Assembly: GCF_007970665.1 (NCBI RefSeq)
Contig: NZ_CP042430.1
Location: 3,658,001 to 3,722,000 of the forward strand
DNA from: Baekduia soli
GTDB taxonomy: Bacteria; Actinomycetota; Thermoleophilia; Solirubrobacterales; Solirubrobacteraceae
Direction of reading: 5' to 3'
Length of the DNA stretch: 64,000 bases
Part shown: in pieces, positions 1-64,000 of the stretch
Layout of the letters: each line of letters opens with the position of its first letter
How positions within the stretch are numbered: position 1 is the stretch's first letter
Made by a program: the position numbers and the translations under genes
Notes under the pieces: generated by a model
The model's input: only the letters and a program-made list of their open reading frames with translations
Database searches by the model: none
Told to the model about the DNA's origin: nothing

Positions 1-399
1 CGGGCCGGGCTTGCCCGCCAGCGGCGTCGTGCCGCGCGCGTAGACGGCGATGGGCAGCTCGCGCAGCTTGGCGATGTCGCGGACGTTGCCGTCCAGGACG
101 ATGGCGGCGACCCCGCGCCGGGCGGCCTCCGCGCCGAGCAGCTCGCCCAGGTAGGCGTGCGGCCCGGGGCCCTGGACGACGAGGACGTCTCCCTCCCCCG
201 CGGCCAGCAGGGCGCGCATCAACGCGCTGCCGTAGCCGGGCTCGCACCGGGCGGTGACGGCCGGCCCGGCGATCGTCGCGCCGCCGTGCAGGCAGCGGAT
301 CGCGGGATCCAGCCCGTCCTCGAGGCGCTTGCCGCGCGCGTCGCAGATCACCGAGGCGTTCAGGCCCCGCACCGTCTCCGACAGCGACCGTTCGTCCAT
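1..399 (-). CDS. RraA-like family protein, C-terminus cut by window edge
   Basis: Reading leftward from an ATG at 399 (GGAGGG at 410-415 as ribosome site; a GTG at 405 is the alternative) gives about 133 residues open to the edge. The text matches the RraA / HMG-CHA aldolase fold: GDVLVVQGPG, then the signature VLDGNVRDI and ARGTTP, where the Arg and Asp positions form the active or metal site of class II aldolase members. Family members are either RNase E regulators or pyruvate-type aldolases; in actinobacteria the aldolase-like or unknown role is more likely. It stands just upstream of the hydrolase gene at 507-1268 on the same strand read-out but is separated by about 100 bp. Substrate cannot be told. 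Confidence 0.8.
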   Translation of the reverse strand, partial: MDERSLSETVRGLNASVICDARGKRLEDGLDPAIRCLHGGATIAGPAVTARCEPGYGSALMRALLAAGEGDVLVVQGPGPHAYLGELLGAEAARRGVAAIVLDGNVRDIAKLRELPIAVYARGTTPLAGKPGP

Positions 400-506
400 G
401 CTCACGTGACCCTCCGATGACGTCTTGGCCCGGTCCGGGCCGGGAGGCCCGGGCGGTGGTGGCGCATGCAACCTACCGGCTCGGCGCGCGGTGATCGTTG
501 GGCGCG

Positions 507-1268
507 TCAGCCCAGGCCGGCGGCGAAGGCGGCGATCGCCGCGACCGTCTCCTCCGGCGCCTCGAGGTGCGGGCTGTGGCGCGCGGGCAGCTCGACCCGC
601 GCGACGGCGGCCGGCGCGCCGCGCTCGATGCGGTCCAGCTGCTCCAGCGTCGCGTACTGGTCGTCGACGCCCTGCAGCAGCAGCGTCGGCGCGCGCAGGC
701 GGGCGATCTCCGCCGTCAGCTCCCAGCGCTCGAAGCCCGGCCCGAGCCAGACGTCGCACCAGCCGCCGAACGCGGCGTCGGGGTCGTCGTGGTGGCGGGC
801 CAGGCGCTCGCGCAGCCCGCCGTGCAGGTAGGCCTCGCGCGTGGCGCGGATGCCCGCCAGGGTCACGGGCTCGACGAACACGTGCGGCGCGATGAGCACG
901 GCACCGGTGACGGGCCGGGCGCCCGCGTGGATGAGCGCGATCGACGCGCCGTCGGAGTGCCCGACGAGGATCGGCCGCTCCGCCCCCAGCCCGCGCAGCA
1001 CGGCGGGCAGCACGTCGAGCGCCTCCTGGGCGAAGAAGGCCGCCGTGCGCGGCGCCGGCGGCGGGTCCGAGCGCCCGTGCCCGAAGCGCGAGAAGGCCAG
1101 CACGCGGCGCCCGGTCGCGGCCGCCAGGGCCTCCGGGAACGCGCGCCACAGCCCCACGGAGCCCAGGCCCTCGTGCAGGAGCACGAGCGCCGCGCGGTCC
1201 TCGTCGCCGTCCCAGGCCGCGGCCTCCAGGCGGCGTCCGGCGACCGTCAGCCCCAGCGCACCGCTCAC
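507..1268 (-). CDS. alpha/beta hydrolase fold protein
   Basis: A 253-aa single-domain alpha/beta hydrolase starting at a GTG (1268), 20 bp after the stop of the acetamidase gene, so probably co-transcribed with it. Visible features are the oxyanion region LHEGLGSVGLW, the nucleophile elbow GHSDGAS (catalytic Ser about residue 106), an acid in LLQGVDDQY and the His in RHSPHLEAPE near the C-terminus. The HEGLGS wording is typical of the MhpC-like subgroup often called 2-succinyl-6-hydroxy-cyclohexadiene carboxylate synthase-like in automated annotation, but the substrate is not predictable. The open frame continues upstream through the neighbouring gene in another frame; the GTG was chosen because homology begins there. 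Confidence 0.85.
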   Translation of the reverse strand: MSGALGLTVAGRRLEAAAWDGDEDRAALVLLHEGLGSVGLWRAFPEALAAATGRRVLAFSRFGHGRSDPPPAPRTAAFFAQEALDVLPAVLRGLGAERPILVGHSDGASIALIHAGARPVTGAVLIAPHVFVEPVTLAGIRATREAYLHGGLRERLARHHDDPDAAFGGWCDVWLGPGFERWELTAEIARLRAPTLLLQGVDDQYATLEQLDRIERGAPAAVARVELPARHSPHLEAPEETVAAIAAFAAGLG

Positions 1269-1288
1269 GCTTCGCGGGTCACCGCACC

Positions 1289-2203
1289 TCAGGCCCGGAA
1301 CGGACCGGGGCAGGCGTCGATCCTGGGGATCGCGAAGCGCGCGATCGTGCCGAAGCCCTCGGCCGGCCTGCAGCCCTGCGCTACGCCCGCGTCGCACGCG
1401 ACGGACAGGAAGATGAACGCGTCCTCGATCGTGAAGCCGTGCTCGTCGACGAGCATCCGCGCCGCCTCCTCGGAGACGAGCTGCAGCGCTTCGGCGTAGT
1501 CCGGCGCCGTGGCGTGCGGCACCCAGCGGTCGTGCAGCTCGGTCACCGGCCACGTCGCCTGGCGGCCCTTGACGACGCCGAAGCGAACGTCGACCTCCCC
1601 CGCGATCTCGACGCCGGTGAAGCAGATCTCCCCGTCGCCCATCGCCGCGTGCATGTCGCCGACCGCGAACATGCCGCCGGGCTGGCGCACCGGCAGGAAG
1701 ATGCGCGCGCCCTTGCCGTGCCAGTGGTCGTCGAGGTTGCCGCCGTGCCGGCCGGCCAGCCCGTTGGCCAGGGTCTCGCCCCCGGTCGCGACGCCGACGA
1801 CCCCGACCATCGGCATCGCCGGGAACGCCACGCGGTCGTTCATGCGCACGAGTCCGTCACGGACCTCGAACATGCGCGTGACGGGGGCCTGCACCAGCCC
1901 GCTGAGCTGACCGAACCCCGGGATCAGCGTCGCCACGCCCCACTGGACCGGCCGCACGTCGAGGATCTCGGCCACGAGCGAGTCGCCCGGCTCGGCGCCC
2001 CGCACGGCCACCGGGCCGGTCGCGCTGTTGATGCGCCCCATGTCGATCTCGGTGACGAGGTCGCGCTCGCTCGTGATCTGCCCCGAGAAGCAGTCGTTGG
2101 TCTCGAACGTCACGACGTCACCGGGCTCGACCTCCAGCACGGGCTGCAGGTCGGGTCCGAACGACCAGATGACCTGCTCGCGGCCGATCCGATGCGCGGC
2201 CAT
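1289..2203 (-). CDS. acetamidase/formamidase family protein
   Basis: A 304-aa protein of the FmdA/AmdA family, which hydrolyse formamide or short aliphatic amides to ammonia and the acid. Typical landmarks are the N-terminal VLEVEPGDVVTFETNDC, the GPVAVRGAEPGDSLVAEI block, HGGNLDDHWHGKGARIFLPV with its metal-binding His/Asp residues (about 160-175), and GDMHAAMGDGEICFTGVE. Length and domain order are normal for the short family form. It is followed by the alpha/beta hydrolase at 507-1268, suggesting a small catabolic unit. The exact amide is unknown. Confidence 0.9.
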   Translation of the reverse strand: MAAHRIGREQVIWSFGPDLQPVLEVEPGDVVTFETNDCFSGQITSERDLVTEIDMGRINSATGPVAVRGAEPGDSLVAEILDVRPVQWGVATLIPGFGQLSGLVQAPVTRMFEVRDGLVRMNDRVAFPAMPMVGVVGVATGGETLANGLAGRHGGNLDDHWHGKGARIFLPVRQPGGMFAVGDMHAAMGDGEICFTGVEIAGEVDVRFGVVKGRQATWPVTELHDRWVPHATAPDYAEALQLVSEEAARMLVDEHGFTIEDAFIFLSVACDAGVAQGCRPAEGFGTIARFAIPRIDACPGPFRA

Positions 2204-2634
2204 CAGCTCCCCCGTCCCATGGGATCGACGCTACCGCACGGCGCGGCCCGGGCGGCTCAGGACCCGAGGATCATCACCGCCAGCCGGGCCCGCGACCGGT
2301 GAGGATCCACCAGCGGTGGTCGCCGGGCGTGGCACCGGGCAGGTCGAGCGGCGCCGCGCCGCCGTGGATCGCGGCGGCGCCGTGGACCATCGCGCGGGAG
2401 TCCTCGATGCCCGTCACTCCCCGAGGTCATCGGCGCGCGCCGTCCCGTCGACCGACCCCCCGAGCATGGTGGCGCGTCGCCGCTCTGCTCGGGGCCTCAC
2501 CGCGGGAGCCGGTTGGTTGAACCCCGACGAATCAGCCGGACCGGGGGACTGCCCGAATCGTCGACCCGTGACGCGCAGATGGGCCACCTCCACCGATGGC
2601 CCACCTCGTGCAGCGCGCTCCTCAGAGGCCACGG
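2204..2634. other. intergenic, no supported gene
   Basis: About 430 bp between two leftward genes. The open frames here are short, have no family features and no convincing ribosome site. The region must hold the promoter of the acetamidase gene but no clear -10/-35 pair is visible. Confidence 0.5.
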
Positions 2635-2982
2635 CTACATCGCGCCAGGTCCCTGCATCTCGTAGTAGCTCCCGACGCGGTCGCGGTAGCCGACGTCGCG
2701 GTACTCGTCCGCGTCGAACTCCGGCGAGTCCTTGATCTGGGACTTGCTGCGCGAGACGTACACCGTCTCCTCGGCCCGATCCACGCGGTCGATCACCCCG
2801 GCAGGCAACAACACCTTCTTGCCGAAGATCCATGGGCCGGTGTCCACCACGATGTAGCTCGCACCGACGTCATTGCTGGCCTCGTCGATCTTGCCGATGC
2901 CGCCGTCCGAAGCCTGCACGCTGAAGCCGACGAGGCTCTCGGTCGACCAGTCCTGCTCGCGATACGCCCACATGTCGCTCAT
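2635..2982 (-). CDS. PRC-barrel domain protein
   Basis: A 115-aa protein from ATG 2982, preceded on the minus strand by an AAAGGA ribosome site. The first 75 residues read as a PRC-barrel: LVGFSVQASDGGIGKIDEAS, then ASYIVVDTGPWIFGKKVLLP and DRVDRAEETVYVSRSK, the pattern of small beta-barrels found in RimM, photosynthetic reaction-centre H subunits and stress-type soluble proteins. The tail is acidic and tyrosine-rich (DADEYRDVGYRD). Such free-standing proteins are common and mostly uncharacterised in actinobacteria. A longer upstream extension is open but has no homology and lacks a ribosome site. Confidence 0.8.
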   Translation of the reverse strand: MSDMWAYREQDWSTESLVGFSVQASDGGIGKIDEASNDVGASYIVVDTGPWIFGKKVLLPAGVIDRVDRAEETVYVSRSKSQIKDSPEFDADEYRDVGYRDRVGSYYEMQGPGAM

Positions 2983-3614
2983 CGCAGCCGTCCTTTCGCT
3001 CGGTTGCCCATGGCGTTCCCGGGCCTGGGGGTCGCCAACCACTGAGGTCGGCGACAGCACGTGGGCCGGCACGCTCTGGTGCGCGACCTGGCCCCGAGAC
3101 GCACACCGCCGCGAACGTACCGGGAAGGGTGCCGCCGGCCGCCCGAGTCGGATCCTCAGAGCTCCGGACAGCCGGCAGGGTCCCCCTCCCGCGGCGCTGG
3201 GTGCCATGCGACCGCCGTAGACGACGGACGACGGGCCGTCCCCGTCGCCGTCTCGCCGGAGGTGAGCTACTTCGGTCTCCGCCTTCGTTCGTGCTGGCCG
3301 CCGACGGGGAGTCGCCATGCCCGAGATGTCATCGACCCGGCCGCGGGCGGGCTCCGTGGTCCGATCCTCCGACGCCGTTGATCATCGCTTACCAGAGGCA
3401 TGGGCCGGGAATCTCCAACATGCCGCGCTCTACCTCGCTGAGCTTCGAGACGGGCGACGGCAACGGTCTAGGTGGCGGCTGGCAGAGGGGCCGGCCGCCA
3501 CCGCATACGAGGGACGCCGGCACCGGCCCGGCCGGAGATCATCGGTGCTGATCCGGGCGCGTCTGGCGTGTTGCCTGACACGGATCAAGAGATTCAGCCG
3601 GCCGAGGGAGGCCA
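2983..3614. other. intergenic up to the element 1 boundary, no supported gene
   Basis: About 630 bp. Short frames occur on both strands but none shows domain-like sequence. The region ends at the tRNA-derived repeat that marks the far end of integrative element 1. Confidence 0.45.
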
Positions 3615-3656
3615 TGGGCCGGGGAGGACTCGAACCCCCATCAGACGGATTATGAG
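3615..3656 (-). repeat. att-type repeat 1: tRNA(CAU) 3' half, distal copy
   Basis: A 42-bp copy of the 3' half of the tRNA at 27720-27793, from the discriminator base to the anticodon loop. It differs from the tRNA at two bases, both in the variable loop. There is no matching 5' half, so it is not a tRNA gene. It marks the tRNA-distal end of element 1 and probably preserves the host's original tRNA 3' sequence. Confidence 0.85.
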
Positions 3657-3982
3657 CGCAGGAATGGGTCATTCCGCTTAGTCTCATTCGATCCGGTTTG
3701 GCTCTGCAGAGCGAAATCCTAGCACCCGTTGGGTCCCGCGAGGCCGAGTCCAAAGCTCAGACAGAGGCACGCCGGGGACAGAAACAGGGACAGAGGTCGC
3801 AAGCCTCGTCGCAACAGCCATCACTTGGTCTGGGCGAAGGCGCCTACGCCGCAGCACTCATCGCTGGAACCCGGCTCGCGATGCGTTGAGGGGATGACAG
3901 CCCGGCTGAGCGGCTGGCATTCCGCCCCTGCGGAGCCCGGTCACGGATGTCACCGGCTGCGGGTCGCGCGGCGACTCGCCGG

Positions 3983-4018
3983 GTGATCCGGGAGCGCCAC
4001 GCGACGCTCCCGGGTCAC
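3983..4018 (-). terminator. hairpin downstream of the 4032-4790 gene
   Basis: A 14-bp stem (3983-3996 with 4005-4018, one G-T pair) around an 8-nt loop, lying 14 bp past the stop codon of the leftward ferritin-like gene. No T run follows, so it is a likely but not classical intrinsic terminator. Confidence 0.55.
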
Positions 4019-4031
4019 TGGCTTGCCTGCC

Positions 4032-4790
4032 CTAAGCGTCGATGGGCGTCGGGTCCGGCGTGTTGACCTCGGCGAACGTCGGCGTGCGCGGCGTGATGTC
4101 GTCGAAGTCGAAGAACTGCCCGGGCTTGGCGCCCTTGGCCCCGAAGCCGAAGCCAGCGGCCTGCAGTGCCTTGACGGCGTCGAGGATGTCGGTGAAGTCG
4201 ACCTTCATGTAGATGCGGTCGTTGCCGAGCTGACCGAGCGACTGCAGCGCGAGTGCCCGGTGCACGGCCTCAGCGCCCATGAACTCCGCCGGCACGGCGG
4301 CGAGCTTGGGATCGGCCTTGGCGAACGCGCCGACGCCGATGAGGTAGGCGTTGACGAAGATCTGGTCGCCGGCGACCAGCGTCGTCAGGAGACCCGTCTG
4401 GCTGGCCAGCACGGCATTGGGGACCCAGATCCGCTTGGTCAGCGGTGTGGCGCCGAGCCCGATGAGCGTGTTGTAGTGCGCCAGCTCCTCCTGGGCCGCG
4501 GCGCCGATGTTGCGGCGCGTGACCTTGTCCTTAACGATCGGGCGGCGGTAGCCCAGCGTGTTGACGATCGTCGCCAGGACCTCGGCCGTCGCCGCGACGT
4601 TGAGGATCGTCTGGGTCGTGTTGTTGGGGTTGGCCGGACCCGTGGCCGCCGATGCCGCCGACGGCAGCGATCCGATGAGACCCATGCCCCCTAGCGCACC
4701 GGCCGCACCCATCATGAACTTCCGCCGCGAGTGCTCCGGGGCGCCGGTCTTGAGGACGGCCTTGTGGAGGACTTCGAGCTCTTCGGACAT
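4032..4790 (-). CDS. Tat-exported ferritin-like domain protein
   Basis: 252 aa. Residues 20-50 form a twin-arginine signal (HSRRKFMMG, hydrophobic stretch, cleavage after AASA), so the protein is exported folded. The mature part is a four-helix ferritin-like bundle: paired helices carry AAAQEELAHY and EAVHRALALQSLG, giving the E and E-x-x-H metal ligands expected for a di-iron site. It is the most divergent of the three ferritin-like proteins in this element and has a long C-terminal tail (GQFFDFDDITPRTPTF). It is transcribed leftward, away from the two related genes at 5786-7143. Role is probably iron or oxidant handling outside the membrane; this is inferred from fold only. Confidence 0.8.
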   Translation of the reverse strand: MSEELEVLHKAVLKTGAPEHSRRKFMMGAAGALGGMGLIGSLPSAASAATGPANPNNTTQTILNVAATAEVLATIVNTLGYRRPIVKDKVTRRNIGAAAQEELAHYNTLIGLGATPLTKRIWVPNAVLASQTGLLTTLVAGDQIFVNAYLIGVGAFAKADPKLAAVPAEFMGAEAVHRALALQSLGQLGNDRIYMKVDFTDILDAVKALQAAGFGFGAKGAKPGQFFDFDDITPRTPTFAEVNTPDPTPIDA

Positions 4791-4929
4791 CTGTGCTCCT
4801 TGGGTCGGATGACGCCTGGAGGGCGACCTTGCGCGTGATGACGCAGAGCTCGTCAGACCGGATCATTCGTTGGCACCTCTACGCCATCGTTGCCCCGGCA
4901 ACGGTCGCCGTGGCTGCAGCAAGGCGGAA

Positions 4930-5664
4930 TCAGCAGGTCAGCGCGGCCCGCGCGCGGACATGGCGCAGGGTGGTCCGCTCGAGCGTGAGGATCCTGCGCA
5001 GCAGGCGGCGCGCACGGGCGTCGCGGGTGCGGCGCAGGGCCCGGCGATGGGCGGCGACGTAGCCCTCCCAGCGCCGCGTCGACCGCCGGGCCCGTGCGCA
5101 CCGTGCGGGGGACTTCATGCTCGGCGACGACGCGGCCGGGGAGCCCGTGGGCGACGGCGGGGCGACTGCCGACGGGTCCCCCGCGGGCGCGGAGGTGAGC
5201 GTCCCGGTGCTGTCGACCTGGACCTGCCAGGGCGCTCCCGGCGCGCACGAGGTGCCGACGCTGAGCCAGTAGGTCGCCGGACCCGTGACGGCGACGGTGA
5301 ACTGCTTCGCGGCCCCGGCGCCGGCGCCCATCGCCTGGCCGAGCGGATCCGAGACACCCGGATTCGCGCCGTACAGCGTCGCGAACGCCCCGTCGGCATC
5401 ATCGGTGCAGGTGCCCCGCGCGGACTGCGACACCGAGACCGTCACCTGCGCCGCGCCCGGGCCCGCGGAGATGTAGAGCCAGTCCTCGTCGGTGTTGGAG
5501 TCCGTCTGGCCCGTGTAGGCCACGCCGGGCTGCAGCGGGCCCGTCGCGGCCGACGGGCTGTCGTCGGGCTCGGCGATCGGGACCGCCGCGCCCGCGCCCC
5601 CCGGCAGGGCCAGCGCGACGGCGACGAGGACGGCGACGAGCGATGCGGCGTGATGGACGGGCAT
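4930..5664 (-). CDS. secreted protein with PPC-like beta-sandwich and basic C-terminus
   Basis: 244 aa from ATG 5664. Residues 1-27 are a Sec-type signal (LVAVLVAVALALPGGAGAA). The middle (about 35-145) reads as a pre-peptidase C-terminal-like beta domain: GVAYTGQTDSNTDEDWLYIS, QVTVSVSQSARGTC and QFTVAVTGPATYWLSVG, with two Cys that may pair. A Pro/Ser linker follows, then a very Arg-rich helix-like tail (residues about 190-244). PPC domains often act as carbohydrate or surface-binding modules on secreted proteins. The gene sits between the leftward ferritin-like gene and the rightward pair. The basic tail could reflect a frameshift, but no better frame was found. Confidence 0.6.
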   Translation of the reverse strand: MPVHHAASLVAVLVAVALALPGGAGAAVPIAEPDDSPSAATGPLQPGVAYTGQTDSNTDEDWLYISAGPGAAQVTVSVSQSARGTCTDDADGAFATLYGANPGVSDPLGQAMGAGAGAAKQFTVAVTGPATYWLSVGTSCAPGAPWQVQVDSTGTLTSAPAGDPSAVAPPSPTGSPAASSPSMKSPARCARARRSTRRWEGYVAAHRRALRRTRDARARRLLRRILTLERTTLRHVRARAALTC

Positions 5665-5785
5665 AGCACCGGGGAGGGTGCCCACATCGGACACCGCCGG
5701 CGCGCCCATTCCCGGTGTGATGATCCGTTCGGCGTCGCGTGCCGCAAACACCCGGCATATGGGCAGCGATCTCCAAGGGAGTCCC

Positions 5786-6460
5786 ATGCATGACCAGGTG
5801 AGCGTCGTCGACTTCGACGGCGATGAGGCGGTGGCCGAGGCCGTCGCCGGACTGCAGGAGGCGGGATCGACCCGAGGAGCGTTCTTCCGACGTGCGGGCG
5901 CCGTGGCCGGCGCCGGCGCCGCGGCGGTGCTGCTTCCGTCGGCCGTCGCCCAGGCCCGCAGCGGCGGGTCAAAGAAGAACGACATCAAGATCCTCAACTT
6001 CGCGCTGACGCTCGAGTACCTCGAGGCCGCGTTCTACGCCGAGGCCCTGGCCGTTGGTGGCTACACGGGCTCCGTGCTGAACTTCGCCCAGGTCGTCGCC
6101 TCGCACGAGGCCACGCACGTGGCGACGCTCCAGGGCGTCCTCGGGTCCAAGGCCGTCAAGAAGCCGAGCTTCGACTTCAAGGGCACCACGCGCCACTGGC
6201 ACTCGTTCCTGCGCACCTCGAAGGTCCTCGAGGACACCGGGGTCGCCGCCTACCAGGGCCAGGCCCCGCTCATCCACCAGAACGCGGTGCTCGGGCCGGC
6301 CGGGGCGATCCTCGCCGTCGAGGCCCGCCACGCCGCGTGGGTGCGCGACCTGCTCTACGCGGGCAAGTCCGTCAAGCCCGCGCCGGAGGCGTTCAGCGTC
6401 CCCATGTCCATGTCCGAAGTCCTGAGCGCGGTCAAGAAGACCGGCTTCATCACGTCCTGA
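5786..6460 (+). CDS. ferritin-like domain protein, exported
   Basis: 224 aa from ATG 5786 with AAGGGAG immediately upstream at 5775. A signal-like segment (FFRRAGAVAGAGAAAVLL, ending SAVAQA) has an RR pair but not the full Tat consensus. The mature region is the classic actinobacterial ferritin-like bundle (Pfam Ferritin_2 type): ILNFALTLEYLEAAFYAEAL, SHEATHVATL, LEDTGVAAYQG and VEARHAAWVRDL, giving the two E-x-x-H pairs and bridging Glu of a di-iron centre. It is followed after 17 bp by a paralogue, so both probably form one transcript. Proposed role is iron storage or peroxide defence in the cell envelope. Confidence 0.85.
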   Translation: MHDQVSVVDFDGDEAVAEAVAGLQEAGSTRGAFFRRAGAVAGAGAAAVLLPSAVAQARSGGSKKNDIKILNFALTLEYLEAAFYAEALAVGGYTGSVLNFAQVVASHEATHVATLQGVLGSKAVKKPSFDFKGTTRHWHSFLRTSKVLEDTGVAAYQGQAPLIHQNAVLGPAGAILAVEARHAAWVRDLLYAGKSVKPAPEAFSVPMSMSEVLSAVKKTGFITS

Positions 6461-6477
6461 CCCGGGAGACCGACACC

Positions 6478-7143
6478 ATGTTCACCACCAAGCCCAGGGT
6501 CGATCTGTCCGGGGTCGTCGCCTTCGACCGCGACGGCGCCCTCCAGGAGACTGAAGAGCACGCCCGGCGCACCTCGCGCCGCGGCTTCCTGCGGGCCTCC
6601 GGCCTCGCCGTCGGCGGCGCGGCCGTCGCCGGCAGCGTCCTGCCCGGCACCGCCCTCGCGGCGGGCACCCCGAAGGGCGACGTCGCGATCCTCAACTTCG
6701 CGCTGACGCTCGAGTACCTGGAGACCGCGTTCTACGCCGCGGCGCTCAAGCAGGCCGACCTCAAGGGCGAGCACCTGCGGCTGGCCCGCACCGTGCACGC
6801 CCACGAGGCAGCGCACGTCGCCGCGCTGAAGAAGGCGCTGGGCTCTGCCGCGGTCAAGAAGCCCTCGTTCGACTTCGGCTCGGCCGTCGCGAGCCAGGGC
6901 GCCTTCTCCTCGACGGCCATCACGCTGGAGGACACCGGCGTGCAGGCCTACCAGGGCCAGACGCCGTTCATCCGGTCCAACGCGATCTTCAAGGCCGCCA
7001 TCTCGATCCACCCCGTCGAGGCGCGCCACGCCGCGTGGATCCGCAACATCTCCGGCCAGGCACCGGCACCCGACGCGTTCAACCCCGCGCTGACCAAGGC
7101 ACAGGTGCTCGCCGCCGTGACCGGGACCGGCTTCATCCAGTAA
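6478..7143 (+). CDS. Tat-exported ferritin-like domain protein
   Basis: 221 aa, start ATG 6478. A textbook Tat signal (TSRRGFLRASG, hydrophobic core, cleavage near GTALA) precedes a ferritin-like bundle closely similar to the preceding gene: NFALTLEYLETAFYAAAL, HAHEAAHVAALKKALG, LEDTGVQAYQGQTPF and PVEARHAAWIRN. The shared blocks show the two genes arose by duplication. Length is normal for the family. It ends the rightward pair, and 70 bp later a short leftward gene terminates. Confidence 0.88.
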   Translation: MFTTKPRVDLSGVVAFDRDGALQETEEHARRTSRRGFLRASGLAVGGAAVAGSVLPGTALAAGTPKGDVAILNFALTLEYLETAFYAAALKQADLKGEHLRLARTVHAHEAAHVAALKKALGSAAVKKPSFDFGSAVASQGAFSSTAITLEDTGVQAYQGQTPFIRSNAIFKAAISIHPVEARHAAWIRNISGQAPAPDAFNPALTKAQVLAAVTGTGFIQ

Positions 7144-7212
7144 CCCGCGCGGCGACGCTCGGTCGTCGCAGCGGCCACAGACCTGCCAGCCATCGCCAGC
7201 GGTGGCTGGCAG

Positions 7213-7464
7213 CTACAGGCCGCCCACGTCCTCGTACTTACGGCTGCGCTCGAGCGCTCGAAGCGATCCAGAAGCATCGATCCGGCCGTCCGCGGCGCGG
7301 GCCTCACGCAGTCGTGACAGGACACGACCGATGCGCTCCGGTCGCTCGCCGTCGATCACCATGCGCGCCTCGGTGATCGTCAGCACCGTATGGAGGTGAG
7401 GACGGACGGCGTGCTCGGCAAGGATCTGCCGGGCCTCCAGGAGCTCTATGTGCTGACGGTGCAC
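7213..7464 (-). CDS. hypothetical protein, helical
   Basis: 83 aa if started at GTG 7464, which has GGAGG seven bases upstream; an ATG at 7494 is the alternative but lacks a site. The sequence (QHIELLEARQILAEHAV, RIGRVLSRLREARAADGR) looks like two amphipathic helices. I do not recognise a family. It ends 69 bp beyond the ferritin-like pair in convergent orientation. Confidence 0.45.
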   Translation of the reverse strand: MHRQHIELLEARQILAEHAVRPHLHTVLTITEARMVIDGERPERIGRVLSRLREARAADGRIDASGSLRALERSRKYEDVGGL

Positions 7465-8062
7465 GCCTTCGCCTCCAAGTATGGACCGCCACATAGTCGC
7501 ACGCCGCGTGAAACTCGCCGTGTGGCGCCTGCGAAACCGACCGACGGATCGGGTGCAGCCCGCTGCGTCCCATAGGTCACGCCTGGGCCGGCCGGCATGG
7601 ACGCTGCTCGCGCGCCACCACCCGACGGTCGGGATCGCCCACCTCCACCCCATCGGCCGACACCATCCGCCACGATCCTCGCCGCGTCCCGCACGTGCTT
7701 GATCGCCCGATATGACTCGGCAGTCGTCACGACGATGCCCTCATCGCCGATCGTCGCGCCGGTTCTGGTCGCCGCCGGGTCGCCGTCCTATCGCTTCGTG
7801 GACACCCTTCGTCGGGTGAGGGGCCCAGCACCGCCGATCGCCCAGTGACTGCGGGGTTTGACGGCCTGGCGCTGACCCCGACCACCCGCGCTCACCATGT
7901 ACTTCGTAGCGGTGGCAGAGCTCGGGTGGTCGGTGTCAGGTCCAGGCGGGACGGGCAGCGGGGCTGGCGGTGCTGGGCCCTGGAGCAGATCAGAAGCTCG
8001 AGATCTCTGTACAGCGAACCCTGAACAGAAAGAACGACAACGACAGAAGCAGACGGTGGCGC
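7465..8062. other. intergenic between divergent genes, no supported gene
   Basis: About 600 bp between the leftward 7213-7464 gene and the rightward Replic_Relax-type gene. Short frames on both strands lack recognisable features. Presumably holds the promoters for both directions. Confidence 0.4.
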
Positions 8063-8872
8063 ATGCATGACAACGAGAGAGCGGCGACAGATAGGCCGGT
8101 GGTCACGGCGGGCGATTGGCCGGTGCGACGCGGTCGGCGCGGGGTGCACGAGGAAGCGCGGGATCGGCGGTGGCTGCAGTGGATCGGCCGATTTCGGTTC
8201 GTGACCGTTGATCTGCTGGCATTGCGATTTGGCGTCAGCGTGCAGCAGGCTCGGGCCAGGGTCCGCCGTCTGGAGGGCGAGGGTCTCGTGGTGGCCGTGC
8301 GTGCGCACGTCTCAGAACCCAAGGCGATCTACCTGAGCCCCAAGGGCGCGCGGGCCATCGGACGCCGGCCGCGACGCAAGGCACCGCGGGCGGCGGTTCA
8401 GCGTGAGCACGAACTCGCCGTTGTCGAGCTCGCCGCCGGCCTCGAGCTGGCCGCGCATCCCGGTGTCGAGGTGCTCAGCGAGCGCGACTGCCAGGGCCGC
8501 GAGGCCGACGGTCTCGGTCGTTTCAGCATTGACGTCCTCGACGATCGCGGACAGAGCGGCCGTCGCTGGCCGGACCTCATCGTCTGCCAAGGCGACCGGC
8601 GGGTCGCCATCGAGATCGAGTTCGCGACCAAGGCCGCTAGCCGGCTGGCGAGCATCGTTGCTAGCTATCTCGCTAGCGAGCTCGCCGAGGTCCGCTTTCT
8701 CGTGGCCTCACCGGCGCTGGCCGCGCGCTTGGCCCGGATCACGACGATCGAGCGCGGCCGTTTGGCCAATCGTCGCATCAGCACCAACGTGGCCCTGAGC
8801 ATCGCCCCGTGGCAACACGCACCGGAAAGCGTCTACGCCGCGATCGTCCGCAGCGCCGGCGCGTACGGATAA
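8063..8872 (+). CDS. Replic_Relax-type protein (winged helix plus nuclease-like fold)
   Basis: 269 aa from ATG 8063. Residues about 35-90 form a winged helix (FRFVTVDLLALRFGVS, ARARVRRLEGEGLV), followed by YLSPKGARAIG, then REHELAVVELAAGLEL and a C-terminal domain with WPDLIVCQGDRRVAIEIE, a D-x(n)-E-I-E core like restriction-nuclease folds. This order is that of the replication-relaxation family found on actinobacterial integrative elements and plasmids, where it is thought to help plasmid-style replication or transfer initiation. Its presence supports element 1 being a mobile unit once able to replicate. The catalytic role of the nuclease-like core is unproven. Confidence 0.75.
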   Translation: MHDNERAATDRPVVTAGDWPVRRGRRGVHEEARDRRWLQWIGRFRFVTVDLLALRFGVSVQQARARVRRLEGEGLVVAVRAHVSEPKAIYLSPKGARAIGRRPRRKAPRAAVQREHELAVVELAAGLELAAHPGVEVLSERDCQGREADGLGRFSIDVLDDRGQSGRRWPDLIVCQGDRRVAIEIEFATKAASRLASIVASYLASELAEVRFLVASPALAARLARITTIERGRLANRRISTNVALSIAPWQHAPESVYAAIVRSAGAYG

Positions 8873-8914
8873 TGCCTTGCTGCTGGCATGACGCCCTCGG
8901 TCTGGGCGCAACGT

Positions 8915-9481
8915 TCAGGCGGTGAGGTGCTCGCGGAGGCGCCTCATTCCCAGACGCATGCGACCCTTGACCGTCCCGAGGGGCAGCGTGAGCAACGTAG
9001 AGATCTCGGTGTGGCTCAGTTGGCCGAAGTAGGCCAGGGCGATGACCTCGCGCTGGGCGACCGGCAGATCGACCAGCAGGGTGCGCAGATGCTGGGCATC
9101 CGCGTCGGCCACGACGGTCCGTTCGACGTCGTCAGGCGACGGGACGACGTCGATGGCGTCGTCGAGCTGGTCGCGATGGCGGTCGTGGCGCGCGTTGCGG
9201 CGCAGGCTGTCAAGCGCACGGTGACGCACGATGCTCAAGACCCATGCCGGCACATCGGCCGTGTGCGCCTGATATTGGGCGCGCCCGCGCCAGATGGAGA
9301 CGAATCCGTCCTGCGTCGCGTCGCACGCGCGATCGGGATCGACGCAGATCGCGCGAGCCAACCGCAGTGCGCGTGGGGCCAGGCGGTCATAGAGCACGGC
9401 AAACGCCTCGGCGTCGTCGAGCTGGATGCGCTGCATCAGCTCGCGATCGGAGATCCGCGACAACCACTCGCGATCAGACAT
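8915..9481 (-). CDS. ECF-type RNA polymerase sigma factor
   Basis: 188 aa. Region 2 is seen at residues 14-90 (AFAVLYDRLAPRALRLARAI, AWVLSIVRHRALDSLRR) and region 4 at about 130-185 (LPVAQREVIALAYFGQLSHT, LPLGTVKGRMRLGMRRLREH). Size and domains are those of extracytoplasmic-function sigma factors, closest in style to the SigK/group 19 type. The ATG (9481) lies inside the end of the upstream DUF2294 gene (8-bp overlap), so the two are translationally coupled. No transmembrane anti-sigma factor is nearby, which is unusual; the DUF2294 partner may take part in control. It may drive the ferritin-like genes of the element, a guess from proximity. Confidence 0.9.
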   Translation of the reverse strand: MSDREWLSRISDRELMQRIQLDDAEAFAVLYDRLAPRALRLARAICVDPDRACDATQDGFVSIWRGRAQYQAHTADVPAWVLSIVRHRALDSLRRNARHDRHRDQLDDAIDVVPSPDDVERTVVADADAQHLRTLLVDLPVAQREVIALAYFGQLSHTEISTLLTLPLGTVKGRMRLGMRRLREHLTA

Positions 9482-9872
9482 CGACGAGGGCGGAGACCGC
9501 CGGCTCCGCTGGGTCGCGCGGCTCGAGAAAGAACAGCTCCGAGGCGATGCCGGGAGAGGTCTGGTTGGCGCTCATGAACGCCACCACCCGCCGCTGCGTC
9601 AAGCGTTCGATCGCCGCGGTGAACTCGTCCTCGGTCTCGGTCTGAAACGCAACCCGCTTGTCGATGACCGCGCCGTGAAGTCCCTCGGCGACCAGGCGCG
9701 TCTCCTCGCTGGTCAGGATGTCCTTCAGGATGCACACGACGACGTCTTCGTTGATGTACGTGATCGCCGACGTGCGGTCGTGGTCATAGACCCGTGCGTA
9801 CAGCGCGATCATCGCCGCCGAGATCGCTTCGGTCAGATCCGGGCCTTCAAGAGGAACGTCGGCGCCCTGCAT
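9474..9872 (-). CDS. DUF2294 family protein
   Basis: 132 aa from ATG 9872, AAAGG upstream. The core matches DUF2294 (older label: Na-translocating decarboxylase-related): RTSAITYINEDVVVCILKDI, LTSEETRLVAEG, FTAAIERLTQRRVVAFMSAN and GIASELFFLEP. The family is small, soluble and of unknown biochemistry, often near stress regulators. Here it is the first gene of a two-gene unit with the ECF sigma factor. Confidence 0.8.
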   Translation of the reverse strand: MQGADVPLEGPDLTEAISAAMIALYARVYDHDRTSAITYINEDVVVCILKDILTSEETRLVAEGLHGAVIDKRVAFQTETEDEFTAAIERLTQRRVVAFMSANQTSPGIASELFFLEPRDPAEPAVSALVDV

Positions 9873-10168
9873 GGCGCCTTTCTCCCGGCTCTATCGAAGG
9901 CGGACCGGTGGCCAGAGCAGAGGAGAGACCCACGACGCCGAAGGTTCGGCGTACCCAGCCCCGGCGCCTGACACGCCGCACAGAGTGCGACAGCACGCGC
10001 CCGGCCCTGTGCCGACCATTTACGGTCGAACATCTCCACGGGCGTCGCCAGTCGAACGATGTCCGACCCGCACCGGGCGAGCCAGGCGCCTTGAGGCCAA
10101 CGTCGCACGGGACGACAAGCCGCCCATCGCCCTATGGGCCATGCCCACAACGCTCTCTGGTCGCTGAC

Positions 10169-10456
10169 ATGACGCCCGGCGTCGCTCATCTCGCGGCGGC
10201 GATCGCCGCCGCGCTGGAGGACCCTGATTTCGCCGCAGTGGTCAGCCAGCAGCGCCGGTCGCCGAGCCGTCCGAGCTCGATGCTCTCCGAGCCGATGCTC
10301 GATGCCGCAACGGTCGCGGGGTTGCTGGGCATCCCCACCAAGACCGTCCACCAATATGCCCGTGAGGGTCGGCTGCCCTCCTACAAGGTCGGACGGCGCA
10401 CGATGTTCGTACGCCGTGAGGTCGAAGCGGCGGTCAGCGCGGGTCAGCTGCGCTAG
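10169..10456 (+). CDS. excisionase-type helix-turn-helix protein
   Basis: 95 aa from ATG 10169. The last 50 residues are a MerR/excisionase-like DNA-binding domain: MLDAATVAGLLGIPTKTVHQ, YAREGRLPSYKVGRRTMFVR. Such proteins steer tyrosine integrases toward excision. Its 3' end overlaps the 3' end of the integrase gene by 23 bp in convergent orientation, so transcription of one strand could interfere with the other. The N-terminal 45 residues are unremarkable; a later start is possible. Confidence 0.8.
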   Translation: MTPGVAHLAAAIAAALEDPDFAAVVSQQRRSPSRPSSMLSEPMLDAATVAGLLGIPTKTVHQYAREGRLPSYKVGRRTMFVRREVEAAVSAGQLR

Positions 10457-11855
10457 TCACCGGCGCCGCCGCGAGGTCTTCGGCGACGGGCCCGAGCTCG
10501 GTGGCAAAGACCTCGCCGAGTCGCCGCGCGGCGTCGTGCTGGGGCACGTAGTGCACGTAGCGCATCGTGGTCTTGATGTCGGCATGGCGCATCCAGCGCT
10601 GGACGTCTGACAGGGGGAAGGCCCGCACCGCCAGCGTGCCGAACGTGTGGCGCAGATCGTGAAAGCGGATCGGCGGGTGCTGCTGGCGAAGGTAGCCCAG
10701 CCCGGCCAGGGCGAGCGCTCGGTAGAACGCGTGGCGTGCCGACTCGATGTCGGCCATGCGCCCGTCGATGGCCGGAAACACGAAATCAAACTCGCCGGCG
10801 TACATCGGGTCGGCCGCAGGATCGTCGGGATCCAGCCGGCGGCGGGTCAGCGCCTCCAAGGTGCGCGCAGCCTGCGGAATGAGCGGCACCGATCCCACCC
10901 GACCGGACTTGGGCGGCTTGTCGCCAGCCGAAGCCGGCAGCGAGGCCGGGGCGTTGCGACGTACGTGTAGCACCGCCCCGGCCCAGTCGACGTCGCGCCA
11001 GCGCAGCGCACGCAGCTCGCCGAGGCGCAGCCCGGTGTAGGCCGCGATGCGAATGCACGCCGCCCAGTGCTGGGCGTTCCAGCGACGCTGCAGCGTCAGC
11101 GCGTAGGCGTGGCGGTGGGTGACGGTGGTGCGACACCGCGGGCCGGCCAGCATCGGCGTCCAGTCGGTAGCCGCCGCGCGGGCCACCGCCTCGACCTGGG
11201 CGGGCTGCAGGACATGAAACTCGCCGGTGCTCTTGGCCACCGCGACCCGCTCGGCGTCGGCCATCGGGTTGTGGGCGATGAGGCCGCGACGCTGCGCACG
11301 ACGCAGGATGCCGTTGAGCGCGATGAACAGCTGGCGGATCGAGTCGCGCGACAGCGGCCGGCCGGTGGCCGCGGTGCGCTCGCCGCGCACCAGCGCCCCG
11401 ATGTAGGCGTCGATGCGTTCGGTGGTGATCGCGCGCAGCGGCGTGCGATCACCGAAGGCGGGCACCAGATGCACGCCCACCAGGCTGCGGTAGCGGTTCA
11501 GCGTGGTGGTGGCGATCCCGCGCTCGACCTCGACATAGGACAGCCAAGCCGCGGCCGCCGCACCGAAGCTCGCGTCGGCGGCGCCCGGACGGCGAGCGAC
11601 CGGCACCGCGCGCTCGGACTCCAGCAGTACGCGCAGCGCCTCCTGGGCCTCCTTGGGGGTCAGCGAGCCTTCGGGCTTGGTGCCGTCGGCCGCTCGCCAC
11701 ACCGTGGCGCCCCTGGGGGTAGCGCGTCCGCTGTCTTTGACCCAGGCCGGCCCGAGCACCTTGCGCGTGGAGCTGCCGTCGGCGCGCCGGTACTTGGCCA
11801 CCCAGACGCGACCACGGCGGTAGGTCTCCACGCGCAGGTGGCCACTGACGTTCAC
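10434..11855 (-). CDS. tyrosine-type site-specific integrase of element 1
   Basis: 473 aa from GTG 11855, chosen for the GGAGG five bases upstream. Residues 1-75 are an arm-binding-like region (WVAKYRRADGSSTRKVLGPA, TPRGATVWRAADGT), then a core-binding SAM-like domain and the catalytic domain. The catalytic set is visible: Arg in YTGLRLGELRAL (about 275), His-x-x-Arg in FHDLRHTFGTL (about 398), His/Trp site in RWMRHADIKTTMRY, and Tyr about 431. It is homologous end to end with the integrase at 25849-27135, which explains why both elements use the same tRNA. It lies 250 bp from the att repeat at 12103. Confidence 0.93.
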   Translation of the reverse strand: MNVSGHLRVETYRRGRVWVAKYRRADGSSTRKVLGPAWVKDSGRATPRGATVWRAADGTKPEGSLTPKEAQEALRVLLESERAVPVARRPGAADASFGAAAAAWLSYVEVERGIATTTLNRYRSLVGVHLVPAFGDRTPLRAITTERIDAYIGALVRGERTAATGRPLSRDSIRQLFIALNGILRRAQRRGLIAHNPMADAERVAVAKSTGEFHVLQPAQVEAVARAAATDWTPMLAGPRCRTTVTHRHAYALTLQRRWNAQHWAACIRIAAYTGLRLGELRALRWRDVDWAGAVLHVRRNAPASLPASAGDKPPKSGRVGSVPLIPQAARTLEALTRRRLDPDDPAADPMYAGEFDFVFPAIDGRMADIESARHAFYRALALAGLGYLRQQHPPIRFHDLRHTFGTLAVRAFPLSDVQRWMRHADIKTTMRYVHYVPQHDAARRLGEVFATELGPVAEDLAAAPVTSAADPR

Positions 11856-12102
11856 CGCGGCCTCCAGGCCGACGGGCCCTCCGGGGCGTCGCACCGGGCT
11901 GCCGGCGGCGAGAGGGCGGCCACGAGAACGGGCTCGGGGGGCAGAACGGGACACGTCGGGATGACCACGTCCATGAGGGCGCTGGCCGGCGGCCATCTCC
12001 TCGCCCCTGTCCGGGCGGCTGGGGGACAGAGATCGGGGACAGAATTCGCGCTGTGACCGCCGATGGACCCCGAATATGGCTCTAGAAAGCCACAAACGAC
12101 AG

Positions 12103-12146
12103 TGGGCCGGGGAGGACTCGAACCCCCACCCGACGGATTATGAGTC
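12103..12146 (-). repeat. att-type repeat 2: tRNA(CAU) 3' half, junction of elements 1 and 2
   Basis: A 44-bp copy of the tRNA 3' half, identical to 27720-27763 except for two bases in the variable loop. It separates the two elements and would be the tRNA-proximal end of element 1 and the distal end of element 2. No 5' tRNA half adjoins it. Confidence 0.87.
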
Positions 12147-12283
12147 ACGGCCTGGGCCGTTGGTTGAGGCTCCCCGACGTGCGAAACGCACTGTTTCCGG
12201 GGCTCCTGAGCTTCGCGAGATCCGTCGATTTGGCGACAGGACGAAGAACAGGAGCCCCTAGAGAACAGGGCGAGGAACAGGAT

Positions 12284-12409
12284 TCAGTCGCCCGGCCGGA
12301 CCTCCCGCTTCCGCCCGTTGGGCAGCGACCGCCAGCCCGCGACGGCTCGTGCGACGCGCACCGTCGGGATGGCCGGCTCGATGCGACGGGTGTCCCGGGC
12401 CTGGCTCAT
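12284..12409 (-). CDS. hypothetical small basic protein, third gene of a coupled trio
   Basis: 41 aa from ATG 12409, whose first bases overlap the stop of the preceding gene as ATGA. Sequence is basic (IPTVRVARAVAGWRSLPNGR) with no recognised domain. Kept because of the two consecutive 4-bp overlaps in the unit. Confidence 0.45.
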   Translation of the reverse strand: MSQARDTRRIEPAIPTVRVARAVAGWRSLPNGRKREVRPGD

Positions 12410-12726
12410 GCCGCCACCTGCCCGGTCGACTCGGCGATGGCCGCCAGCACCTCGGGAGGCAGCGCCTCCCGCGAGGGAAGGCCGTGCTCGGCGAGATAGG
12501 TCAGCAGCCGGCGGACCGTCGCTGTCTTCAAGCGCTCCCCGCTGTAGACGGCGTCGACGTCGGCCAACGCTTCGCGCAGCTCTCGAATCTCGCGACGGAA
12601 CTTCCGAGCCGGCTGCTGGCCCAGTCCCGGGAGCTCGGCGTGTTCGAAGACGTGTTCGACGATGCCGAGCATGCGCCACGGCGCGGCGAGCTCCAGGTGC
12701 TCGAGGACCACGGGCGACGGGGTCAT
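12406..12726 (-). CDS. hypothetical protein, second gene of a coupled trio
   Basis: 106 aa from ATG 12726, overlapping the upstream stop as ATGA. It appears all-helical (FRREIRELREALADVDAVY, ATVRRLLTYLAEHGL, PPEVLAAIAEST). No family recognised. With its partners it forms the last leftward operon of element 2, next to the distal attachment repeat, a place where accessory or defence genes are often found. Confidence 0.6.
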   Translation of the reverse strand: MTPSPVVLEHLELAAPWRMLGIVEHVFEHAELPGLGQQPARKFRREIRELREALADVDAVYSGERLKTATVRRLLTYLAEHGLPSREALPPEVLAAIAESTGQVAA

Positions 12727-12974
12727 CGCCGCCACCCCTCAGGCGCCAACGCGTCGAGGATCGACGCGTCCTCGATGATCTGTCGCACCCAGTTGCCGGC
12801 GTCGGCGAGGTTCACGACGGCCTCGCCGTCGAAGTACTGCTCGAAGTGCTCACCGGCGATCTTCAGGTCCTCGGCGAGTCGCACGCAGACGGCGTATGAC
12901 GCGGTCTTGCGCTGGGCGTCCGTCAGGTTGACGGGGCCGGGATCGGGCGTGCCGATACCCTTGGTGATGCTCAT
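12723..12974 (-). CDS. hypothetical protein, first gene of a coupled trio
   Basis: 83 aa from ATG 12974 with AGGAGG six bases upstream, an unusually strong site. The sequence is acidic and helical (TASYAVCVRLAEDLKIAGEH, NWVRQIIEDASILDALAPEG). No family recognised. Its strong ribosome site and the coupled downstream genes suggest the three products are made together and may act together. Confidence 0.65.
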   Translation of the reverse strand: MSITKGIGTPDPGPVNLTDAQRKTASYAVCVRLAEDLKIAGEHFEQYFDGEAVVNLADAGNWVRQIIEDASILDALAPEGWRR

Positions 12975-13428
12975 CAGGTCCCTCCTGGTGGGCCATGGCC
13001 CCGGACGCTCCAACGTCGCGGGGCCGCTTTTGTATTGGGGTCGAACTACTACCACTCTCGGTGATCGGCTGCAACCACAAACCGTTTAGTGCTGCTGCGC
13101 GGAGATGCCACCACCGACGCGGCCTGTTGTACACCCTGTTTCCGGCGTAGGCGTATGTACCTGTGCCGGGGATAGGTTAAAAAGCCTTGTGGTTGAGAGG
13201 CTCAAGTGGCGTGTTGCTGACTGGGCAGGTAGCAACATTGGGGCTTGACAAGTTGCGGCCCCGGCCGTTCAGGTCCCGTTCAGAGGCAGCGGCCTAGGCT
13301 CGCGCCCGACGGACGCCCTCGGGACGGGGGCTAGGTGTTGACCACGGCCCTTGCATGGCGGCCCGTATGGGTTTGCGGGGGTCGTGGTCGCCCACCCCCG
13401 CTGCCACACCTGCTGTAACTTGGCGCGG
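12975..13428. other. AT-richer intergenic region upstream of the coupled trio
   Basis: About 450 bp, clearly more AT-rich than its surroundings, presumably the promoter region of the leftward trio. It contains TGTACACCCT at 13128-13137, which recurs inside the palindrome at 23775-23787 upstream of the phage-type operon, and a TTGACA at about 13244. No gene is supported. Confidence 0.4.
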
Positions 13429-13605
13429 GTGAAGCCGTCAGTGCTTGATGAGGCGACCGCCAAGATGCTCGAGCGAGCCGTCCGTCACGGCCTTGACCCA
13501 TGGCGTGTCGTCCACATCCTCGGACTCGATCCCGAGGCCGCCGGCGTGGTCATCGACGCGGCCAACGCAGAACACTCCGCCCCGGATTCCGTGACCCACG
13601 CATAG
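13429..13605 (+). CDS. hypothetical protein
   Basis: 58 aa from GTG 13429. The residues DEATAKMLERAVRHGLDPWR and VVHILGLDPEAAGVVIDAAN look like a compact helical protein. No clear ribosome site and no family; one of few rightward frames in the element. Confidence 0.3.
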   Translation: MKPSVLDEATAKMLERAVRHGLDPWRVVHILGLDPEAAGVVIDAANAEHSAPDSVTHA

Positions 13606-13751
13606 GCCGCAGCAGGTATGCGCCGCGTCGAGGCGAACCAGCTCCTGGGAGCCGACACGATCTTGTCGGCAACCTCTCTGTGAGTTGCACCTGCCGCCCA
13701 CGGCAGACCTGGCGACCGCCGGCCTCAATGAGGGGCCGGCGGACCGCCGTC

Positions 13752-13898
13752 TCACCCGTCGACGCCAGGCCAACCAATGATGGCGACCTCGGCGACGTAG
13801 GGCACGAGCTCGCCGCCGCATCGCGCACACCGAATGCCGGCCACGGTCTTAGCGATCCACTTCAGCCCGCAAGCCACGCACACGAAGCGACGATCCAT
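13752..13898 (-). CDS. small zinc-ribbon protein
   Basis: 48 aa from ATG 13898. Two knuckles, CVACGLKW and CARCGGEL (C-x2-C twice, 17 residues apart), make a zinc ribbon, followed by VPYVAEVAIIGWPGVDG. Zinc ribbons of this size bind nucleic acid or protein partners. One of several small zinc proteins in the element. Confidence 0.55.
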   Translation of the reverse strand: MDRRFVCVACGLKWIAKTVAGIRCARCGGELVPYVAEVAIIGWPGVDG

Positions 13899-13987
13899 GG
13901 GTCCAGGATCCCGCCCGACACATGACGGCATCATCCGTAGTCGTCCGTGCCAACGCTGCGGCATCCCTGCCCTTGCCGCCGTAACTT

Positions 13988-14185
13988 CTAGCGACGTTCG
14001 GCGACCGTCACTGCGTGCAGCGGACAAAGGTGGCCGGCAACCTCGCGCCCATGGAAACGGACAGACATCGCCCACCCGTCCGGCAGCGAGCCGCCCACAT
14101 GAGCCACGAAAAGCTCGCTCGAGCGATCACAACGCGGGTGGTCGCAGACCACGAACCCCGAATGTCCATCTTGGGACACAAACAT
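13988..14185 (-). CDS. small zinc-binding hypothetical protein
   Basis: 65 aa from ATG 14185. Cys/His pairs in VVCDHPRCDRSSELF and GHLCPLHAVTV (C-x4-C and C-x2-H) suggest a single zinc site around a 40-residue core (DGWAMSVRFHGREVAG). The pattern is like small phage and plasmid proteins of unknown function. No partner gene overlaps it. Confidence 0.5.
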   Translation of the reverse strand: MFVSQDGHSGFVVCDHPRCDRSSELFVAHVGGSLPDGWAMSVRFHGREVAGHLCPLHAVTVAERR

Positions 14186-15012
14186 CGTGCCCCAAGGTAT
14201 AGCGCCAGATCGCTCACTGCTGAGCGAGACCTCAGCAACGACGGCGCTCCCTCACGAGCGATACGTCAGATTTCGGACTATGGCGCAACGGCGCTCACAC
14301 AGCGGGCCGAATACACCGCCTGGGAGGGACAACCCGAAGAGACCAGCGTGTGCCCCGGCCTGAGGGGCCGGGGCACACCGGTTTCGGTACTCTCGCAGCA
14401 CGATGTGTGCCGGTTGCGCAATGGCAGCGATGGCAGGGGCCAGCGGAGTTCGGTCCTGGCTGCAGGCCCACCACATGACGTGGCTTACGCCCAGGCGGTT
14501 GCGAGGCGCGACCATCGCGCTGTTCGTGGCGGGAACCCTCGTCTCATCCGTCGGCCTAAGCGGCTCGACCAAAGCGCCGCATCGGCCGGCACCTCAGCAC
14601 GCGGCCTCGCTGCCGCGATAGCAAGACCTTGGCACAGGACGGGGCGCTGGCTCGAGCCGCGCCGGTGCGCCCCTGCGCACATCGCGTCTAAGGCCCCTCG
14701 CAGGCCCGCACAGACCACGAACGTACGTTCGAATAGCTACCCACACGCGAACCTCGAAATCCCCGCAAAAGGGCCGAAAACGCAGAGGGCAGACGGGGCG
14801 GTCCCCAGACAACACCGCGAGCCACCCCGCCACACGCCTTCACTCGCCAGCCCCACGGCGTTTCTACGCGGAGCCGGTACGCAACACTACCCCCAGTCAA
14901 CACCTACAACAACGCCTAGCGGCGGCCAAAATGCCAGGGACGGGCTGTGATTTTAAGGTGACCGGGGCCGATCGCGCGGCGACACTCCCCCGCCCCGTGC
15001 CCTGCCACAGAG
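14186..15012. other. 830-bp stretch without a supported gene
   Basis: Longest gene-poor stretch of element 2. It contains the perfect hairpin at 14348-14378. A short rightward frame at 14403-14621 has a Cys-x2-Cys start and one hydrophobic segment but no ribosome site, so it is not called. Codon bias is absent in the other frames. Confidence 0.4.
14348..14378. terminator. perfect 13-bp hairpin
   Basis: Stem 14348-14360 pairs perfectly with 14366-14378 around a 5-base loop (TGAGG). There is no T run on either side. It may end transcription from the leftward genes to its right, or be a structural or protein-binding element. Confidence 0.5.
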
Positions 15013-15297
15013 CTATCGGCTCGGGCCGGCGGAGGCGTTTGGATGCGCTGCCTCAAGAGATCGTGCGCGCTGCGACATCAGTACAGATCTCACCGTGGAG
15101 GCGTGCCATCGTTGACCGCCGGCCGAGGTCGGCACGCCCCACGCGTCGAGGCGTCCAGCAATGTCCCGAAGCGTCATGCCGTCGCGGCGCCAGCCCAGGA
15201 GCTGCTCGAGCTGCCAGTCCGGGACCGGCGTGGGCCGACCACGAGCGGATGAGCAATCCGCAGCAACGGCCTCTTGATCCCTTGCGGTTGTTGGCAT
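15013..15297 (-). CDS. small protein resembling a serine-recombinase 'Recombinase' domain
   Basis: 94 aa from ATG 15297 with AGGAG seven bases upstream. Residues 30-75 (LGWRRDGMTLRDIAGRLDAW, GVPTSAGGQRWHASTVRSVL) match the helix-turn-helix of the Recombinase domain in large serine recombinases, but the catalytic N-terminal resolvase domain is absent. It could be a fragment that survives as a DNA-binding protein, perhaps a regulator or recombination factor. The good ribosome site argues that it is expressed. Confidence 0.6.
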   Translation of the reverse strand: MPTTARDQEAVAADCSSARGRPTPVPDWQLEQLLGWRRDGMTLRDIAGRLDAWGVPTSAGGQRWHASTVRSVLMSQRARSLEAAHPNASAGPSR

Positions 15298-15453
15298 TGC
15301 GAGACTCCTGTTCTCTGGCCTGTTCCCCAGCACCCTTGTACACGTGACGGATTCGCGCTCACGAGGCGCCCTGGCGTTGTGTGAGAACGACATCACACAG
15401 TTACGCGGGCGCGCGGCGCCAAGCACAATCGGCGCATCAAGCGAACGACTGGT

Positions 15454-16149
15454 CTACTGGCGTAGGACCAGGCTGAACTCCGAGCAGACCTGCAGTAGCT
15501 CGGGGACGGCGTTGGTCAGGGGTGTCTGCACGGGTGTGGGGCGCAGCCGTGCGCGGCCCTCAAACAACACGACGCAGCCCAACGTGTCTAGAGCCGAGGC
15601 AAAGCGCAGTCCCGACGCGCCCTTGTCGTATAAGTCACGCGAGAAGTTCTGGGTGATCTCGCGGTCGCTCGACGTAATCTCAGACACGTCAAGCTGCAGC
15701 AGGTCGTGGGCGGCCAACAGCAACGCGTGGGCGCTAGCCAGCTGTTCCATTAGCCGGCGCTCCCGCAGGTCGACCAGGTGGCCCGAGCGGGCAACGCGCC
15801 CCGCCACTAGCACGTTGTTTTGGCGCCACACGCGCGTGACCTCGCCTGCCGGGGACAGGCGATGGCCAGCCGCGATGCCCTGGGCATGCTGCAACTCCGC
15901 GAACTCGGCTCGGGCCTTGAGGTTGGGTCGCAGCGGCGCCAGCACCTCGCGCAGGCAGGTCAGCCTATGGTCCGCCGCGTAGATGGTGCGGTATTGGTGC
16001 TGAGGGTCGTCGAACCGGCTATTCCACGAGCACACCGCGCGGGGCGGGTAGCCGAACGGCCCGTCAACGTGACCCACCCGCCAGACGAACTCCAGCCGCG
16101 TCGCCAACGGCCGGCTCGCGCTGATCGCCAGCGGCGGCGGATCGATCAC
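15454..16149 (-). CDS. RES domain toxin
   Basis: 231 aa starting at GTG 16149, which overlaps the antitoxin stop as GTGA. RES hallmarks are the Arg in VWRVGH, SRFDDPQHQYRTIYAADHRL with the conserved Arg and Tyr, CLREVLAPL with the Glu, and near the C-terminus ASGLRFASALDTLGCVVLFE containing the conserved Ser region. RES toxins degrade NAD+ (phosphorolysis or hydrolysis) and are held by an adjacent Xre/MbcA-type antitoxin, which is exactly the order here. It is somewhat longer than the usual 150-190 aa. Likely stabilises the element or acts in phage exclusion. Confidence 0.8.
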   Translation of the reverse strand: MIDPPPLAISASRPLATRLEFVWRVGHVDGPFGYPPRAVCSWNSRFDDPQHQYRTIYAADHRLTCLREVLAPLRPNLKARAEFAELQHAQGIAAGHRLSPAGEVTRVWRQNNVLVAGRVARSGHLVDLRERRLMEQLASAHALLLAAHDLLQLDVSEITSSDREITQNFSRDLYDKGASGLRFASALDTLGCVVLFEGRARLRPTPVQTPLTNAVPELLQVCSEFSLVLRQ

Positions 16150-16532
16150 TCAGACGAGCGAGCGAAGGCCTTGGCTGCCGGGACGACCTGGCGCAGGTCT
16201 TCGGCCGAACGGGCATGACGAACCACCCACGCCGGCGCCTCGTCGCCCATCGCCGGATGAGACCCGAATAGCCAGGACTCCGCGGTAGCCTCGTCGTAAG
16301 CACCGGCGATCATCCGTGCCGCGGTGTAGGCAGTACGGATGCGCAGCTCCTGGATCGAGTTGGGCTGGTCGGTGCCGGACATCCAGGCTGATAGCAGCAC
16401 GGTGTCGGTCAAGCCGCACAGGTACACGCACAACTGGTCGCCGAACTGGCGTACCAGGACGCCGACCAGCGTTTCGGGCGATCCGGCCCGAGCTTCGCTT
16501 TCGATGCTTTCGCTGAGCAGTTCAGGGGTCAT
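16146..16532 (-). CDS. Xre/MbcA/ParS-type antitoxin partner of the RES toxin
   Basis: 128 aa. The C-terminal half has the toxin-binding domain pattern of the family (DUF2384-like): helix, then TAESWLFGSHPAMGDEAPAW and a final helix ending AAKAFARSS. The middle (QELRIRTAYTAARMIAGAYD) is helical. The N-terminal DNA-binding region is weaker than in classical Xre proteins. Position directly before and overlapping the RES gene by 4 bp fixes the assignment. It is expected to autorepress the pair. Confidence 0.75.
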   Translation of the reverse strand: MTPELLSESIESEARAGSPETLVGVLVRQFGDQLCVYLCGLTDTVLLSAWMSGTDQPNSIQELRIRTAYTAARMIAGAYDEATAESWLFGSHPAMGDEAPAWVVRHARSAEDLRQVVPAAKAFARSSE

Positions 16533-16659
16533 GCTGTGTCCCGACAGCTTGATACATCTGTCTTAACGCTACTTCTGCCTTGACGCTACTTGCTTGATCG
16601 GCTGCCAGCAACGTGCCATGAGGCGACACCGACCACTGTCGTAGCCCGCCGAGGCCCCC

Positions 16660-16965
16660 TTATGCGCCGAGCACGTGCCGGGCATCGGCCTCCACATGGC
16701 CCAGCGTCTCCACGGCCAGGTGCGTAGCCACGTGCTCGAACGTGTTCTCGGGCTCCCCGAGGATGTCGAGAAGGAACGTGATGTCTAGGCCGCGACCGAA
16801 CAGACGCAGGGCTTCGTCGCGGGTGACGGGCTCCGGCGCCGTGTCGAGAAGGCGCAGTAGCTCGCGCGTGTGCGTGAGGAGCCGGAGGCAATCGCGGTGT
16901 CGTCTGGTCTCGCACTCCCAGGCTTGGTCGCCGTGGGTGTAGATGGCCTCGTCGAGGTCGAGCAC
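16660..16965 (-). CDS. hypothetical helical protein at the end of the phage-type operon
   Basis: 101 aa from GTG 16965, two bases after the stop of the 1077-aa gene, so almost surely translated from the same message. Sequence is acidic and helical (DCLRLLTHTRELLRLLDTAP, LGRGLDITFLLDILG shape). No family recognised. It is the last gene of the leftward eight-gene block. Confidence 0.6.
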   Translation of the reverse strand: MLDLDEAIYTHGDQAWECETRRHRDCLRLLTHTRELLRLLDTAPEPVTRDEALRLFGRGLDITFLLDILGEPENTFEHVATHLAVETLGHVEADARHVLGA

Positions 16966-16967
16966 GG

Positions 16968-19900
16968 CTAGCCGCCCGACTTCTGCAGGAAAGCGTCGAG
17001 GCGCTTCTGCAGGTCCTTGTTGGGGTCGCGGGTGACGAAATCGTTGATCTTCCTCTGGAAGCGCTCTTCGTCGGTCAGTGGCCGGCGCTTCAGCTTCGTG
17101 GCGGTCGGGATGCCGACGCTGGCCTCGAGCCGGTCCCGCTGACCGGCGAGCTTGTGCTGCTTGTCGAGTAGCGCCTGGTAGGCGGGCGCGTACTGGCCGT
17201 GGTGCTTGGGGTCTTCGGCCTGTCCGAAGTCGCGCATGTGCGCGAGCTCGATGCCGACGTCGCGCAGCTCGGTCTTGACGGTCGACAGCGCTCTGGCGTC
17301 GGTCTTGTACGGAGTCGCCTTAATGCCCGTGGCGAACGCCAGCCGTGCCTGCGCGGAGGTCTGGTTGCGGGTGCCGCGGTCGGGCAGGAGCTGCTGGATA
17401 GCGAAGTTGCCTTCGGGCAGCGAGCGGACGGCGTAGTCGGTCTTGGCGTACCACGCCCAAGCCTTGTGACCGGTGTTGGGGTCGATCCAGTCGTGAGTGA
17501 CGCCGAGCTTTTTCGCCAGCCCGGGCACCGTTTCGGCGAGCACTGCGATGGCGTCGGGCGCGCGGGTGTAGGGGTGCTGTGGGTCCTGGATCTGGCCCTG
17601 GAAGAAGATGGAGTGGTTCTCGAGGATCTCGCCGACGGTCTTGAAGAACGTGACGCGGTTGGCGATGTTCTGCCACTGGTCCTGGGCGCTGGGCGAGAGC
17701 TGGTTGAGATCGGTCTGCGGCGGGGCGGCGAACAGGTTGTAGACCTTGCCGTTCCACCGGATCGGGATCGGCAGGCCGCGCTGCTCGTAATCCTTGAGCT
17801 GCGATGCGTACTCGTCATACGAGCCGAAGCCGGCGGCTTGTGCGGCCGTCGTTAGGACCTTGGAGAACGTGGCGGCTTTGCCCGGCCGGGTCAGGATCTT
17901 CATTGCCTGCAGCCGGGTGTTGCGCGCAAAGAACGTGTAGAACGGGATCACGCGGCGCGCGAAGGCTCGCTCGAACGGCGTCACGTCGCCGTAGTCGAAG
18001 TGGTGCTTGGCGACCCAGTCGGCGGCTTGGGCGGGGCTCAGGCCGCGCTTGCGAGCCGACAGGTAGGTCGCGAGCCGCGGGAGGTCCTCGCGGTACTGGG
18101 AGGCTCGTTGGATCGGGCCGGCCTTGCCGGTGAGGTCTGTGAGCTCGCGGCCGATGAAGCCCTGGCCGACCGCTCCGTGCGCCTCGGCCTCGGCGAGCAG
18201 TTCGCCGTGGGTGTAGGTCTTGTCACCGATCTTGATGTTCTTGGTCAGTCGCTTCGGTGCGGTCGCGCCGCCGGTGAAGTGCTCGGCGGAGCGCTCGGCC
18301 CGGTTGCGTACTGCGCGGGTCTCGAGGATCTGGGCGGCCTGCCTGAAGCTGTGAGCTGACGTGTCGCCCAGGAACGCGTTGAGGCTGTCGCCGTAGAGGT
18401 TGCGGAGGTGGTACGCGGGGTTCGGGACCGTGTAGGCGGTCTTCAACGCGCCCTGAGCCTTGTCGTAAATTCGTGCCGGCCCTTCGGCCGCTGCTCCGCC
18501 CCGGAGGCGCTGGGTGAGGTCGTGGACGTCGGCCAGGTGCAGCACGACGTAGCGGCCGGGGCGCTCGCCGCCGACGACCCTTGCGATCTCGGCCTTGTCG
18601 GGCTTGAGGTCGCCGCGTACATCGGTCTTGCCGACCGCCTCGAGCCCGTCGGGGTTGACCTTGTAGACCATGTCGCCATCGTGGAGGTGCAGTTCCTGGT
18701 GAGGCTCGACGGGACGGGCATGGTTGGCGACCGACTGCCAGAAGTCGTGGAGGCTCGCGCGAGCGGCTTCCTTGTTGGCCTTCTTCGCGACGATGCGCGG
18801 CAGGTCCTCAGTGAAGGGGCTATTGCCCTCCGCGCGGAGCTCGGCGAGGGTCTTGTCGATCTTGCGCGCGTGCTCCGGCGCGACGGTGACGCGGCCTCCA
18901 CCCTTGCTCTTGCCCGCCGGACCGACCATGTCCTTGTGGACGTGCGGAACGTAGTTCTCGCGGGCGGGACCGGTGAGGTCGCGCGCGGCAGCATCTGAGT
19001 GCATGCGACTGAGATCGCCGCTGATCGTCGTCGCGACATGCTGCAGGCGCACCGGCAGCTCGTCGACGGTGCCAGCCTCGATCGCATCGATGACCGACTG
19101 ATAGTCCTCGGGCTGCTGGATGGCCTTGGGGAGCGCGTGGCCGTAGCGACGCTCGATGGCCTGGGCAGCGACGTGGGTGCCGGCGCGGTGGCGCGCCTCG
19201 GCCTCGCGGAAGGCGGCGTGCTGCTCGGGGGTGCGCGTCTTGGGCCGGAAGTCGTGGATGATGGCTTTGCCGACGCCTTGGACCGGGCCGGACTCGCGGA
19301 CCTTCGTCGCGACCTTCGACGCTCCCGTCTTGCGCATCAGGTAGGAGGTGGCGCGACCGGAGGTCTTGATTTCGCCGCCGATGTCGGTCAGCGGGATGTG
19401 GCCGCGAAGACCGATCTGCAGGCCCTTGTTGAGCTCGCGCTCGAGGCCGTCGGCGGCCACCTTGCGCAGCGGGGCTCCGGTGCCGGCCGTGAGATAGGTC
19501 GTTGGGTCCGTGCCAACGTCGAGGGCAAACCCGCCGACCGTGCGCAGCGCCTTGTTGTGGACGCCGAGGTGCTGCAGGACGGTGGAGAACGTCGTCTTGT
19601 CCTTGCCCTCCAGGCCCCGTGTCAGTGCGTGGTGCGCGGACCCAACGCCCTTGCCCTGGGCGATCGCGTCGGCCGCCCCGGCGATGCCGTGAGACGGCCT
19701 AGCGACGGTGTCTAGGACCTTGACGGCGGGGGCTACTACTTTCGCCTGGATTGCAGCCTGCTGGATGCGGGTGCCGACCTTGACCGGCCGCTGACCGGTC
19801 TCCAGGAACCGGCGCATCTCCGCATCAGAGCGCGGCCGGTCGACGATCGTCTTGTCGATCGGGACGAACACCGTCTTGCGGTTCGACAGATCCAGCTGCC

Positions 19901-20201
19901 CGTTGGTCGGGGCCTGCCGCCCGTCGCTCGCGGCCTGGACGTCGTTCAGGTAGGCCTGGGTGCGCTTATAGGCAACCGCCCGGTTGCGGTCCGTGTTGCC
20001 CTTGGTGTCCTTCGCCTCCGTCTGGCGGCGACGGATCTGCTTGACCTCGCGATCGACTACGGGCTTGGCCTGGCGCATCCCGTAGTCGGCGCCGCTGGAC
20101 GCCACGTCCCCCTTCGGCGGTTTCACGACCGCGGGCTTGGCGGGCCTGCGCAGCTTCGGGGTCGCCTTGCCGGCCCCGCCGCCCGTCTCGATGCCGCGCA
20201 T
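16968..20201 (-). CDS. large phage-type protein (LPD38-like, putative internal virion protein)
   Basis: 1077 aa, start ATG 20201 overlapping the upstream stop as TAATG. The basic N-terminus leads to ALDVGTDPTTYLTAG, ENYVPHVHKD (about 420) and the block PNPAYHLRNLYGDSLNAFLG (about 610), followed by EDLPRLATYLSARKRGLSPA and RRVIPFYTFFARNTRLQ (about 770). These are hallmarks of very large polyproteins of actinobacterial and marine phages (large polyvalent protein domain 38 type), thought to lie inside the virion and enter the cell with DNA. No protease, peptidoglycan hydrolase or polymerase motif is seen. It is the strongest evidence for phage ancestry of element 2. Confidence 0.65.
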   Translation of the reverse strand: MRGIETGGGAGKATPKLRRPAKPAVVKPPKGDVASSGADYGMRQAKPVVDREVKQIRRRQTEAKDTKGNTDRNRAVAYKRTQAYLNDVQAASDGRQAPTNGQLDLSNRKTVFVPIDKTIVDRPRSDAEMRRFLETGQRPVKVGTRIQQAAIQAKVVAPAVKVLDTVARPSHGIAGAADAIAQGKGVGSAHHALTRGLEGKDKTTFSTVLQHLGVHNKALRTVGGFALDVGTDPTTYLTAGTGAPLRKVAADGLERELNKGLQIGLRGHIPLTDIGGEIKTSGRATSYLMRKTGASKVATKVRESGPVQGVGKAIIHDFRPKTRTPEQHAAFREAEARHRAGTHVAAQAIERRYGHALPKAIQQPEDYQSVIDAIEAGTVDELPVRLQHVATTISGDLSRMHSDAAARDLTGPARENYVPHVHKDMVGPAGKSKGGGRVTVAPEHARKIDKTLAELRAEGNSPFTEDLPRIVAKKANKEAARASLHDFWQSVANHARPVEPHQELHLHDGDMVYKVNPDGLEAVGKTDVRGDLKPDKAEIARVVGGERPGRYVVLHLADVHDLTQRLRGGAAAEGPARIYDKAQGALKTAYTVPNPAYHLRNLYGDSLNAFLGDTSAHSFRQAAQILETRAVRNRAERSAEHFTGGATAPKRLTKNIKIGDKTYTHGELLAEAEAHGAVGQGFIGRELTDLTGKAGPIQRASQYREDLPRLATYLSARKRGLSPAQAADWVAKHHFDYGDVTPFERAFARRVIPFYTFFARNTRLQAMKILTRPGKAATFSKVLTTAAQAAGFGSYDEYASQLKDYEQRGLPIPIRWNGKVYNLFAAPPQTDLNQLSPSAQDQWQNIANRVTFFKTVGEILENHSIFFQGQIQDPQHPYTRAPDAIAVLAETVPGLAKKLGVTHDWIDPNTGHKAWAWYAKTDYAVRSLPEGNFAIQQLLPDRGTRNQTSAQARLAFATGIKATPYKTDARALSTVKTELRDVGIELAHMRDFGQAEDPKHHGQYAPAYQALLDKQHKLAGQRDRLEASVGIPTATKLKRRPLTDEERFQRKINDFVTRDPNKDLQKRLDAFLQKSGG

Positions 20202-21616
20202 TAGCTGCCCGCCGGGTTAGCGAGCTCGCCGATCTTCTGCACCCAGCTCGAGGGCTTGGGCGGGGCGGGCTTGGCCTGCGGGAACTTCGAGACGCCGCGC
20301 TGCTTGAGTCGCTGCGTCGTCTTGGGCCCAAGGCGTCCGTCGTGCGTGGCGGCCTGTACTGCCGCGCGTGCGAGTGCGCTGTTGACGTTCTCGCTGATGA
20401 GGAAGTCGACGAGCAGGCCGGGGTCCTTGGTGAACTTGCCGCTCGTGTCAGACGACAGCGATCGATGCGCTAGGCGCAGCGCCTTGTCGAACGCATCGTT
20501 GGCGGCCTGGCGCTGACGACGCGTGTTGCCGAACTCGTCCTTGGTGTTCGCCGGTGAGGTCGAGGTCTTGTTGTCGTGAGCGATGATCGTTCGGCGTGCG
20601 TCGGGCGTCATCTTCTGCCACTCGGCGAGCGAGTACCCGTGCTTCGCGGCCACCGAGGCGGTAGCCGACGTGTCTGCAGCCTTCGGCTTTCCGGTGGACG
20701 GGTAGTAGCCGTGAGCTTGGAAGTACGCCTGGTCAGCCGCGGAGCGCGCGGTATCGGTCTTCGTCTTGGCGGTCTTTGCGGCCGTGCCCGCCGCGGTGGC
20801 CACGTTATTGGTGATCTGCGAACCGGTGAGCGCCGCCTTCAGCGCGTTGTCGGCCTCGTCGGAGAGCACCTTGTCGTGCGTCGTCGTGCGGAACGTCCCC
20901 AGGTCGCTGGCCAGCTGCTTGACCGCGGCGTCCTGCTTGTCCTGCTCGCCGCGCTGCAACCCGAAGCTGTTCAGCCCCATGTTCGTGAGGTAGTCGTTTT
21001 GGTTGGCGCCGAGCGTCTGCGCGAGTGCAGCCTGGTTCTGGATGCCCGCGGAGCGAACCGCGGCCGCCGCCTGCGCCCTGGCGGCGCCCTCTGCGTCCAT
21101 CGGTGCGCCGGCAAGCTGGCCCGTGTCGCCCTGGGCGGCGGTCGCCATTCCCTGCAGTGACGTCACCTGCTGCCCGGATGCGGTCTGCTCCGCCGCGCGC
21201 GCGGCGTTGATCTGGTCCCGGTAGGCCTGGAACCAACCCGGGAGGCTCTGGCCGCGCTGCGCAAGCGCCGCCTGCTGCGAACCGAACTGGGCCTTGGCCA
21301 TCGCATCGACGACGGCCTTGATCTGCTTGTTGGTATAGCCGGACCCAGGGGCAGCTGGAGCGTTGTTATAGGTGTTTGTCTTGCGCTGCTTCAACTGGTC
21401 GGCCGTCAGCGCGCTATCCGGCAGCTTCGACCGCAACCCAGGATGAGCGAGCCATTGCGCCAGACGGTCCCCACCCGTAGGGATACCGTGAGGCGCAGTG
21501 GCACGGGACCCTGACGACGAGAACGAACCAGGCGCCGGCCTCCCCGGCCGGCGCAGCTTGAGATTGCCCGTCGTGGGTTGCGGCCCACTGCTCGAGAACG
21601 TCGGGGGCTTACTCAT
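20201..21616 (-). CDS. phage-type structural or ejection-associated protein
   Basis: 471 aa from ATG 21616, overlapping the end of the preceding gene. Low-complexity Gln/Ala/Thr-rich sequence (AQRGQSLPGWFQAYRDQINA, GATAAQGDTGQLAG style) resembles long helical rods of phage internal or tail-associated proteins. The C-terminus has ATHDGRLGPKTTQRLKQRGV, which looks like half of a peptidoglycan-binding repeat, and ends PKPSSWVQKIGELANPAGS. Immediately precedes the 1077-aa gene, as paired ejection proteins often do. Function is inferred from context and composition only. Confidence 0.55.
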   Translation of the reverse strand: MSKPPTFSSSGPQPTTGNLKLRRPGRPAPGSFSSSGSRATAPHGIPTGGDRLAQWLAHPGLRSKLPDSALTADQLKQRKTNTYNNAPAAPGSGYTNKQIKAVVDAMAKAQFGSQQAALAQRGQSLPGWFQAYRDQINAARAAEQTASGQQVTSLQGMATAAQGDTGQLAGAPMDAEGAARAQAAAAVRSAGIQNQAALAQTLGANQNDYLTNMGLNSFGLQRGEQDKQDAAVKQLASDLGTFRTTTHDKVLSDEADNALKAALTGSQITNNVATAAGTAAKTAKTKTDTARSAADQAYFQAHGYYPSTGKPKAADTSATASVAAKHGYSLAEWQKMTPDARRTIIAHDNKTSTSPANTKDEFGNTRRQRQAANDAFDKALRLAHRSLSSDTSGKFTKDPGLLVDFLISENVNSALARAAVQAATHDGRLGPKTTQRLKQRGVSKFPQAKPAPPKPSSWVQKIGELANPAGS

Positions 21617-21953
21617 ACGTCTCAAGCTCCTTGTTGTCGAGCGCCTGCGAGATACGGACGCGGTCGGCCATGCTCAGCCGCTCGCCGCGCTGGGACTTCT
21701 CAATCAGCTCGTCGAGCTCGGCGTCGCGATCCGCGATCAAAACGGGGTCCTCGCGCTTGGCGATGTCCCTGTGCATCTCGATGCGCACGGCAAACTCCTG
21801 CTCCCGGGCGTCCCGGCTGGACGGCAGGTGCTTGAGCTCATCGAGCGCTGCCAGGATCAGGCGAGGCTGATCGATCGCTTCGGGCTCCACGGCGTAGGCG
21901 CCGGCAATCATCTGGTCGAGCTCGTCGTCGGAGTACGGCTCGAGCTCGCTCAC
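21609..21953 (-). CDS. small acidic helical phage-type protein
   Basis: 114 aa from GTG 21953, which overlaps the upstream stop as GTGA, and itself overlaps the next gene by 8 bp. Acidic, all-helical (SDDELDQMIAGAYAVEPEAI, EQEFAVRIEMHRDIAKRE, ELDELIEKSQRGERLSMADR). Such proteins before an internal-virion gene could be scaffolds or chaperones. No family recognised. Confidence 0.6.
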   Translation of the reverse strand: MSELEPYSDDELDQMIAGAYAVEPEAIDQPRLILAALDELKHLPSSRDAREQEFAVRIEMHRDIAKREDPVLIADRDAELDELIEKSQRGERLSMADRVRISQALDNKELETYE

Positions 21954-22546
21954 GCCGCCGCCTTCACGGGCTTCTTAGCCGGCGGCTTGACCTGGGCCGC
22001 CCAGCCGGCGCGGACGAACTCGAGCTGCTCGCGCACCGATGTAAGTTCCTGGGCGGTGGCAGCCAGCTCGGCGCGGACCCCGTCGAGCTCGTCACGCAGC
22101 GGCTGCGTCTCGGCGACCACTGCGGTGAGACGATCAATCTCGACCCGAGCAAGGCCGGCGTCGGTCTGGGCTTGCTGTAGCGCGTCTCGCGCCTGCTCAG
22201 ACACGTTGCCGCCAGCGAGCAGCGCCAGCTCCACGACAACGTTCTCCGGCGGGATGCCGAACGGTGGGTCGCCCGCCAGAAGGCTTAGCGCCTTCACCTC
22301 GTCCGGCCCCGGCGCGTACTGGCCCCGCTCGTTCGACGAGCAAGAGAACAGGGTGTAGACCGCGGGGTGGTCGTCGGGCATTCCGGCGGCGTGGTTCGCA
22401 ACGCTCTTCAGGAGGGACGCGCCGTGCTGTGCCTGGCCGAACGCGTCGACCGCGAGGGCAGCGATCGCCTCGAGCTTGGCGGCGATCTGGAGTCCGAACG
22501 CCGGGCTCGCCTGGAGGCCGCGGATGGACGAGAGGTTGTCGCTCAT
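21950..22546 (-). CDS. phage-type hypothetical protein with C-terminal coiled coil
   Basis: 198 aa from ATG 22546. The first 100 residues are Ala-rich and globular (GLQIAAKLEAIAALAVDAFG, YTLFSCSSNERGQYAPG); residues 110-180 form a long coiled coil (LDGVRAELAATAQELTSVRE, QLEFVRAG) and the tail is Lys/Pro-rich (KPPAKKPVKAAA). Coupled to neighbours on both sides. Unknown function, probably structural. Confidence 0.6.
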   Translation of the reverse strand: MSDNLSSIRGLQASPAFGLQIAAKLEAIAALAVDAFGQAQHGASLLKSVANHAAGMPDDHPAVYTLFSCSSNERGQYAPGPDEVKALSLLAGDPPFGIPPENVVVELALLAGGNVSEQARDALQQAQTDAGLARVEIDRLTAVVAETQPLRDELDGVRAELAATAQELTSVREQLEFVRAGWAAQVKPPAKKPVKAAA

Positions 22547-22548
22547 GG

Positions 22549-23019
22549 TTAGTCCTGGTCCTGGGTGAATCGCATCCGGGGGCATCCGGAGATTGCCGGG
22601 AGCCCGTTCAAGGTGGCGAGGTTGGCGGTGATCGTGGCGGTGCCGCCCGCAAGGATCTCGACGCTGCCGCCCCGCGCGAGCGTGTACGTGATGAACGTCT
22701 GGTAGGCCGTCGCGCGCTCCGCGATAGCCGCAGCGGTCGGCTCGGTGATCACGCCGACCTGGATGCTGTGCAGGCCCGAGCCGTCCTGGTTGTAGAGCCG
22801 TGGGCTTGTGACGAGAGCCCCCGGCAACCATCCACCGGTCGTCTGGTCGATGTAGGTCGCCTGAACACCGTCGGCGCGACACCAGCGCGGCGCACCGCCC
22901 GGCTGCAGGTTGTCGATCGTCAATGGCCGGTTCTTGACCGTCGACCCGTTGCCCTCAATCGGCATGATCTCGGCCGGGTTGTAAAACACCCGCGCCGCCG
23001 TTCCTGGAGTAGTCGACAT
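22549..23019 (-). CDS. phage structural-type hypothetical protein
   Basis: 156 aa from ATG 23019, overlapping the upstream stop by one base (TGATG). Beta-rich (VFYNPAEIMPIEGNGSTV, GLHSIQVGVITEPTAAAI, GGTATITANLATLNGLPAIS). The pairing with the next upstream beta protein is typical of head-decoration or neck modules. No family can be named. Confidence 0.6.
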   Translation of the reverse strand: MSTTPGTAARVFYNPAEIMPIEGNGSTVKNRPLTIDNLQPGGAPRWCRADGVQATYIDQTTGGWLPGALVTSPRLYNQDGSGLHSIQVGVITEPTAAAIAERATAYQTFITYTLARGGSVEILAGGTATITANLATLNGLPAISGCPRMRFTQDQD

Positions 23020-23324
23020 CAGCCGGTAAACGCGACGAGCTGGACGGTGACACCCGACAGGTTTGTAGCGTTCGCGACCTCCGCCGTAGCCGTGTACGCC
23101 AACAGCTTCAGTGACGGCACGTCGAAGTACACCTCCGTCGCAGCGCCCGCACCCGCAACCTTGATACTCGAGATGACGAACGCCGGAGCGCTCTCAAGCC
23201 CGAGCTGGGCGAGCGTCAAGGGCTCGCCGCCGGTCGTGTAGCTGGAGGAGAACACCACCTCCGCGACGACAAAGCGCGAATCGCCCCGCGTCGGCTTCGT
23301 AAACGTGCGCGTGATAGTTGCCAT
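23019..23324 (-). CDS. phage structural-type small beta protein
   Basis: 101 aa from ATG 23324. The lines VAEVVFSSSYTTGGEPLTLA and LKLLAYTATAEVANATNLSG closely follow a widespread small virion protein of tailed phages, in which a beta sheet carries a 'Y-x-T-G-G-E-x-L' turn and an 'EVANATDLSG' strand near the end. That family is known from podovirus-like and environmental phages as a structural protein. This makes a virion role likely, which is surprising as no capsid gene accompanies it. Confidence 0.65.
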   Translation of the reverse strand: MATITRTFTKPTRGDSRFVVAEVVFSSSYTTGGEPLTLAQLGLESAPAFVISSIKVAGAGAATEVYFDVPSLKLLAYTATAEVANATNLSGVTVQLVAFTG

Positions 23325-23326
23325 TG

Positions 23327-23539
23327 CTAGGCCACCGATCGAAGATGATGGACAAGCTCTCGCGCGTCGGCCGTAGCCTCAACGCCCGACGCAGTACGGA
23401 TGAGACGGACAAGCGATGCCGGGACCTCGATCCAGTCGCCCACCGGCGCGGGACCGTCCCCGTAGACAATCCGAATGTCTTCGGGCATCAGCCGAACATG
23501 GTCACGAGCCTCTGAGCGCAGGACGCTTCCGCCAGCCAT
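23327..23539 (-). CDS. small hypothetical protein, first gene of the phage-type operon
   Basis: 70 aa from ATG 23539, two bases before the next gene. Sequence LMPEDIRIVYGDGPAPVGDW and LVRLIRTASGVEATADAREL suggests a small alpha/beta fold. Being first, its upstream region (23540-24125) carries the likely operator sites of the block. Confidence 0.6.
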   Translation of the reverse strand: MAGGSVLRSEARDHVRLMPEDIRIVYGDGPAPVGDWIEVPASLVRLIRTASGVEATADARELVHHLRSVA

Positions 23540-24125
23540 GGTTGTCTCTCATCCGTTCAGGGCCGTCATCGGCCGGTAACTCTTCAAAGAACACCGCCCC
23601 TGCGCGGGCGCGGTCACGAGCTGCGCAGGAGCGGGCCGTCAACGGGTGCAACGTCTAGACCCCGCGCACCACAACCGCTTACCTAAAGCCCGCGGTCGAC
23701 GACTAAGAAGCATTCGTGCCCTGATCTCCGACCCACATCACCTCACTTCAGTGATATGAGGGAAGAAGAATTCTGGGTGTACACCCTTTGTATCAACCGG
23801 TTGGTCGCGCTCCTGCCCGGGCTTACTAGGCCCACGGACGGGAGAGGGGAAGGGAGGCCGAAGGCGCACCTGTCCCTAGTCGGAACAGGTGCGCTGAGAT
23901 CGACTCACGTCCGGGTGGAGGTGTCGGTCAGCCTTCAGCACGGGGTGTGGGGCGCGCCCGGGTCCAGCTTTACCACGCAGTCGCTCCAGCGACGTTCACC
24001 CCGCCTGCCTCCGCGTAAGCGGACTGGGACGGTACTTCCGGGGATGGCTGATGAGTCCCCGTCTGACGGCTCTGCGGGCGCTGGTTAGGCGCCCGTGCAC
24101 TACGAGGTGAAACGCCCGACGCGGG
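23540..24125. other. regulatory intergenic region ahead of the phage-type operon
   Basis: About 590 bp separating the early (integrase to zinc proteins) and late (structural) blocks of element 2. It holds a perfect 12-bp palindrome at 23775-23786, a dyad TCACT-TC-AGTGA at 23743-23754 and AACCGGTT at about 23798. No gene is supported. The density of dyads suggests repressor or activator binding to control the leftward late block. Confidence 0.5.
23775..23786. promoter_or_regulatory. perfect palindrome GGGTGTACACCC, candidate operator
   Basis: Twelve-base perfect palindrome about 240 bp upstream of the first gene of the phage-type operon. Ten bases of it plus flank (TGTACACCCT) recur at 13128-13137 in the other AT-rich intergenic region of element 2, so both may be bound by one regulator of the element. 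Confidence 0.45.
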
Positions 24126-24611
24126 CTACGCTGCGAGCAGGGCCAGGAGCAGGAGTTCGTCGTCGGAGAACTCGGGCAGCGCGTACAGCTCGGGGTAGAC
24201 GCGGCGCAGCTCGATCGGCGGAAGAGGCGCCAAAGCTGTGATCGCCTGGTCCGCCTCGTCAAGCGTCACGGTCGCCCGGCCGGTAAGGATTCGCTTGAGC
24301 TTCTGGCGCTCCCAGCCGATACGCCCAGCCACCGCGTCCTGCGATCCCAGGTGCGCTACCTGCTCCAGGAGGAACCGCCGCAGTGGCAGAGCGTCCAGGA
24401 GCTTGCGTCCCTCGGCGTCCCCGGCAACCGCCGGCAGCGCCACCGCGACAGCCGGCATTTCCGCCGCCTCGACGTCGTGGCCGCACCAGTAACAACGCCC
24501 GCCCCACCAGCCGTCGTCTTCCCAGACACCCGGATCGTTGTGATGCCTGTCGCTGCTGGAGAAGATCAGACTGTGATCGCACACGCAGAACTTGGGGCCC
24601 TCGGTGCGCAT
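24126..24611 (-). CDS. zinc-binding helix-turn-helix-like protein
   Basis: 161 aa from ATG 24611, starting right at the stop of the preceding gene. The N-terminus has FCVCDHSL and GRCYWCGHDVEAAE (C-x-C-x-H and C-x2-C-x-H), a likely zinc site; residues 85-135 read as a Cro/C1-like helix-turn-helix (LGSQDAVAGRIGWERQKLKR, ILTGRATVTLDEADQAITAL). A transcriptional regulator of the element is the simplest reading. Acidic helical C-terminus. Confidence 0.55.
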   Translation of the reverse strand: MRTEGPKFCVCDHSLIFSSSDRHHNDPGVWEDDGWWGGRCYWCGHDVEAAEMPAVAVALPAVAGDAEGRKLLDALPLRRFLLEQVAHLGSQDAVAGRIGWERQKLKRILTGRATVTLDEADQAITALAPLPPIELRRVYPELYALPEFSDDELLLLALLAA

Positions 24612-24812
24612 TCAGGCCGCCGCCCACACCGGAACGGTCCCGACGCGCCGGACCTCGACCATGTCCTCCAGCGCCGCCGGATTCGAGCAGCGGCGCTCGG
24701 GACGGTGGGCGCCCCAGCTATCCGGGTCTGCGAACCAACGCCCACAATGCAGGCAAGAGATCGTTCGTGAATCTGGAGGAGTGGGGCCACCGACCCCGGG
24801 CCGTCTCGGCAT
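24612..24812 (-). CDS. small zinc-finger protein
   Basis: 66 aa from ATG 24812 with GAAGG seven bases upstream. One finger, ISCLHCGRWFADPDSWGAHR followed by a Cys (C-x2-C-x12-H-x5-C), resembles single C2HC fingers of actinobacterial elements. Immediately upstream of and abutting the zinc/HTH gene, so the two are likely co-regulated. Confidence 0.5.
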   Translation of the reverse strand: MPRRPGVGGPTPPDSRTISCLHCGRWFADPDSWGAHRPERRCSNPAALEDMVEVRRVGTVPVWAAA

Positions 24813-25023
24813 GGCGAACCTTCTGTCGACTTCGATTAACACCAACAGTGGGACGCGCCCTGCTCCACGGAGAGCTCTGCTCTCGACGTGAACCTCCCTA
24901 CATGGACGCGATTGCCACTTAGATCAATACAAGCACACCATTGGTCGCGGGCCCGCGACCAACGGTCTTGTACTCTCCTAAATGGCGAACACCTGGCGAC
25001 TCACCATCGCTCCTGTCGACGTA

Positions 25024-25064
25024 ACGCACGAAGCCCCGGCCCTCCCCGGGGCTTCGTGCGTTTT
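25024..25064 (+). terminator. intrinsic terminator, 16-bp perfect stem with T run
   Basis: Stem 25024-25039 pairs perfectly with 25046-25061 around a 6-base loop, followed by TTTT on the plus strand. It lies 12 bp past the stop of the leftward gene at 25076-25561, so it probably ends leftward messages too, though the T run is on the rightward side. Confidence 0.75.
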
Positions 25065-25075
25065 CCACGCCACCA

Positions 25076-25561
25076 TCAAGCCGCTTCGTCCTCGAGCTCG
25101 GCCGCGGCGTCAGCTTGGCCCTGCTCGATGCCGCGGCAGGCGGCGCAGCGCATGACCCCGCCGGGATCGCGGTGGAACTGCCGGCCGCCGGCGCAGGCAC
25201 ATACCGCGCTACCTCGAGACAAGAGCTCGCGCACCGTGGCCAGCGCGGCGGGCGCCTGGTCCGGTCGGCCTTTGCGCTGGCCGGCAACCCGGGGACGGCG
25301 CGCGGTTACCTCCGTTGCGAGCTGCGCGGCGCTTGGCCGCCACTCGGCGCGGCCGCCGGACGCGAGACCGATCAGCGCCTCGTGAACGAGTTGTGGGTCG
25401 TGATGTCCAAGGACCGTGGCGTAGACGGCGAGGTCGCTGGCCAAGAGGCGCTTGGGCCAGCCCCGCTTCAACAGCGCGAAGGTGTCCCGCCAGCCGAGCG
25501 CCTCGACACGGTCCCAGTCTTCGTGACGCAGCGCGGCTACGAGCTCTTCCCGGGGTGTCAC
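25076..25561 (-). CDS. putative helicase-loader-like / replication protein
   Basis: 161 aa from GTG 25561, overlapping the excisionase stop as GTGA. Residues 15-85 (DTFALLKRGWPKRLLASDLA, LGHHDPQLVHEALIGLASGG, EWRPSAAQLATEV) have the helical layout of small phage helicase loaders, where a final 'F-x-P-x-x-x-x-L' closes the domain. The C-terminus adds a zinc ribbon-like part (CACAGG ... MRCAACRG). Position after the excisionase fits an early replication gene. The assignment is tentative. Confidence 0.45.
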   Translation of the reverse strand: MTPREELVAALRHEDWDRVEALGWRDTFALLKRGWPKRLLASDLAVYATVLGHHDPQLVHEALIGLASGGRAEWRPSAAQLATEVTARRPRVAGQRKGRPDQAPAALATVRELLSRGSAVCACAGGRQFHRDPGGVMRCAACRGIEQGQADAAAELEDEAA

Positions 25562-25758
25562 GCCGCGGTGCCCGAGAGCCAGTGCTCGATCTCGACGCGG
25601 ACGAATCGGACGCGCCGGCCGAACCGGCGACAGGGCATTCGGCCTTCTCGTGCGAACGCGAGGACCGTGGTTCCCGGGATGCCCAGAAGTTCGCCGACCT
25701 GGTCCGCGGTAAGGAGCGGCTCGTCAAGGGTGATGCGAGGTGAGTTCATGGACGGCAA
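25558..25758 (-). CDS. excisionase-type helix-turn-helix protein of element 2
   Basis: 66 aa from ATG 25758. A MerR/excisionase DNA-binding domain fills the protein: LLTADQVGELLGIPGTTVLA, FAREGRMPCRRFGRRVRFVR, VEIEHWL. It is related to the excisionase of element 1 (10169-10456). It starts the early leftward operon and is preceded by the dyad at 25807-25822. Confidence 0.8.
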   Translation of the reverse strand: MPSMNSPRITLDEPLLTADQVGELLGIPGTTVLAFAREGRMPCRRFGRRVRFVRVEIEHWLSGTAA

Positions 25759-25806
25759 AGTGAGTGCGCCTCAGGACACCTCAGCCGTCCCGTTCCCGGA
25801 AGTAGC

Positions 25807-25822
25807 GCGATAGATATATCGC
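25807..25822. promoter_or_regulatory. AT-rich dyad upstream of the excisionase gene
   Basis: GCGAT-6 bp-ATCGC with an AT-rich centre (AGATAT), 49 bp ahead of the excisionase ATG and just past the integrase stop. The only AT-rich spot in this junction, so a promoter/operator or an excisionase-binding site is plausible. Confidence 0.4.
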
Positions 25823-25848
25823 TAACGCAAACTCTTGGCGCGTTGCCG

Positions 25849-27135
25849 CTACATCATCAGTTCACCGGCTGGCGCCACCTCGATCGAAAACGCCGCGCTC
25901 AGCTTCGCTGCGACATCGTTTCGGGGGACGCTGTGCACATAGCGCATCGTGGTTGCGATGTCGGAGTGGCCCATCCAAAGCCGAACATCACTTAGCGGCG
26001 CAACCCGGACAGCCAACGAGCCAAAGCAGTGCCGGAGATCGTGCAGCCTGATGGGATTTTCCTTCGTCCGGAGGTGACCCAGGCCAGCACCGTCCAAGGC
26101 GGCATAGAACGCACGCCGCAGGTCGTTGTCGTTGAACGGCCCTCCCATCTGCGCCGGGAACACGCGGTCCCCAGGCTCGAGGAAGAACTCTCTCCGGCTG
26201 ATCGCATCGAGGGCTCGGGCAGCCTGGTCAATCAGCGGTACCGAGCGCACAAGCCCAGACTTGGGCGGCTTCTCCGACGCCCCGGCCGGCGCCGACGTCG
26301 GGGCGTTGCGCCGGACGTGCACGATCGCATGGGCGAAGTCGACGTCCTCCCACCGCAGCGCCCGGAGCTCGCCGAGGCGAAGCCCGGTGTACGCAGCAAA
26401 GCGGATCGTCGCTGCCGTCTGGTCAGCCCACGCCCGGCACTGGTCGCTCGCGTGCTGATCGCCGTCGACCGGCGCCCAGGCTCCGGCTGCCGCCCGCCCC
26501 ACCGCTTCTACCTCGGCAGGCTCGAGCACATTGAACGCGCCAGAAGCCCTCACGCGGACCTTCTCGGCCCGAGCGGCCGGATTCGCCTCCAGGAGGCCAT
26601 CCCTGACGGCGCGGCCCAGGACGCCGTGGAGCACAACCTGCGCTTGCTGCACCGTGCGCGGCGCCTTGCCCGCGTCGAGCATCGCTTCGCGGAACGCGTC
26701 GACCGTTGCCGTCGTGATGGACGCCAGGGGCGTCGCGCGGCCGATACGCGGCTCGAGATGCGTTCCGACGATGCCCTTGTAGCCCCGGTAGGTGCTCGGC
26801 TCCCGGTCCCGCTTCGCCCGGGCGAGGTAGATGTCGACCGCGTCCCCGAAGGTGGCCCCGGCGTTCTTCGCGCGCACCGCCGGCCTCGCACCCAGCAGCT
26901 CCTGGAGCGCCTGCTCGGCCATCTTGGGCGTCAGATAACCCTCAGGACAGGATCCGTCGGCCGCACGCCACACGACGGCGCCTCTGGGCGTCCTGCGGCT
27001 TGTGGGCTTGATCCACGCTGGGCCTAACGCCGTCCTGGTCCGCTTCCCATCCGCGGTCGCGTTGTGTACGGCGATCCAGCGGCGGCCGCCGCCCCAATCC
27101 TTCACCACGAGATGGCCCGTCGCCGGCTTACGCAT
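25849..27135 (-). CDS. tyrosine-type site-specific integrase of element 2
   Basis: 428 aa from ATG 27135, which overlaps the upstream gene's stop by 8 bp; a longer frame to 27219 has no homology at its start. Arm-binding-like N-terminus (GHLVVKDWGGGRRWIAVHNA, TPRGAVVWRAADGS), core-binding domain, then the catalytic domain with Arg in YTGLRLGELRAL (about 252), LHDLRHCFGSL (about 365), MGHSDIATTMRYVHS with His and nucleophile Tyr (about 398). Homologous throughout to the element 1 integrase. It lies next to the tRNA attachment site, separated only by one small gene. Confidence 0.94.
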   Translation of the reverse strand: MRKPATGHLVVKDWGGGRRWIAVHNATADGKRTRTALGPAWIKPTSRRTPRGAVVWRAADGSCPEGYLTPKMAEQALQELLGARPAVRAKNAGATFGDAVDIYLARAKRDREPSTYRGYKGIVGTHLEPRIGRATPLASITTATVDAFREAMLDAGKAPRTVQQAQVVLHGVLGRAVRDGLLEANPAARAEKVRVRASGAFNVLEPAEVEAVGRAAAGAWAPVDGDQHASDQCRAWADQTAATIRFAAYTGLRLGELRALRWEDVDFAHAIVHVRRNAPTSAPAGASEKPPKSGLVRSVPLIDQAARALDAISRREFFLEPGDRVFPAQMGGPFNDNDLRRAFYAALDGAGLGHLRTKENPIRLHDLRHCFGSLAVRVAPLSDVRLWMGHSDIATTMRYVHSVPRNDVAAKLSAAFSIEVAPAGELMM

Positions 27136-27565
27136 CGTCGCCAGGCGTCCAGCCAGAGCGAATGACCTCAGGGAGAAGCTCTCCCACCCAGCCCCCCATG
27201 GCGGCCGAGGTTCGGACAAAGGCCGCGCTTGCGATTCGATCTGGGATCTGGACGCCGAGGTAGACGGCGCCCGGCACCTCCCACGCTAGGTCGATCACCC
27301 CACCGTCCGGTCCCGTGAGCCATGCGTGCGCGATGGGGTGGCCGACAAGGCCGGCGGAGACCGCGACGCCCTCGGTGTAGGTGACGCTCGGATCTCTCAT
27401 CCAGCGCTGCGCGGAGGCGTAGCACCCGTGCGGCTTCTTGTTCCGTCGACGCCCCCACCCCGTGGGAACGGGCCGGCCTGCCTGCTCCCGCCCGTGGTCG
27501 ATGAGGAAGCGCTCGAGCTCCCTGATCTCTGCCATCGGGGCAATCATCGTCTTCACGTCATGCAT
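27128..27565 (-). CDS. small protein with Cys-His-Asp order (papain/transglutaminase-like?)
   Basis: 145 aa from ATG 27565, GAGG five bases upstream. After a helical, Arg/Lys-rich N-terminus come KPHGCYASAQRWMRD (Cys about 50), HPIAHAWLTGPDGGVIDLAW (His and Asp about 83-94) and VYLGVQIPD. Cys, then His in 'HAW', then Asp in 'V-I-D-L-A-W' is the order of papain-like and transglutaminase-like catalytic triads and recurs in short phage proteins of unknown function. The gene lies between the tRNA attachment site and the integrase, and is coupled to the integrase. Catalysis is a prediction only. Confidence 0.6.
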   Translation of the reverse strand: MHDVKTMIAPMAEIRELERFLIDHGREQAGRPVPTGWGRRRNKKPHGCYASAQRWMRDPSVTYTEGVAVSAGLVGHPIAHAWLTGPDGGVIDLAWEVPGAVYLGVQIPDRIASAAFVRTSAAMGGWVGELLPEVIRSGWTPGDDA

Positions 27566-27719
27566 GACGTCCTCTCGGTCGCGCCCCCTTGTCGATTGGG
27601 CGCCGATTGCGGGGCCTGAGACACAGCCCCGGGCAACTAAGCCACAGGATTTAAGAACAGGTCGACGACGGAACCGCATGGTCGGCGCAGAAAGCGGGAC
27701 GTTTGCAGGGAAATCCTGA

Positions 27720-27793
27720 TGGGCCGGGGAGGACTCGAACCCCCACCAAACGGATTATGAGTCCGCTGCTCTACCCGGTTGAGCTACCGGCCC
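27720..27793 (-). tRNA. tRNA with CAU anticodon (Met, or Ile2 if lysidine-modified)
   Basis: 74 nt with full cloverleaf: acceptor GGGCCGG/CCGGCCC, D stem GCTC/GAGC, anticodon stem GCGGA/TCCGT with loop CTCATAA (anticodon CAU), T stem GGGGG/CCTCC and loop TTCGAGT, discriminator A. CCA is not encoded. C4-G69 and C5-G68 are compatible with TilS recognition, so the isoleucine-AUA type is possible; elongator methionine is equally so. Its 3' half (27720-27763) is the attachment site used by both integrative elements. Confidence 0.93.
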
Positions 27794-27888
27794 GCGCAGG
27801 AATCTAGACAACGCGCCTGCGCGACCCGCGCCCGTTCTCCGGCCGACAGCCGCCAGTCGCCGGAGCACCCACCGGGTAGGCATGACGT

Positions 27889-28248
27889 GTGAGCACCGAC
27901 CCGCCGCCCCTGACCCTCGCCCAGGCCGTCCATCGCGCCGCGCAGGCCGTGGACCCCGACGGCGCCGACGCCGACGTGGCCGAGCTGCTGCTGCGCTTCG
28001 AGGACCGCGATGAGCCGATCGCCTCCGTGGTCGACGTCGAGGAGCAGATGGCCGAGGCCGTGCGCAGCCTCGACGTGGACGGCGAGAACCCGGCCCTGAC
28101 GCTCGCCGGCGCCGTCGTCACCTACCTCGCGTTCCGGCGCGACGAGGCCGACGAGGACCCCCAGCGGCTGCTGCACCTCGCGGCCGACGCCGAGTTCGAC
28201 GGCCGCCCGCCGCCCGCCGTCGCCGCGTTCCTGGCCGGCGACTCCTAG
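27889..28248 (+). CDS. conserved hypothetical acidic protein
   Basis: 119 aa from GTG 27889. Acidic and helical (LLLRFEDRDEPIASVVDVEE, LTLAGAVVTYLAFRRDEADE, LLHLAADAEFDG). No domain recognised. It is the first chromosomal gene after the tRNA and is followed 11 bp later by the CoA-binding protein, suggesting one transcript. Confidence 0.65.
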   Translation: MSTDPPPLTLAQAVHRAAQAVDPDGADADVAELLLRFEDRDEPIASVVDVEEQMAEAVRSLDVDGENPALTLAGAVVTYLAFRRDEADEDPQRLLHLAADAEFDGRPPPAVAAFLAGDS

Positions 28249-28259
28249 ACACTGCGCCG

Positions 28260-28676
28260 ATGGACGACGCGGTGCGCACCCTGCTGACCACCACCCGCAC
28301 CTGGGCGGTCGTCGGCTGCTCGCCGGACCCGTCGCGCGACTCGCACCGGATCGCCGCGCTCCTGCAGGCCCGCGGGATGCGCATCATCCCGGTCAACCCC
28401 GCCGCGACGACGATCCTCGGAGAGCGGGCCTACCCCACGCTCTCGGACGTCCCGGAGCACGAGCGCGTCGAGGTCGTCGACATCTTCCGCCGCAGCTCGG
28501 CCGCAGGCGCACACGTCGACGAGGCCATCGCCGCCGGTGTCCGCGGCGTCTGGCTCCAGCTCGGCGTGATCGACCACGCCGCCGCGCAGCGGGCCCGCAC
28601 GGCGGGGCTGCACGTCGTCATGGACCGCTGCCCGGCGATCGAGCTCCCGCGGCTGGACGCCGGGCGGGACTCCTAG
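28260..28676 (+). CDS. CoA-binding domain protein (YccU type)
   Basis: 138 aa, a single Rossmann-like CoA-binding domain: RTWAVVGCSPDPSRDSHRIA (nucleotide loop), MRIIPVNPAATTILGERAYP, VEVVDIFRRSSAAGAHVDEA, GVWLQLGVID and HVVMDRCPAIE. Family members bind CoA or acyl-CoA; physiological role unknown. The stop codon overlaps tail to tail with the corrected end of the leftward lipoprotein gene. Confidence 0.85.
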   Translation: MDDAVRTLLTTTRTWAVVGCSPDPSRDSHRIAALLQARGMRIIPVNPAATTILGERAYPTLSDVPEHERVEVVDIFRRSSAAGAHVDEAIAAGVRGVWLQLGVIDHAAAQRARTAGLHVVMDRCPAIELPRLDAGRDS

Positions 28677-28683
28677 CTCGCGG

Positions 28684-29679
28684 TCACCTTCGCGACGGCC
28701 CGCTCGAGCTCGCCGGCGAGAAGGCGCCCTCGAAGCGCGTCGAGATGATGCCCTTGCGATCGATCACGAACGTCCACGGCTCGGTCTGCAGGTGGTATGG
28801 CCCCAACTGCGGGCGCAGGCCCTTGGACACGTCGTTGTCCCGGTAGATCTCCTGGTGGATGAAGGAGACCTTGTCGCCCACCTTGGCCTGCACCTCGTCG
28901 ACGACGTCGACGACCGGCCCGCAGACGCGGCTCTGGCAGAGCTGCGGCGTGGCGAACGTCAGGACCACGGGCTTCTTGCCGACGACGTCGGCGAAGTCGT
29001 CCTTGAGCAGCGACTCGGCCGGCGGCAGGCGCGTGTCGATCTTCGACAGGTCACCGGCCACGTCGGCGGGCGTCAGCGTATGGATGACCGGCGCCTTGTC
29101 GCCGGGGCCGGGCACGGCCGCGGCCTTGCCGCCGACCTTCATGCCGTAGGGGCTGGAGGCCACGAGGCGCCCGTCGAGCTTGGCGACGGCCAGCACGGCG
29201 TAGCTGCCGTTGCGCGGGAACGGCACGTCGGCGACGTAGACGCCGTGGGCGGCGTCGGGGTCGGTCGCCGTCTGCTTGCTCTCGAACTGCGGGGAGACCT
29301 TGAGCGACTCGCTGCGCGCGACGAACGGGCCGCGCGCGTCCGAGCCGTCGGTCTTGCCGATGTACAGCGCCACCGCGGCGCCCGAGAGCTGCTTGCGCGC
29401 CGTGTCGAACAGCGCGAAGCCGATCCGGTTCGTGCCCTTGGTCAACAGGGAGACGCTCGGCGCGAACACCGGGCCCTTGGGCAGGCCGTTGATGATGTCG
29501 GGCAGCGTCCGGCCGGTGGCCATGGGGAAGTCCTCGGCCGTCGCGGTCGGCGCCGGCTGCGCGGCGGGCGTGTCGCTGGAGCTCGAGCCCGACGAGCCGC
29601 AACCGGCCGCCAGGAGCAGGGGCACGGCCAGGGCGCAGAGCAGGGTGGGCAGGCGGCGGGCGGCGCGGGAACGGGGCAT
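28684..29679 (-). CDS. lipoprotein with thioredoxin-like domain, 3' frameshift
   Basis: 331 aa as read. Signal peptide with lipobox LLLAAGC (Cys about 27), then a Ser/Thr-rich linker, a beta-rich domain (FAPSVSLLTKGTNRIGFALF) and a C-terminal thioredoxin-like domain: KKPVVLTFATPQLCQSRVCG (Cys-x4-Cys), VSFIHQEIYRDNDVSKG and TEPWTFVIDRKGIISTRFEG. After RFEGAF the frame runs into unlike sequence; shifting by one base at about 28718 restores a normal end (GELERAVAKVTAS, stop at 28673), so one G is probably missing. Likely an envelope redox or sensor lipoprotein. Confidence 0.8.
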   Translation of the reverse strand: MPRSRAARRLPTLLCALAVPLLLAAGCGSSGSSSSDTPAAQPAPTATAEDFPMATGRTLPDIINGLPKGPVFAPSVSLLTKGTNRIGFALFDTARKQLSGAAVALYIGKTDGSDARGPFVARSESLKVSPQFESKQTATDPDAAHGVYVADVPFPRNGSYAVLAVAKLDGRLVASSPYGMKVGGKAAAVPGPGDKAPVIHTLTPADVAGDLSKIDTRLPPAESLLKDDFADVVGKKPVVLTFATPQLCQSRVCGPVVDVVDEVQAKVGDKVSFIHQEIYRDNDVSKGLRPQLGPYHLQTEPWTFVIDRKGIISTRFEGAFSPASSSGPSRR

Positions 29680-29761
29680 GGGCGCCGCAGAGGCTAATGG
29701 GATGATTGGATACCCGCGCCGCTGCCGGACGGTGGCGGCCTCAAGCCTTCAAGGAGAGCAG

Positions 29762-30475
29762 ATGGCGCAGCGCGCAGCGATCGTGACGGGGGCATCGAGC
29801 GGCATCGGCCTGGCCATCGCCCAGGTGCTGGGCGAGGAGGGCTTCGGCCTGACCGTCGCGGCCCGGCGGCCCGAGAAGCTCGAGGAGGCCGCCCGCGGCC
29901 TGACCGACCAGGGCTTCGACGTGGAGGTCGTCGCCGCAGCGCTCGGCGACGAGGAGGGCGTCAAGGCGGTCGTCGCCGCCCACCGCGAGCGCTACGGGCG
30001 CCTCGACCTCCTGGTCAACAACGCGGGGGTCGGGATCGGCTCCCCCGTCGGCGAGATCGAGACCAAGAAGCTCGACATGCAGCTCGACGTCAACCTGCGG
30101 TCGATCATCCTGTTCTACCGCGAGACCGTCGACCTCCTCCGCGCCGCCGGCGCGCAGGACGGCGCGATGGTCGTCAACACGGCCTCGATCTCGGCCAAGC
30201 GCGGCCAGCCGTGGATGTCGGTCTACTCGGCGACGAAGGGCGCGGTGGTCAACTTCACCGAGGCCATGCACAAGGAGCTGTCGCAGGACGGCATCAAGTC
30301 CACCGCCCTGTGCCCCGGCTGGGTGGCGACGCCGATGACCGAGTTCATCCAGGACCAGATCCCAGCCGAGCAGATGATCACCCCGGCCGACATCGGCGAG
30401 ACGATGCGGTGGCTGCTGCGCCTCTCCCCCGCGTGCATCATCCCCGAGATCCAGTTCATCCGTCCCGGGGACTGA
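29762..30475 (+). CDS. short-chain dehydrogenase/reductase (SDR)
   Basis: 237 aa from ATG 29762 with AAGGAG seven bases upstream. Classical SDR: cofactor loop VTGASSGIGLAIA (11-20), NNAGVG, catalytic Ser in NTASISAKRGQ (about 140), YSATKGAVVNF with Tyr-x3-Lys (about 155-159), then LCPGWVATPM. The residue after beta-2 (AARRPEKLE) suggests NADP. Substrate unknown; the layout is of 3-oxoacyl-ACP reductase-like SDRs. Confidence 0.92.
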   Translation: MAQRAAIVTGASSGIGLAIAQVLGEEGFGLTVAARRPEKLEEAARGLTDQGFDVEVVAAALGDEEGVKAVVAAHRERYGRLDLLVNNAGVGIGSPVGEIETKKLDMQLDVNLRSIILFYRETVDLLRAAGAQDGAMVVNTASISAKRGQPWMSVYSATKGAVVNFTEAMHKELSQDGIKSTALCPGWVATPMTEFIQDQIPAEQMITPADIGETMRWLLRLSPACIIPEIQFIRPGD

Positions 30476-30482
30476 GGCGGCT

Positions 30483-30853
30483 TCAGCGCGGCACGAGCGG
30501 CTCGGCGCGCTCGAGGGCGTCGAGCGCCCGCTCGGCGTCGGCCGCGGCGCGGCCGGGTCGCGACCCGGCCGGGCCAGCCCGGTGCTACGCGCCTCCTGCG
30601 CCCGGCGGGGGGCGGCGCGGGCGCGCTTGGCCGCGGCGAAGCGATCCCAGGCGTGGGCGAAGGACACGAAGCTCGTGCGGCCGCCGTGGCGGTGGGCGGC
30701 GAGCATCGGGCAGACCCCGCCACTGCGGTCGCTGTAGGCGCCCACGATGATCTCGTTGCCGCGGATGCCCTCGAGCATCGCCTCACGCGTGTGCTGCGGG
30801 AGGCGGTCGATGGTGCGGCGCAGGTCGTCGATCGGTGAGCGCGCTCGTCGCAT
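30483..30853 (-). CDS. conserved hypothetical protein, frameshifted
   Basis: Starts at ATG 30853. The first 75 residues are coherent (IDDLRRTIDRLPQHTREAML, EGIRGNEIIVGAYSDRSGGV, CPMLAAHRHGGRTSFVSFAH) and match an uncharacterised family I recall from this order of bacteria. The frame then becomes Arg/Pro noise, while another frame gives a good end (DAERALDALERAEPLVPR, stop at 30483). One missing base near 30545 explains this. Function unknown; the single Cys before PMLAAHR is conserved in memory of the family but unverified. Confidence 0.6.
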
Positions 30854-30941
30854 AAGGTCCCGGTGTCCCGCCGGGGCGCGAAGACCCTGCCCCGGGCCTC
30901 GCGCCGCCAAGGCGTTCTCCTGCTCGTGAAAGGACCGTTGC

Positions 30942-31985
30942 ATGCGCCTGGGCGTCCACATCGGCTACTGGGGTCTCGGCCTGACGCGCCAGGACCAGCT
31001 GGCGATCGTGCTGGAGGCCGAGCGGCTGGGCTACGACAGCGTGTGGGCGGCCGAGGCCTACGGCTCGGACGTCGCGACGATCCTCGGCTGGATCGCCGGC
31101 CAGACCGAGCGCATCAGGATCGGCTCCTCGATCTTCCAGATGCCCGGCCGCAGCGCGGCGATGACCGCGATGACCGCGGCCACGCTGGACCAGCTCTCCG
31201 ACGGACGCATGCTGCTGGGCATCGGGTCCTCGGGCCCCCAGGTCTCCGAGGGCTGGCACGGGGTCCGCTTCGCCCGGCAGCTGCAGCGCACGCGCGAGTA
31301 CATCGCGGTCGTCCGGATGGCCCTGGCCCGCGAGCGCGTGGAGTTCCACGGGGAGACGATCGACCTGCCGCTGCCCGACGGGCCGGGCAAGGCCCTCAAG
31401 CTCACGATCGCGCCCGTCCAGGAGCGCATCCCGATCTACCTGGCGGCCATCGGGCCGCGCAACACGGCGCTGGCGGGCGAGATCGCCGACGGCTGGATCC
31501 CCACGCTGCTGTCGCCCGAGCACCTGCCCGAGCTGCGCGGCTTCCTCGAGGAGGGCGCCGCGCGCGCCGGGCGCAGCCTGGAGGGCTTCGACATCGCCCC
31601 GACCGTCACGGTGAACATCACCGACGACATCGCGGGCGCGCGCGACGCGATGCGGCCCTACATCGCCCTCTACGTCGGTGGCATGGGCTCGCGCGAGAAG
31701 AACTTCTACAACACGCTCGTGCAGCGCTACGGGTTCGAGGACGCCGCGCGCGAGGTGCAGGACCTCTACCTCGAGGGTCGCAAGGAGGAGGCCGCGGCGG
31801 CGCTGCCCGACGCGCTCATCGACCTCGTCGCCCTCGTCGGGCCCGCCGACCGCGTCCGCGAGCGCCTGCGCGCCTACCGGGACGCCGGCGTCGGGACCCT
31901 GGGCGTGTCGCCGATGGCCTGGACGCGCGAGGAGCGCATCCGCCAGCTGCGGCTCGTGGCCGAGCTCGCGGAGGACGTGGCCTGA
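30942..31985 (+). CDS. LLM-class F420-dependent oxidoreductase
   Basis: 347 aa from ATG 30942. TIM-barrel luciferase-like monooxygenase with MRLGVHIGYWGLGLTRQDQL, LGYDSVWAAEAYGSDVATIL, RIRIGSSIFQMPGRSAAMTA and LGIGSSGPQVSEGWHGVRF, the last typical of F420-binding members. These use reduced F420 for hydride transfer to varied substrates. It overlaps the following glycosyltransferase by 4 bp, so the enzymes are probably made together. Confidence 0.92.
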   Translation: MRLGVHIGYWGLGLTRQDQLAIVLEAERLGYDSVWAAEAYGSDVATILGWIAGQTERIRIGSSIFQMPGRSAAMTAMTAATLDQLSDGRMLLGIGSSGPQVSEGWHGVRFARQLQRTREYIAVVRMALARERVEFHGETIDLPLPDGPGKALKLTIAPVQERIPIYLAAIGPRNTALAGEIADGWIPTLLSPEHLPELRGFLEEGAARAGRSLEGFDIAPTVTVNITDDIAGARDAMRPYIALYVGGMGSREKNFYNTLVQRYGFEDAAREVQDLYLEGRKEEAAAALPDALIDLVALVGPADRVRERLRAYRDAGVGTLGVSPMAWTREERIRQLRLVAELAEDVA

Positions 31986-33174
31986 AGGTCCTGCTCGGTG
32001 CGTTCGGGGACGCGGGGCACGCGTTCCCGGTCATCGCCCTGGGCCGCGCCCTGCGCGCCCGGGGCCACGACGTCGTGGTCGAGACCTGGACGCGCTGGCA
32101 GCCCGACGTCGAGCGCGAGGGCCTGCGGTTCGCCCCGGCGCCCGAATACCACGTCTTCCCGACCCAGGAGCGCCCGCTCAAGCCCTACGAGGAGGTCCGG
32201 CGGGCCACCGGCGTCACGCGCGGGCTCGTCGCCGCCGAGCGCCCCGACGTGGTCGTGGCCGACATCCTCACGCTCGCGCCGGCGCTGGCCGCCGAGCTGG
32301 AGGGCGTCCCGTGGGCGACGCTGGTCCCCCACGTCGACCCACGCGGCCATCCGGGCTTCGCGCCGTACTCCCTCGGCGCGCGCCTGCCGCGCACGGAGCT
32401 CGGGCGCCGCGCCTGGGGCCTGCTGGACCCGCTGCTGGAGCGCGGCGTGCAGCTCGGCCGGCGCGAGCTCAACGCGACCCGCGCGCGGCTGGGCCTGCCG
32501 CCGCTGGCCCACGTGCACGGCGGGATCAGCCGGCAGCTGGCGCTCATCGGGACCTTCCCCCAGCTCGAGTACCCGCGCGAGCCGCCCGAGCCCGCGACGC
32601 ACGTCGTGGGCCCGCTGCAGTGGGAGCCGCCGTTCGGCGACGTCGACCTGCCCGAGGGCGACCCGTCGTGGCCGCTGGTGCTCGTCGCGCCCTCGACGGC
32701 GCAGGACGCCGAGCAGCACATGCTGCGCGCGGCGCTGGAGGGCCTCGCCGGGCTGCCCGTCCGCGTCCTGGCCTCCACGAACCACCGGCCGCTGCCGGGC
32801 CCGGCGGTGGTCCCGGCCAACGCCCGCCTGGTCGACTGGGTCTCCTACTCGCGCACCATGCCGCGCTGCGACCTCGTGGTCTGCCACGCCGGCCACGGGA
32901 CCCTGGTGCGCGCGCTGTCGGCCGGCTGCGTCGTCGTCGCCTGCCCCGCGGCGGGCGACATGAACGAGAACGCGGCCCGCGTGGACTGGGCGGGGCGGGC
33001 GTCCGCCTGCCCCGCCGGCTCGTCTCCGCGCGCGGGCTGCGCCTGGCCGTCGCGAGCGCGCTGGCGCAGCCCGCGCTGCGCCGGCGCGCCGGGGAGCTGG
33101 CCGCGTGGGCGGCGGCGCACGACCCGGCCGACCGGGCCGCGGAGCTCGTCGAGGGCCTGGCCGCGGCGCCCTGA
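31982..33174 (+). CDS. GT1-type glycosyltransferase, frameshifted near the 3' end, apparent CTG start
   Basis: Begins at a CTG (31982) that overlaps the LLM stop as CTGA; no ATG, GTG or TTG is available nearby in frame. N-terminal domain VLLGAFGDAGHAFPVIALGR, C-terminal nucleotide-sugar domain with VLVAPSTAQDAEQHMLRAAL and the family signature VCHAGHGTLVRALSAGCVVV, CPAAGDMNENAARVDWAG. This is the MGT/UGT-like family that glycosylates lipids or small molecules. At about 32993 one base appears to be missing: the sequence AGVRLPRRLVSARGLRLAVA continues in another frame to a stop at 33174. Coupled with the F420 enzyme. Confidence 0.8.
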
Positions 33175-33216
33175 CCGCTCGGCCCCGGATTCCGTCCGCC
33201 ACGCGAACGAGCGTTC

Positions 33217-33438
33217 GTGTCCATGGATCGCGGGTGGCTGACGGAGCGACTGGACGCGGGAGGCTCGTACGACGCGCTGGCCCGCGAGGCGGGGTGCTCC
33301 CCGTCCAAGGTCGCCTGCTGGGCGGCGAACGGTGCCGGCGATGTGCCGCCGAGCAGGTGCGTGCCGAAGCCTCCGAGTGCGTGCTGCTGGGCTCGAACTG
33401 CCACGCGGAAGTCGAGGACGGTTTGATCGATCTCCAAG
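33217..33438 (+). pseudogene. remnant of an HNH-endonuclease-like gene
   Basis: The 5' part gives an HTH start (WLTERLDAGGSYDALAREAG, CSPSKVACWA) typical of an actinobacterial HNH family. A different frame just downstream gives its usual end (ECVLLGSNCHAEVEDGLIDL) containing the 'N-C-H' motif. The middle, including the first HNH residues, is gone. It ends 49 bp before tRNA-Asn. Confidence 0.5.
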
Positions 33439-33486
33439 GAAGCATCCAGACCGGCGCGCGGTCTATGCTGGACGTGGCAGCACCGA

Positions 33487-33558
33487 TCGGGGGTAGCTCA
33501 ACGGCAGAGCTCTCGACTGTTAATCGAGTGGTTGTGGGTTCGAATCCCACCCCCCGAG
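33487..33558 (+). tRNA. tRNA-Asn (GTT)
   Basis: 72 nt. Acceptor TCGGGGG/CCCCCGA, D stem GCTC/GAGC, anticodon stem CTCGA/TCGAG with loop CTGTTAA (anticodon GTT), T stem GTGGG/CCCAC and loop TTCGAAT, discriminator G. CCA not encoded. No attachment repeat is seen nearby. Confidence 0.95.
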
Positions 33559-33681
33559 CTTCCGGACCGCCCGCGATCCCTCCTTGACTCCGGCTCGGGT
33601 CGCGCGGATCATCCGGGGCCGAACGACGGGACGTGTCCAGGTCTGGACGGCCTGGGGAGGGACCGAGAAAGGGGAGCCTCG

Positions 33682-34119
33682 ATGTTCCCCCACCGTAGGA
33701 CGCGGCCGGCGGCGACGCCCACGGACGAGGTCAGGCTGTCCTTCGAGGCCTCGCTGGACGGGCCCTCCCAGGCGCGCCGGGCGGCCCGGGAGATGCTGCA
33801 CGGCCGCGTGACCGACCAGGAGCTCCATCGCGTGGCGATGATGATCAGCGACGTCGTGACCATCGCCGTCCTCCATCCGCACCAGCGCCCCGACGCCATC
33901 ATCGACGTGCACGTCGAGCTCTCCGAGGACCGGGTCCGGGCGGCGGTCTACGACCACGACGCGGTCGAGTTCGCCGCCCACTTCAGGTCGGCCGTCAACG
34001 CGGGCATCCGCCTCGGGGATCGCGCCGCCAGCCGCTGGGGCACCGACACCTCCGACCGCCGCGACTGCGTGTGGTTCGAGCTCGACCTGGGGTCGCCGGA
34101 GCGTCGCGTGCCGGGCTGA
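33682..34119 (+). CDS. HATPase-like regulatory protein (anti-sigma-like, degenerate)
   Basis: 145 aa from ATG 33682 with AAAGGGGAG upstream. The layout is that of small GHKL ATPases of the anti-sigma/RsbW type: EVRLSFEASLDGPSQARRAA, then the N-box region VAMMISDVVTIAVLHP, VHVELSEDRVRAAVYDHDAV and a C-terminal WGTDTSDRRDCVWFELDL. The N box departs from the usual E-x3-N (here D and I), so ATP binding or kinase activity is doubtful. Probably a signalling protein. Confidence 0.65.
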   Translation: MFPHRRTRPAATPTDEVRLSFEASLDGPSQARRAAREMLHGRVTDQELHRVAMMISDVVTIAVLHPHQRPDAIIDVHVELSEDRVRAAVYDHDAVEFAAHFRSAVNAGIRLGDRAASRWGTDTSDRRDCVWFELDLGSPERRVPG

Positions 34120-34127
34120 GGGCGACC

Positions 34128-35989
34128 TCAGTCCTCCGGCGCGGACTCCTCCATGGCCTGGCCCAGCAGCACGTCACGGCGCTCGGCCAGGCTGTCGCGC
34201 TCGCGGCGCAGCTCGGTCACCCCGCCGAGGCCGGCCGCGATCGCCGCGCGGATCTGGGCGTCCTTGCGCAGGAGCTGCACGTTGGCCAGCTGGCCCTGCA
34301 GCGCCGCGCGCGAGGGCGGCAGCGTCGCCGCCTTGGCCACGAGGCGCGCGATCGACCCGACGAGCATCGCGTCATCGGCCGGCAGGCCCTCCTCCGGCGC
34401 GCGCAGGTGGGCCTGGACGTGGGCGGCGACGCGGCGCATCGCGTCGCTGCTGAACGCCGCGTGGTCGATCGCCGCGAGGATCTCGGCGGCCGCGTCGGGC
34501 GCCGCGAGGCACTGGGCGAGGAAGTCGCCCTCGGCGCGCGCGATAGGGCTCGCGGTGATCGGCCGCGGCAGCGCGCCGGCCCCGCCGTCGTCGTGGCCGT
34601 TGCGCCCGCCCTCCGAGCGCCCCGGGCCGCCGCGCCACGGACCCGCCGCGGCCCCGCGCGACGGACCGGCCCCGGCCGCCGGCCCGGCAGCGGCAGCGGC
34701 AGCCACGACGACACGAGCGACGGCGAGAGGTCGAGCTGGTCGGCGACGTGGGCCAGCAGCTCCTCGCGCAGCGCGCTGGGCGGCAGCGTCGCGAAGACCG
34801 GCTTGAGCGCCTCCACGACGCGGTCCTTGCCCTCCGCGTTGGCCAGGTCGCCCTGCTCGAGCTCGCGCTCGATGCGGAAGCGCACGAACGGCACGGAGGC
34901 CTCGACGAGCTGCGCGGCGGCCTCGGCGCCCTGCTGCTGGACGAGGTCGGCCGGGTCCAGGCCCTTGGGCAGCGGCACGACGCGCAGCTCGAGCTGGCGG
35001 GTGACCGCCAGCCGGGCCGCGCGGATCATCGCCTCCTGCCCGGCGCTGTCGGCGTCGAGGGCCAGCAGGACCGTCTTGCCCAGCTTGGCCAGCTCGCCGA
35101 CCTGCTTCTCGGTCAGGGCGGTGCCCATGATCCCGACGGTGTTGCGGATCCCGGCCTGGTGGAAGGCCAGCACGTCGGTATAGCCCTCGCAGGCCACGAC
35201 GCGGTCGGCGCGCGTCGCGGGCACGCGGGCCAGGTGGGCGGCGAAGACGTGGTCGCCCTTGTGGAAGACCTCGCCGTCGGCCGAGTTGAGGTACTTGGGT
35301 TGCTGGCCGGCGCCCAGCGCACGCGCGCCGAAGCCGAGCACCCGGCCGCGCGGGTCGCACAGCGGGAACATGATCCGCCGGCGGAACCGGTCGTAGATGC
35401 GGCCCTCCCCCTTGGCCCGCACGGCCAGCCCGGCCTCGTAGAGCTCACGGTTGGAGAAGCCCTGCCGGCGGCCCGCCATGAGCAGCTTGTCCCAGGCGCT
35501 CGGCGCGTAGCCCACGCGGAACTCGCGCAGCGTGTCCTCGTTCAGGCCGCGGTCGCGCAGGTAGGCCCGCGCGGGCTCGGCCTCGGCCGAGTCCCAGAGC
35601 CAGCGCACGTAGAACGCGGCGGCCCGCTCGAGCAGCTCGAGCAGGCGGTCGCGATGGCGTCGGCGCTCGGCGGCCTGAGGGTCCTCGTCGGCGACCTCGA
35701 GCTCGACCCCGAAGCGCGCGGCCAGGCTCTCGAGCGAGCCGGGGAAGTCCAGGCCCTCGGTGGCCATGACGAAGTCGAAGGCCGAGCCGCCCACCCCGCA
35801 GCCGAAGCAGTGGTAGAGCTTGCGCTCGGCGTCGACGCTGAACGAGGCGGTCCGCTCGTCATGGAACGGGCAGCGGCCCATGTAGCGGCCGGTGCCGGCG
35901 CGGCGCAGCTCGGTGCGGGTCTGGACGAGGTCGACCATGTCGACCGCGTCGAGGACCTTCTCCTTGCTGTCATCGGCGTAGCGCGGCAC
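34128..35989 (-). CDS. dnaG: DNA primase DnaG, frameshifted in the linker
   Basis: Starts at GTG 35989. Zinc-binding domain with C40, H43, C61 and C64 (CPFHDERTASF, LYHCFGCGVGGSAFDFV), the RNA-polymerase-like domain (LRDRGLNEDTLREFRVGYAP) and TOPRIM core (VVACEGYTDVLAFHQAG, LLALDADSAGQEAMIR). After LSPSLVSSWLP (about 34700) the frame turns to Arg-rich noise, while a second frame continues through a Gly/Ala linker to a proper helicase-binding end (LANVQLLRKDAQIRAAIAAG, stop at 34128). DnaG is essential, so a missing base in the assembly is the likely cause. Makes RNA primers for replication. Confidence 0.9.
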
Positions 35990-36022
35990 CCGGCTGGAGC
36001 ATAGGCTCCCGCCCGCCCGCGC

Positions 36023-36579
36023 TCAGGCCTCCCGGCCGGTCAGCGCCTCGAGGTCGGGGGCCAGCGCCTGCAGGCGCCCGGCGTCGGCCAGACGAGCGTC
36101 GACGCCCCCGGTCGCCGCGGCGTGCCCGAGCCCTCCTCGACGACCTCCGCGCCGCGAAGGGCGGCCACGACGGCCTCGCGGGTGGCGGCGTCGATGTCCT
36201 TGAGCATGCGACCGGAGCGACTCGCGCGCGGTGCCGGCGGCCTCGTGGGCCTCGTCGCGATGCGCTGCGCCAGGTCGCGGGCGGCGCGCACCGCGCCGGT
36301 GGCCGACCCCATGGCCGCCGACTGCTGGGCGGCGGCCTGGGTGGTGCGGGCGAGCGTCTCACGGATCTCGTCGGCGCTGTCGGCGACCGTCCGGCGCTCC
36401 GGCGAACCCCGCCGCTCAGCCGACGACGATGGAGCACACCGACAGCAGGAACGGGCGCCACCGGCCGTGGCGGCCGATGATCGGCAGCACGACGAAGACG
36501 TGGAAGTGGGGCGGCGATCTGCCCGCCGGCGACGCGCACGGCCGTCGCCGAGCAGGTCACCGGCGCCATGGCCGGACAC
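36023..36579 (-). pseudogene. broken hypothetical gene(s), several frame changes
   Basis: Coherent stretches alternate between frames: a hydrophobic end HFHVFVVLPIIGRHGRWRPF around 36430-36520 that stops, then SADEIRETLARTTQAAAQQS with a coiled-coil look, DIDAATREAVVAALRGAEVV, and an end DARLADAGRLQALAPDLEAL (stop at 36023). At least two frame shifts (about 36235 and 36124) are needed to join the latter three. Either a decayed gene or a badly sequenced helical protein next to dnaG. Family not recognised. Confidence 0.4.
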
Positions 36580-36585
36580 CGCGCG

Positions 36586-37626
36586 CTACAGCGCGAAGGC
36601 CTCCGGGACCGTGAGCGCCTCGAAGATCCGGATGCAGTAGCGGTCGGTCATCCCGGCCAGGTAGTCCGTGACGCGCTGGGCCAGGTCGGCGCCCGGCGCC
36701 CCCCCGCCGTCGGGCAGGCGCTCGGGATCGCCGGTGAAGTGGTCGAAGAGCGTGCGCAGGACGTGCTCGATCTTGGCGTGCTCCCGGCGCGCGGCGGCCC
36801 CGAGGTAGACGTGGTCGAACATGAACGTCCGCAGCTCGTCCATCGCGCGCCCGGCCCGCTCGCCCTGGACGATGGCGCCCGCGCGCGCCGAGTGCTCGAC
36901 GAGGTCGTGCACGAGCGCGTCGATGCGGTGCGAGCCGACGTCGCCGAGCACGGCGATGGGCTCGGCGGGCAGGTCCTCCTCGCGCAGGATGCCGGCGCGA
37001 ACCGCGTCGTCGATGTCATGGTTGAGGTAGGCGACGCGGTCGACGATCCGGACGATCGCGCCCTCCAGCGTGCGCGGGACCGGCGCCCGCGAGGAGTGCC
37101 CGAGGATGCCGTCGCGCACGTCGTCGTCGAGGTTGAGGCCCTGCCCGTCGTTCTCGAGCACGTCGACGACGCGCAGCGAGTGCTCGAAGTGGCGGAACGG
37201 CCGGCCGAAGCGCTCCTGCACGCAGGCGTCCAGGACGCTCTCGCCGATGTGGCCGAACGGCGGATGGCCGAGATCGTGGCCCAGGCCGATGGCCTCCGTG
37301 AGGTCCTCGTTGAGCGCCAGCGCCCGGGCGACGGTCCGCGAGACCTGCGTGACCTCCAGCGTGTGGGTCAGCCGCGTGCGGTAGTGGTCGCCCTCGGGCG
37401 CCACGAACACCTGGGTCTTGTGCTTGAGCCGGCGGAAGGCCTTGCTGTGGACGATGCGGTCGCGGTCGCGCTGCAGCGGCGTGCGCAGGCCGCAGTCGGG
37501 CTCGGGCTCGCGCCGGCGCGCCGGATAGGACCGGGCGGCCAGGGGCGAGAGGTGCTGCTCCTCCCAGGCCTGCTGGCGCGCGGCGAAGGCCTCGGCGACC
37601 GGGCCGGGTGCGGTGACGACGTCCAC
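36586..37626 (-). CDS. dgt: deoxyguanosinetriphosphate triphosphohydrolase-like protein
   Basis: 346 aa from GTG 37626. HD-domain dNTPase: N-terminal RTPLQRDRDRIVHSKAFRRL, LKHKTQVFVAPEGDHYRTRL, then metal ligands in THTLEVTQ, LGHDLGHPPFGHIGE and AYLNHDIDDAVRAG. The family splits dNTPs into nucleoside and triphosphate, controlling dNTP pools. Next to dnaG, the usual order in actinobacteria. Short form without extra domains. Confidence 0.92.
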   Translation of the reverse strand: MDVVTAPGPVAEAFAARQQAWEEQHLSPLAARSYPARRREPEPDCGLRTPLQRDRDRIVHSKAFRRLKHKTQVFVAPEGDHYRTRLTHTLEVTQVSRTVARALALNEDLTEAIGLGHDLGHPPFGHIGESVLDACVQERFGRPFRHFEHSLRVVDVLENDGQGLNLDDDVRDGILGHSSRAPVPRTLEGAIVRIVDRVAYLNHDIDDAVRAGILREEDLPAEPIAVLGDVGSHRIDALVHDLVEHSARAGAIVQGERAGRAMDELRTFMFDHVYLGAAARREHAKIEHVLRTLFDHFTGDPERLPDGGGAPGADLAQRVTDYLAGMTDRYCIRIFEALTVPEAFAL

Positions 37627-37684
37627 GCCTGCGATCGTCGCACACGGATCGGGGCCCGGCCCTGCGGCGTTGTAGGTTCGGCAC

Positions 37685-38604
37685 ATGCTCGCCCTCGCCT
37701 CGGTGCCCGCCGACCCCCCGACCGTGCAACTCGTCGAGGCCCCGGAGCCGGTGCCGCTGCCGTCCGAGGCCCTGGTCGACGTGCGCGCGGTGTCGCTGAA
37801 CACCGGCGAGGTGCGCAACCTCGCCACGCTGCCGGCCGGCACCGTAACCGGCTGGGACCTCGCCGGCGTCGTCGCGCGGGCCGCCGCCGACGGCAGCGGC
37901 CCGCCCGCCGGCACCCGCGTGGTCGGCGCGCGGCTGCCCGGGGCCTGGGCGCAACGGACCGTCGTCGCCACGAACATGCTCGCCGCTCTGCCCGACGCCG
38001 TGTCCTTCGAGCAGGCCGCCTGCCTGCCCGTGGCGGGCCTGACCGCGCTGCGTGCCCTGGAGATGTGCGGGTTCATGGTCGGCAAGCGCATCGCGATCAC
38101 CGGGGCCTCGGGCGGCGTCGGGCGCTTCGCGATCCAGCTCGCCCGCGACGCCGGCGCCGACGTGACCGCCGTCGCACGGCGCACCGCGGGGCTGGCCGAG
38201 CTCGGCGCCTGCGAGGTGGTCACGGAGCTGGCCCCGGAGGGCGAGCGGTTCGCCGGGATCCTCGACGGCATCGGCGGCCCGGCCCTGGGCACCTCGATCA
38301 AGCGCATCGCCCCGCACGGCGTGGTCGTCTCGCTGGCGTCCACCGACCCCGCCGACGTGGTCTACCCCACGCGTGCCCTGTTCGCCGGCGCGCCCGGGGC
38401 CCGGGTCCAGGGCTGTTCATCTTCGAGGAGCTGCGCCGGGAGAACTGCGGCGCCGCCGACCTGGCCCGGCTGGCCCGGCGCGTCGCCGAGGGCCGCCTGG
38501 AGGTCAAGATCGACCTCACGACCTCGTGGCGCGACGCCGACACGGCGATCCGCGCGCTGCGCGAGGGCCGCATCGCCGGCAAGGCCGTGCTGACCGTCGA
38601 CTGA
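37685..38604 (+). CDS. quinone-oxidoreductase-like MDR dehydrogenase, frameshifted
   Basis: Starts at ATG 37685. Medium-chain dehydrogenase/reductase: GroES-like N-terminus (EALVDVRAVSLNTGEVRNLA, VTGWDLAGVVA), Rossmann domain RIAITGASGGVGRFAIQLAR, then GPALGTSIKRIAPHGVVVSL. No zinc ligands, so the NADPH quinone reductase type. After GARVQG (about 38411) the frame is lost, and LFIFEELRRENCGAADLARL ... GRIAGKAVLTVD continues in another frame to the stop at 38604. One missing C explains it. Confidence 0.8.
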
Positions 38605-38610
38605 CCGCGC

Positions 38611-39290
38611 TCAGCGCGGCGGGTCGTCGACGCCGCGCGCGCGCCGGCGCATGGACCGGAACGCGTAGGGGTCGGCGTGGGTGCGCTGCTCGGTCCACGG
38701 GTCGCCGTCGTTGTGGTAGCCGTTGCGCTCCCAGAATCCGGGCTCGTCGTGGTCGAGGATCTCGATCGACTGCACCCACTTGGCCGACTTCCACAGGTAC
38801 CGCGAGGGCACGACCAGGCGCGCCGGGCCGCCGTGCTCGGCCGCCAGCGGGCCGTCGCCCGCGCGGTGGGCGATGAGCACGTCGTCGTCGCGCAGCGCCT
38901 CCAGCGGCAGGTTCGTCGAGTAGCCGCCGTAGCTGTGCACGAGCGCGTGCGTCGCGGCGGCGCGCGGGCGCGCCCGCTCGAGCATGTCGCGCACGCGCAC
39001 GCCGCCGAGGGCCTGGTCGAAGCGCGACCAGCGCGTGACGCAGTGCAGGTCGGAGACCTGCTCGACCTGCTCGAGCGCCTGCAGGTCGTCCCAGCGCAAG
39101 GCGTAGGGCTCGTCGATCTCGCCGTAGAACGTCAGCGACCAGCGCGCGACGTCGACGCTCGGCTGCGGCCCGGCGGTCAGCACGGGCCACTTGACCGTCG
39201 GCGACTGCCCGGGCGGCAGGCGCACGGGGTCGATGCCGAGCTTCCGCGCCCGGTGCCGCCCGCGCTCGCCGAAGACCGCCGAGGTGAGCT

Positions 39291-39294
<4 letters not shown>
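38611..39294 (-). CDS. molybdopterin-dependent sulfite-oxidase-family oxidoreductase
   Basis: 227 aa from GTG 39294, overlapping the ppdK stop as GTGA. Single Mo-cofactor domain of the sulfite oxidase / MsrP type: molybdenum ligand Cys85 in SDLHCVTRWSRFDQ, HSYGGYSTNLPLEALRDDDV, EHGGPARLVVPSRYLWKSAK, WVQSIEILDHDEPGFWERNG. No signal peptide or haem domain, so cytoplasmic. The substrate may be a sulfoxide; coupling with ppdK is probably only positional. Confidence 0.88.
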
Positions 39295-41948
<2,654 letters not shown>

Positions 41949-41961
41949 AGGCGTCTGGACT

Positions 41962-42684
41962 CTAACCGGGCGAGGCGGCACGCCATCGGACGTGCGCGTG
42001 ATGCTCGACGGTGTCGGCGATCGCGCGCTCGGCCTGGCGCAGCGCGCGCGGGCTGCCCGGCGGGGTGTCGGCCAGCCGCCGCCCGAGCGCCTCGGTCAGG
42101 AACGCGTGGGACTCGGCGTCCAGCGGGAAGGACCCGGCCTCGCAGCCGCCGCAGACCACACCGCCCGCGGCGCCGCTGAAGCCGACGAGGTGCTCGCGCT
42201 CGCCGCACGTCGCGCACGCGGCCAGCTGCGGCGCCAGCCCGGCGGCGACCAGGAGCTTGAGCCGGAAGGCGAGCTGGTTGGCCAGCGTCGCGCGGCCCGG
42301 GTCGGCCTCCAGCACCGAGAGCTGGTTGCTGAGCAGGTGGAAGACCGGCGGGTGGGGCTCGGCGTCCTCGAACAGCCGGGCCACGGCGTCGCAGGCCCGG
42401 CCCGCGCCGTCCAGCGCCGCGCCGTGGTCGCGCAGGCGGGCGTGGGCGTCGATCGTCTCCGCGCCCGTGACGGTGAGCAGGTCAGAGCGCCCCTGATGCA
42501 GCACGAGCCGGACGTGGACGAACGGCTCCAGCCGGCCGCCGAAGCGGCTGCGGGTCTTGCGCACGCCCTTGGCGATGGCCGAGATCCGGCCCCGGTCGAC
42601 GCTGTAGAGGTGCAGGATCCGGTCGGCCTCGCCGAAGCGCATGGAGCGCAGCACGATGGCGTCGGTCTTCAGCGCTCCGGGCAT
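41962..42684 (-). CDS. recO: DNA repair protein RecO
   Basis: 240 aa from ATG 42684. OB-fold N-terminus (TDAIVLRSMRFGEADRILHL, AIAKGVRKTRSRFGGRLEPF), then a helical domain with a four-Cys zinc site (CATCGEREHLVGF, VVCGGCEAGSFPL). Loads RecA on SSB-coated gaps with RecR in recombinational repair. Followed 13 bp later by ppdK, so probably one transcript. Confidence 0.93.
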   Translation of the reverse strand: MPGALKTDAIVLRSMRFGEADRILHLYSVDRGRISAIAKGVRKTRSRFGGRLEPFVHVRLVLHQGRSDLLTVTGAETIDAHARLRDHGAALDGAGRACDAVARLFEDAEPHPPVFHLLSNQLSVLEADPGRATLANQLAFRLKLLVAAGLAPQLAACATCGEREHLVGFSGAAGGVVCGGCEAGSFPLDAESHAFLTEALGRRLADTPPGSPRALRQAERAIADTVEHHAHVRWRAASPG

Positions 42685-42735
42685 GTGTCCGCGCGCGGAG
42701 AGGGCCCCGAAGCCGTCGCTATACTTGCTGAAGTA

Positions 42736-42999
42736 ATGGCTGCCGTCACCGTCTACACCACTGATCCCTGCTCGTTCTGCGCCCGCGTCAAGCAGCTGCT
42801 CGACACCCGCGGGATCACCTTCGACGAGATCAATCTCGCAAAGGACCCGGACGGTCGGGCCGAGCTGCTGCAGCGCACCGGGATGATGAGCTTCCCGCAG
42901 GTCCTCGTCGGCGGCGAGCTCGTCGGCGGCTTCCAGGAGACGCTGGCGGCCGACCGCTCCGGACTCCTGCAGGACCTGCTCGTCAAGGCCGCGGCCTGA
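42736..42999 (+). CDS. glutaredoxin-family protein
   Basis: 87 aa from ATG 42736. Thioredoxin-fold VTVYTTDPCSFCARVKQLLD with active site Cys12-Ser-Phe-Cys15, FPQVLVGGELVGGFQE with the cis-Pro. In actinobacteria such proteins usually work with mycothiol (mycoredoxin) or as NrdH. Divergent from recO; tail overlaps the mutM 3' end by 17 bp. Confidence 0.9.
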   Translation: MAAVTVYTTDPCSFCARVKQLLDTRGITFDEINLAKDPDGRAELLQRTGMMSFPQVLVGGELVGGFQETLAADRSGLLQDLLVKAAA

Positions 43000-43837
43000 C
43001 CGCGCGCCGCGCCCGCGGGCGCGGCTGGCAGGACTCGCAGACGTAGGTCCCGCGGCCCGCGGCGACCATCTTGACCACCGTCGTGCCGCACGCCAGGCAC
43101 GGCTGGCCGCGGCGCAGGTGCACGAGGAAGTCGTGCTGGAACGCGCCGCGCACGCCGTCGGGATGGCGGAAGTCGTCGATCGTCGAGCCGCCGGCGTCGA
43201 TGCCGGCGGCCAGGACCAGGCGCACCGCGGCGGCCAGCGCCTCGCACTGGGCGAGCGTCAGCGCGCCGGCCGGGCGCAGCGGGTGGATCCGCGCGCGGTG
43301 CAGCGCCTCGTCGGCGTAGATGTTCCCGACGCCGGCGATCCGGCGCTGGTCGAGCAGGAACGCCTTGATCGGGGCGCGCCGGCCGCGGGCCAGTGCCCGC
43401 AGCCGCGCCCCCGTCAGCTCGGGGCCGAGGGGCTCCAGGCCCAGCCGCGCCGACAGGAAGGCCTCCAGCGCCTCGTCGCCGAGTGCGAGCTCCCCCGTGC
43501 CGAAGCGGCGCGGGTCGCAGAAGCGCAGCACGTGGCCGTCGTCCAGCGTGAACGCGACGCGCTCGTACGGCGTGCCCGGCGCGGGGTCCAGCAGGAGGTT
43601 GCCGGTCATGCGCAGGTGCACGAGCAGGTGGACCTCGTCCTCGAAGGTGAAGATGAGGTACTTGCCCCGCCGGCCGAGGTGCTCCAGGCGGCGTCCCTGC
43701 ACGGCGTCGACGACCTCCACCGGCGCCCGCGGCAGGCACCAGCGGGCGTCGGAGATCTGCAGCCCGGCCACGCGGCGGCCCTCGAGGTGGGGGGCCAGCC
43801 GGCGGCGGATCGTCTCGACCTCGGGCAGCTCGGGCAT
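42983..43837 (-). CDS. mutM: formamidopyrimidine-DNA glycosylase
   Basis: 284 aa from ATG 43837. Catalytic N-terminus MPELPEVETIRRRL (Pro after Met removal, Glu), Lys in FCDPRRFGTGELAL region preceded by MTGNLLLD, H2TH helices (LLDQRRIAGVGNIYADEALH) and C-terminal zinc finger (CLACGTTVVKMVAAGRG, TYVCESCQ). Removes oxidised purines and nicks the site. Complete and of normal length. Confidence 0.95.
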   Translation of the reverse strand: MPELPEVETIRRRLAPHLEGRRVAGLQISDARWCLPRAPVEVVDAVQGRRLEHLGRRGKYLIFTFEDEVHLLVHLRMTGNLLLDPAPGTPYERVAFTLDDGHVLRFCDPRRFGTGELALGDEALEAFLSARLGLEPLGPELTGARLRALARGRRAPIKAFLLDQRRIAGVGNIYADEALHRARIHPLRPAGALTLAQCEALAAAVRLVLAAGIDAGGSTIDDFRHPDGVRGAFQHDFLVHLRRGQPCLACGTTVVKMVAAGRGTYVCESCQPRPRARRAVRPRP

Positions 43838-43900
43838 CGCCCCTGCACTGTAGGAGTCCGGACATCGCCGTCCAGATCGGGTGCCGATCGGGTCGGCCCG

Positions 43901-44261
43901 GTGCGCACGGCGCCGATCCCCGGCGTGCACGCCATCGCCGTTCTCCTGCTGGGCGTCGCGACCGCCGCGACCTCGTCTTCGTGCGGTCCGCCGGCTCCGG
44001 GGCGACGGCGCCGCCACCACGGGTCGTCCCTGTGCCCGGAACCTCGGGCGGGGCCGTGGCCGGCCGGCGCGACGCGCCCGTCGCCGTGTCGGCCGCGGCC
44101 GCCGCGCGTGGGTCGTCCCGCTCGCCGGCCTGGCCGACCGGGTGCCCGCCGGCCGGCTGCGTCGCCTGCTGCGCGCCCCCGGCCTCGAGGCCCAGGGGCG
44201 CCCGGCCGGCCTCAGCCGGCGAACGGGGCACCCGGCAGCCCGGGCGCCTCGCGGCCGGTGA
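43901..44261 (+). CDS. possible small membrane-anchored protein, frame disrupted
   Basis: From GTG 43901 a hydrophobic start (GVHAIAVLLLGVATAAT) is followed, in a different frame, by RSAGSGATAPPPRVVPVPGT, and in a third by VVPLAGLADRVPAGRLRRLL. Two lost bases could make one small exported protein ending inside the 3' end of deoB. Weak case; may be non-coding. Confidence 0.25.
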
Positions 44262-45365
44262 GCCAGCGCAGCACGGTGGCGCCGACGTCGGCCATCGGGC
44301 CGTCGTGGCGGTGGCGGTCCAGGCCCGTGCCGGTGGCCAGCAGCGGGACGTGCTCGCGCGTGTGATCGGTGTGGGCGGTCAGCGGGTCGACGCCGTGGTC
44401 GGCCGTCAGCACCAGCAGGTCGCCCGGGCGCAGCAGCCCCAGCCACGTGCCCACCGCCGCATCGATCTCCTGCAGCGCGCGGGCGAAGCCCTCGACGTCC
44501 TTGCGGTGGCCGTAGAGCTGGTCGGTCTCGACGAGGTTGGTGAAGATCATGCCGCCCTCGAGCTCCGACAGCAGGGCGGTCGTGGCGCCCAGCGCCTGCG
44601 TATTGGTCTTGCCGTCGTGGGCGTGGCCGATCCCTCGGCCGGCGAACAGGTCGGAGACCTTCCCGACGGCGTGCACCGCGACGCCGGCGTCGCCGAGCTC
44701 GTCGAGGTAGGTGCGCGACGGCGGGTCGATGGCGAAGTCGCGGCGGCCGGGGGTGCGCGCGAACGCGCCGGGCGGGCCCGTGAACGGCCGAGCGATGACC
44801 CGGCCGACGGCGTGCTCGCCGGTCAGCTGCGCGCGGACCGCGCGGCAGGCGGCGTGCAGCGCGGCCTCGTCCAAGACGTCGACGTGCGCGGCGATCTGGG
44901 CCACCGAGTCGGCCGACGTGTAGAGGATCAGCTCGCCCGTGGCGAGGTGGTGGGCGCCGAAGTCGTCGATGACGGCGGTGCCGTCGTAGGGCCGGTTGCA
45001 GCAGAACGGCCGGCCCGCGGCCTGCTCCATCCGCTCCAGCACGTCGGCGGGGAAGCCGTGCGGGTATATCGGCAGCGCGACCGGCGTCACCGCGCCCATG
45101 AGCTCCCAGTGCCCCGTCGCGGAGTCCTTGCCCGGGCCGAGCGGGTGCAGCCGGCCATGGACGACGGGCGCCGCCGCGGGCGGCACGCCGAGGATCGTCG
45201 TGATGCAGCCCAGGCCGAGACGGCCGAGGACGGGCAGATCCAGCCCCCGACGGCCTGCGCCACGTGGGTGAGCGTGTCCGCGCCGCTGTCGCCGTAGTCC
45301 GCGGCGTCGGGAAGGGCCCCGACACCGCACGCGTCCAGGACGACGACGGCGGCGCGCGGGCTCAT
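44212..45365 (-). CDS. deoB: phosphopentomutase, frameshifted near the 5' end
   Basis: Starts at ATG 45365 (AAVVVLDACGVGALPDAADY, GDSGADTLTHVAQAVGG), loses frame at about 45250 and continues in another frame as LDLPVLGRLGLGCITTILGV to the stop at 44212. One missing C in a GGC run explains the break. Alkaline-phosphatase-superfamily landmarks follow: GKDSATGHWELMG, DLFAGRGIGHAHDGKTNTQA, NLVETDQLYGHRKDVEGFAR and LTADHGVDPLTAHTDHTREH with metal Asp/His. Interconverts ribose-1- and ribose-5-phosphate in nucleoside salvage. Confidence 0.9.
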
Positions 45366-45928
45366 GCTCGCGGTGCGTGGACCTCGAACGTCTTCAACAG
45401 CGGCCGGAACACCTGGGCGTCGACCGCGCGGAAGTTGTCGGTGTCGGAGTAGGCGTCGATGACGATCTCCGACCGGGCCGAGTAGATGTGCGTCGAGCGG
45501 ACCGTGCGCAGCAGGCCGGCGATCGTCTCGCGGGCCCGGATCTGCACGGCGGGCTTGCCGGCGATCGTCGCCGAGGCGGCCTTGATGACCTGGAACGTGC
45601 TGTCGCGGGCCTGCGCGGCCTTGACCAGCGCGTCGCGGGCGGCCTTGAGCTCGTCCTTGGTGACCGGCAGCTTCTCCGTGCGCGGATAGCGCCACACGGC
45701 CACCGTCGATGGGCCGGCCTGCACCGTGGCGACCAGCGGCGCCCTGCCCGCGTCCAGCGCCCAGCCGTCGGGCGCCTTGAAGCTGATCCCCTGGTCGGGG
45801 AACGACGGGACGGCGGAGACCGGCGTGGCCGGACTCGGGACATCCTTGGACGAGGAGTCGCTGCCGCAGCCTGCGGCGAGGGCTGCGACGACGGCGGCGG
45901 TCATGACGAGGGTGAGCGGACGGCGCAT
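45362..45928 (-). CDS. lipoprotein of unknown function
   Basis: 188 aa from ATG 45928 (a GTG 18 bp earlier is possible). Signal with lipobox VVAALAAGC, a short Ser/Pro linker, then one alpha/beta domain (FPDQGISFKAPDGWALDAGR, STVAVWRYPRTEKLPVTKDE, GKPAVQIRARETIAGLLRTV, IVIDAYSDTDNFRAVDAQVF). The pattern is like PsbP/LpqN-type lipoproteins that bind small molecules. Overlaps deoB by 4 bp (ATGA). Confidence 0.75.
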   Translation of the reverse strand: MRRPLTLVMTAAVVAALAAGCGSDSSSKDVPSPATPVSAVPSFPDQGISFKAPDGWALDAGRAPLVATVQAGPSTVAVWRYPRTEKLPVTKDELKAARDALVKAAQARDSTFQVIKAASATIAGKPAVQIRARETIAGLLRTVRSTHIYSARSEIVIDAYSDTDNFRAVDAQVFRPLLKTFEVHAPRA

Positions 45929-45968
45929 GATCCGCAATCGTGACACGCCGCTACCAGGAACTGGACGA

Positions 45969-46940
45969 TCATTGATCTGGTTTCTTTGCGTCCGTTGCGC
46001 CCGCTCCGGCGCGGGGGTGCGCCTGGAAGTAGACGTCCTTGAGCCGCTCGGCCGAGAGGTGGGTGTAGATCTGGGTCGTCGCGACGTCGGCGTGGCCGAG
46101 CATCTCCTGGACGGCCCGCAGGTCGCAGCCCCCGGCCAGCAGATGCGTCGCGAACGTGTGGCGCAGCGTGTGCGGGCTCATCCGGTCCTCCAGCCCGACG
46201 GTGCGTGCGTGGCGCTGGACGATCTTGTAGAGGCCCTGGCGCGTGAGGCCGGTGCCGCGGCGGTTGACGAACAGCTCGCGCGCGTCGGTCGTGGCCGTCA
46301 GCGCGGGCCGGCCGCGCTGGAGATAGATCCGCACGGCGGTGACGGCCTCGCGCCCGACGGGCACCAGGCGCTCCTTGGCGCCCTTGCCGCGGGCCCGCAG
46401 GACGCCGGCGCGCAGGTCGATGTCGCCGACCTGGAGCGTGACGGCCTCGCTGGCCCGCAGCCCGCAGGCGTACATGAGCTCGAGCAGCGCGCGGTCGCGC
46501 AGCGCGCCGGCGTCGGTGCCGCGGGGCGCCCGCAGGAGCGCGTCGACGTCGCCGCGCGACAGGACCTTGGGCAGCTTCTGGCTCTTGCGCGGCGCCCGCA
46601 GGTCGGCCGTCGGGTCGTGGTCGATGATGCCCTCGCGGCGCAGGTGGCGGTAGAACGACCGCAGGCACGCGGCCTTGCGCTGCAGGGTGGCGGGCCGGGC
46701 GGCGGGCCGCTGATCGCTGCCGGCGGCCAGGGCGTCGAGGAAGCCGGCGAGCACGGCGTGCCCGGCCGTCAGCACGTCGGCGTCGTGCTCACGAAGGTAC
46801 TGGCCGAACTGGAGCAGGTCGCTGCGGTAGGCCTCCAGCGTGTTGCGCGACAGGCCGCGCTCGAACTCCAGGTAGGCGAGGAAGTCGAGGACCTGGTGCT
46901 CGTAGAGGCGCGCGGCGGGCGCTTCCGGGACGACGGCCAT
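45969..46940 (-). CDS. xerD: tyrosine recombinase XerD
   Basis: 323 aa from ATG 46940. N-terminal SAM-like domain (FLAYLEFERGLSRNTLEAYR, SFYRHLRREGIIDHDPT) and catalytic domain with Arg in YACGLRASEAVTL, SPHTLRHTFATHLLAGG, LGHADVATTQIYTHLS. Length and conserved ends fit the chromosomal dimer-resolution recombinase rather than a mobile integrase. Neighbours are core genes, as expected. Confidence 0.92.
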   Translation of the reverse strand: MAVVPEAPAARLYEHQVLDFLAYLEFERGLSRNTLEAYRSDLLQFGQYLREHDADVLTAGHAVLAGFLDALAAGSDQRPAARPATLQRKAACLRSFYRHLRREGIIDHDPTADLRAPRKSQKLPKVLSRGDVDALLRAPRGTDAGALRDRALLELMYACGLRASEAVTLQVGDIDLRAGVLRARGKGAKERLVPVGREAVTAVRIYLQRGRPALTATTDARELFVNRRGTGLTRQGLYKIVQRHARTVGLEDRMSPHTLRHTFATHLLAGGCDLRAVQEMLGHADVATTQIYTHLSAERLKDVYFQAHPRAGAGATDAKKPDQ

Positions 46941-47064
46941 GGGTGAGGAGTTCGCGACCGAACGCCGGGGTCCTCGCGCTGCAACGAAGCTCCCGGGCCG
47001 CGCCGGGGCCGGGGCCCAGGGCCGGGCGCGGGGCCGGGCGGCGACGTCCCGGCCCCGCGCCGGG

Positions 47065-47463
47065 CTACTGCAGGAAGCCGGCGAACGTGCCGACCTGCAG
47101 CGGCAGGCCCGCGACCTTGTGCGCCGCGCGGGCGTTGAGGTGGTACTCGATCGCCCCAGGCGAGATCCGGAACGTCGTGGCCTTCCTGGTCAGCGTGTAG
47201 TCCGCGCTGCGCCCGTCGAGCGTCAGGCGGAACGTCCCCTGGCAGGAGCCCTTGGCGTTGACCTTGGGCACCGGGGTGCAGGTGATCTTCAGGCGCGAGG
47301 CCGTGGCGTGGTGGTCCTTGATCCCGAACTTGGCGAAGTCGCGGACGCCCTTGCGCATGGCGGCATCGGGCTGGGGGTTGTGGATCGCGGCCAGCGCGGT
47401 GGCCGACGGGGCCGCGACGGCCAGGGCCAGCGCGGCGGCGGGGATGAGCTTGGTGGCGAGCAT
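47065..47463 (-). CDS. secreted hypothetical protein
   Basis: 132 aa from ATG 47463. Signal peptide (LIPAAALALAVAAPSATALA), then a mostly beta domain with two Cys (LKITCTPVPKVNAKGSCQGT, DYTLTRKATTFRISPGAIEY). Family not recognised; two Cys 14 residues apart may form a disulfide outside the membrane. Confidence 0.65.
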   Translation of the reverse strand: MLATKLIPAAALALAVAAPSATALAAIHNPQPDAAMRKGVRDFAKFGIKDHHATASRLKITCTPVPKVNAKGSCQGTFRLTLDGRSADYTLTRKATTFRISPGAIEYHLNARAAHKVAGLPLQVGTFAGFLQ

Positions 47464-47594
47464 GACCACCCAACGGCGCGCCGGCGCCGAGGTCACGGGG
47501 CGGCCGGCAGGACGCCTGGTGGCCGAACCCCGCCGGCCGGATGCCCGTAGGCCCGGGGCGCGGATGGCCGCACCGGGCGGGGCGGCGGCCGGGG

Positions 47595-48146
47595 TCAGGC
47601 GCCGCGGCGGCGGCGCTCGAGCAGCAGCAAGCCGATCAGCGTCTTGGCATCGCGCACCTGCTCGATGGCCTCGCCCAGGCGCGCCAGCGGCCACGGGACG
47701 ATCTCGATGCGCTCGTCCTCGCCGGAGTCGTGCTCGCCGTCGGCGTCGTGGACGCCCTCGGCCAGGAAGACATGCACCGCCTCGTCGGTGAAGCCCACCG
47801 AGGACTGGTAGCGGGTCAACGCCGACCAGGCGTCGGAGCGCTTGCCGATCTCCTCGGCCAGCTCGCGCTGCGCGGCGCCCAGCGGGTCCTCCCCCGCCTT
47901 GTCCAGGCGCCCGGCGGGCAGCTCGAGGCTGTCGGGGTCGTCGATGGCCTCGCGCGGCTGGCGGACGAGCCAGACATGCTCGTCGTCGACGGCCACGATG
48001 GCCGCCGCCCCGGTGGTGCGGACGATCTCGCGCTCGCCCGTGTGCCCGTCCGCGTAGCGGAACGTGTCGACGGTCACGCGGACGATCCGCCCGTCGAACG
48101 CGGTCCGCGATTCGGTCCGCTCGAAGTCGCGCGCGTCGTGGGCCAT
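47595..48146 (-). CDS. NUDIX hydrolase, ADP-ribose pyrophosphatase-like
   Basis: 183 aa from ATG 48146. NUDIX core GAAAIVAVDDEHVWLVRQPR, SLELPAGRLDKAGEDPLGAA, QRELAEEIGKRSDAWSALTR; the Nudix box has one extra residue between the first Gly and Glu, common in actinobacterial members. SSVGFTDEAVHVFLAEG matches ADP-ribose/ADP-sugar pyrophosphatases. Downstream of the peptidase in the same orientation, 9 bp apart. Confidence 0.88.
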   Translation of the reverse strand: MAHDARDFERTESRTAFDGRIVRVTVDTFRYADGHTGEREIVRTTGAAAIVAVDDEHVWLVRQPREAIDDPDSLELPAGRLDKAGEDPLGAAQRELAEEIGKRSDAWSALTRYQSSVGFTDEAVHVFLAEGVHDADGEHDSGEDERIEIVPWPLARLGEAIEQVRDAKTLIGLLLLERRRRGA

Positions 48147-48155
48147 GCCCGGTCC

Positions 48156-51464
<3,309 letters not shown>

Positions 51465-51477
51465 GCGAACGCCGCCG

Positions 51478-51617
51478 GCCCGGGGGGCCGGATGCGTGCG
51501 GGTGTCGGCCCCAGAGTGCCGGCGCCCGCGATCATCCGCCGGCGCCGAGGCGCCTCCGATGTCGCGAACGTGGGCAATGGCCACACGTTCGCGACATCCG
51601 GCGCTCGCGTGAGCGCC
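51478..51617. terminator. set of hairpins between convergent msrB and recN
   Basis: Four inverted repeats lie in the convergent gap: CCGGCCC/GGGCCGG at about 51478, GGCGCC-GA-GGCGCC at about 51541, a perfect 15-bp stem 51558-51572 / 51584-51598 with an 11-base loop, and GGCGCTC/GAGCGCC at 51600-51617. They probably end transcription from both sides; no T run is present. Confidence 0.55.
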
Positions 51618-51651
51618 GACGCACCACCCGCGGCCGGGCCGCCCGCCGTGG

Positions 51652-53373
51652 TCACGCCGCCCGCCGGAGCTCCTTGGCGTGGCGGCGGGCCGCGACGTCG
51701 TCGGCCGGCGCGCCGAGCATCCGCACGAGCTCGCCGACGACCTGGGCCTCGCCGAGCTCGGTCACCGTGGTGATCGCGGGCTCGCGCGAGGTGTCCTTGG
51801 CGATGGAGAAGTGCCGCGCGGCCATCGAGGCCACCTGGGGCAGGTGCGTGATGCACACGACCTGGCGGCCCTGGGCCAGGACCCGCAGCTGCTCGCCCAC
51901 CGCCCGCGCGGTGTGCCCGCCGATCCCGGCGTCGACCTCGTCGAAGACCAGGACGGCGTGCTGGCGGCGCGGGCGATCGGCCGCGCGGCGCCGGCCGCGG
52001 CCCTTGACGGCCGCGGCCGGGGACACGGTCTCCGACGCGCCCATCAGCGCGAGCATCACCCGGGAGAGCTCGCCGCCCGAGGCGGTCTCGCGCAGGGGCG
52101 CGGCCGGGACGCCGGGGTTGGGTGCGATGAGGAACTCCACCGCGTCGGCGCCCACCGGGCCCTCCTCGCGCTCCTCGAGCACGATCTCGAAGCTCGCCGA
52201 CGCCATCGCCAGGTCGCCCAGGCGGGTGCGGACCTCGCCGGCCAGCGCGACCGCCGCGGCCTCGCGCGCGGCGCGCAGCTCCAGCGCCAGCGCGCTGCGG
52301 TCCCCACGCGCCCGGGCCAGCTCGGCCTGGGCCTCCTCGAGCGCGACCTCGGCCCGGTCGAGCTCAGCGATCCGCGCGCGGCACGCCTCGGCGTGGGCCA
52401 GCACGGACGCCAGGGTCCCGCCGTGCTTGCGCTTGAGGCGGTCCCACAGCGCGAGGCGCTCCTCGATGAGGTCCAGGCCCGCCTCGTCGGCGCCCTCGGC
52501 GTCCAGGCCCTCCCCGTAGGCGCGCAGCTCGCCCGAGAGGTCGGCGGCGTCGATGGCCAGGGCCTGCCAGCGCGCGGCGAGCACGTCCAGCGCCGGGTCG
52601 ACGCCCGCGACCGCGTCGAGCGCGCCGCCGCCGGCGGCCAGCGCCATGGCGGCGCCGCCCTCGTCGTCGGCGATCGCGGAGGCCGCCGCCAGCGCGGCGC
52701 CGCGCAGCGCTTTGACGTGGCGCAGCCGGTCGCGCCGGGCGGTCAGCTCGGCCTCCTCGTCCTCCGACGGCGCGGCGCCCTCGATCTCGGCCAGCTCGTA
52801 CTGGAGCAGGTCGAGCTCGCGGTCGCGCGCCCCGGCCCGCTCGCGCAGCGCCTGCAGCGAGCCCTCGAGCTCGCGCACCCGGGCGTGCAGGGCGGCGTAG
52901 GCGGCCCGGCGCGCGGCCTGGTCGGGGCCGCAGGCCCCGTCGAGGAGCTCGAGCTGCGCCGAGGCCAGCGTGAGGCGCCGGTGCTCGTGCTGGCCGTAGA
53001 AGGCGATCAGCCCCTCGGCCGCCTCCCGGAGGTCGCCGACCGACGCGCTGCGCCCGTTGAGGTAGGCCCGCGTGCGGCCCTCGGCCGACACGCGGCGGGC
53101 CAGGACGAGCTCCTCGGCGTCGGGGGCGACGCGGTCGCCGAGCAGCGCCCGCAGGTCGGGCGGCAGGTCGAAGACCCCCTCCACGTAGGCCTCCGCGGCC
53201 CCGGGGCGCACGATCCCCGTGCGCGAGCGGCCGCCGAGGAGGAGGTCGAGGGCGTGGGCGAGCACGGTCTTGCCCGCCCCGGTCTCGCCCGTCAGGACGT
53301 TGAGCCCCGGCGCCAGGCGCAGCTCGGCCCGCTCGATCAGCAGGAGGTTCTCGACACGCAGCTCATGGAGCAC
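51652..53373 (-). CDS. recN: DNA repair protein RecN
   Basis: 573 aa from GTG 53373. SMC-like: Walker A region GLNVLTGETGAGKTVLAHAL, FYGQHEHRRL, two coiled coils, signature TASGGELSRVMLALM and Walker B VLVFDEVDAGIGG, followed by VVCITHLPQVASMA. An unusual basic insert of about 25 residues (GRGRRRAADRPRRQHA) precedes Walker B. Acts in double-strand break repair. Follows tlyA and NAD kinase as in many bacteria. Confidence 0.95.
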   Translation of the reverse strand: MLHELRVENLLLIERAELRLAPGLNVLTGETGAGKTVLAHALDLLLGGRSRTGIVRPGAAEAYVEGVFDLPPDLRALLGDRVAPDAEELVLARRVSAEGRTRAYLNGRSASVGDLREAAEGLIAFYGQHEHRRLTLASAQLELLDGACGPDQAARRAAYAALHARVRELEGSLQALRERAGARDRELDLLQYELAEIEGAAPSEDEEAELTARRDRLRHVKALRGAALAAASAIADDEGGAAMALAAGGGALDAVAGVDPALDVLAARWQALAIDAADLSGELRAYGEGLDAEGADEAGLDLIEERLALWDRLKRKHGGTLASVLAHAEACRARIAELDRAEVALEEAQAELARARGDRSALALELRAAREAAAVALAGEVRTRLGDLAMASASFEIVLEEREEGPVGADAVEFLIAPNPGVPAAPLRETASGGELSRVMLALMGASETVSPAAAVKGRGRRRAADRPRRQHAVLVFDEVDAGIGGHTARAVGEQLRVLAQGRQVVCITHLPQVASMAARHFSIAKDTSREPAITTVTELGEAQVVGELVRMLGAPADDVAARRHAKELRRAA

Positions 53374-53471
53374 GCCGCATGGTCTACCAGCGACGGCGGA
53401 CGAACAGCTGTTCGCCACCCGCCTCCGTGACGGGATCGGCACACGGCGCGCGCGTCCCGGCGCGATCGCCG

Positions 53472-54323
53472 TCAGGACGCCAGGCGGCCGAAGCGCTCGC
53501 GGACGCGCAGGTAGAACGAAGCGCCCGGGACCTGAGCGAGGTCGGCGGCCTCCCGCACGAAGCGCGAGGCCAGCGCCTCCCCCGGCCCCAGCTCGCCGGC
53601 CGGGCGGCCGTCGATCGACACGTCGACGGGCTCGCGCGAGCGGTTGTGGACCTCGAGCACGTCGGTCGGCGACACGACGAGCGCACGCGCCGTCAGCGAG
53701 TGCGGCGCGATGAACGACACGACGTAGCCCTCCACGCCCCAGGCCAGGACGGGGCCTCCGTTGGCGAGGTTGTAGCCCGTGGAGCCCGCGGGCGTCGCGA
53801 TGACCAGGCCGTCGCAACGCACGCTGCCGACCTCCTGGCCGTCGACCACGTAGGCCAGCGTCGCCACGCGCTCGCCGAGCTTGCGGTGGAACGACACGTC
53901 GTTGATCGCCGCCTGCGAGCCGCCCGGCGTCTGCAGGGCCAACGCCGGGAGCGTCATGACGTCGAACTCGCCGCGGAAGGCCTTGGCGAAGCCCTCGCCC
54001 ACCTCGTCGGGGTCGATCGTCGCCAGGAACCCGACCTCGCCGAAGTTGACCGCGAACACCGGCACGCTGGTCCCGGCGTAGCGGCGCAGCGCCCGCAGGA
54101 TCGTCCCGTCGCCCCCGAGCACCACGCACAGGTCCACGTCGTCGGACAGCGGCGCGTCGAGCTCGAGGCCCTCGGCCGGCGCGAGGCCGTGCTTCTCGAC
54201 CTCCTCGCGGTCGAAGCGCAGGACGAAGCCGGCCTCCAGCGCGGCCCGGCGCAGCGACTCCAGCGCCGCCGCGGTCTGCCCGGGCCGTCCGTGCGTCAGC
54301 ACGGTCGCGGTGTGCAGGCTCAT
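53472..54323 (-). CDS. nadK: NAD kinase
   Basis: 283 aa from ATG 54323, overlapping the tlyA stop as ATGA. DLCVVLGGDGTILRALRRYA holds the GGDGT ATP site, NFGEVGFLATIDPDEV follows, and the NAD site is seen in VIATPAGSTGYNLANGGPVL. Phosphorylates NAD to NADP. Complete. Confidence 0.95.
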   Translation of the reverse strand: MSLHTATVLTHGRPGQTAAALESLRRAALEAGFVLRFDREEVEKHGLAPAEGLELDAPLSDDVDLCVVLGGDGTILRALRRYAGTSVPVFAVNFGEVGFLATIDPDEVGEGFAKAFRGEFDVMTLPALALQTPGGSQAAINDVSFHRKLGERVATLAYVVDGQEVGSVRCDGLVIATPAGSTGYNLANGGPVLAWGVEGYVVSFIAPHSLTARALVVSPTDVLEVHNRSREPVDVSIDGRPAGELGPGEALASRFVREAADLAQVPGASFYLRVRERFGRLAS

Positions 54324-55123
54324 GCGGGCTCCGCGCCGGCCGCGGCCGCCGCGACCCCGGCGGCGTCCAGGGCGCCGGGGCGCCCGGCCTCGGCCAGCCA
54401 GGCGAACGTCTCCCGGTTGCCCTTGGGCCCCGGCAGGCCGGAGGGCGCGAAGCCGAGCACCGCGACGCCGCAGTCGCGCTCCACCGCGGTCGCCACGGCG
54501 ACGAGCGCGTCGCGCCGGGCGGCCGGGTCGCGCACGACGCCGCCGCTGCCGATGCGCTCGCGCCCGACCTCGAACTGCGGCTTGACCATGACCAGGGCGT
54601 CGAAGACCGGGGGCACGCAGCCCAGCACCGCCGGGAGCACCTTCGTCAGCGAGATGAAGGAGACGTCGGCGACCACGAGATCGGGCCGGTAGGGCAGGTC
54701 GGCGGGCTGCAGCCGGCGGGCGTTGGCCCGCTCGAGCACCGTGACGCGCTCGTCGGTGCGCAGCGACCACCCCAGCTCGCCGTAGGCGACGTCGAGGGCG
54801 ACGACGTGCTCGGCGCCCTCCTGCAGCAGGCAGTCGGTGAACCCGCCGGTCGAGGCGCCGACGTCCAGGGCGCGGCGGCCCCGCACCGCGATCCCGGTCG
54901 CCGCCAGCGCGTTGGCCAGCTTGACGCCGCCGCGCGAGACGAAGCGCGGGCGCTGCGCCAGGTCGACCACGACGTCCTCGGCGACGAGCTGGCCGGGCTT
55001 GGCCGCCCGCTCCCGGCCCGCGCCGAGGTGGACCTCGCCGGCCATGACCGACGCCGCCGCGCGCGAGCGCGACGCGAAGAGGCCGCGCCGGTGCAGCAGG
55101 GTGTCGAGCCGGACCTTGGCCAC
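54320..55123 (-). CDS. tlyA: TlyA family rRNA (cytidine-2'-O)-methyltransferase
   Basis: 267 aa from GTG 55123. N-terminal S4 domain (RLDTLLHRRGLFASRSRAAA, SVMAGEVHLGAG), then FtsJ-like methyltransferase: RFVSRGGVKLANALAATGIA, RALDVGASTGGFTDCLLQEG (SAM loop), VVADVSFISLTKVLPAVLGC, MVKPQFEVGRE. Known members methylate 16S and 23S rRNA; also labelled haemolysin in older databases. Confidence 0.93.
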   Translation of the reverse strand: MAKVRLDTLLHRRGLFASRSRAAASVMAGEVHLGAGRERAAKPGQLVAEDVVVDLAQRPRFVSRGGVKLANALAATGIAVRGRRALDVGASTGGFTDCLLQEGAEHVVALDVAYGELGWSLRTDERVTVLERANARRLQPADLPYRPDLVVADVSFISLTKVLPAVLGCVPPVFDALVMVKPQFEVGRERIGSGGVVRDPAARRDALVAVATAVERDCGVAVLGFAPSGLPGPKGNRETFAWLAEAGRPGALDAAGVAAAAAGAEPA

Positions 55124-55461
55124 GCCCCGAACCCTAGTCCGTCGGCCTCGGGCACCGTGCACGACGGCGTCCGCGGCGCTGTGTCCTGCCTCACACAGCG
55201 ATCGGCCAACTGCGGGCACCCTGATGTCAGCGATGGACCGCGCGGCACCGGCGGGCAGTCCCCCTCTTCCCCCATCGCTCGCCGGCCCTCCGGCCGGCCC
55301 CCACATACGACACATAGCAGTATCTCTCCTCCCCTGAAGCGGCCCGTCCTGACCGGCGGGCCGTTTCGCTGTCGGCGCCGCTCCGCCGTTCGTCCAGCCC
55401 GCCCGGGCCTGCCGCGCCCTGCGCTCATGCAGGACCGCTCAGCGGTCGATGACCGCGAGCA
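55124..55461. other. intergenic between divergent tlyA and the EAL/HDOD gene
   Basis: About 340 bp. Contains a small hairpin GCTGTGT/ACACAGC near 55183 and a CGGCCCG/CGGGCCG stem with TTT at 55340-55366. I looked for a riboswitch ahead of the signalling gene and saw none I could support. Confidence 0.4.
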
Positions 55462-56693
55462 ATGGCCGAGCACCTCGCCACGGCTCCCAGTGCGCCCCAC
55501 GCCTCCGAGATCGAGGTCCTGTTCGCGCGCCAGCCGATCCTCGACCGCGACGGCCGCCTGGCCGGCTACGAGCTGCTGTACCGCGGCGAGGGCCACGAGG
55601 GCCCGCACGCGGCGACCTCGCGCGTCGCGGCCAGCGCCCTGAGTGACCTCGGGCTGCGCTCGGCCACCGGCGGCGCCCCGGCGTTCCTGAACGTCACGAC
55701 GGAGTTCCTGCTGGCGATGGACCCGCTGCCCTTCGGCCCCGAGGGCGTCGTGCTGGAGATCGCCGCCGACCGCGTGCCCGACGAGCCGCTCATCGAGCGC
55801 CTGCGCCGCCTGCGCCAGCACGGCTACATGCTCGCGCTGGACGGGTTCGCCGGCCAGCCCGCGGCGATGCCGCTGCTCGAGCTCGTCCAGCTCGCCAAGG
55901 TCGACGCCCGCGACGGCGGCTCCATCCCGCTGGCCTCGCTCGTCCAGGCGCTGCGCGGCATCGGGGTGCGCGCCGTGGCCAACGGCCTCGACACCCATCA
56001 GGACCACGACCGCTGCGCCGACGCGGGCTTCGAGCTCTTCCAGGGCGACTTCGTCTGCCGTCCGCGGGAGATCACCGGCCACCACGTGCCGACCGCCAGC
56101 GCCGGCGCGCTGCGGCTCGCCGCGGGCATCTCGGCCGGCGACACCGGGCTGGAGATGCTCGAGCAGGCGATCGCCTTCGACCCCGGGCTCAGCCTGCGGC
56201 TCCTGCGCTTCGTCAACAGCGCGGCGTTCTCCCTGCGCCACGAGATCAAGTCCGTCCGCCAGGCCGTCGTGCTCCTCGGCCCCGCACCGTGCGCCAGTGG
56301 GCGATGCTCCTGCTGCTCTCGGGTATCGGCGAGACGCGCGGGCCGCTGCTGGTCACCGCCCTGTCGCGCGGGCGAACGTGCGAGGCCATCGCGCGCCGGC
56401 TCGGCGCCGACGACGCCGACGCCTACTTCTTCACGGGGATGCTGTCGACGATCGATGCGCTCCTGGACACGCCGATGGAGGTCGCGCTCGCCGACCTGCC
56501 GCTGGCGGCCGACGTCGTTGCTGCGCTCGTGCGCCGGGCCGGCGGCAAGGGCCGCACGCTGACGATGGCCGAGTGCTGCGAGCGCGGCGCCTGGGACGAG
56601 GTGGCGCTGCCCGACCTCCCGGCCTCCGAGCTGGCCGTCCTGCACGTCGAGGCCCTGACCTGGGCCGACGCGACAGCCTCCGGGCTGGCCTGA
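55462..56693 (+). CDS. degenerate EAL plus HDOD signalling protein (YuxH type), frameshifted
   Basis: Starts at ATG 55462. EAL-like half: FARQPILDRDGRLAGYELLY, VVLEIAADRVPDEPLIERLR, GYMLALDGFAGQPAAMPLLE, LAKVDARDGGS; the catalytic Glu and metal residues of active diesterases are mostly replaced (ELLYRG for EALLR), so hydrolysis of c-di-GMP is unlikely. HDOD half: MLEQAIAFDPGLSLRLLRFV, NSAAFSLRHEIKSVRQAVVL. At about 56284 a C is missing and RQWAMLLLLSGIGETRGPLL continues in another frame to 56693. Likely a signalling scaffold. Confidence 0.82.
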
Positions 56694-56702
56694 GCGGGCC
56701 GC

Positions 56703-57677
56703 TCAGGAGGCGGCGGTCGTCGTGGTGCGCGCGGCGTCGCCGAGCCAGCGGATGAGCTCGCCCGTGCGGTCCACGACGCCGCCGAAGCGCAGGAAGCCGT
56801 GGACCATGTCCTCGAAGACGTTCTCGTGGACCTCCACGCCGGCGGCGCGCAGGGCGGCCGCGTAGCGCAGCCCGTCGTCGCGCAGCGGGTCGTGGCCGGC
56901 CACGGCGATCCAGGCCGGCGGCACGCCGGCGTGGTCGCCGTGCTCGAGCATCCGCAGGTCGTCGCCCTCGGCCGGCGCCCCGCGCAGGTAGGCCTCCCAG
57001 CAGCCCTGCATGTCGGCGGCGGTGAGCATCGGCCCCTCGGCGAACGCGCGGTAGGACTCGCTGTCCATCGCCGGGTCCAGCGCCGGGTAGACCAGGAGCT
57101 GGGCGGCGATCGGCGCCAGACCGTCGCCCCGGGCGTGGTGCACCGCCGCGGCCGCGAGCTGGCCGCCGGCGCTGTCGCCGCCGACCACGACGCGCGCGGG
57201 GTCGATCGCCAGCTGGCGCGCGGCCGCCTTCGAGCGCGCCCAGGCGACCACGGCGTCGGCGTCCTGGACCGGGTCGGGGTGGGCGTGCTCGGGCGCCAGG
57301 CGGTACTCCACGAGCAGGACCTTCATCCCCGACGCGTTGGCCAGCGAGCGCCCGACGCGGTCGAACGTCGGGATGTCGCCGAGGTACCAGCCGCCCCCGT
57401 GCAGCCAGACGACCAGGCCGTCGGCCTCCGGCGCGTGCTGGGGCACGTAGAGCGCGGCGGGCAGGCGGATGTCGCCGTGGGGCACGACGATCGCCCGCAC
57501 CTCGGCGACCGGCTCGGCGGAGCCGCCGAACTGCAGCGTGGACTGCAGGTAGGCCGCGCGGGCCGCGACGATGTCGGCCGGGCCGGGCAGGGTGTCGGCG
57601 GTGCCGGCGGCCTCCAGCAGCGAGCGCACCTGGGGATGGATCCCCGCCAGCGGGTCGTCGCTCGGCCCGCCGGCCAC
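56703..57677 (-). CDS. HSL-family alpha/beta hydrolase (esterase-like)
   Basis: 324 aa from GTG 57677, two bases after the dxs stop. Oxyanion loop VVWLHGGGWYLGDI, nucleophile VVVGGDSAGGQLAAAA, acid in AGHDPLRDDGLRYAAAL and His in DMVHGFLRFGG. Hormone-sensitive-lipase/acetyl-hydrolase family that cleaves short acyl esters. Probably co-translated with dxs but not functionally linked in any known way. Confidence 0.9.
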   Translation of the reverse strand: MAGGPSDDPLAGIHPQVRSLLEAAGTADTLPGPADIVAARAAYLQSTLQFGGSAEPVAEVRAIVVPHGDIRLPAALYVPQHAPEADGLVVWLHGGGWYLGDIPTFDRVGRSLANASGMKVLLVEYRLAPEHAHPDPVQDADAVVAWARSKAAARQLAIDPARVVVGGDSAGGQLAAAAVHHARGDGLAPIAAQLLVYPALDPAMDSESYRAFAEGPMLTAADMQGCWEAYLRGAPAEGDDLRMLEHGDHAGVPPAWIAVAGHDPLRDDGLRYAAALRAAGVEVHENVFEDMVHGFLRFGGVVDRTGELIRWLGDAARTTTTAAS

Positions 57678-57679
57678 GG

Positions 57680-59641
57680 CTATGCCTCGGAGAGCACTTC
57701 GCCGGTGCCCGCGAACAGCGCGGCCTGCACGCGGCGCGCGATGTCGCGCCCGGTGAAGCCGACCTCGGCGTGCAGCAGGGCGGGCTTGCCGTGCGTCACG
57801 AAGCGGTCGGGCAGCCCGACGCGCAGGACCCGCGGCGCGGGGCCCGCGGCGTCGCTGAGCGCCTCCAGGACGGCCGAGCCGAAGCCGCCGGCGAGCGTGC
57901 CCTCCTCGACGGTCACGAGCAGCTCGTGGTCGGCGGCCAGCGTCCCGAGCAGCTCGCGGTCCAGCGGCTTGACGAAGCGCGCGTCGGCGACCGTGGCCTC
58001 CACCCCGTGCTCCATGAGCAGGTCCGCGGCCTCCAGGGCCCTGCCGACGCCCGAGCCGTAGCCCAGCAGCGCGACGCGGCCGCCCTCGCGCAGGACCTCG
58101 CCGGTGCCGATGGCGATCGCGTGGACCTCGCCGGGGCCCGGCAGCGCCACGCCGACGCCCTCGCCGCGCGGGTAGCGCAGGCCGAAGGGGCCGCCCTGGG
58201 TCAGCGCGGTGCGCAGGAGGTGCTTGAGCTGGGCCTCGTCGCGCGGGGCGGCCAGCGTGATGTTCGGCAGGCAGCGCAGGTAGGCGATGTCGAAGGCGCC
58301 GTGGTGCGTCGGACCGTCGTCGCCGACCAGGCCGGCGCGGTCCATCGCGAAGGTGACGTCCAGGCCCTGGATGCAGACGTCGTGGACGATCTGGTCGTAG
58401 GCGCGCTGCAGGAACGTCGAGTAGATCGCGCACACCGGCTTGGCGCCCTCGAGCGCCAGGCCGGAGGCGAAGAGCACGGCCTGCTGCTCGGCGATGCCGA
58501 CGTCGAAGTAGTGCTCGGGCTCGGCCTTCTGCAGCAGGTTCAGCCCGGTCCCGGAGTTCATCGCGGCGGTGATGCCGACGACGCGGCGGTCGCGGCGCAC
58601 CTCGTCGATCAGCGCCTCGCCGAAGACCTGCGTGTACTGCGGCGGCGCCGCGACGGCGCCGGGCACGGCGGGTGCCGACGGCGCGGGCACGCGGTTGGCG
58701 ATCGACTTGGGCTTGGCGGCGTGCCAGCGCTCCATGCCCTCCAGGCCACCCTCCTCGGCGGCGACGAAGCCCTTGCCCTTGACCGTCGCGGTGTGGACCA
58801 CGACGGGGCGGTCGGCGGCCAGCGCGGCCTTGAGCGCGACGCGCAGCGCGCGCACGTCGTGGCCGTCGATGACGCCCATGTAGGCCCAGTCGAGCTCCTC
58901 CCAGAACAGGCCGGGGGCCCAGAAGGACTTGATGGACTCCTTGAGCCGCGGGCCGAGGCGGTCGAACGCCGCGCCGATGCCGCCGGGCAGCGTGACCAGC
59001 CCCTCCTCGACGCCCTCACGGGCGTGCCAGAGCTTGGGGTTCAGGCGGACACGGTTGAAGTAGCGCGACAGCGCGCCGACGTTCGGCGCGATCGACATGC
59101 CGTTGTCGTTGAGCACGACGACGATCGGCGTGCCCAGGCCGCCGGCCTGGTGGATGGCCTCGAAGGCCACCCCGCCGGTCATGGCCCCGTCGCCGATGAC
59201 GGCGACGACCTTGCCCGCGTCGAGGTCGCCGGCCAGGCGCATGCCCTCCTTGAGCCCGACGGCGTAGCCGATCGAGGTCGAGGCGTGGCCCGCGCCCATG
59301 ATGTCGTGCTCGGACTCGTGGATCGCGCAGAACGGGGCGAGGCCCTCGTACTGGCGGATGGTCGGCAGCTGGTCGCGGCGGCCGGTGAGGATCTTGTGCG
59401 GGTAGGCCTGGTGGCCGACGTCCCAGAGGATCTTGTCCCGCGGGGAGTCCAGCAGGGAGTGCAGCGCGACCGTCACCTCGCAGACACCGAGGTTGGCCCC
59501 GAAGTGGCCGCCGATCTCGCCGACGGTGTCGATGATGTGCTCGCGCACCTCCTGGGCGACCTGCTGGAGCTCCTCGTCCGTGAGCCCGTGGAGATCCTGC
59601 GGGCGGTCGATGCGGTCTAGGAGGCGTGGGGATGAGGTCAT
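57680..59641 (-). CDS. dxs: 1-deoxy-D-xylulose-5-phosphate synthase
   Basis: 653 aa from ATG 59641, overlapping the polyprenyl synthase stop as ATGA. Thiamine-PP domain with GHFGANLGVCEVTVALHSLL, WDVGHQAYPHKIL, VIGDGAMTGGVAFEAIHQAG; pyrimidine domain with DVGIAEQQAVLFASGLALEG; C-terminal transketolase domain. First step of the MEP route to isoprenoids. Complete and of normal length. Confidence 0.97.
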   Translation of the reverse strand: MTSSPRLLDRIDRPQDLHGLTDEELQQVAQEVREHIIDTVGEIGGHFGANLGVCEVTVALHSLLDSPRDKILWDVGHQAYPHKILTGRRDQLPTIRQYEGLAPFCAIHESEHDIMGAGHASTSIGYAVGLKEGMRLAGDLDAGKVVAVIGDGAMTGGVAFEAIHQAGGLGTPIVVVLNDNGMSIAPNVGALSRYFNRVRLNPKLWHAREGVEEGLVTLPGGIGAAFDRLGPRLKESIKSFWAPGLFWEELDWAYMGVIDGHDVRALRVALKAALAADRPVVVHTATVKGKGFVAAEEGGLEGMERWHAAKPKSIANRVPAPSAPAVPGAVAAPPQYTQVFGEALIDEVRRDRRVVGITAAMNSGTGLNLLQKAEPEHYFDVGIAEQQAVLFASGLALEGAKPVCAIYSTFLQRAYDQIVHDVCIQGLDVTFAMDRAGLVGDDGPTHHGAFDIAYLRCLPNITLAAPRDEAQLKHLLRTALTQGGPFGLRYPRGEGVGVALPGPGEVHAIAIGTGEVLREGGRVALLGYGSGVGRALEAADLLMEHGVEATVADARFVKPLDRELLGTLAADHELLVTVEEGTLAGGFGSAVLEALSDAAGPAPRVLRVGLPDRFVTHGKPALLHAEVGFTGRDIARRVQAALFAGTGEVLSEA

Positions 59642-60525
59642 GAGGTCCGCGTGAAGATGAAGTCGGTGATCTGCTCCAGCTCGGTCGCGCCGGCCGGGGC
59701 CACCACCGAAAGGGTATCCCTGGCGGCACGATGGCACTCGGCGGCCATCGATCTGGCGCCCTGGAGCCCGTACTCGGTCACGTAGGTGCGCTTGCCGTGG
59801 CGCTCGTCGCTGCCCTGCGGCTTGCCGAGCCCCTCGTCGGTCCCCGTGACATCGAGGATGTCGTCGACGATCTGGAACAGCACACCGAGCTCGCCCGCGA
59901 AGCCGCGCCAGCGCACGACGGCCTCGTCGTCCACGCCGGCCAGCAGCAGCACGCACACGACGGAGGCGCCGATGAGCCGCCCGGTCTTCAGCGCGTGCAG
60001 CCGCCGCAGGTCCTCCGGGGTGTCCGACACCCCGGCGACGTCCAGGAACTGACCGCCGACCATGCCGTCGACGCCCGTGGCCGCCGCGAGCTCGCGCGCC
60101 GCGGCCAGCAGCCGCGCCGGCTCGCCGGGCTGGGCGGTCAGGAGGTGCTGGAAGGCCTCGGCGTACAGCGCGTCGCCGGCCAGGATCGCGACGTCCTCGC
60201 CGAACTTGACGTGGCAGGTCGGCCGGCCGCGGCGCAGGTCGTCGTCGTCCATCGCCGGCAGGTCGTCGTGGATGAGCGAGTAGGTGTGGATGAGCTCGAG
60301 CGAGGCGGCGAGGGCCAGCACGTCGGGCGCGTCGACCCCGGCGGCCTCGGCGGTGGCCAGCGCGAGCACCGGCCGGATGCGCTTGCCGCCGGCCAGCAGG
60401 CTGTAGCGCATGGCATCCTCCAGGCCGTCGGTGCGCGGCGCGCGGCTGGGGAACCGCAGCGTGCGGAGGTAGTCATCGACCCGGGCCCGCAGGTGATCCG
60501 GGTAGGCGACGGCCGGGGCGCTCAG
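59638..60525 (-). CDS. polyprenyl diphosphate synthase (FPP/GGPP type), apparent CTG start
   Basis: 295 aa if begun at CTG 60525, which overlaps the xseB stop as CTGA. The next in-frame ATG (60411) would delete the first helix, and LRARVDDYLRTLRF before it is typical coding sequence of this family. First aspartate motif IHDDLPAMDDDDLRRGRPT, second FQIVDDILDVTGTDEGLGKP, plus LLAGGKRIRPVLALATAEAA. Condenses IPP with allylic diphosphates, downstream of dxs output; the gene pair is a typical isoprenoid unit. Confidence 0.92.
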   Translation of the reverse strand: MSAPAVAYPDHLRARVDDYLRTLRFPSRAPRTDGLEDAMRYSLLAGGKRIRPVLALATAEAAGVDAPDVLALAASLELIHTYSLIHDDLPAMDDDDLRRGRPTCHVKFGEDVAILAGDALYAEAFQHLLTAQPGEPARLLAAARELAAATGVDGMVGGQFLDVAGVSDTPEDLRRLHALKTGRLIGASVVCVLLLAGVDDEAVVRWRGFAGELGVLFQIVDDILDVTGTDEGLGKPQGSDERHGKRTYVTEYGLQGARSMAAECHRAARDTLSVVAPAGATELEQITDFIFTRTS

Positions 60526-60737
60526 AGCAGCGCGTCCTGGCCCGGCATCGGCTCGGCGGCCGCCGCGCGTGACAGGCGGTCGAGCTCCGCGGAGGCCTGG
60601 GAGGCCAGCGCGGCGGCGTCCTCGACGAGGGTCGCCGCGGCGTCCGGGGAGACGTCGCCGGAGCGCAGCTGCTCTGCGGCGCGTTCCAGGCGGGCGACGA
60701 GGGCGTCGAGCTGGGCGGCGGTGTCGTCGGTGCTCAT
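60522..60737 (-). CDS. xseB: exodeoxyribonuclease VII small subunit
   Basis: 71 aa from ATG 60737. AAQLDALVARLERAAEQLRS followed by VSPDAAATLVEDAAALASQA, the two-helix layout of XseB, ending LSRAAAAEPM. Pairs with XseA (not in this window) to degrade single-stranded DNA. Position before the polyprenyl synthase is conserved across many bacteria. Confidence 0.85.
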   Translation of the reverse strand: MSTDDTAAQLDALVARLERAAEQLRSGDVSPDAAATLVEDAAALASQASAELDRLSRAAAAEPMPGQDALL

Positions 60738-60783
60738 CGCCCTGAAGTCTCGCGCGCGCGGGACGCGCGTGCGTTGCGGCCGG

Positions 60784-61197
60784 TCATTCTCGGACCTGCG
60801 CCGGGCGGTGCTCGCGCAGCGCGGCCGCCAGGATCCCGTTGACGAAGCCCGGCGCCTCGGCGCTGCAGAACGCCTTGGCGGTCTCGACGGCCTCGTCGAT
60901 GGCGCCCTCCGGGGGGATCGGCGTGTCGCCCGGCACCGCGTCGGGGTGCAGCATCTCCAGCAGCGCGACGCGCATGATCGCCCGCTCCAGCGGCGCGATG
61001 CGGTCCACGGTCCACCCGCGGGCGTGGCGCTCCAGGACCGCGTCGAGGTCGGGCGTGTAGTCGGAGGCGGCGTAGGCCAGGGCGCGCGTGAACGTCGTCG
61101 CGTCGGGCTCGAACAGGTCGTCGAGCTCGCGCCCGGTGAGGTCGTGCTGGTAGAGCGCGAACGCCGCGGCCCGGCGCTGGTCGGTGCGGCGCGACAT
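60784..61197 (-). CDS. nusB: transcription antitermination factor NusB
   Basis: 137 aa from ATG 61197. RRTDQRRAAAFALYQHDLTG, VDRIAPLERAIMRVALLEML, GAIDEAVETAKAFCSAEAPG, FVNGILAAALREH are NusB signatures. Binds boxA RNA with S10 in rRNA antitermination. Follows efp by 7 bp. Confidence 0.93.
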   Translation of the reverse strand: MSRRTDQRRAAAFALYQHDLTGRELDDLFEPDATTFTRALAYAASDYTPDLDAVLERHARGWTVDRIAPLERAIMRVALLEMLHPDAVPGDTPIPPEGAIDEAVETAKAFCSAEAPGFVNGILAAALREHRPAQVRE

Positions 61198-61204
61198 GGG
61201 GGCG

Positions 61205-61762
61205 CTAGGCCCGTGACATGTAGTCGCCGGTCTCGGTCTGGACCTTCACGCGATCGCCGATGTTGACGAACAGCGGCACCTGGATCGTCGCGCCGGTCTC
61301 CAGCGTCGCGGGCTTGTTGCCACCGCCGGACACCGTGTCGCCCTTCAGGCCGGGGTCGGTCTGGGTGACCTCCAGCTCGACGGAGGCCGGCAGCTGCAGG
61401 TTGGACGGCGCGCCGTCGACGAACAGGACGTCGACCTCGTCGTTGGGCTTGGTCCAGCGCAGCGCCTCGGCCACCACGGCCTCGGGCACGGCCATCTGCT
61501 CGTAGGTCTCGCCATCCATGAAGTGGGCGTCGGTGCCGTCGGCGTACAGGAAGGTCATCTTGCGCGCCTCGGTCCGCACGGCGCGGAACTTCTCGCCGGC
61601 GCGGAAGGTCTTGTCGATGACGTTGCCGTCGCTGATGCGCCGCAGCTTGGTCCGCACGAACGCGGGGCCCTTGCCGGGCTTGACGTGCTGGAACTCGACG
61701 ACCTTGAAGATCGTGCCGTCCACGTCGATGTGGTTGCCGTTCTTGAACTGATTGGTGCTCAC
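61205..61762 (-). CDS. efp: translation elongation factor P
   Basis: 185 aa from GTG 61762 ([20 protein letters not shown]). KOW-like domain with [14 protein letters not shown] carrying the Lys that enters the P site, [16 protein letters not shown], and S1-like C-terminal domain ([20 protein letters not shown]). Relieves ribosome stalling at proline runs. It is the last core gene before the serine recombinase, whose start lies only 72 bp away in divergent orientation. Confidence 0.96.
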
Positions 61763-61833
61763 GAACACAACGCGGTAGGCTCCTGCCTTCGGCGCGGCCA
61801 CCCGGGCGGCGCAACGGATCGGGAGACGACATC

Positions 61834-63321
61834 ATGCCGCAGGCGAAGACGCTCCAGCTCGACGCATACATCAGGGTCTCCCGCGTCTCCGGCCGAGAGG
61901 GCGATTCCTTCGTGAGCCCGGAGGTCCAGCGGAGCACGATCGACCACTACGCGAAGGCCCACGGACACGAGGTCATCGGCGAGGAGGTCGACCTCGACGT
62001 GTCGGGCGGCAAGCTCGACCGCCCGGGCCTGAACGTGATCCTCGCGCGCATCGAGTCGGGCGCCACCGACGGGATCGCCGTCGCGAAGCTCGACCGTCTC
62101 AGCCGCGCCGGTGTCGCCGACGCCCTGAAGCTCGTGGAGCGCATTCAGGACGCCGGAGGAGTAGTTATCGCGGTCGACCTGAACCTCGACCCGACGACAC
62201 CGACGGGCGAGCTGCTGATGACCCTGCTCTTGGCCCTCGCCCGCATGGAGCGCCGCCGCCTCAGTGACTCCTGGGAGGTCGCGAAGAGCCTCGCGCTGGA
62301 GCGCGGCGCGAAGATCGGGCCAACGCCCTACGGATACCGCCGCGCCGACGATGGCACGCTCGCGCCGGACCCCGTCGAGGCGCCGCACGTCCGCGAGGCG
62401 TTCCGGCTGGCTCGCCACAGCGTCCAGGCCGCGACCGACTACCTCGCCGAGCACGCGGAGGGCCGCACGTGGACCGTGTTCACCGTCCGCCGCTTCCTCG
62501 GGCGCCGGAGCTACCTCGGCGAGCAGCACTACGCGGGCGAGGTCGTGCGCGATTCTCACGAGCCGCTCGTGTCGCTCGGCGCCTGGGAGCTGGCGCAGCA
62601 CGAGGCGCCGCCGTCGCGCCGTCCCCCGGCCGCGTTCCCACTGTCGGGCGTCGCTACCTGCGGGACCTGCGGCGGGCCGATGGTCGGAGGGCGCGGCGGC
62701 CGTGCGAAGGACGGCTCGGGCCTGCGCACCTACCGCTGCGCCGCCTCCATGAAGAAGCACCGCGGCGTCCCGTGCCCGGCCCCGGCGACGATGGTCGCGA
62801 CCCGGCTGGAGGGCTACGTCGACGAGGTGCTCCGGGCCGCCTGGGCGGAGCGCGGCGCGCTCGTGACCGACGCCGACGGCGCCGAGGCCGAGCTGGGCAT
62901 TGTGGAGGCCGAGCTGGCGGCCCTCCTCGCCGAGCGCGAGGCGTTCGCCGCCGATCTTGACGCGCGCCGCGCCCTGGGCGACGCATGGAGCGCGACCGCC
63001 GCGGCGATGACGGCCGCGATCGAGGCGACGCAGGCCCGCTACCGCCAGCTCGCCGAGGCATCGTCCCGCGCCGAGCGCACCGTGACCGGCGCCGAGCAGC
63101 TCGACGCCGCGGACCCCGTCGCATGGGGCGCCCTGGTCGCCGACGTCACAGACCGCGTCGTCGTTCATCGTGGCCGCGGGTCGGTCGAGTCCCGCGTGAG
63201 GGTCGAGGCCGCGTGGGACGTCGACGATCGCCCGGTCCCGGACGTCGAGGAGTCCTCGGACGTCGGGTCGGCGCCGCCGGTCACGGACGCGGACGCCCCG
63301 GCCTCGACGACTGACGCCTGA
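61834..63321 (+). CDS. large serine recombinase
   Basis: 495 aa from ATG 61834 with GGGAG upstream. N-terminal resolvase domain with catalytic Ser16 in AYIRVSRVSGREGD, VAKLDRLSRAGVADALKLVE; Recombinase domain (AKIGPTPYGYRRADDGTLAP, RRFLGRRSYLGEQHYAGEVV); zinc ribbon (ATCGTCGGPM ... TYRCAASM, GVPCPAP); coiled coil at 350-420 and an acidic tail. This is the integrase class of phages and elements. It sits directly upstream of efp, marking the left end of a third mobile element that continues past the window. Confidence 0.94.
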   Translation: MPQAKTLQLDAYIRVSRVSGREGDSFVSPEVQRSTIDHYAKAHGHEVIGEEVDLDVSGGKLDRPGLNVILARIESGATDGIAVAKLDRLSRAGVADALKLVERIQDAGGVVIAVDLNLDPTTPTGELLMTLLLALARMERRRLSDSWEVAKSLALERGAKIGPTPYGYRRADDGTLAPDPVEAPHVREAFRLARHSVQAATDYLAEHAEGRTWTVFTVRRFLGRRSYLGEQHYAGEVVRDSHEPLVSLGAWELAQHEAPPSRRPPAAFPLSGVATCGTCGGPMVGGRGGRAKDGSGLRTYRCAASMKKHRGVPCPAPATMVATRLEGYVDEVLRAAWAERGALVTDADGAEAELGIVEAELAALLAEREAFAADLDARRALGDAWSATAAAMTAAIEATQARYRQLAEASSRAERTVTGAEQLDAADPVAWGALVADVTDRVVVHRGRGSVESRVRVEAAWDVDDRPVPDVEESSDVGSAPPVTDADAPASTTDA

Positions 63322-63387
63322 GCGCGTCGCGTAGCTCGATCCGCAGGGCCTAACGGGGAGCGGCGGCGCGCCACCTTCCTAGCGCGC

Positions 63388-63432
63388 GACAGCTTTCCGA
63401 CGCTCGTCCGACAGCTTCCCGACAGAGCCGAC
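63388..63432. repeat. short direct repeats downstream of the serine recombinase
   Basis: GACAGCTTTCCGAC (63388-63401) and GACAGCTTCCCGAC (63410-63423) differ at one base and start 22 bp apart, two helical turns; a partial third copy GACAGAGCCGAC follows at 63421-63432. Spacing suggests protein-binding sites ahead of the next gene. Confidence 0.6.
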
Positions 63433-63477
63433 GGCGTCCCACTTGTGCTAGCCCTTGCCCTCGCCGATGCTGGCGGC

Positions 63478-63723
63478 ATGACCAACCACGCCGCCCTACT
63501 CGCCATCGTCGACCAGGAAGTCACCTCCCGGATCGAGGACCCGCACCCCGAGCGCCTCGTCGAGGCCCTCCACCTGCGCGCCGCGCTCGCCGCTGACGCG
63601 CGCCCCCTGCCGCCGGTAGCTGCCGCCACGCTGCGCCGCGTGCTCGACGAGGAGGGCGCGCTGAGTGCGCTCGCCGCCGCGGAGGCCCGCGAGGCCGCCG
63701 CGGCGCAGCTCCGCTCGGCCTGA
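63478..63723 (+). CDS. hypothetical small helical protein
   Basis: 81 aa from ATG 63478. Ala-rich helices (HAALLAIVDQEVTSRIEDPH, LVEALHLRAALAADARPLPP, LSALAAAEAREAAAAQLRSA). No family recognised. Lies between two repeat clusters, after the serine recombinase, likely part of the third element. Confidence 0.5.
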   Translation: MTNHAALLAIVDQEVTSRIEDPHPERLVEALHLRAALAADARPLPPVAAATLRRVLDEEGALSALAAAEAREAAAAQLRSA

Positions 63724-63795
63724 GCGCCCTACTAGGGCCACGCGAGATTCTGGGCGCCCTACTAGGGCCAAAAGGGCCGTGGCCCTAGTAGGGCG
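63724..63795. repeat. cluster of three palindromic repeats (CCCTA-C-TAGGG core)
   Basis: GCGCCCTACTAGGGCCA occurs at 63724-63740 and again at 63754-63770, exactly 30 bp apart; its inverse complement (16 of 17 bases) is at 63780-63795. Each copy is itself an 11-base near-palindrome with an odd centre. Likely operator, recombinase-accessory or replication sites. Confidence 0.7.
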
Positions 63796-63803
63796 TTGGC
63801 CCA

Positions 63804-63818
63804 AGGTACGTAGTACCT
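63804..63818. promoter_or_regulatory. palindrome AGGTAC-GTA-GTACCT
   Basis: Perfect 6-bp arms around a 3-base centre, 8 bp after the repeat cluster. Nothing codes between 63724 and the window end in a way I can support, so this looks like a regulatory stretch of the third element. Confidence 0.45.
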
Positions 63819-64000
63819 AGCGCTTCCCACGGAGCCGTCTGGCGCTGTTCCGGGCCTGCTCGGATTGACGGAGCTGGAGGGCGAGGCTTAGGGCTAGGTC
63901 GGAGGCCGGGCTTCCGTTCCGACGCCAGCCCGCCCCTCGGGGGGACAGCACCCTAGCCCTCCCGCTTGTTCTCGGGCTTCGTCGGTGGATGACGCCGAGA

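What the first reader, a model, noticed from the sequence alone, without database searches (positions are those of the whole stretch)
3615..27793. Two related integrative elements stacked in tandem on one tRNA gene
The 3' half of the CAU tRNA occurs three times (3615, 12103, 27720), each following a tyrosine integrase or host sequence, and the two integrases are homologous end to end. This is direct evidence of repeated insertion at one site. Geometry implies element 1 went in first and was pushed outward by element 2. Tandem accretion lets the outer element be mobilised by the inner one's integrase, or both together.
Basis: partly seen in the sequence, partly recalled or inferred. Interest (0 to 1): 0.75.

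Follow-up and report, generated by a model that had tools for sequence, protein, structure and literature searches.

The report
Two mobile elements stacked on tRNA-Met
Two separately acquired mobile DNA elements have inserted one beside the other into the same tRNA gene of an actinobacterium, each apparently bringing its own copy of the tRNA's second half; it is a clear example of a known process that recurs in this bacterial order.

Summary
An intact tRNA-Met(CAU) (27720-27793, minus) is followed by two more copies of its 3' half, at 12103-12146 (42/44) and 3614-3656 (41/43); shuffles reach at most 28/42 against 40/42. Each interval has its own tyrosine integrase at its tRNA-proximal end: int2 (25849-27219) and int1 (10434-12095), 52-54% identical. 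All copies start in or just before the anticodon loop and end at the tRNA 3' end. Among 80 relatives of these integrases, 38 lie behind an intact tRNA and 5 behind a displaced half; two relatives show the same two-integrase stack. This is tandem accretion by anticodon-loop integrases, a catalogued process. Corrections: int1 and int2 are not recovered as sisters, so the elements probably arrived independently; both insertion orders give the same map, so 'element 1 first' is likely, not proven; the outer copy has a fourth, orphan twin 2.57 Mb away. The inner element (15.6 kb) is phage-derived, without recognised terminase, portal or head genes; the outer (8.5 kb) carries ferritin-like, sigma-factor and Replic_Relax genes. 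The tRNA's present 3' half probably came from the inner element, and the outermost copy looks native. Excision could not be tested.

The parts
27720..27793 (-). intact tRNA-Met(CAU), the target gene; its 3' half (27720-27761) is read as supplied by the inner element
   Evidence: ARAGORN; variable-loop comparison
12103..12146 (-). middle copy of the tRNA 3' half: junction between inner and outer element
   Evidence: 42/44 identity
3614..3656 (-). outermost copy of the tRNA 3' half: far end of the outer element, native-like variable loop
   Evidence: 41/43 identity
25849..27219 (-). int2, tyrosine integrase of the inner element (start probably near 27135)
   Evidence: PF00589 E 7.7e-23
10434..12095 (-). 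int1, tyrosine integrase of the outer element (true start downstream, near 11852)
   Evidence: PF00589 E 1.5e-19; 54% identity to int2
25558..25758 (-). HTH_17 / excisionase-like protein of the inner element
   Evidence: PF12728 E 1.9e-9; phrog_66 E 9e-7
9794..10456 (+). ORF whose C-terminal part is an HTH_17 excisionase-like domain, outer element, opposed to int1
   Evidence: PF12728 E 1e-8 residues 168-212; homologues beside related integrases
7970..8872 (+). Replic_Relax protein, outer element
   Evidence: PF13814 E 2.1e-8; 71% homologue by the tRNA-Arg(ACG) integrase of the same genome
5678..6460 (+). Ferritin_2 protein, cargo of the outer element (true start downstream)
   Evidence: PF13668 E 6e-44
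6337..7143 (+). second Ferritin_2 protein (true start downstream)
   Evidence: PF13668 E 2.5e-42
8915..9481 (-). ECF-type sigma factor, outer element
   Evidence: PF04542 E 8.5e-14
9474..9872 (-). MpsC-family protein, outer element
   Evidence: PF10057 E 5.7e-12
16968..20201 (-). 1077-aa protein related to late genes of tailed phages, inner element
20201..21625 (-). 474-aa ORF next to it, no family match
15454..16149 (-). RES-domain protein, inner element
   Evidence: PF08808 E 4.5e-14
3601..3795 (+). block around the outermost copy, 86% identical to G000:C1:1090966-1091159 (minus)

Best explanation
Two site-specific integrative elements of separate origin stand in tandem on one tRNA-Met(CAU) gene. 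[quoted passage not shown] The incoming half replaces the resident one, so the tRNA stays intact and the old half moves outward to the element's far end. Layout: tRNA 5' half + 3' half from the inner element; inner element (15.6 kb, phage-derived); 3' half from the outer element; outer element (8.5 kb, ferritin-like cargo); native 3' half. Shown: the copies, the two integrases, the start of the copies at the anticodon loop, and the same layout in relatives. Inferred: the crossover point, which half is native, the order (outer element first, about 0.7), and any present mobility.
For: Repeats and chance control; integrases; copies starting at tRNA position 31-33 in the window, and at 25-33 for the full-length ones in 4 of 14 other tRNAs tested, and at 30-32 in the 4 of 41 named loci with a second copy in view; 38 of 80 family integrases behind an intact tRNA and 5 of 80 behind a displaced half; same two-integrase stacks in Conexibacter sp. 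S30A1 (tRNA-Lys) and Solirubrobacteraceae YX3bin6 (tRNA-Met) and an integrase remnant beyond the outer copy at another tRNA-Met of YX3bin6; native-like variable loop only in the outermost copy and its orphan twin; GC3 of the named element genes 0.79-0.92 against 0.96-0.99 for five host genes right of the tRNA.
Against: No base-exact empty site: the region downstream of the tRNA differs among relatives. 10 of 15 tRNAs tested showed no second copy in the stretches fetched, and 29 of 80 loci had neither tRNA nor half upstream. The outermost copy lies in blocks shared with a locus 2.57 Mb away, so its outer flank may not be plain chromosome. The native-half argument rests on two bases.
Confidence: 0.9

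Rival explanations
1. Same structure, opposite order: the phage-derived inner element entered first, and the ferritin element later integrated into its far att site.
For: Both orders give the identical final map and the same pattern of halves.
Against: Only the tRNA copy keeps a fully symmetric core, 5 of 5 stem pairs, against 2 of 5 (middle) and 3 of 5 (outer); literature scenarios have the newcomer entering the att site that includes the target gene (PMC5704250, passages).
Confidence: 0.25
2. The outermost copy is not the native half but the tRNA-side end of a third, older, mostly deleted element; the stack had three layers.
For: Blocks left of 3614 recur at 1091 kb (3468-3556, 97%); YX3bin6 shows just such a cut-down older layer with a 25-codon integrase remnant.
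Against: No integrase remnant (E 0.05 limit, 26 integrases) in window 1-3614, in the next 20 kb or beside the 1091-kb copy; arm comparison of the outer flank found only the 1091-kb copy.
Confidence: 0.2
3. One element duplicated in tandem and diverged.
For: Both have the same kind of integrase and an HTH_17 excisionase-like gene.
Against: I found no other shared gene; integrases are 52-54% identical and not recovered as sisters, and a tRNA-Gly integrase (L076) is as close to int2 as int1 is.
Confidence: 0.04

Closest known systems
Genomic islands in tRNA genes with anticodon-centred crossover and their tandem arrays (Islander, PMC4383910; passages seen)
   Same: Intact tRNA at one end, displaced 3' fragment in the same orientation at the other, integrase in each interval; tandem arrays are defined by each island having its own integrase and fragment (125 tandems of two or more among 3919 islands; 2083 anticodon-centred).
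   Different: Nothing in principle; new host order, and sequence differences between the halves allow a guess at which element supplied which.
Tandem accretion of IMEs, ICEs and CIMEs (review PMC5704250; passages seen)
   Same: A newcomer integrates at the att site holding the target gene end next to a resident element; integrases of similar specificity but distant relation.
   Different: Conjugative mobilisation is central there; no conjugation genes were recognised here, and excision is untested.
Tandem ssrA islands of Dehalococcoides (PMC3146451; passages seen)
   Same: Several islands in a row behind one RNA gene, each bounded by a copy of its 3' end.
   Different: Serine recombinase and T-loop site there; tyrosine integrase and anticodon loop here.
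Prophage of G001 (3176-3196 kb) and Microbacterium phage Shocker
   Same: The large late protein of the inner element is 31-33% identical to G001's 1216-aa protein and 26% over a fifth of its length to Shocker gp37.
   Different: G001's prophage has terminase, portal and major head protein matches; none was recognised in the inner element.

Membership tests
tRNA-targeted integrative island, anticodon-centred | intact tRNA gene at one end and a displaced same-orientation fragment at the other | tested here: met
tRNA-targeted integrative island, anticodon-centred | integrase gene inside, next to the tRNA-proximal end | tested here: met
tRNA-targeted integrative island, anticodon-centred | shared core begins at the anticodon loop | tested here: met
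   positions 31-33; crossover itself not observed
tandem array (Islander definition) | each member has its own integrase and its own tRNA fragment | tested here: met
accretion with joint mobilisation | excision of single elements and of the composite | not testable with these tools
   no reads or experiments
integrative conjugative element (either element) | recognisable conjugation or translocase genes | tested here: not met
   no such Pfam family among the element ORFs scanned (short ORFs not all scanned); only a sub-cut-off MobC-type match of the Replic_Relax protein, 24.9 bits against 200
complete tailed-phage prophage (inner element) | terminase, portal and major head protein | tested here: not met
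   20 inner ORFs against PHROGs, no head or packaging match
phage satellite (inner element) | mobilisation by a helper phage | not testable with these tools
   no induction data

The most novel reading that the evidence does not exclude
The inner element is a capsid-less phage satellite whose integrase also recombines the outermost site, so that it can carry the ferritin element out as a 24.1-kb composite; and in this bacterial order one integrase clade keeps rebuilding host tRNA genes from imported 3' halves and lays down layer upon layer at them.
Probability: 0.15. Interest if true: 0.55.

Novelty: new member of a known kind. Interest (0 to 1): 0.3.

Why it matters
It documents tandem accretion in Solirubrobacterales with just enough sequence difference between the copies to suggest which tRNA half came from which element. 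It also points to an integrase clade found next to tRNAs for Met, Lys, Thr, Arg, Gly and Asn, a natural series for studying how integrases change their tRNA target and how islands pile up at one gene.

Tried and rejected
Chance repeat: rejected by Markov shuffles and the whole-genome search. Duplication of one element: disfavoured. Defence island: no PADLOC match for 10 inner-element ORFs. Inner element on plasmids: no megablast match. The 156-aa and 101-aa ORFs (22549-23019, 23019-23324) had no match in the phage records; the 156-aa one had none confirmed in IMG/VR, the 101-aa one two. A genome-collection scan with the 1077-aa protein confirmed no relative, although whole-genome search then found G001 and G005. 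The acetamidase gene left of the stack was found in none of 6 other genomes of the genus at E 1e-60, so it could not anchor an empty site. A third stacked element left of 3614 was sought and not found; kept as a rival. That the orphan twin at 1091 kb proves a moved composite was dropped: left block 97%, core 100% and inner arm 82% differ in divergence, and their spacing differs. Structure prediction was not run.
Full report
What is there. The window is 3,658,001-3,722,000 of a 5.21-Mb single-contig genome. Named records of related integrases are titled Solirubrobacterales, Solirubrobacteraceae, Conexibacter, Paraconexibacter, Solirubrobacter, Thermoleophilaceae or unspecific Actinomycetota/Actinomycetes/bacterium, with one MAG labelled Bifidobacterium breve (best 80 of 272 loci kept), and several of them are the same contigs as genomes given as same family or order, so I place the host in Solirubrobacterales; the species was not identified. 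An intact tRNA-Met(CAU) lies at 27720-27793 minus. Its 3' half recurs at 12103-12146 (42/44) and 3614-3656 (41/43), same orientation. In 100 Markov-shuffled windows the best match to the 42-mer was 28, against 40 for each copy. Genome-wide there is one further copy of this strength, at 1,091,104-1,091,146 minus.

Integration site. 20 neighbourhoods of tRNA matches in relatives were fetched; 18 hold tRNA-Met and two tRNA-Lys. In 17 of the 20, window genes to the right of the tRNA matched; of ORFs from the two elements only the integrases matched, in G008, G062 and G032, each next to the tRNA (E 1e-8 and 70 bits; G062's integrase is split over two frames). Downstream, relatives differ: in G005 the genes read here by eye as RpiR/pdxS follow about 0.9 kb after the tRNA, in G001 other genes intervene, and in the window's genome they lie about 40 kb from the tRNA. 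The site is variable and no base-exact empty site was found.

Anticodon-loop rule. The window's copies begin at tRNA position 31-33 and end at the tRNA 3' end. I tested 15 tRNAs beside 14 integrase loci, the window's included. Five had a second copy: the window; G008 Met (33-74, 100%); G009 Gly (25-74, 100%); G062 Arg(CCG) (32-74, 98%, plus a shorter 43-74, 94%); G000 Gly(CCC) (32-73, 100%). Ten had none of that kind in the stretches fetched. In the named set 41 of 80 loci had a tRNA within 1.2 kb; four of the 41 had a second copy in the stretch held, all starting at position 30-32. By a stricter rule 38 of 80 have an intact tRNA upstream in the integrase's orientation, 5 of 80 (L165, L171, L199, L207, L222) a displaced half instead, 8 are cut by the contig end and 29 have neither.

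Stacks elsewhere. L170 and L171 lie on one chromosome (Conexibacter sp. S30A1): intact tRNA-Lys at 2,345,606-2,345,679 with an integrase, and a 43-bp 100% half at 2,282,874-2,282,916 with another, 98.8% identical over 339 aa. L204 and L207 lie on one contig of Solirubrobacteraceae YX3bin6: intact tRNA-Met at 51,914-51,988 and a 42-bp 100% half at 67,770-67,811, integrases 62% identical. At a different tRNA-Met of YX3bin6 (G008) the displaced half is followed by a 25-codon remnant of its integrase (92%) and arm DNA 88% and 87% identical: an older layer cut down.

Which half came from where. With a crossover in the anticodon loop each insertion donates its own 3' half to the tRNA and pushes the previous one outward. 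The three halves differ only in the variable loop: TTGGT (tRNA), CGGGT (middle), CTGAT (outer). The four same-genus tRNAs examined (of six other genomes of the genus) read CCGAT, CAGAT, CAGAT and CAGAT; the fourth base is A in 13 of 18 relatives. The outer copy is thus the native-like one. This rests on two bases, and some of the 18 relatives carry elements themselves, so it is supportive, not proof. Both insertion orders give this pattern. Core symmetry favours the tRNA as target: the five bases on either side of the loop pair 5 of 5 at the tRNA, 2 of 5 at the middle and 3 of 5 at the outer copy.

The two elements. Outer (3615-12103): int1, an opposed HTH_17 excisionase-like domain, Replic_Relax, ECF sigma factor, MpsC-family protein, two Ferritin_2 genes; its Replic_Relax protein has a 71% homologue beside the tRNA-Arg(ACG) integrase of the same genome. 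Inner (12103-27720): int2, an HTH_17 excisionase-like gene, a RES-domain gene and a run of ORFs led by a 1077-aa protein. That protein is 31-33% identical to a 1216-aa one in G001, whose neighbours match PHROG terminase, portal and major head protein; it is more weakly related to Shocker gp37 (26% over a fifth of the query), which lies directly before the endolysin genes, to one IMG/VR contig (26%) and to a G005 gene (27%) about 6.5 kb from a related integrase. Only G000, G001 and G005 of 232 genomes of the order had it at E 1e-8. Twenty inner ORFs against PHROGs gave no head or packaging match. I read it as a defective prophage or a satellite. No conjugation family was met among the ORFs scanned against Pfam. 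The named element genes have GC3 of 0.79-0.92, five host genes right of the tRNA 0.96-0.99.

Kinship of the integrases. In a 26-row tree int1 and int2 are not recovered as sisters: int1 falls with a tRNA-Gly integrase, L089 and the L009/Arg/Asn group at 87/89 (not starred), int2 outside it, both on long branches; the root is for drawing only. The pair probably reflects two arrivals, not a duplication.

The fourth copy. At 1,091 kb the half lies in a 195-bp block 86% identical to window 3601-3795. The core is identical, the arm inside the element 82% over 139 bp, and an 89-bp block (97%) matches 3468-3556 but at another spacing and starting at the TA next to what looks by eye like an IS630 element. 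In 232 genomes of the order, matches outside the window's genome were limited to the tRNA core region of the query (two candidates scored per genome). I read it as a fossil end of a relative of the outer element; how it got there is unexplained.

Comparison with the known. Islander (PMC4383910, passages) defines this very structure: restored gene, displaced fragment, integrase, and tandem arrays when each island has its own fragment and integrase (125 tandems, 3919 islands). The IME review (PMC5704250, passages) and the Dehalococcoides ssrA islands (PMC3146451, passages) describe the same accretion logic. One search with Solirubrobacter among five terms (three required) gave ten listed papers, none of which held that word (listing only). 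The finding is a clean new instance of a known process.

Noticed in passing
G000:C1:1090966-1091488 (L003 9967-10489): Orphan fourth copy of the tRNA-Met 3' half with the outer element's end arm, 2.57 Mb away, beside an IS630-like element (by eye, L003 about 10487-11606).
   Followed up: partly
L199 4930-5880 (Paraconexibacter antarcticus NZ_CP098502.1): Three different tRNA 3' halves in a row (closest to Met 95%, Thr 89%, Arg 100%) within about 1 kb upstream of one integrase.
   Followed up: partly
G000:C1 about 2152.7-2157.9 kb (L011, L136): A further small element of the same integrase family on tRNA-Gly(CCC) in the window's genome, with a 42-bp 100% repeat of the tRNA 3' half.
   Followed up: no
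G232:C1:2282915-2283031 and 2297344-2297460 (Conexibacter sp. S30A1): The element-end arm beside the displaced tRNA-Lys half has a 91% copy (118 bp) 14.4 kb away inside the inner region, perhaps the trace of another layer.
   Followed up: no
window 15013-15426: Short ORF with a weak match to integrases of phrog_95 (E 1.5e-4) and a sub-cut-off Recombinase match, perhaps a fragment of another integration gene.
   Followed up: no
window 3565-3599: 35 bp just outside the outermost copy, 86% identical to a place at 2180.4 kb that reads by eye like a STAS-domain gene, so the left flank is itself patchy.
   Followed up: partly

What the first reader, a model, noticed from the sequence alone, without database searches (positions are those of the whole stretch)
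16660..23539. Phage-structural operon without capsid, portal or terminase
Eight overlapping genes include a small beta protein like known virion proteins, a coiled-coil protein, and a 471 + 1077-aa pair like internal or ejection proteins, yet no packaging, head or tail gene is recognisable in the 15.6-kb element. Open frames are intact, arguing against simple decay. One option is a satellite that supplies its own internal proteins while borrowing a helper's capsid; another is a previously undescribed virion type.
Basis: inference. Interest (0 to 1): 0.7.

Follow-up and report, generated by a model that had tools for sequence, protein, structure and literature searches.

The report
Capsid-less elements with phage ejection protein
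A 15.6-kb integrated DNA element carries a bacterial virus's DNA-delivery protein gene block but none of the genes for building or filling the virus shell, and four other elements of this kind turned up in related bacteria, so this looks like a recurring kind of parasitic (satellite-like) element rather than a single broken virus.

Summary
Eight tightly packed minus-strand genes (16660-23539) lie in an element bounded by a 28-bp repeat at tRNA-Met (12103-27720), and no terminase, portal, capsid, adaptor, tail-hub or lysis gene was recognised in it. The 1077-aa protein is a divergent homologue of the large last virion gene of podoviruses; complete phages with TerL, portal and capsid carry it. 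The 101-aa beta protein has relatives beside TerL in podophages. A new virion type is therefore not supported.

The block is also not simply one truncated prophage. Four further att-flanked elements (14-28 kb) in the same bacterial family carry the large protein without portal, capsid or TerL. On the tree they interleave with complete phages (at least 4 changes). A reverse search with the portal over 232 genomes found only complete phages. The integrase belongs to a general tRNA-targeting pool; its best match is another of these elements.

Best explanation (about 0.5): helper-dependent satellite-like elements that carry a podoviral ejection module and borrow head and packaging. Main rival (about 0.3): defective prophages. 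The window element lacks a recognisable replication gene and has about 2.3 kb of apparently non-coding DNA, so it may be decaying. Virion incorporation, helper and mobility are untested.

The parts
12103..12130 (+). left att repeat of the element (28 bp)
   Evidence: exact repeat of 27720-27747
27720..27747 (+). right att repeat, inside tRNA-Met (27720-27793, minus strand)
25849..27219 (-). tyrosine integrase (start codon uncertain)
   Evidence: Pfam Phage_integrase 7.7e-23; best relatives in element G009 and the tandem element
25558..25749 (-). HTH_17 excisionase-type protein
   Evidence: Pfam HTH_17 1.7e-9
25076..25561 (-). 161-aa protein of unknown function
   Evidence: gene call; no Pfam match
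24126..24611 (-). probable HTH regulator, 161 aa
   Evidence: Pfam HTH_31 E=2.6e-5, just below the curated cut-off
23327..23539 (-). operon gene 1, 70 aa, unknown
   Evidence: ORF; 2-nt gap to next gene
23019..23324 (-). operon gene 2, 101-aa beta protein related to small podophage proteins encoded beside TerL
   Evidence: 42% identity to IMG/VR podophage loci; relative beside TerL in G167; AF2 mostly beta, pLDDT 73
22549..23019 (-). operon gene 3, 156 aa, unknown
   Evidence: 1-nt overlap; no relatives
21950..22546 (-). operon gene 4, 198 aa, coiled-coil type
   Evidence: only weak coiled-coil matches
21609..21953 (-). operon gene 5, 114 aa, unknown
   Evidence: 4-nt overlap
20201..21613 (-). 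operon gene 6, 470-aa Ala/Gln-rich protein in the place of the podoviral partner of the large internal protein
   Evidence: position and composition only
16968..20201 (-). operon gene 7, 1077-aa podoviral large internal (ejection-type) protein
   Evidence: homologues in complete podophages; tree
16660..16965 (-). operon gene 8, 101 aa, unknown
   Evidence: 2-nt gap from gene 7
16146..16532 (-). likely antitoxin of the RES pair
   Evidence: weak Xre_MbcA_ParS_C match, E=0.16, and position
15454..16149 (-). RES-domain toxin-type protein
   Evidence: Pfam RES 4.5e-14
13100..15400 (.). stretch with almost no coding pattern
12284..12974 (-). two or three small overlapping genes of unknown function

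Best explanation
The block is the late operon of a helper-dependent, satellite-like integrative element. A tRNA-Met-specific integrase (with an HTH_17 excisionase-type protein) moves the element. The operon encodes the delivery part of a podovirus virion: the 1077-aa large internal protein, its 470-aa partner, and small virion-type proteins. On infection by a related tailed phage the helper would supply capsid, portal, terminase, tail hub and lysis; the element's own internal proteins would enter the procapsid and be ejected to carry its DNA across the envelope, or would compete with the helper's proteins. Shown: att-bounded element, absence of recognisable head and packaging genes, homology of the large protein to podoviral virion-module genes, recurrence in five elements with at least four changes on the tree. 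Inferred: expression, incorporation into virions, helper dependence, mobility, and whether the effect on the helper is piracy or poisoning.
For: Five att-flanked elements carry the large protein with intact ORFs and no portal, MCP or TerL: window 15.6 kb (28-bp repeat, tRNA-Met), G005 17.3 kb (27 bp), G067 19.7 kb (48 bp, tRNA-Arg), G049 14.3 kb (46 bp, tRNA-His), G009 28.5 kb (51 bp, tRNA-Gly). In the large-protein tree these interleave with complete phages and strongly supported branches force at least 4 changes. Reverse control: a portal profile over the same 232 genomes found 5 genomes, all with complete phages, none a head-only remnant. The window integrase belongs to a tRNA-targeting pool shared with element G009 (55%), the adjacent tandem element (54%) and a terminase-bearing element, and is only distantly related (27%) to that of the G001 prophage, which has the closest large protein. 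Sister elements carry replication genes (RepB primase plus AAA_25 helicase in G005 and, by homology, G009; DUF3987 in G067) and defence-type cargo. Sizes mostly fall in the 7-20 kb quoted for phage satellites (PMC13376191 abstract). GC3 of the 1077-aa gene is 0.89, so the coding pattern is intact.
Against: No helper is known, and no TerL related to these phages was found elsewhere in the complete host genome. The window element has no recognisable primase or replicase and about 2.3 kb of apparently non-coding DNA. No packaging-redirecting gene (TerS, capsid remodelling) was identified; the only scaffold hit is chance-level. G005 and G049 lack a detectable partner gene and G009 keeps a tail hub, so the retained set varies. 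The control asymmetry (5 versus 0) is small, and the elements were found by searching with the large gene.
Confidence: 0.5

Rival explanations
1. Defective prophage: a podovirus prophage lost head, packaging, tail-hub and lysis genes by deletion, and the remaining late genes have no function of their own.
For: The block is collinear with podophage order (beta gene near TerL first, partner plus large gene last). The element has no recognisable replicase, no packaging gene and about 2.3 kb of apparently non-coding DNA. The set of retained genes differs between elements.
Against: No relic of the lost genes in any of five elements. The same large gene is kept intact each time while the portal search found no head-only remnant, though 5 versus 0 is a small sample. 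The integrase belongs to a general tRNA-targeting pool and is only distantly related to that of the nearest full prophage. Several sister elements carry replication and defence genes.
Confidence: 0.3
2. Anti-phage island: the internal proteins are retained as decoys that enter helper particles and make them non-infectious, without packaging the element.
For: Sister elements carry defence-type genes such as Schlafen/AlbA_2 and an HD phosphohydrolase; the window element carries a RES toxin pair.
Against: No data on phage yield; it does not by itself explain the intact att sites and integrases of all five elements.
Confidence: 0.1
3. The large protein is a multidomain 'polyvalent' protein delivered with DNA by an integrative or conjugative element rather than a virion component of a helper phage.
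For: Very large proteins delivered with DNA are known from phages and conjugative elements (PMC5512222); in G005 and G049 the large gene stands without a detectable partner.
Against: No known enzymatic or polyvalent domain was found, no conjugation genes were recognised in the window element, and all other homologues lie in podophage virion modules.
Confidence: 0.07
4. Previously undescribed virion type with its own capsid among the small proteins.
For: Several small proteins of the block have no relatives.
Against: The beta protein belongs with ordinary podophages, its model matches no capsid fold, and the large protein is podoviral.
Confidence: 0.03

Closest known systems
Podoviral internal virion / ejection proteins (large last virion gene of Microbacterium phage Shocker gp37, ctEqG8, ctsm1931, the Patulibacter MAG contig and the G001 prophage)
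   Same: Homologous large protein with conserved central region; same position after a 370-560-aa (813 in G080) Ala/Gln-rich gene at the end of the virion module
   Different: In the window element head, packaging, tail-hub and lysis genes are absent
Capsid-forming PICIs (cfPICI)
   Same: Satellite with part of a virion gene set that depends on a helper for the rest (as described in PMC10690885 and PMC11389934)
   Different: cfPICIs encode capsid and packaging and borrow tails; here the complementary part (internal/delivery proteins) is encoded and head and packaging are absent
P4-like elements, PICIs, PLEs, PICMIs
   Same: att-flanked integrative elements of roughly 7-20 kb with integrase and regulator
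   Different: None is described with an ejection-protein module in the papers found here; the window element lacks an identified replicase or packaging redirector
Streptomyces Mulch/Flayer satellites (PMC10690885)
   Same: Actinomycetota satellites with partial virion gene sets and no replicase
   Different: They encode terminase, portal and capsid; the window element has none of these
Defective podovirus prophage
   Same: Collinear subset of podoviral genes
   Different: No relics of missing modules, the same gene retained in several elements, integrase of a general tRNA-targeting pool

Membership tests
Phage satellite (general) | att-flanked integrated element of about 7-20 kb with integrase | tested here: met
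   15.6 kb, 28-bp repeats at tRNA-Met, integrase
Phage satellite (general) | own regulatory and replication genes | tested here: inconclusive
   Probable regulator present; no primase/helicase found in the window element; RepB primase/AAA_25 in G005 (G009 by homology) and DUF3987 in G067
Phage satellite (general) | helper-dependent induction and packaging | not testable with these tools
   needs phage and host cultures
Phage satellite (general) | hijacks packaging (TerS, cos/pac mimic or capsid remodelling) | tested here: inconclusive
   No TerS or known remodelling protein found by Pfam/PHROGs; cos/pac mimicry was not searched for
cfPICI | encodes capsid, portal and packaging genes | tested here: not met
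   none by tblastn or profiles, and no ORF large enough for TerL or portal
Complete podovirus prophage | TerL, portal, MCP, adaptor, tail hub, lysis | tested here: not met
   sensitivity checked by leave-one-out, weakest for TerL
Defective podovirus prophage | pseudogene relics of the lost modules | tested here: not met
   no relic at E<1e-3 in five elements; a clean deletion would leave none, so this lowers but does not exclude the rival
Podoviral large internal (ejection) protein | sequence homology to the large last virion gene of podoviruses | tested here: met
   about 23-33% identity, phmmer E from 1e-98 to 1e-6
Podoviral large internal (ejection) protein | packaged in the virion and ejected | not testable with these tools
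   no proteomics; no confident structural match (AF2 pLDDT 49; PDB best 9k3a 'Tail protein' E=0.035)

The most novel reading that the evidence does not exclude
A previously undescribed class of phage satellites, arisen several times in one actinobacterial family (probably Solirubrobacterales, since one relative is a Patulibacter MAG), whose only or main virion contribution is the ejection (internal) protein module. This is the complement of capsid-forming PICIs: the satellite brings the DNA-delivery proteins and borrows the helper's head and packaging, or poisons the helper with them.
Probability: 0.38. Interest if true: 0.8.

Novelty: new variant of a known kind. Interest (0 to 1): 0.6.

Why it matters
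Satellites described so far either encode no virion genes, remodel the helper's capsid, or bring capsid and packaging and borrow tails. Elements that keep only the internal/ejection protein would show that the delivery step can also be the pirated or substituted part of a virion. They would give a natural system to ask whether ejection proteins set host range or satellite-helper specificity, or serve as anti-phage decoys. It would also mean that small capsid-less 'prophage remnants' should be re-examined.

Tried and rejected
(1) New virion type or hidden capsid among the small proteins: not supported. The beta protein has podophage relatives beside TerL, its model matches no capsid fold, and no large enough ORF remains. 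(2) Block always part of a larger prophage: rejected by four further capsid-less elements. (3) Missing module elsewhere in the host genome: no related TerL in G000. The generic Terminase_6N/6C Pfam searches missed the known TerL of G001, so their negatives carry no weight. (4) Structure of the 1077-aa protein: AF2 failed (pLDDT 49, pTM 0.30, mostly helical), so no fold search was run on it. (5) PHROG/Pfam annotation of the eight-gene block: nothing above chance; elsewhere in the element only HTH, integrase and RES. (6) genome-contig scans: A2 gave nothing; A3 gave only the Patulibacter MAG contig. Viral-contig scans for the G067 large protein, the 470-aa and the 156-aa proteins: none. (7) Sequence homology of the 470-aa partner to other partners: none by phmmer/hhalign. 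(8) A first reading that G005 carries a broken serine recombinase was my gene-caller's error; its N-terminal part is in frame. (9) Promoter scan uninformative in this high-GC genome. (10) Literature: no paper found linking satellites to ejection proteins alone; subscription journals are largely absent from the library.

Full report
WHAT IS THERE. The operon is real. Eight genes on the minus strand, 16660-23539, are spaced by -5 to +2 nt, and the two large ones show the codon-position GC of genes (GC3 0.85 and 0.89). They sit in an element bounded by a 28-bp exact repeat, 12103 and 27720, the right copy inside tRNA-Met. The rest of the element is an integrase, an HTH_17 excisionase-type gene, a probable HTH regulator, a RES toxin with a likely antitoxin, and a few unknown small genes. 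About 2.3 kb (13100-15400) has almost no coding pattern. A third att-like copy at 3615 reveals a second, 8.5-kb element in tandem with its own related integrase.

WHAT THE PROTEINS ARE. Neither Pfam nor PHROGs names any gene of the block. The 1077-aa protein is homologous (about 23-33% identity) to a large protein at the end of the virion module of tailed podoviruses: ctEqG8, Microbacterium phage Shocker gp37, ctsm1931, an IMG/VR contig, and a complete prophage in a same-genus genome, G001. In those phages it follows a 370-560-aa (813 in G080) Ala/Gln-rich protein. The window's 470-aa protein has that place and composition but no detectable sequence similarity. Internal virion (ejection) proteins generally lie after the tail genes in podoviruses and diverge fast (PMC10386132), so 'ejection protein' is an inference from position and homology, not a demonstrated function. 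The 101-aa beta protein has relatives immediately beside TerL in IMG/VR podophages and in the G167 phage. The other small proteins have no relatives found.

WHAT IS MISSING. tblastn with all proteins of the complete phages and six-frame profile searches for TerL, portal, MCP, scaffold, adaptor and tail hub found nothing in the window element. Leave-one-out tests show that the portal profile recovers 8/8 and the MCP profile 8/9 left-out phages; the TerL profile is weaker, at 5/7 with E<1e-3. The size argument (besides the pair and the integrase, no coding-type ORF above 231 aa) independently argues against TerL and portal. A TerL profile finds no relative elsewhere in the complete host genome.

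IT RECURS. Searching relatives with the large protein gave complete phages or prophages (G001, G228, G080, G298) and four more att-flanked elements without portal, MCP or TerL. G005 (17.3 kb, 27-bp repeat) has an intact serine recombinase, RepB primase and AAA_25 helicase. G067 (19.7 kb, 48-bp repeat, tRNA-Arg) has a 491+1426-aa pair, DUF3987 and an HD phosphohydrolase. G049 (14.3 kb, 46-bp repeat, tRNA-His) has the large protein alone. G009 (28.5 kb, 51-bp repeat, tRNA-Gly) also keeps a gp10-like tail hub. In the large-protein tree the window protein pairs with the G001 phage (97/98), G067 with the G228 phage (100/100) and G049 with G009 (90/93), and at least four label changes are forced by strongly supported branches. 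The capsid-less state therefore arose, or the gene was exchanged, several times. Because the elements were found by searching with the retained gene, I ran the reverse control: a portal profile over the same 232 genomes of the order. It hit five genomes, and each locus is a complete phage with the portal among other head and tail genes, so there were no head-only remnants. Five against zero is suggestive, not conclusive.

WHERE THE BACKBONE COMES FROM. The window integrase is closest to that of element G009 (55%) and of the tandem neighbour (54%), and belongs to a pool of tRNA-targeting integrases found in 46 of 151 related genomes. The G001 prophage, which has the closest large protein, has only a distantly related integrase (27%). 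In the same set of genomes other small att-flanked elements carry other fragments of phage morphogenesis: G107 (9.4 kb) TerL with a TerS-like gene and AAA_25, and G072 (14.4 kb) prohead protease, capsid and HNH. This mosaic favours integrative elements that acquire one phage module over simple truncation. The collinearity of the window block with phage order still allows an origin by deletion.

HOW IT WOULD WORK. Shown: an att-bounded element with intact integrase and late operon, podoviral affinity of the large and beta proteins, absence of recognisable head and packaging genes, and recurrence. Inferred: on infection by a related podovirus the element excises, expresses the operon, its internal proteins co-assemble with the helper's capsid, and the particle delivers element DNA, or the foreign internal proteins spoil helper particles. 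No experiment supports these steps.

KNOWN KINDS. The closest functional analogues are phage satellites. cfPICIs encode capsid and packaging and borrow tails, and the Streptomyces Mulch/Flayer satellites encode terminase, portal and capsid (PMC10690885). A 2024 review lists the families P4, PICI, cfPICI, PLE, PICMI, VEIME and Tycheposon (PMC11389934). In the searched open-access library I found none defined by ejection proteins alone. Of the named families tested, cfPICI membership is not met; general satellite membership is met for size, att sites and integrase, inconclusive for replication and packaging genes, and not testable for helper dependence.

VERDICT. The interpretation as satellite is plausible (0.5), defective prophage is the main rival (0.3), and a new virion type is not supported. 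The recurrence, not the single locus, is what makes this worth following.

Noticed in passing
window 3615-12103: Second, tandem 8.5-kb element at the same tRNA-Met site: one-mismatch att copy, own integrase (10434-11855, 54% to the first), HTH_17-like gene, Replic_Relax protein, an MpsC protein and genes that look like ferritin-type proteins.
   Followed up: partly
L136/L137 (G107 C1, about 2072437-2081808): 9.4-kb att-flanked element at tRNA-Arg with integrase, excisionase, TerL with a TerS-like gene and AAA_25 helicase but no capsid: terminase-only satellite-like element.
   Followed up: partly
L132 4077-18451 (G072 C1): 14.4-kb att-flanked element at tRNA-Arg with HNH, prohead protease, capsid protein, NlpC/P60 tail-type protein and AAA_25 helicase: cfPICI-like element in an actinobacterium.
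   Followed up: partly
window 13100-15400: About 2.3 kb inside the element with almost no coding pattern and no match to phage proteins.
   Followed up: partly
L031+L032 (39,735-bp contig JALRCL010000045.1): An apparently near-complete podophage contig binned into a Patulibacter MAG; carries the closest relative of the G067 pair.
   Followed up: partly
L127 6237-19689 (G008 C7): 13.5-kb element at tRNA-Met with a related integrase and a CHAT-domain protein and no phage genes detected: the tRNA-Met site looks like an integration hot spot.
   Followed up: no
L011 (G005 element): Element with two recombinases (tyrosine integrase and intact large serine recombinase) and a collagen-like GPPGPPG protein of 179 aa.
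   Followed up: no
L011, L015 and L045 (sister elements G005, G067, G009): Defence-type cargo: Schlafen/AlbA_2 (G005), HD phosphohydrolase (G067); by sequence look only, a Gp37/three-Cys-motif-like pair (G067) and TIR/NYN-like proteins (G009).
   Followed up: no
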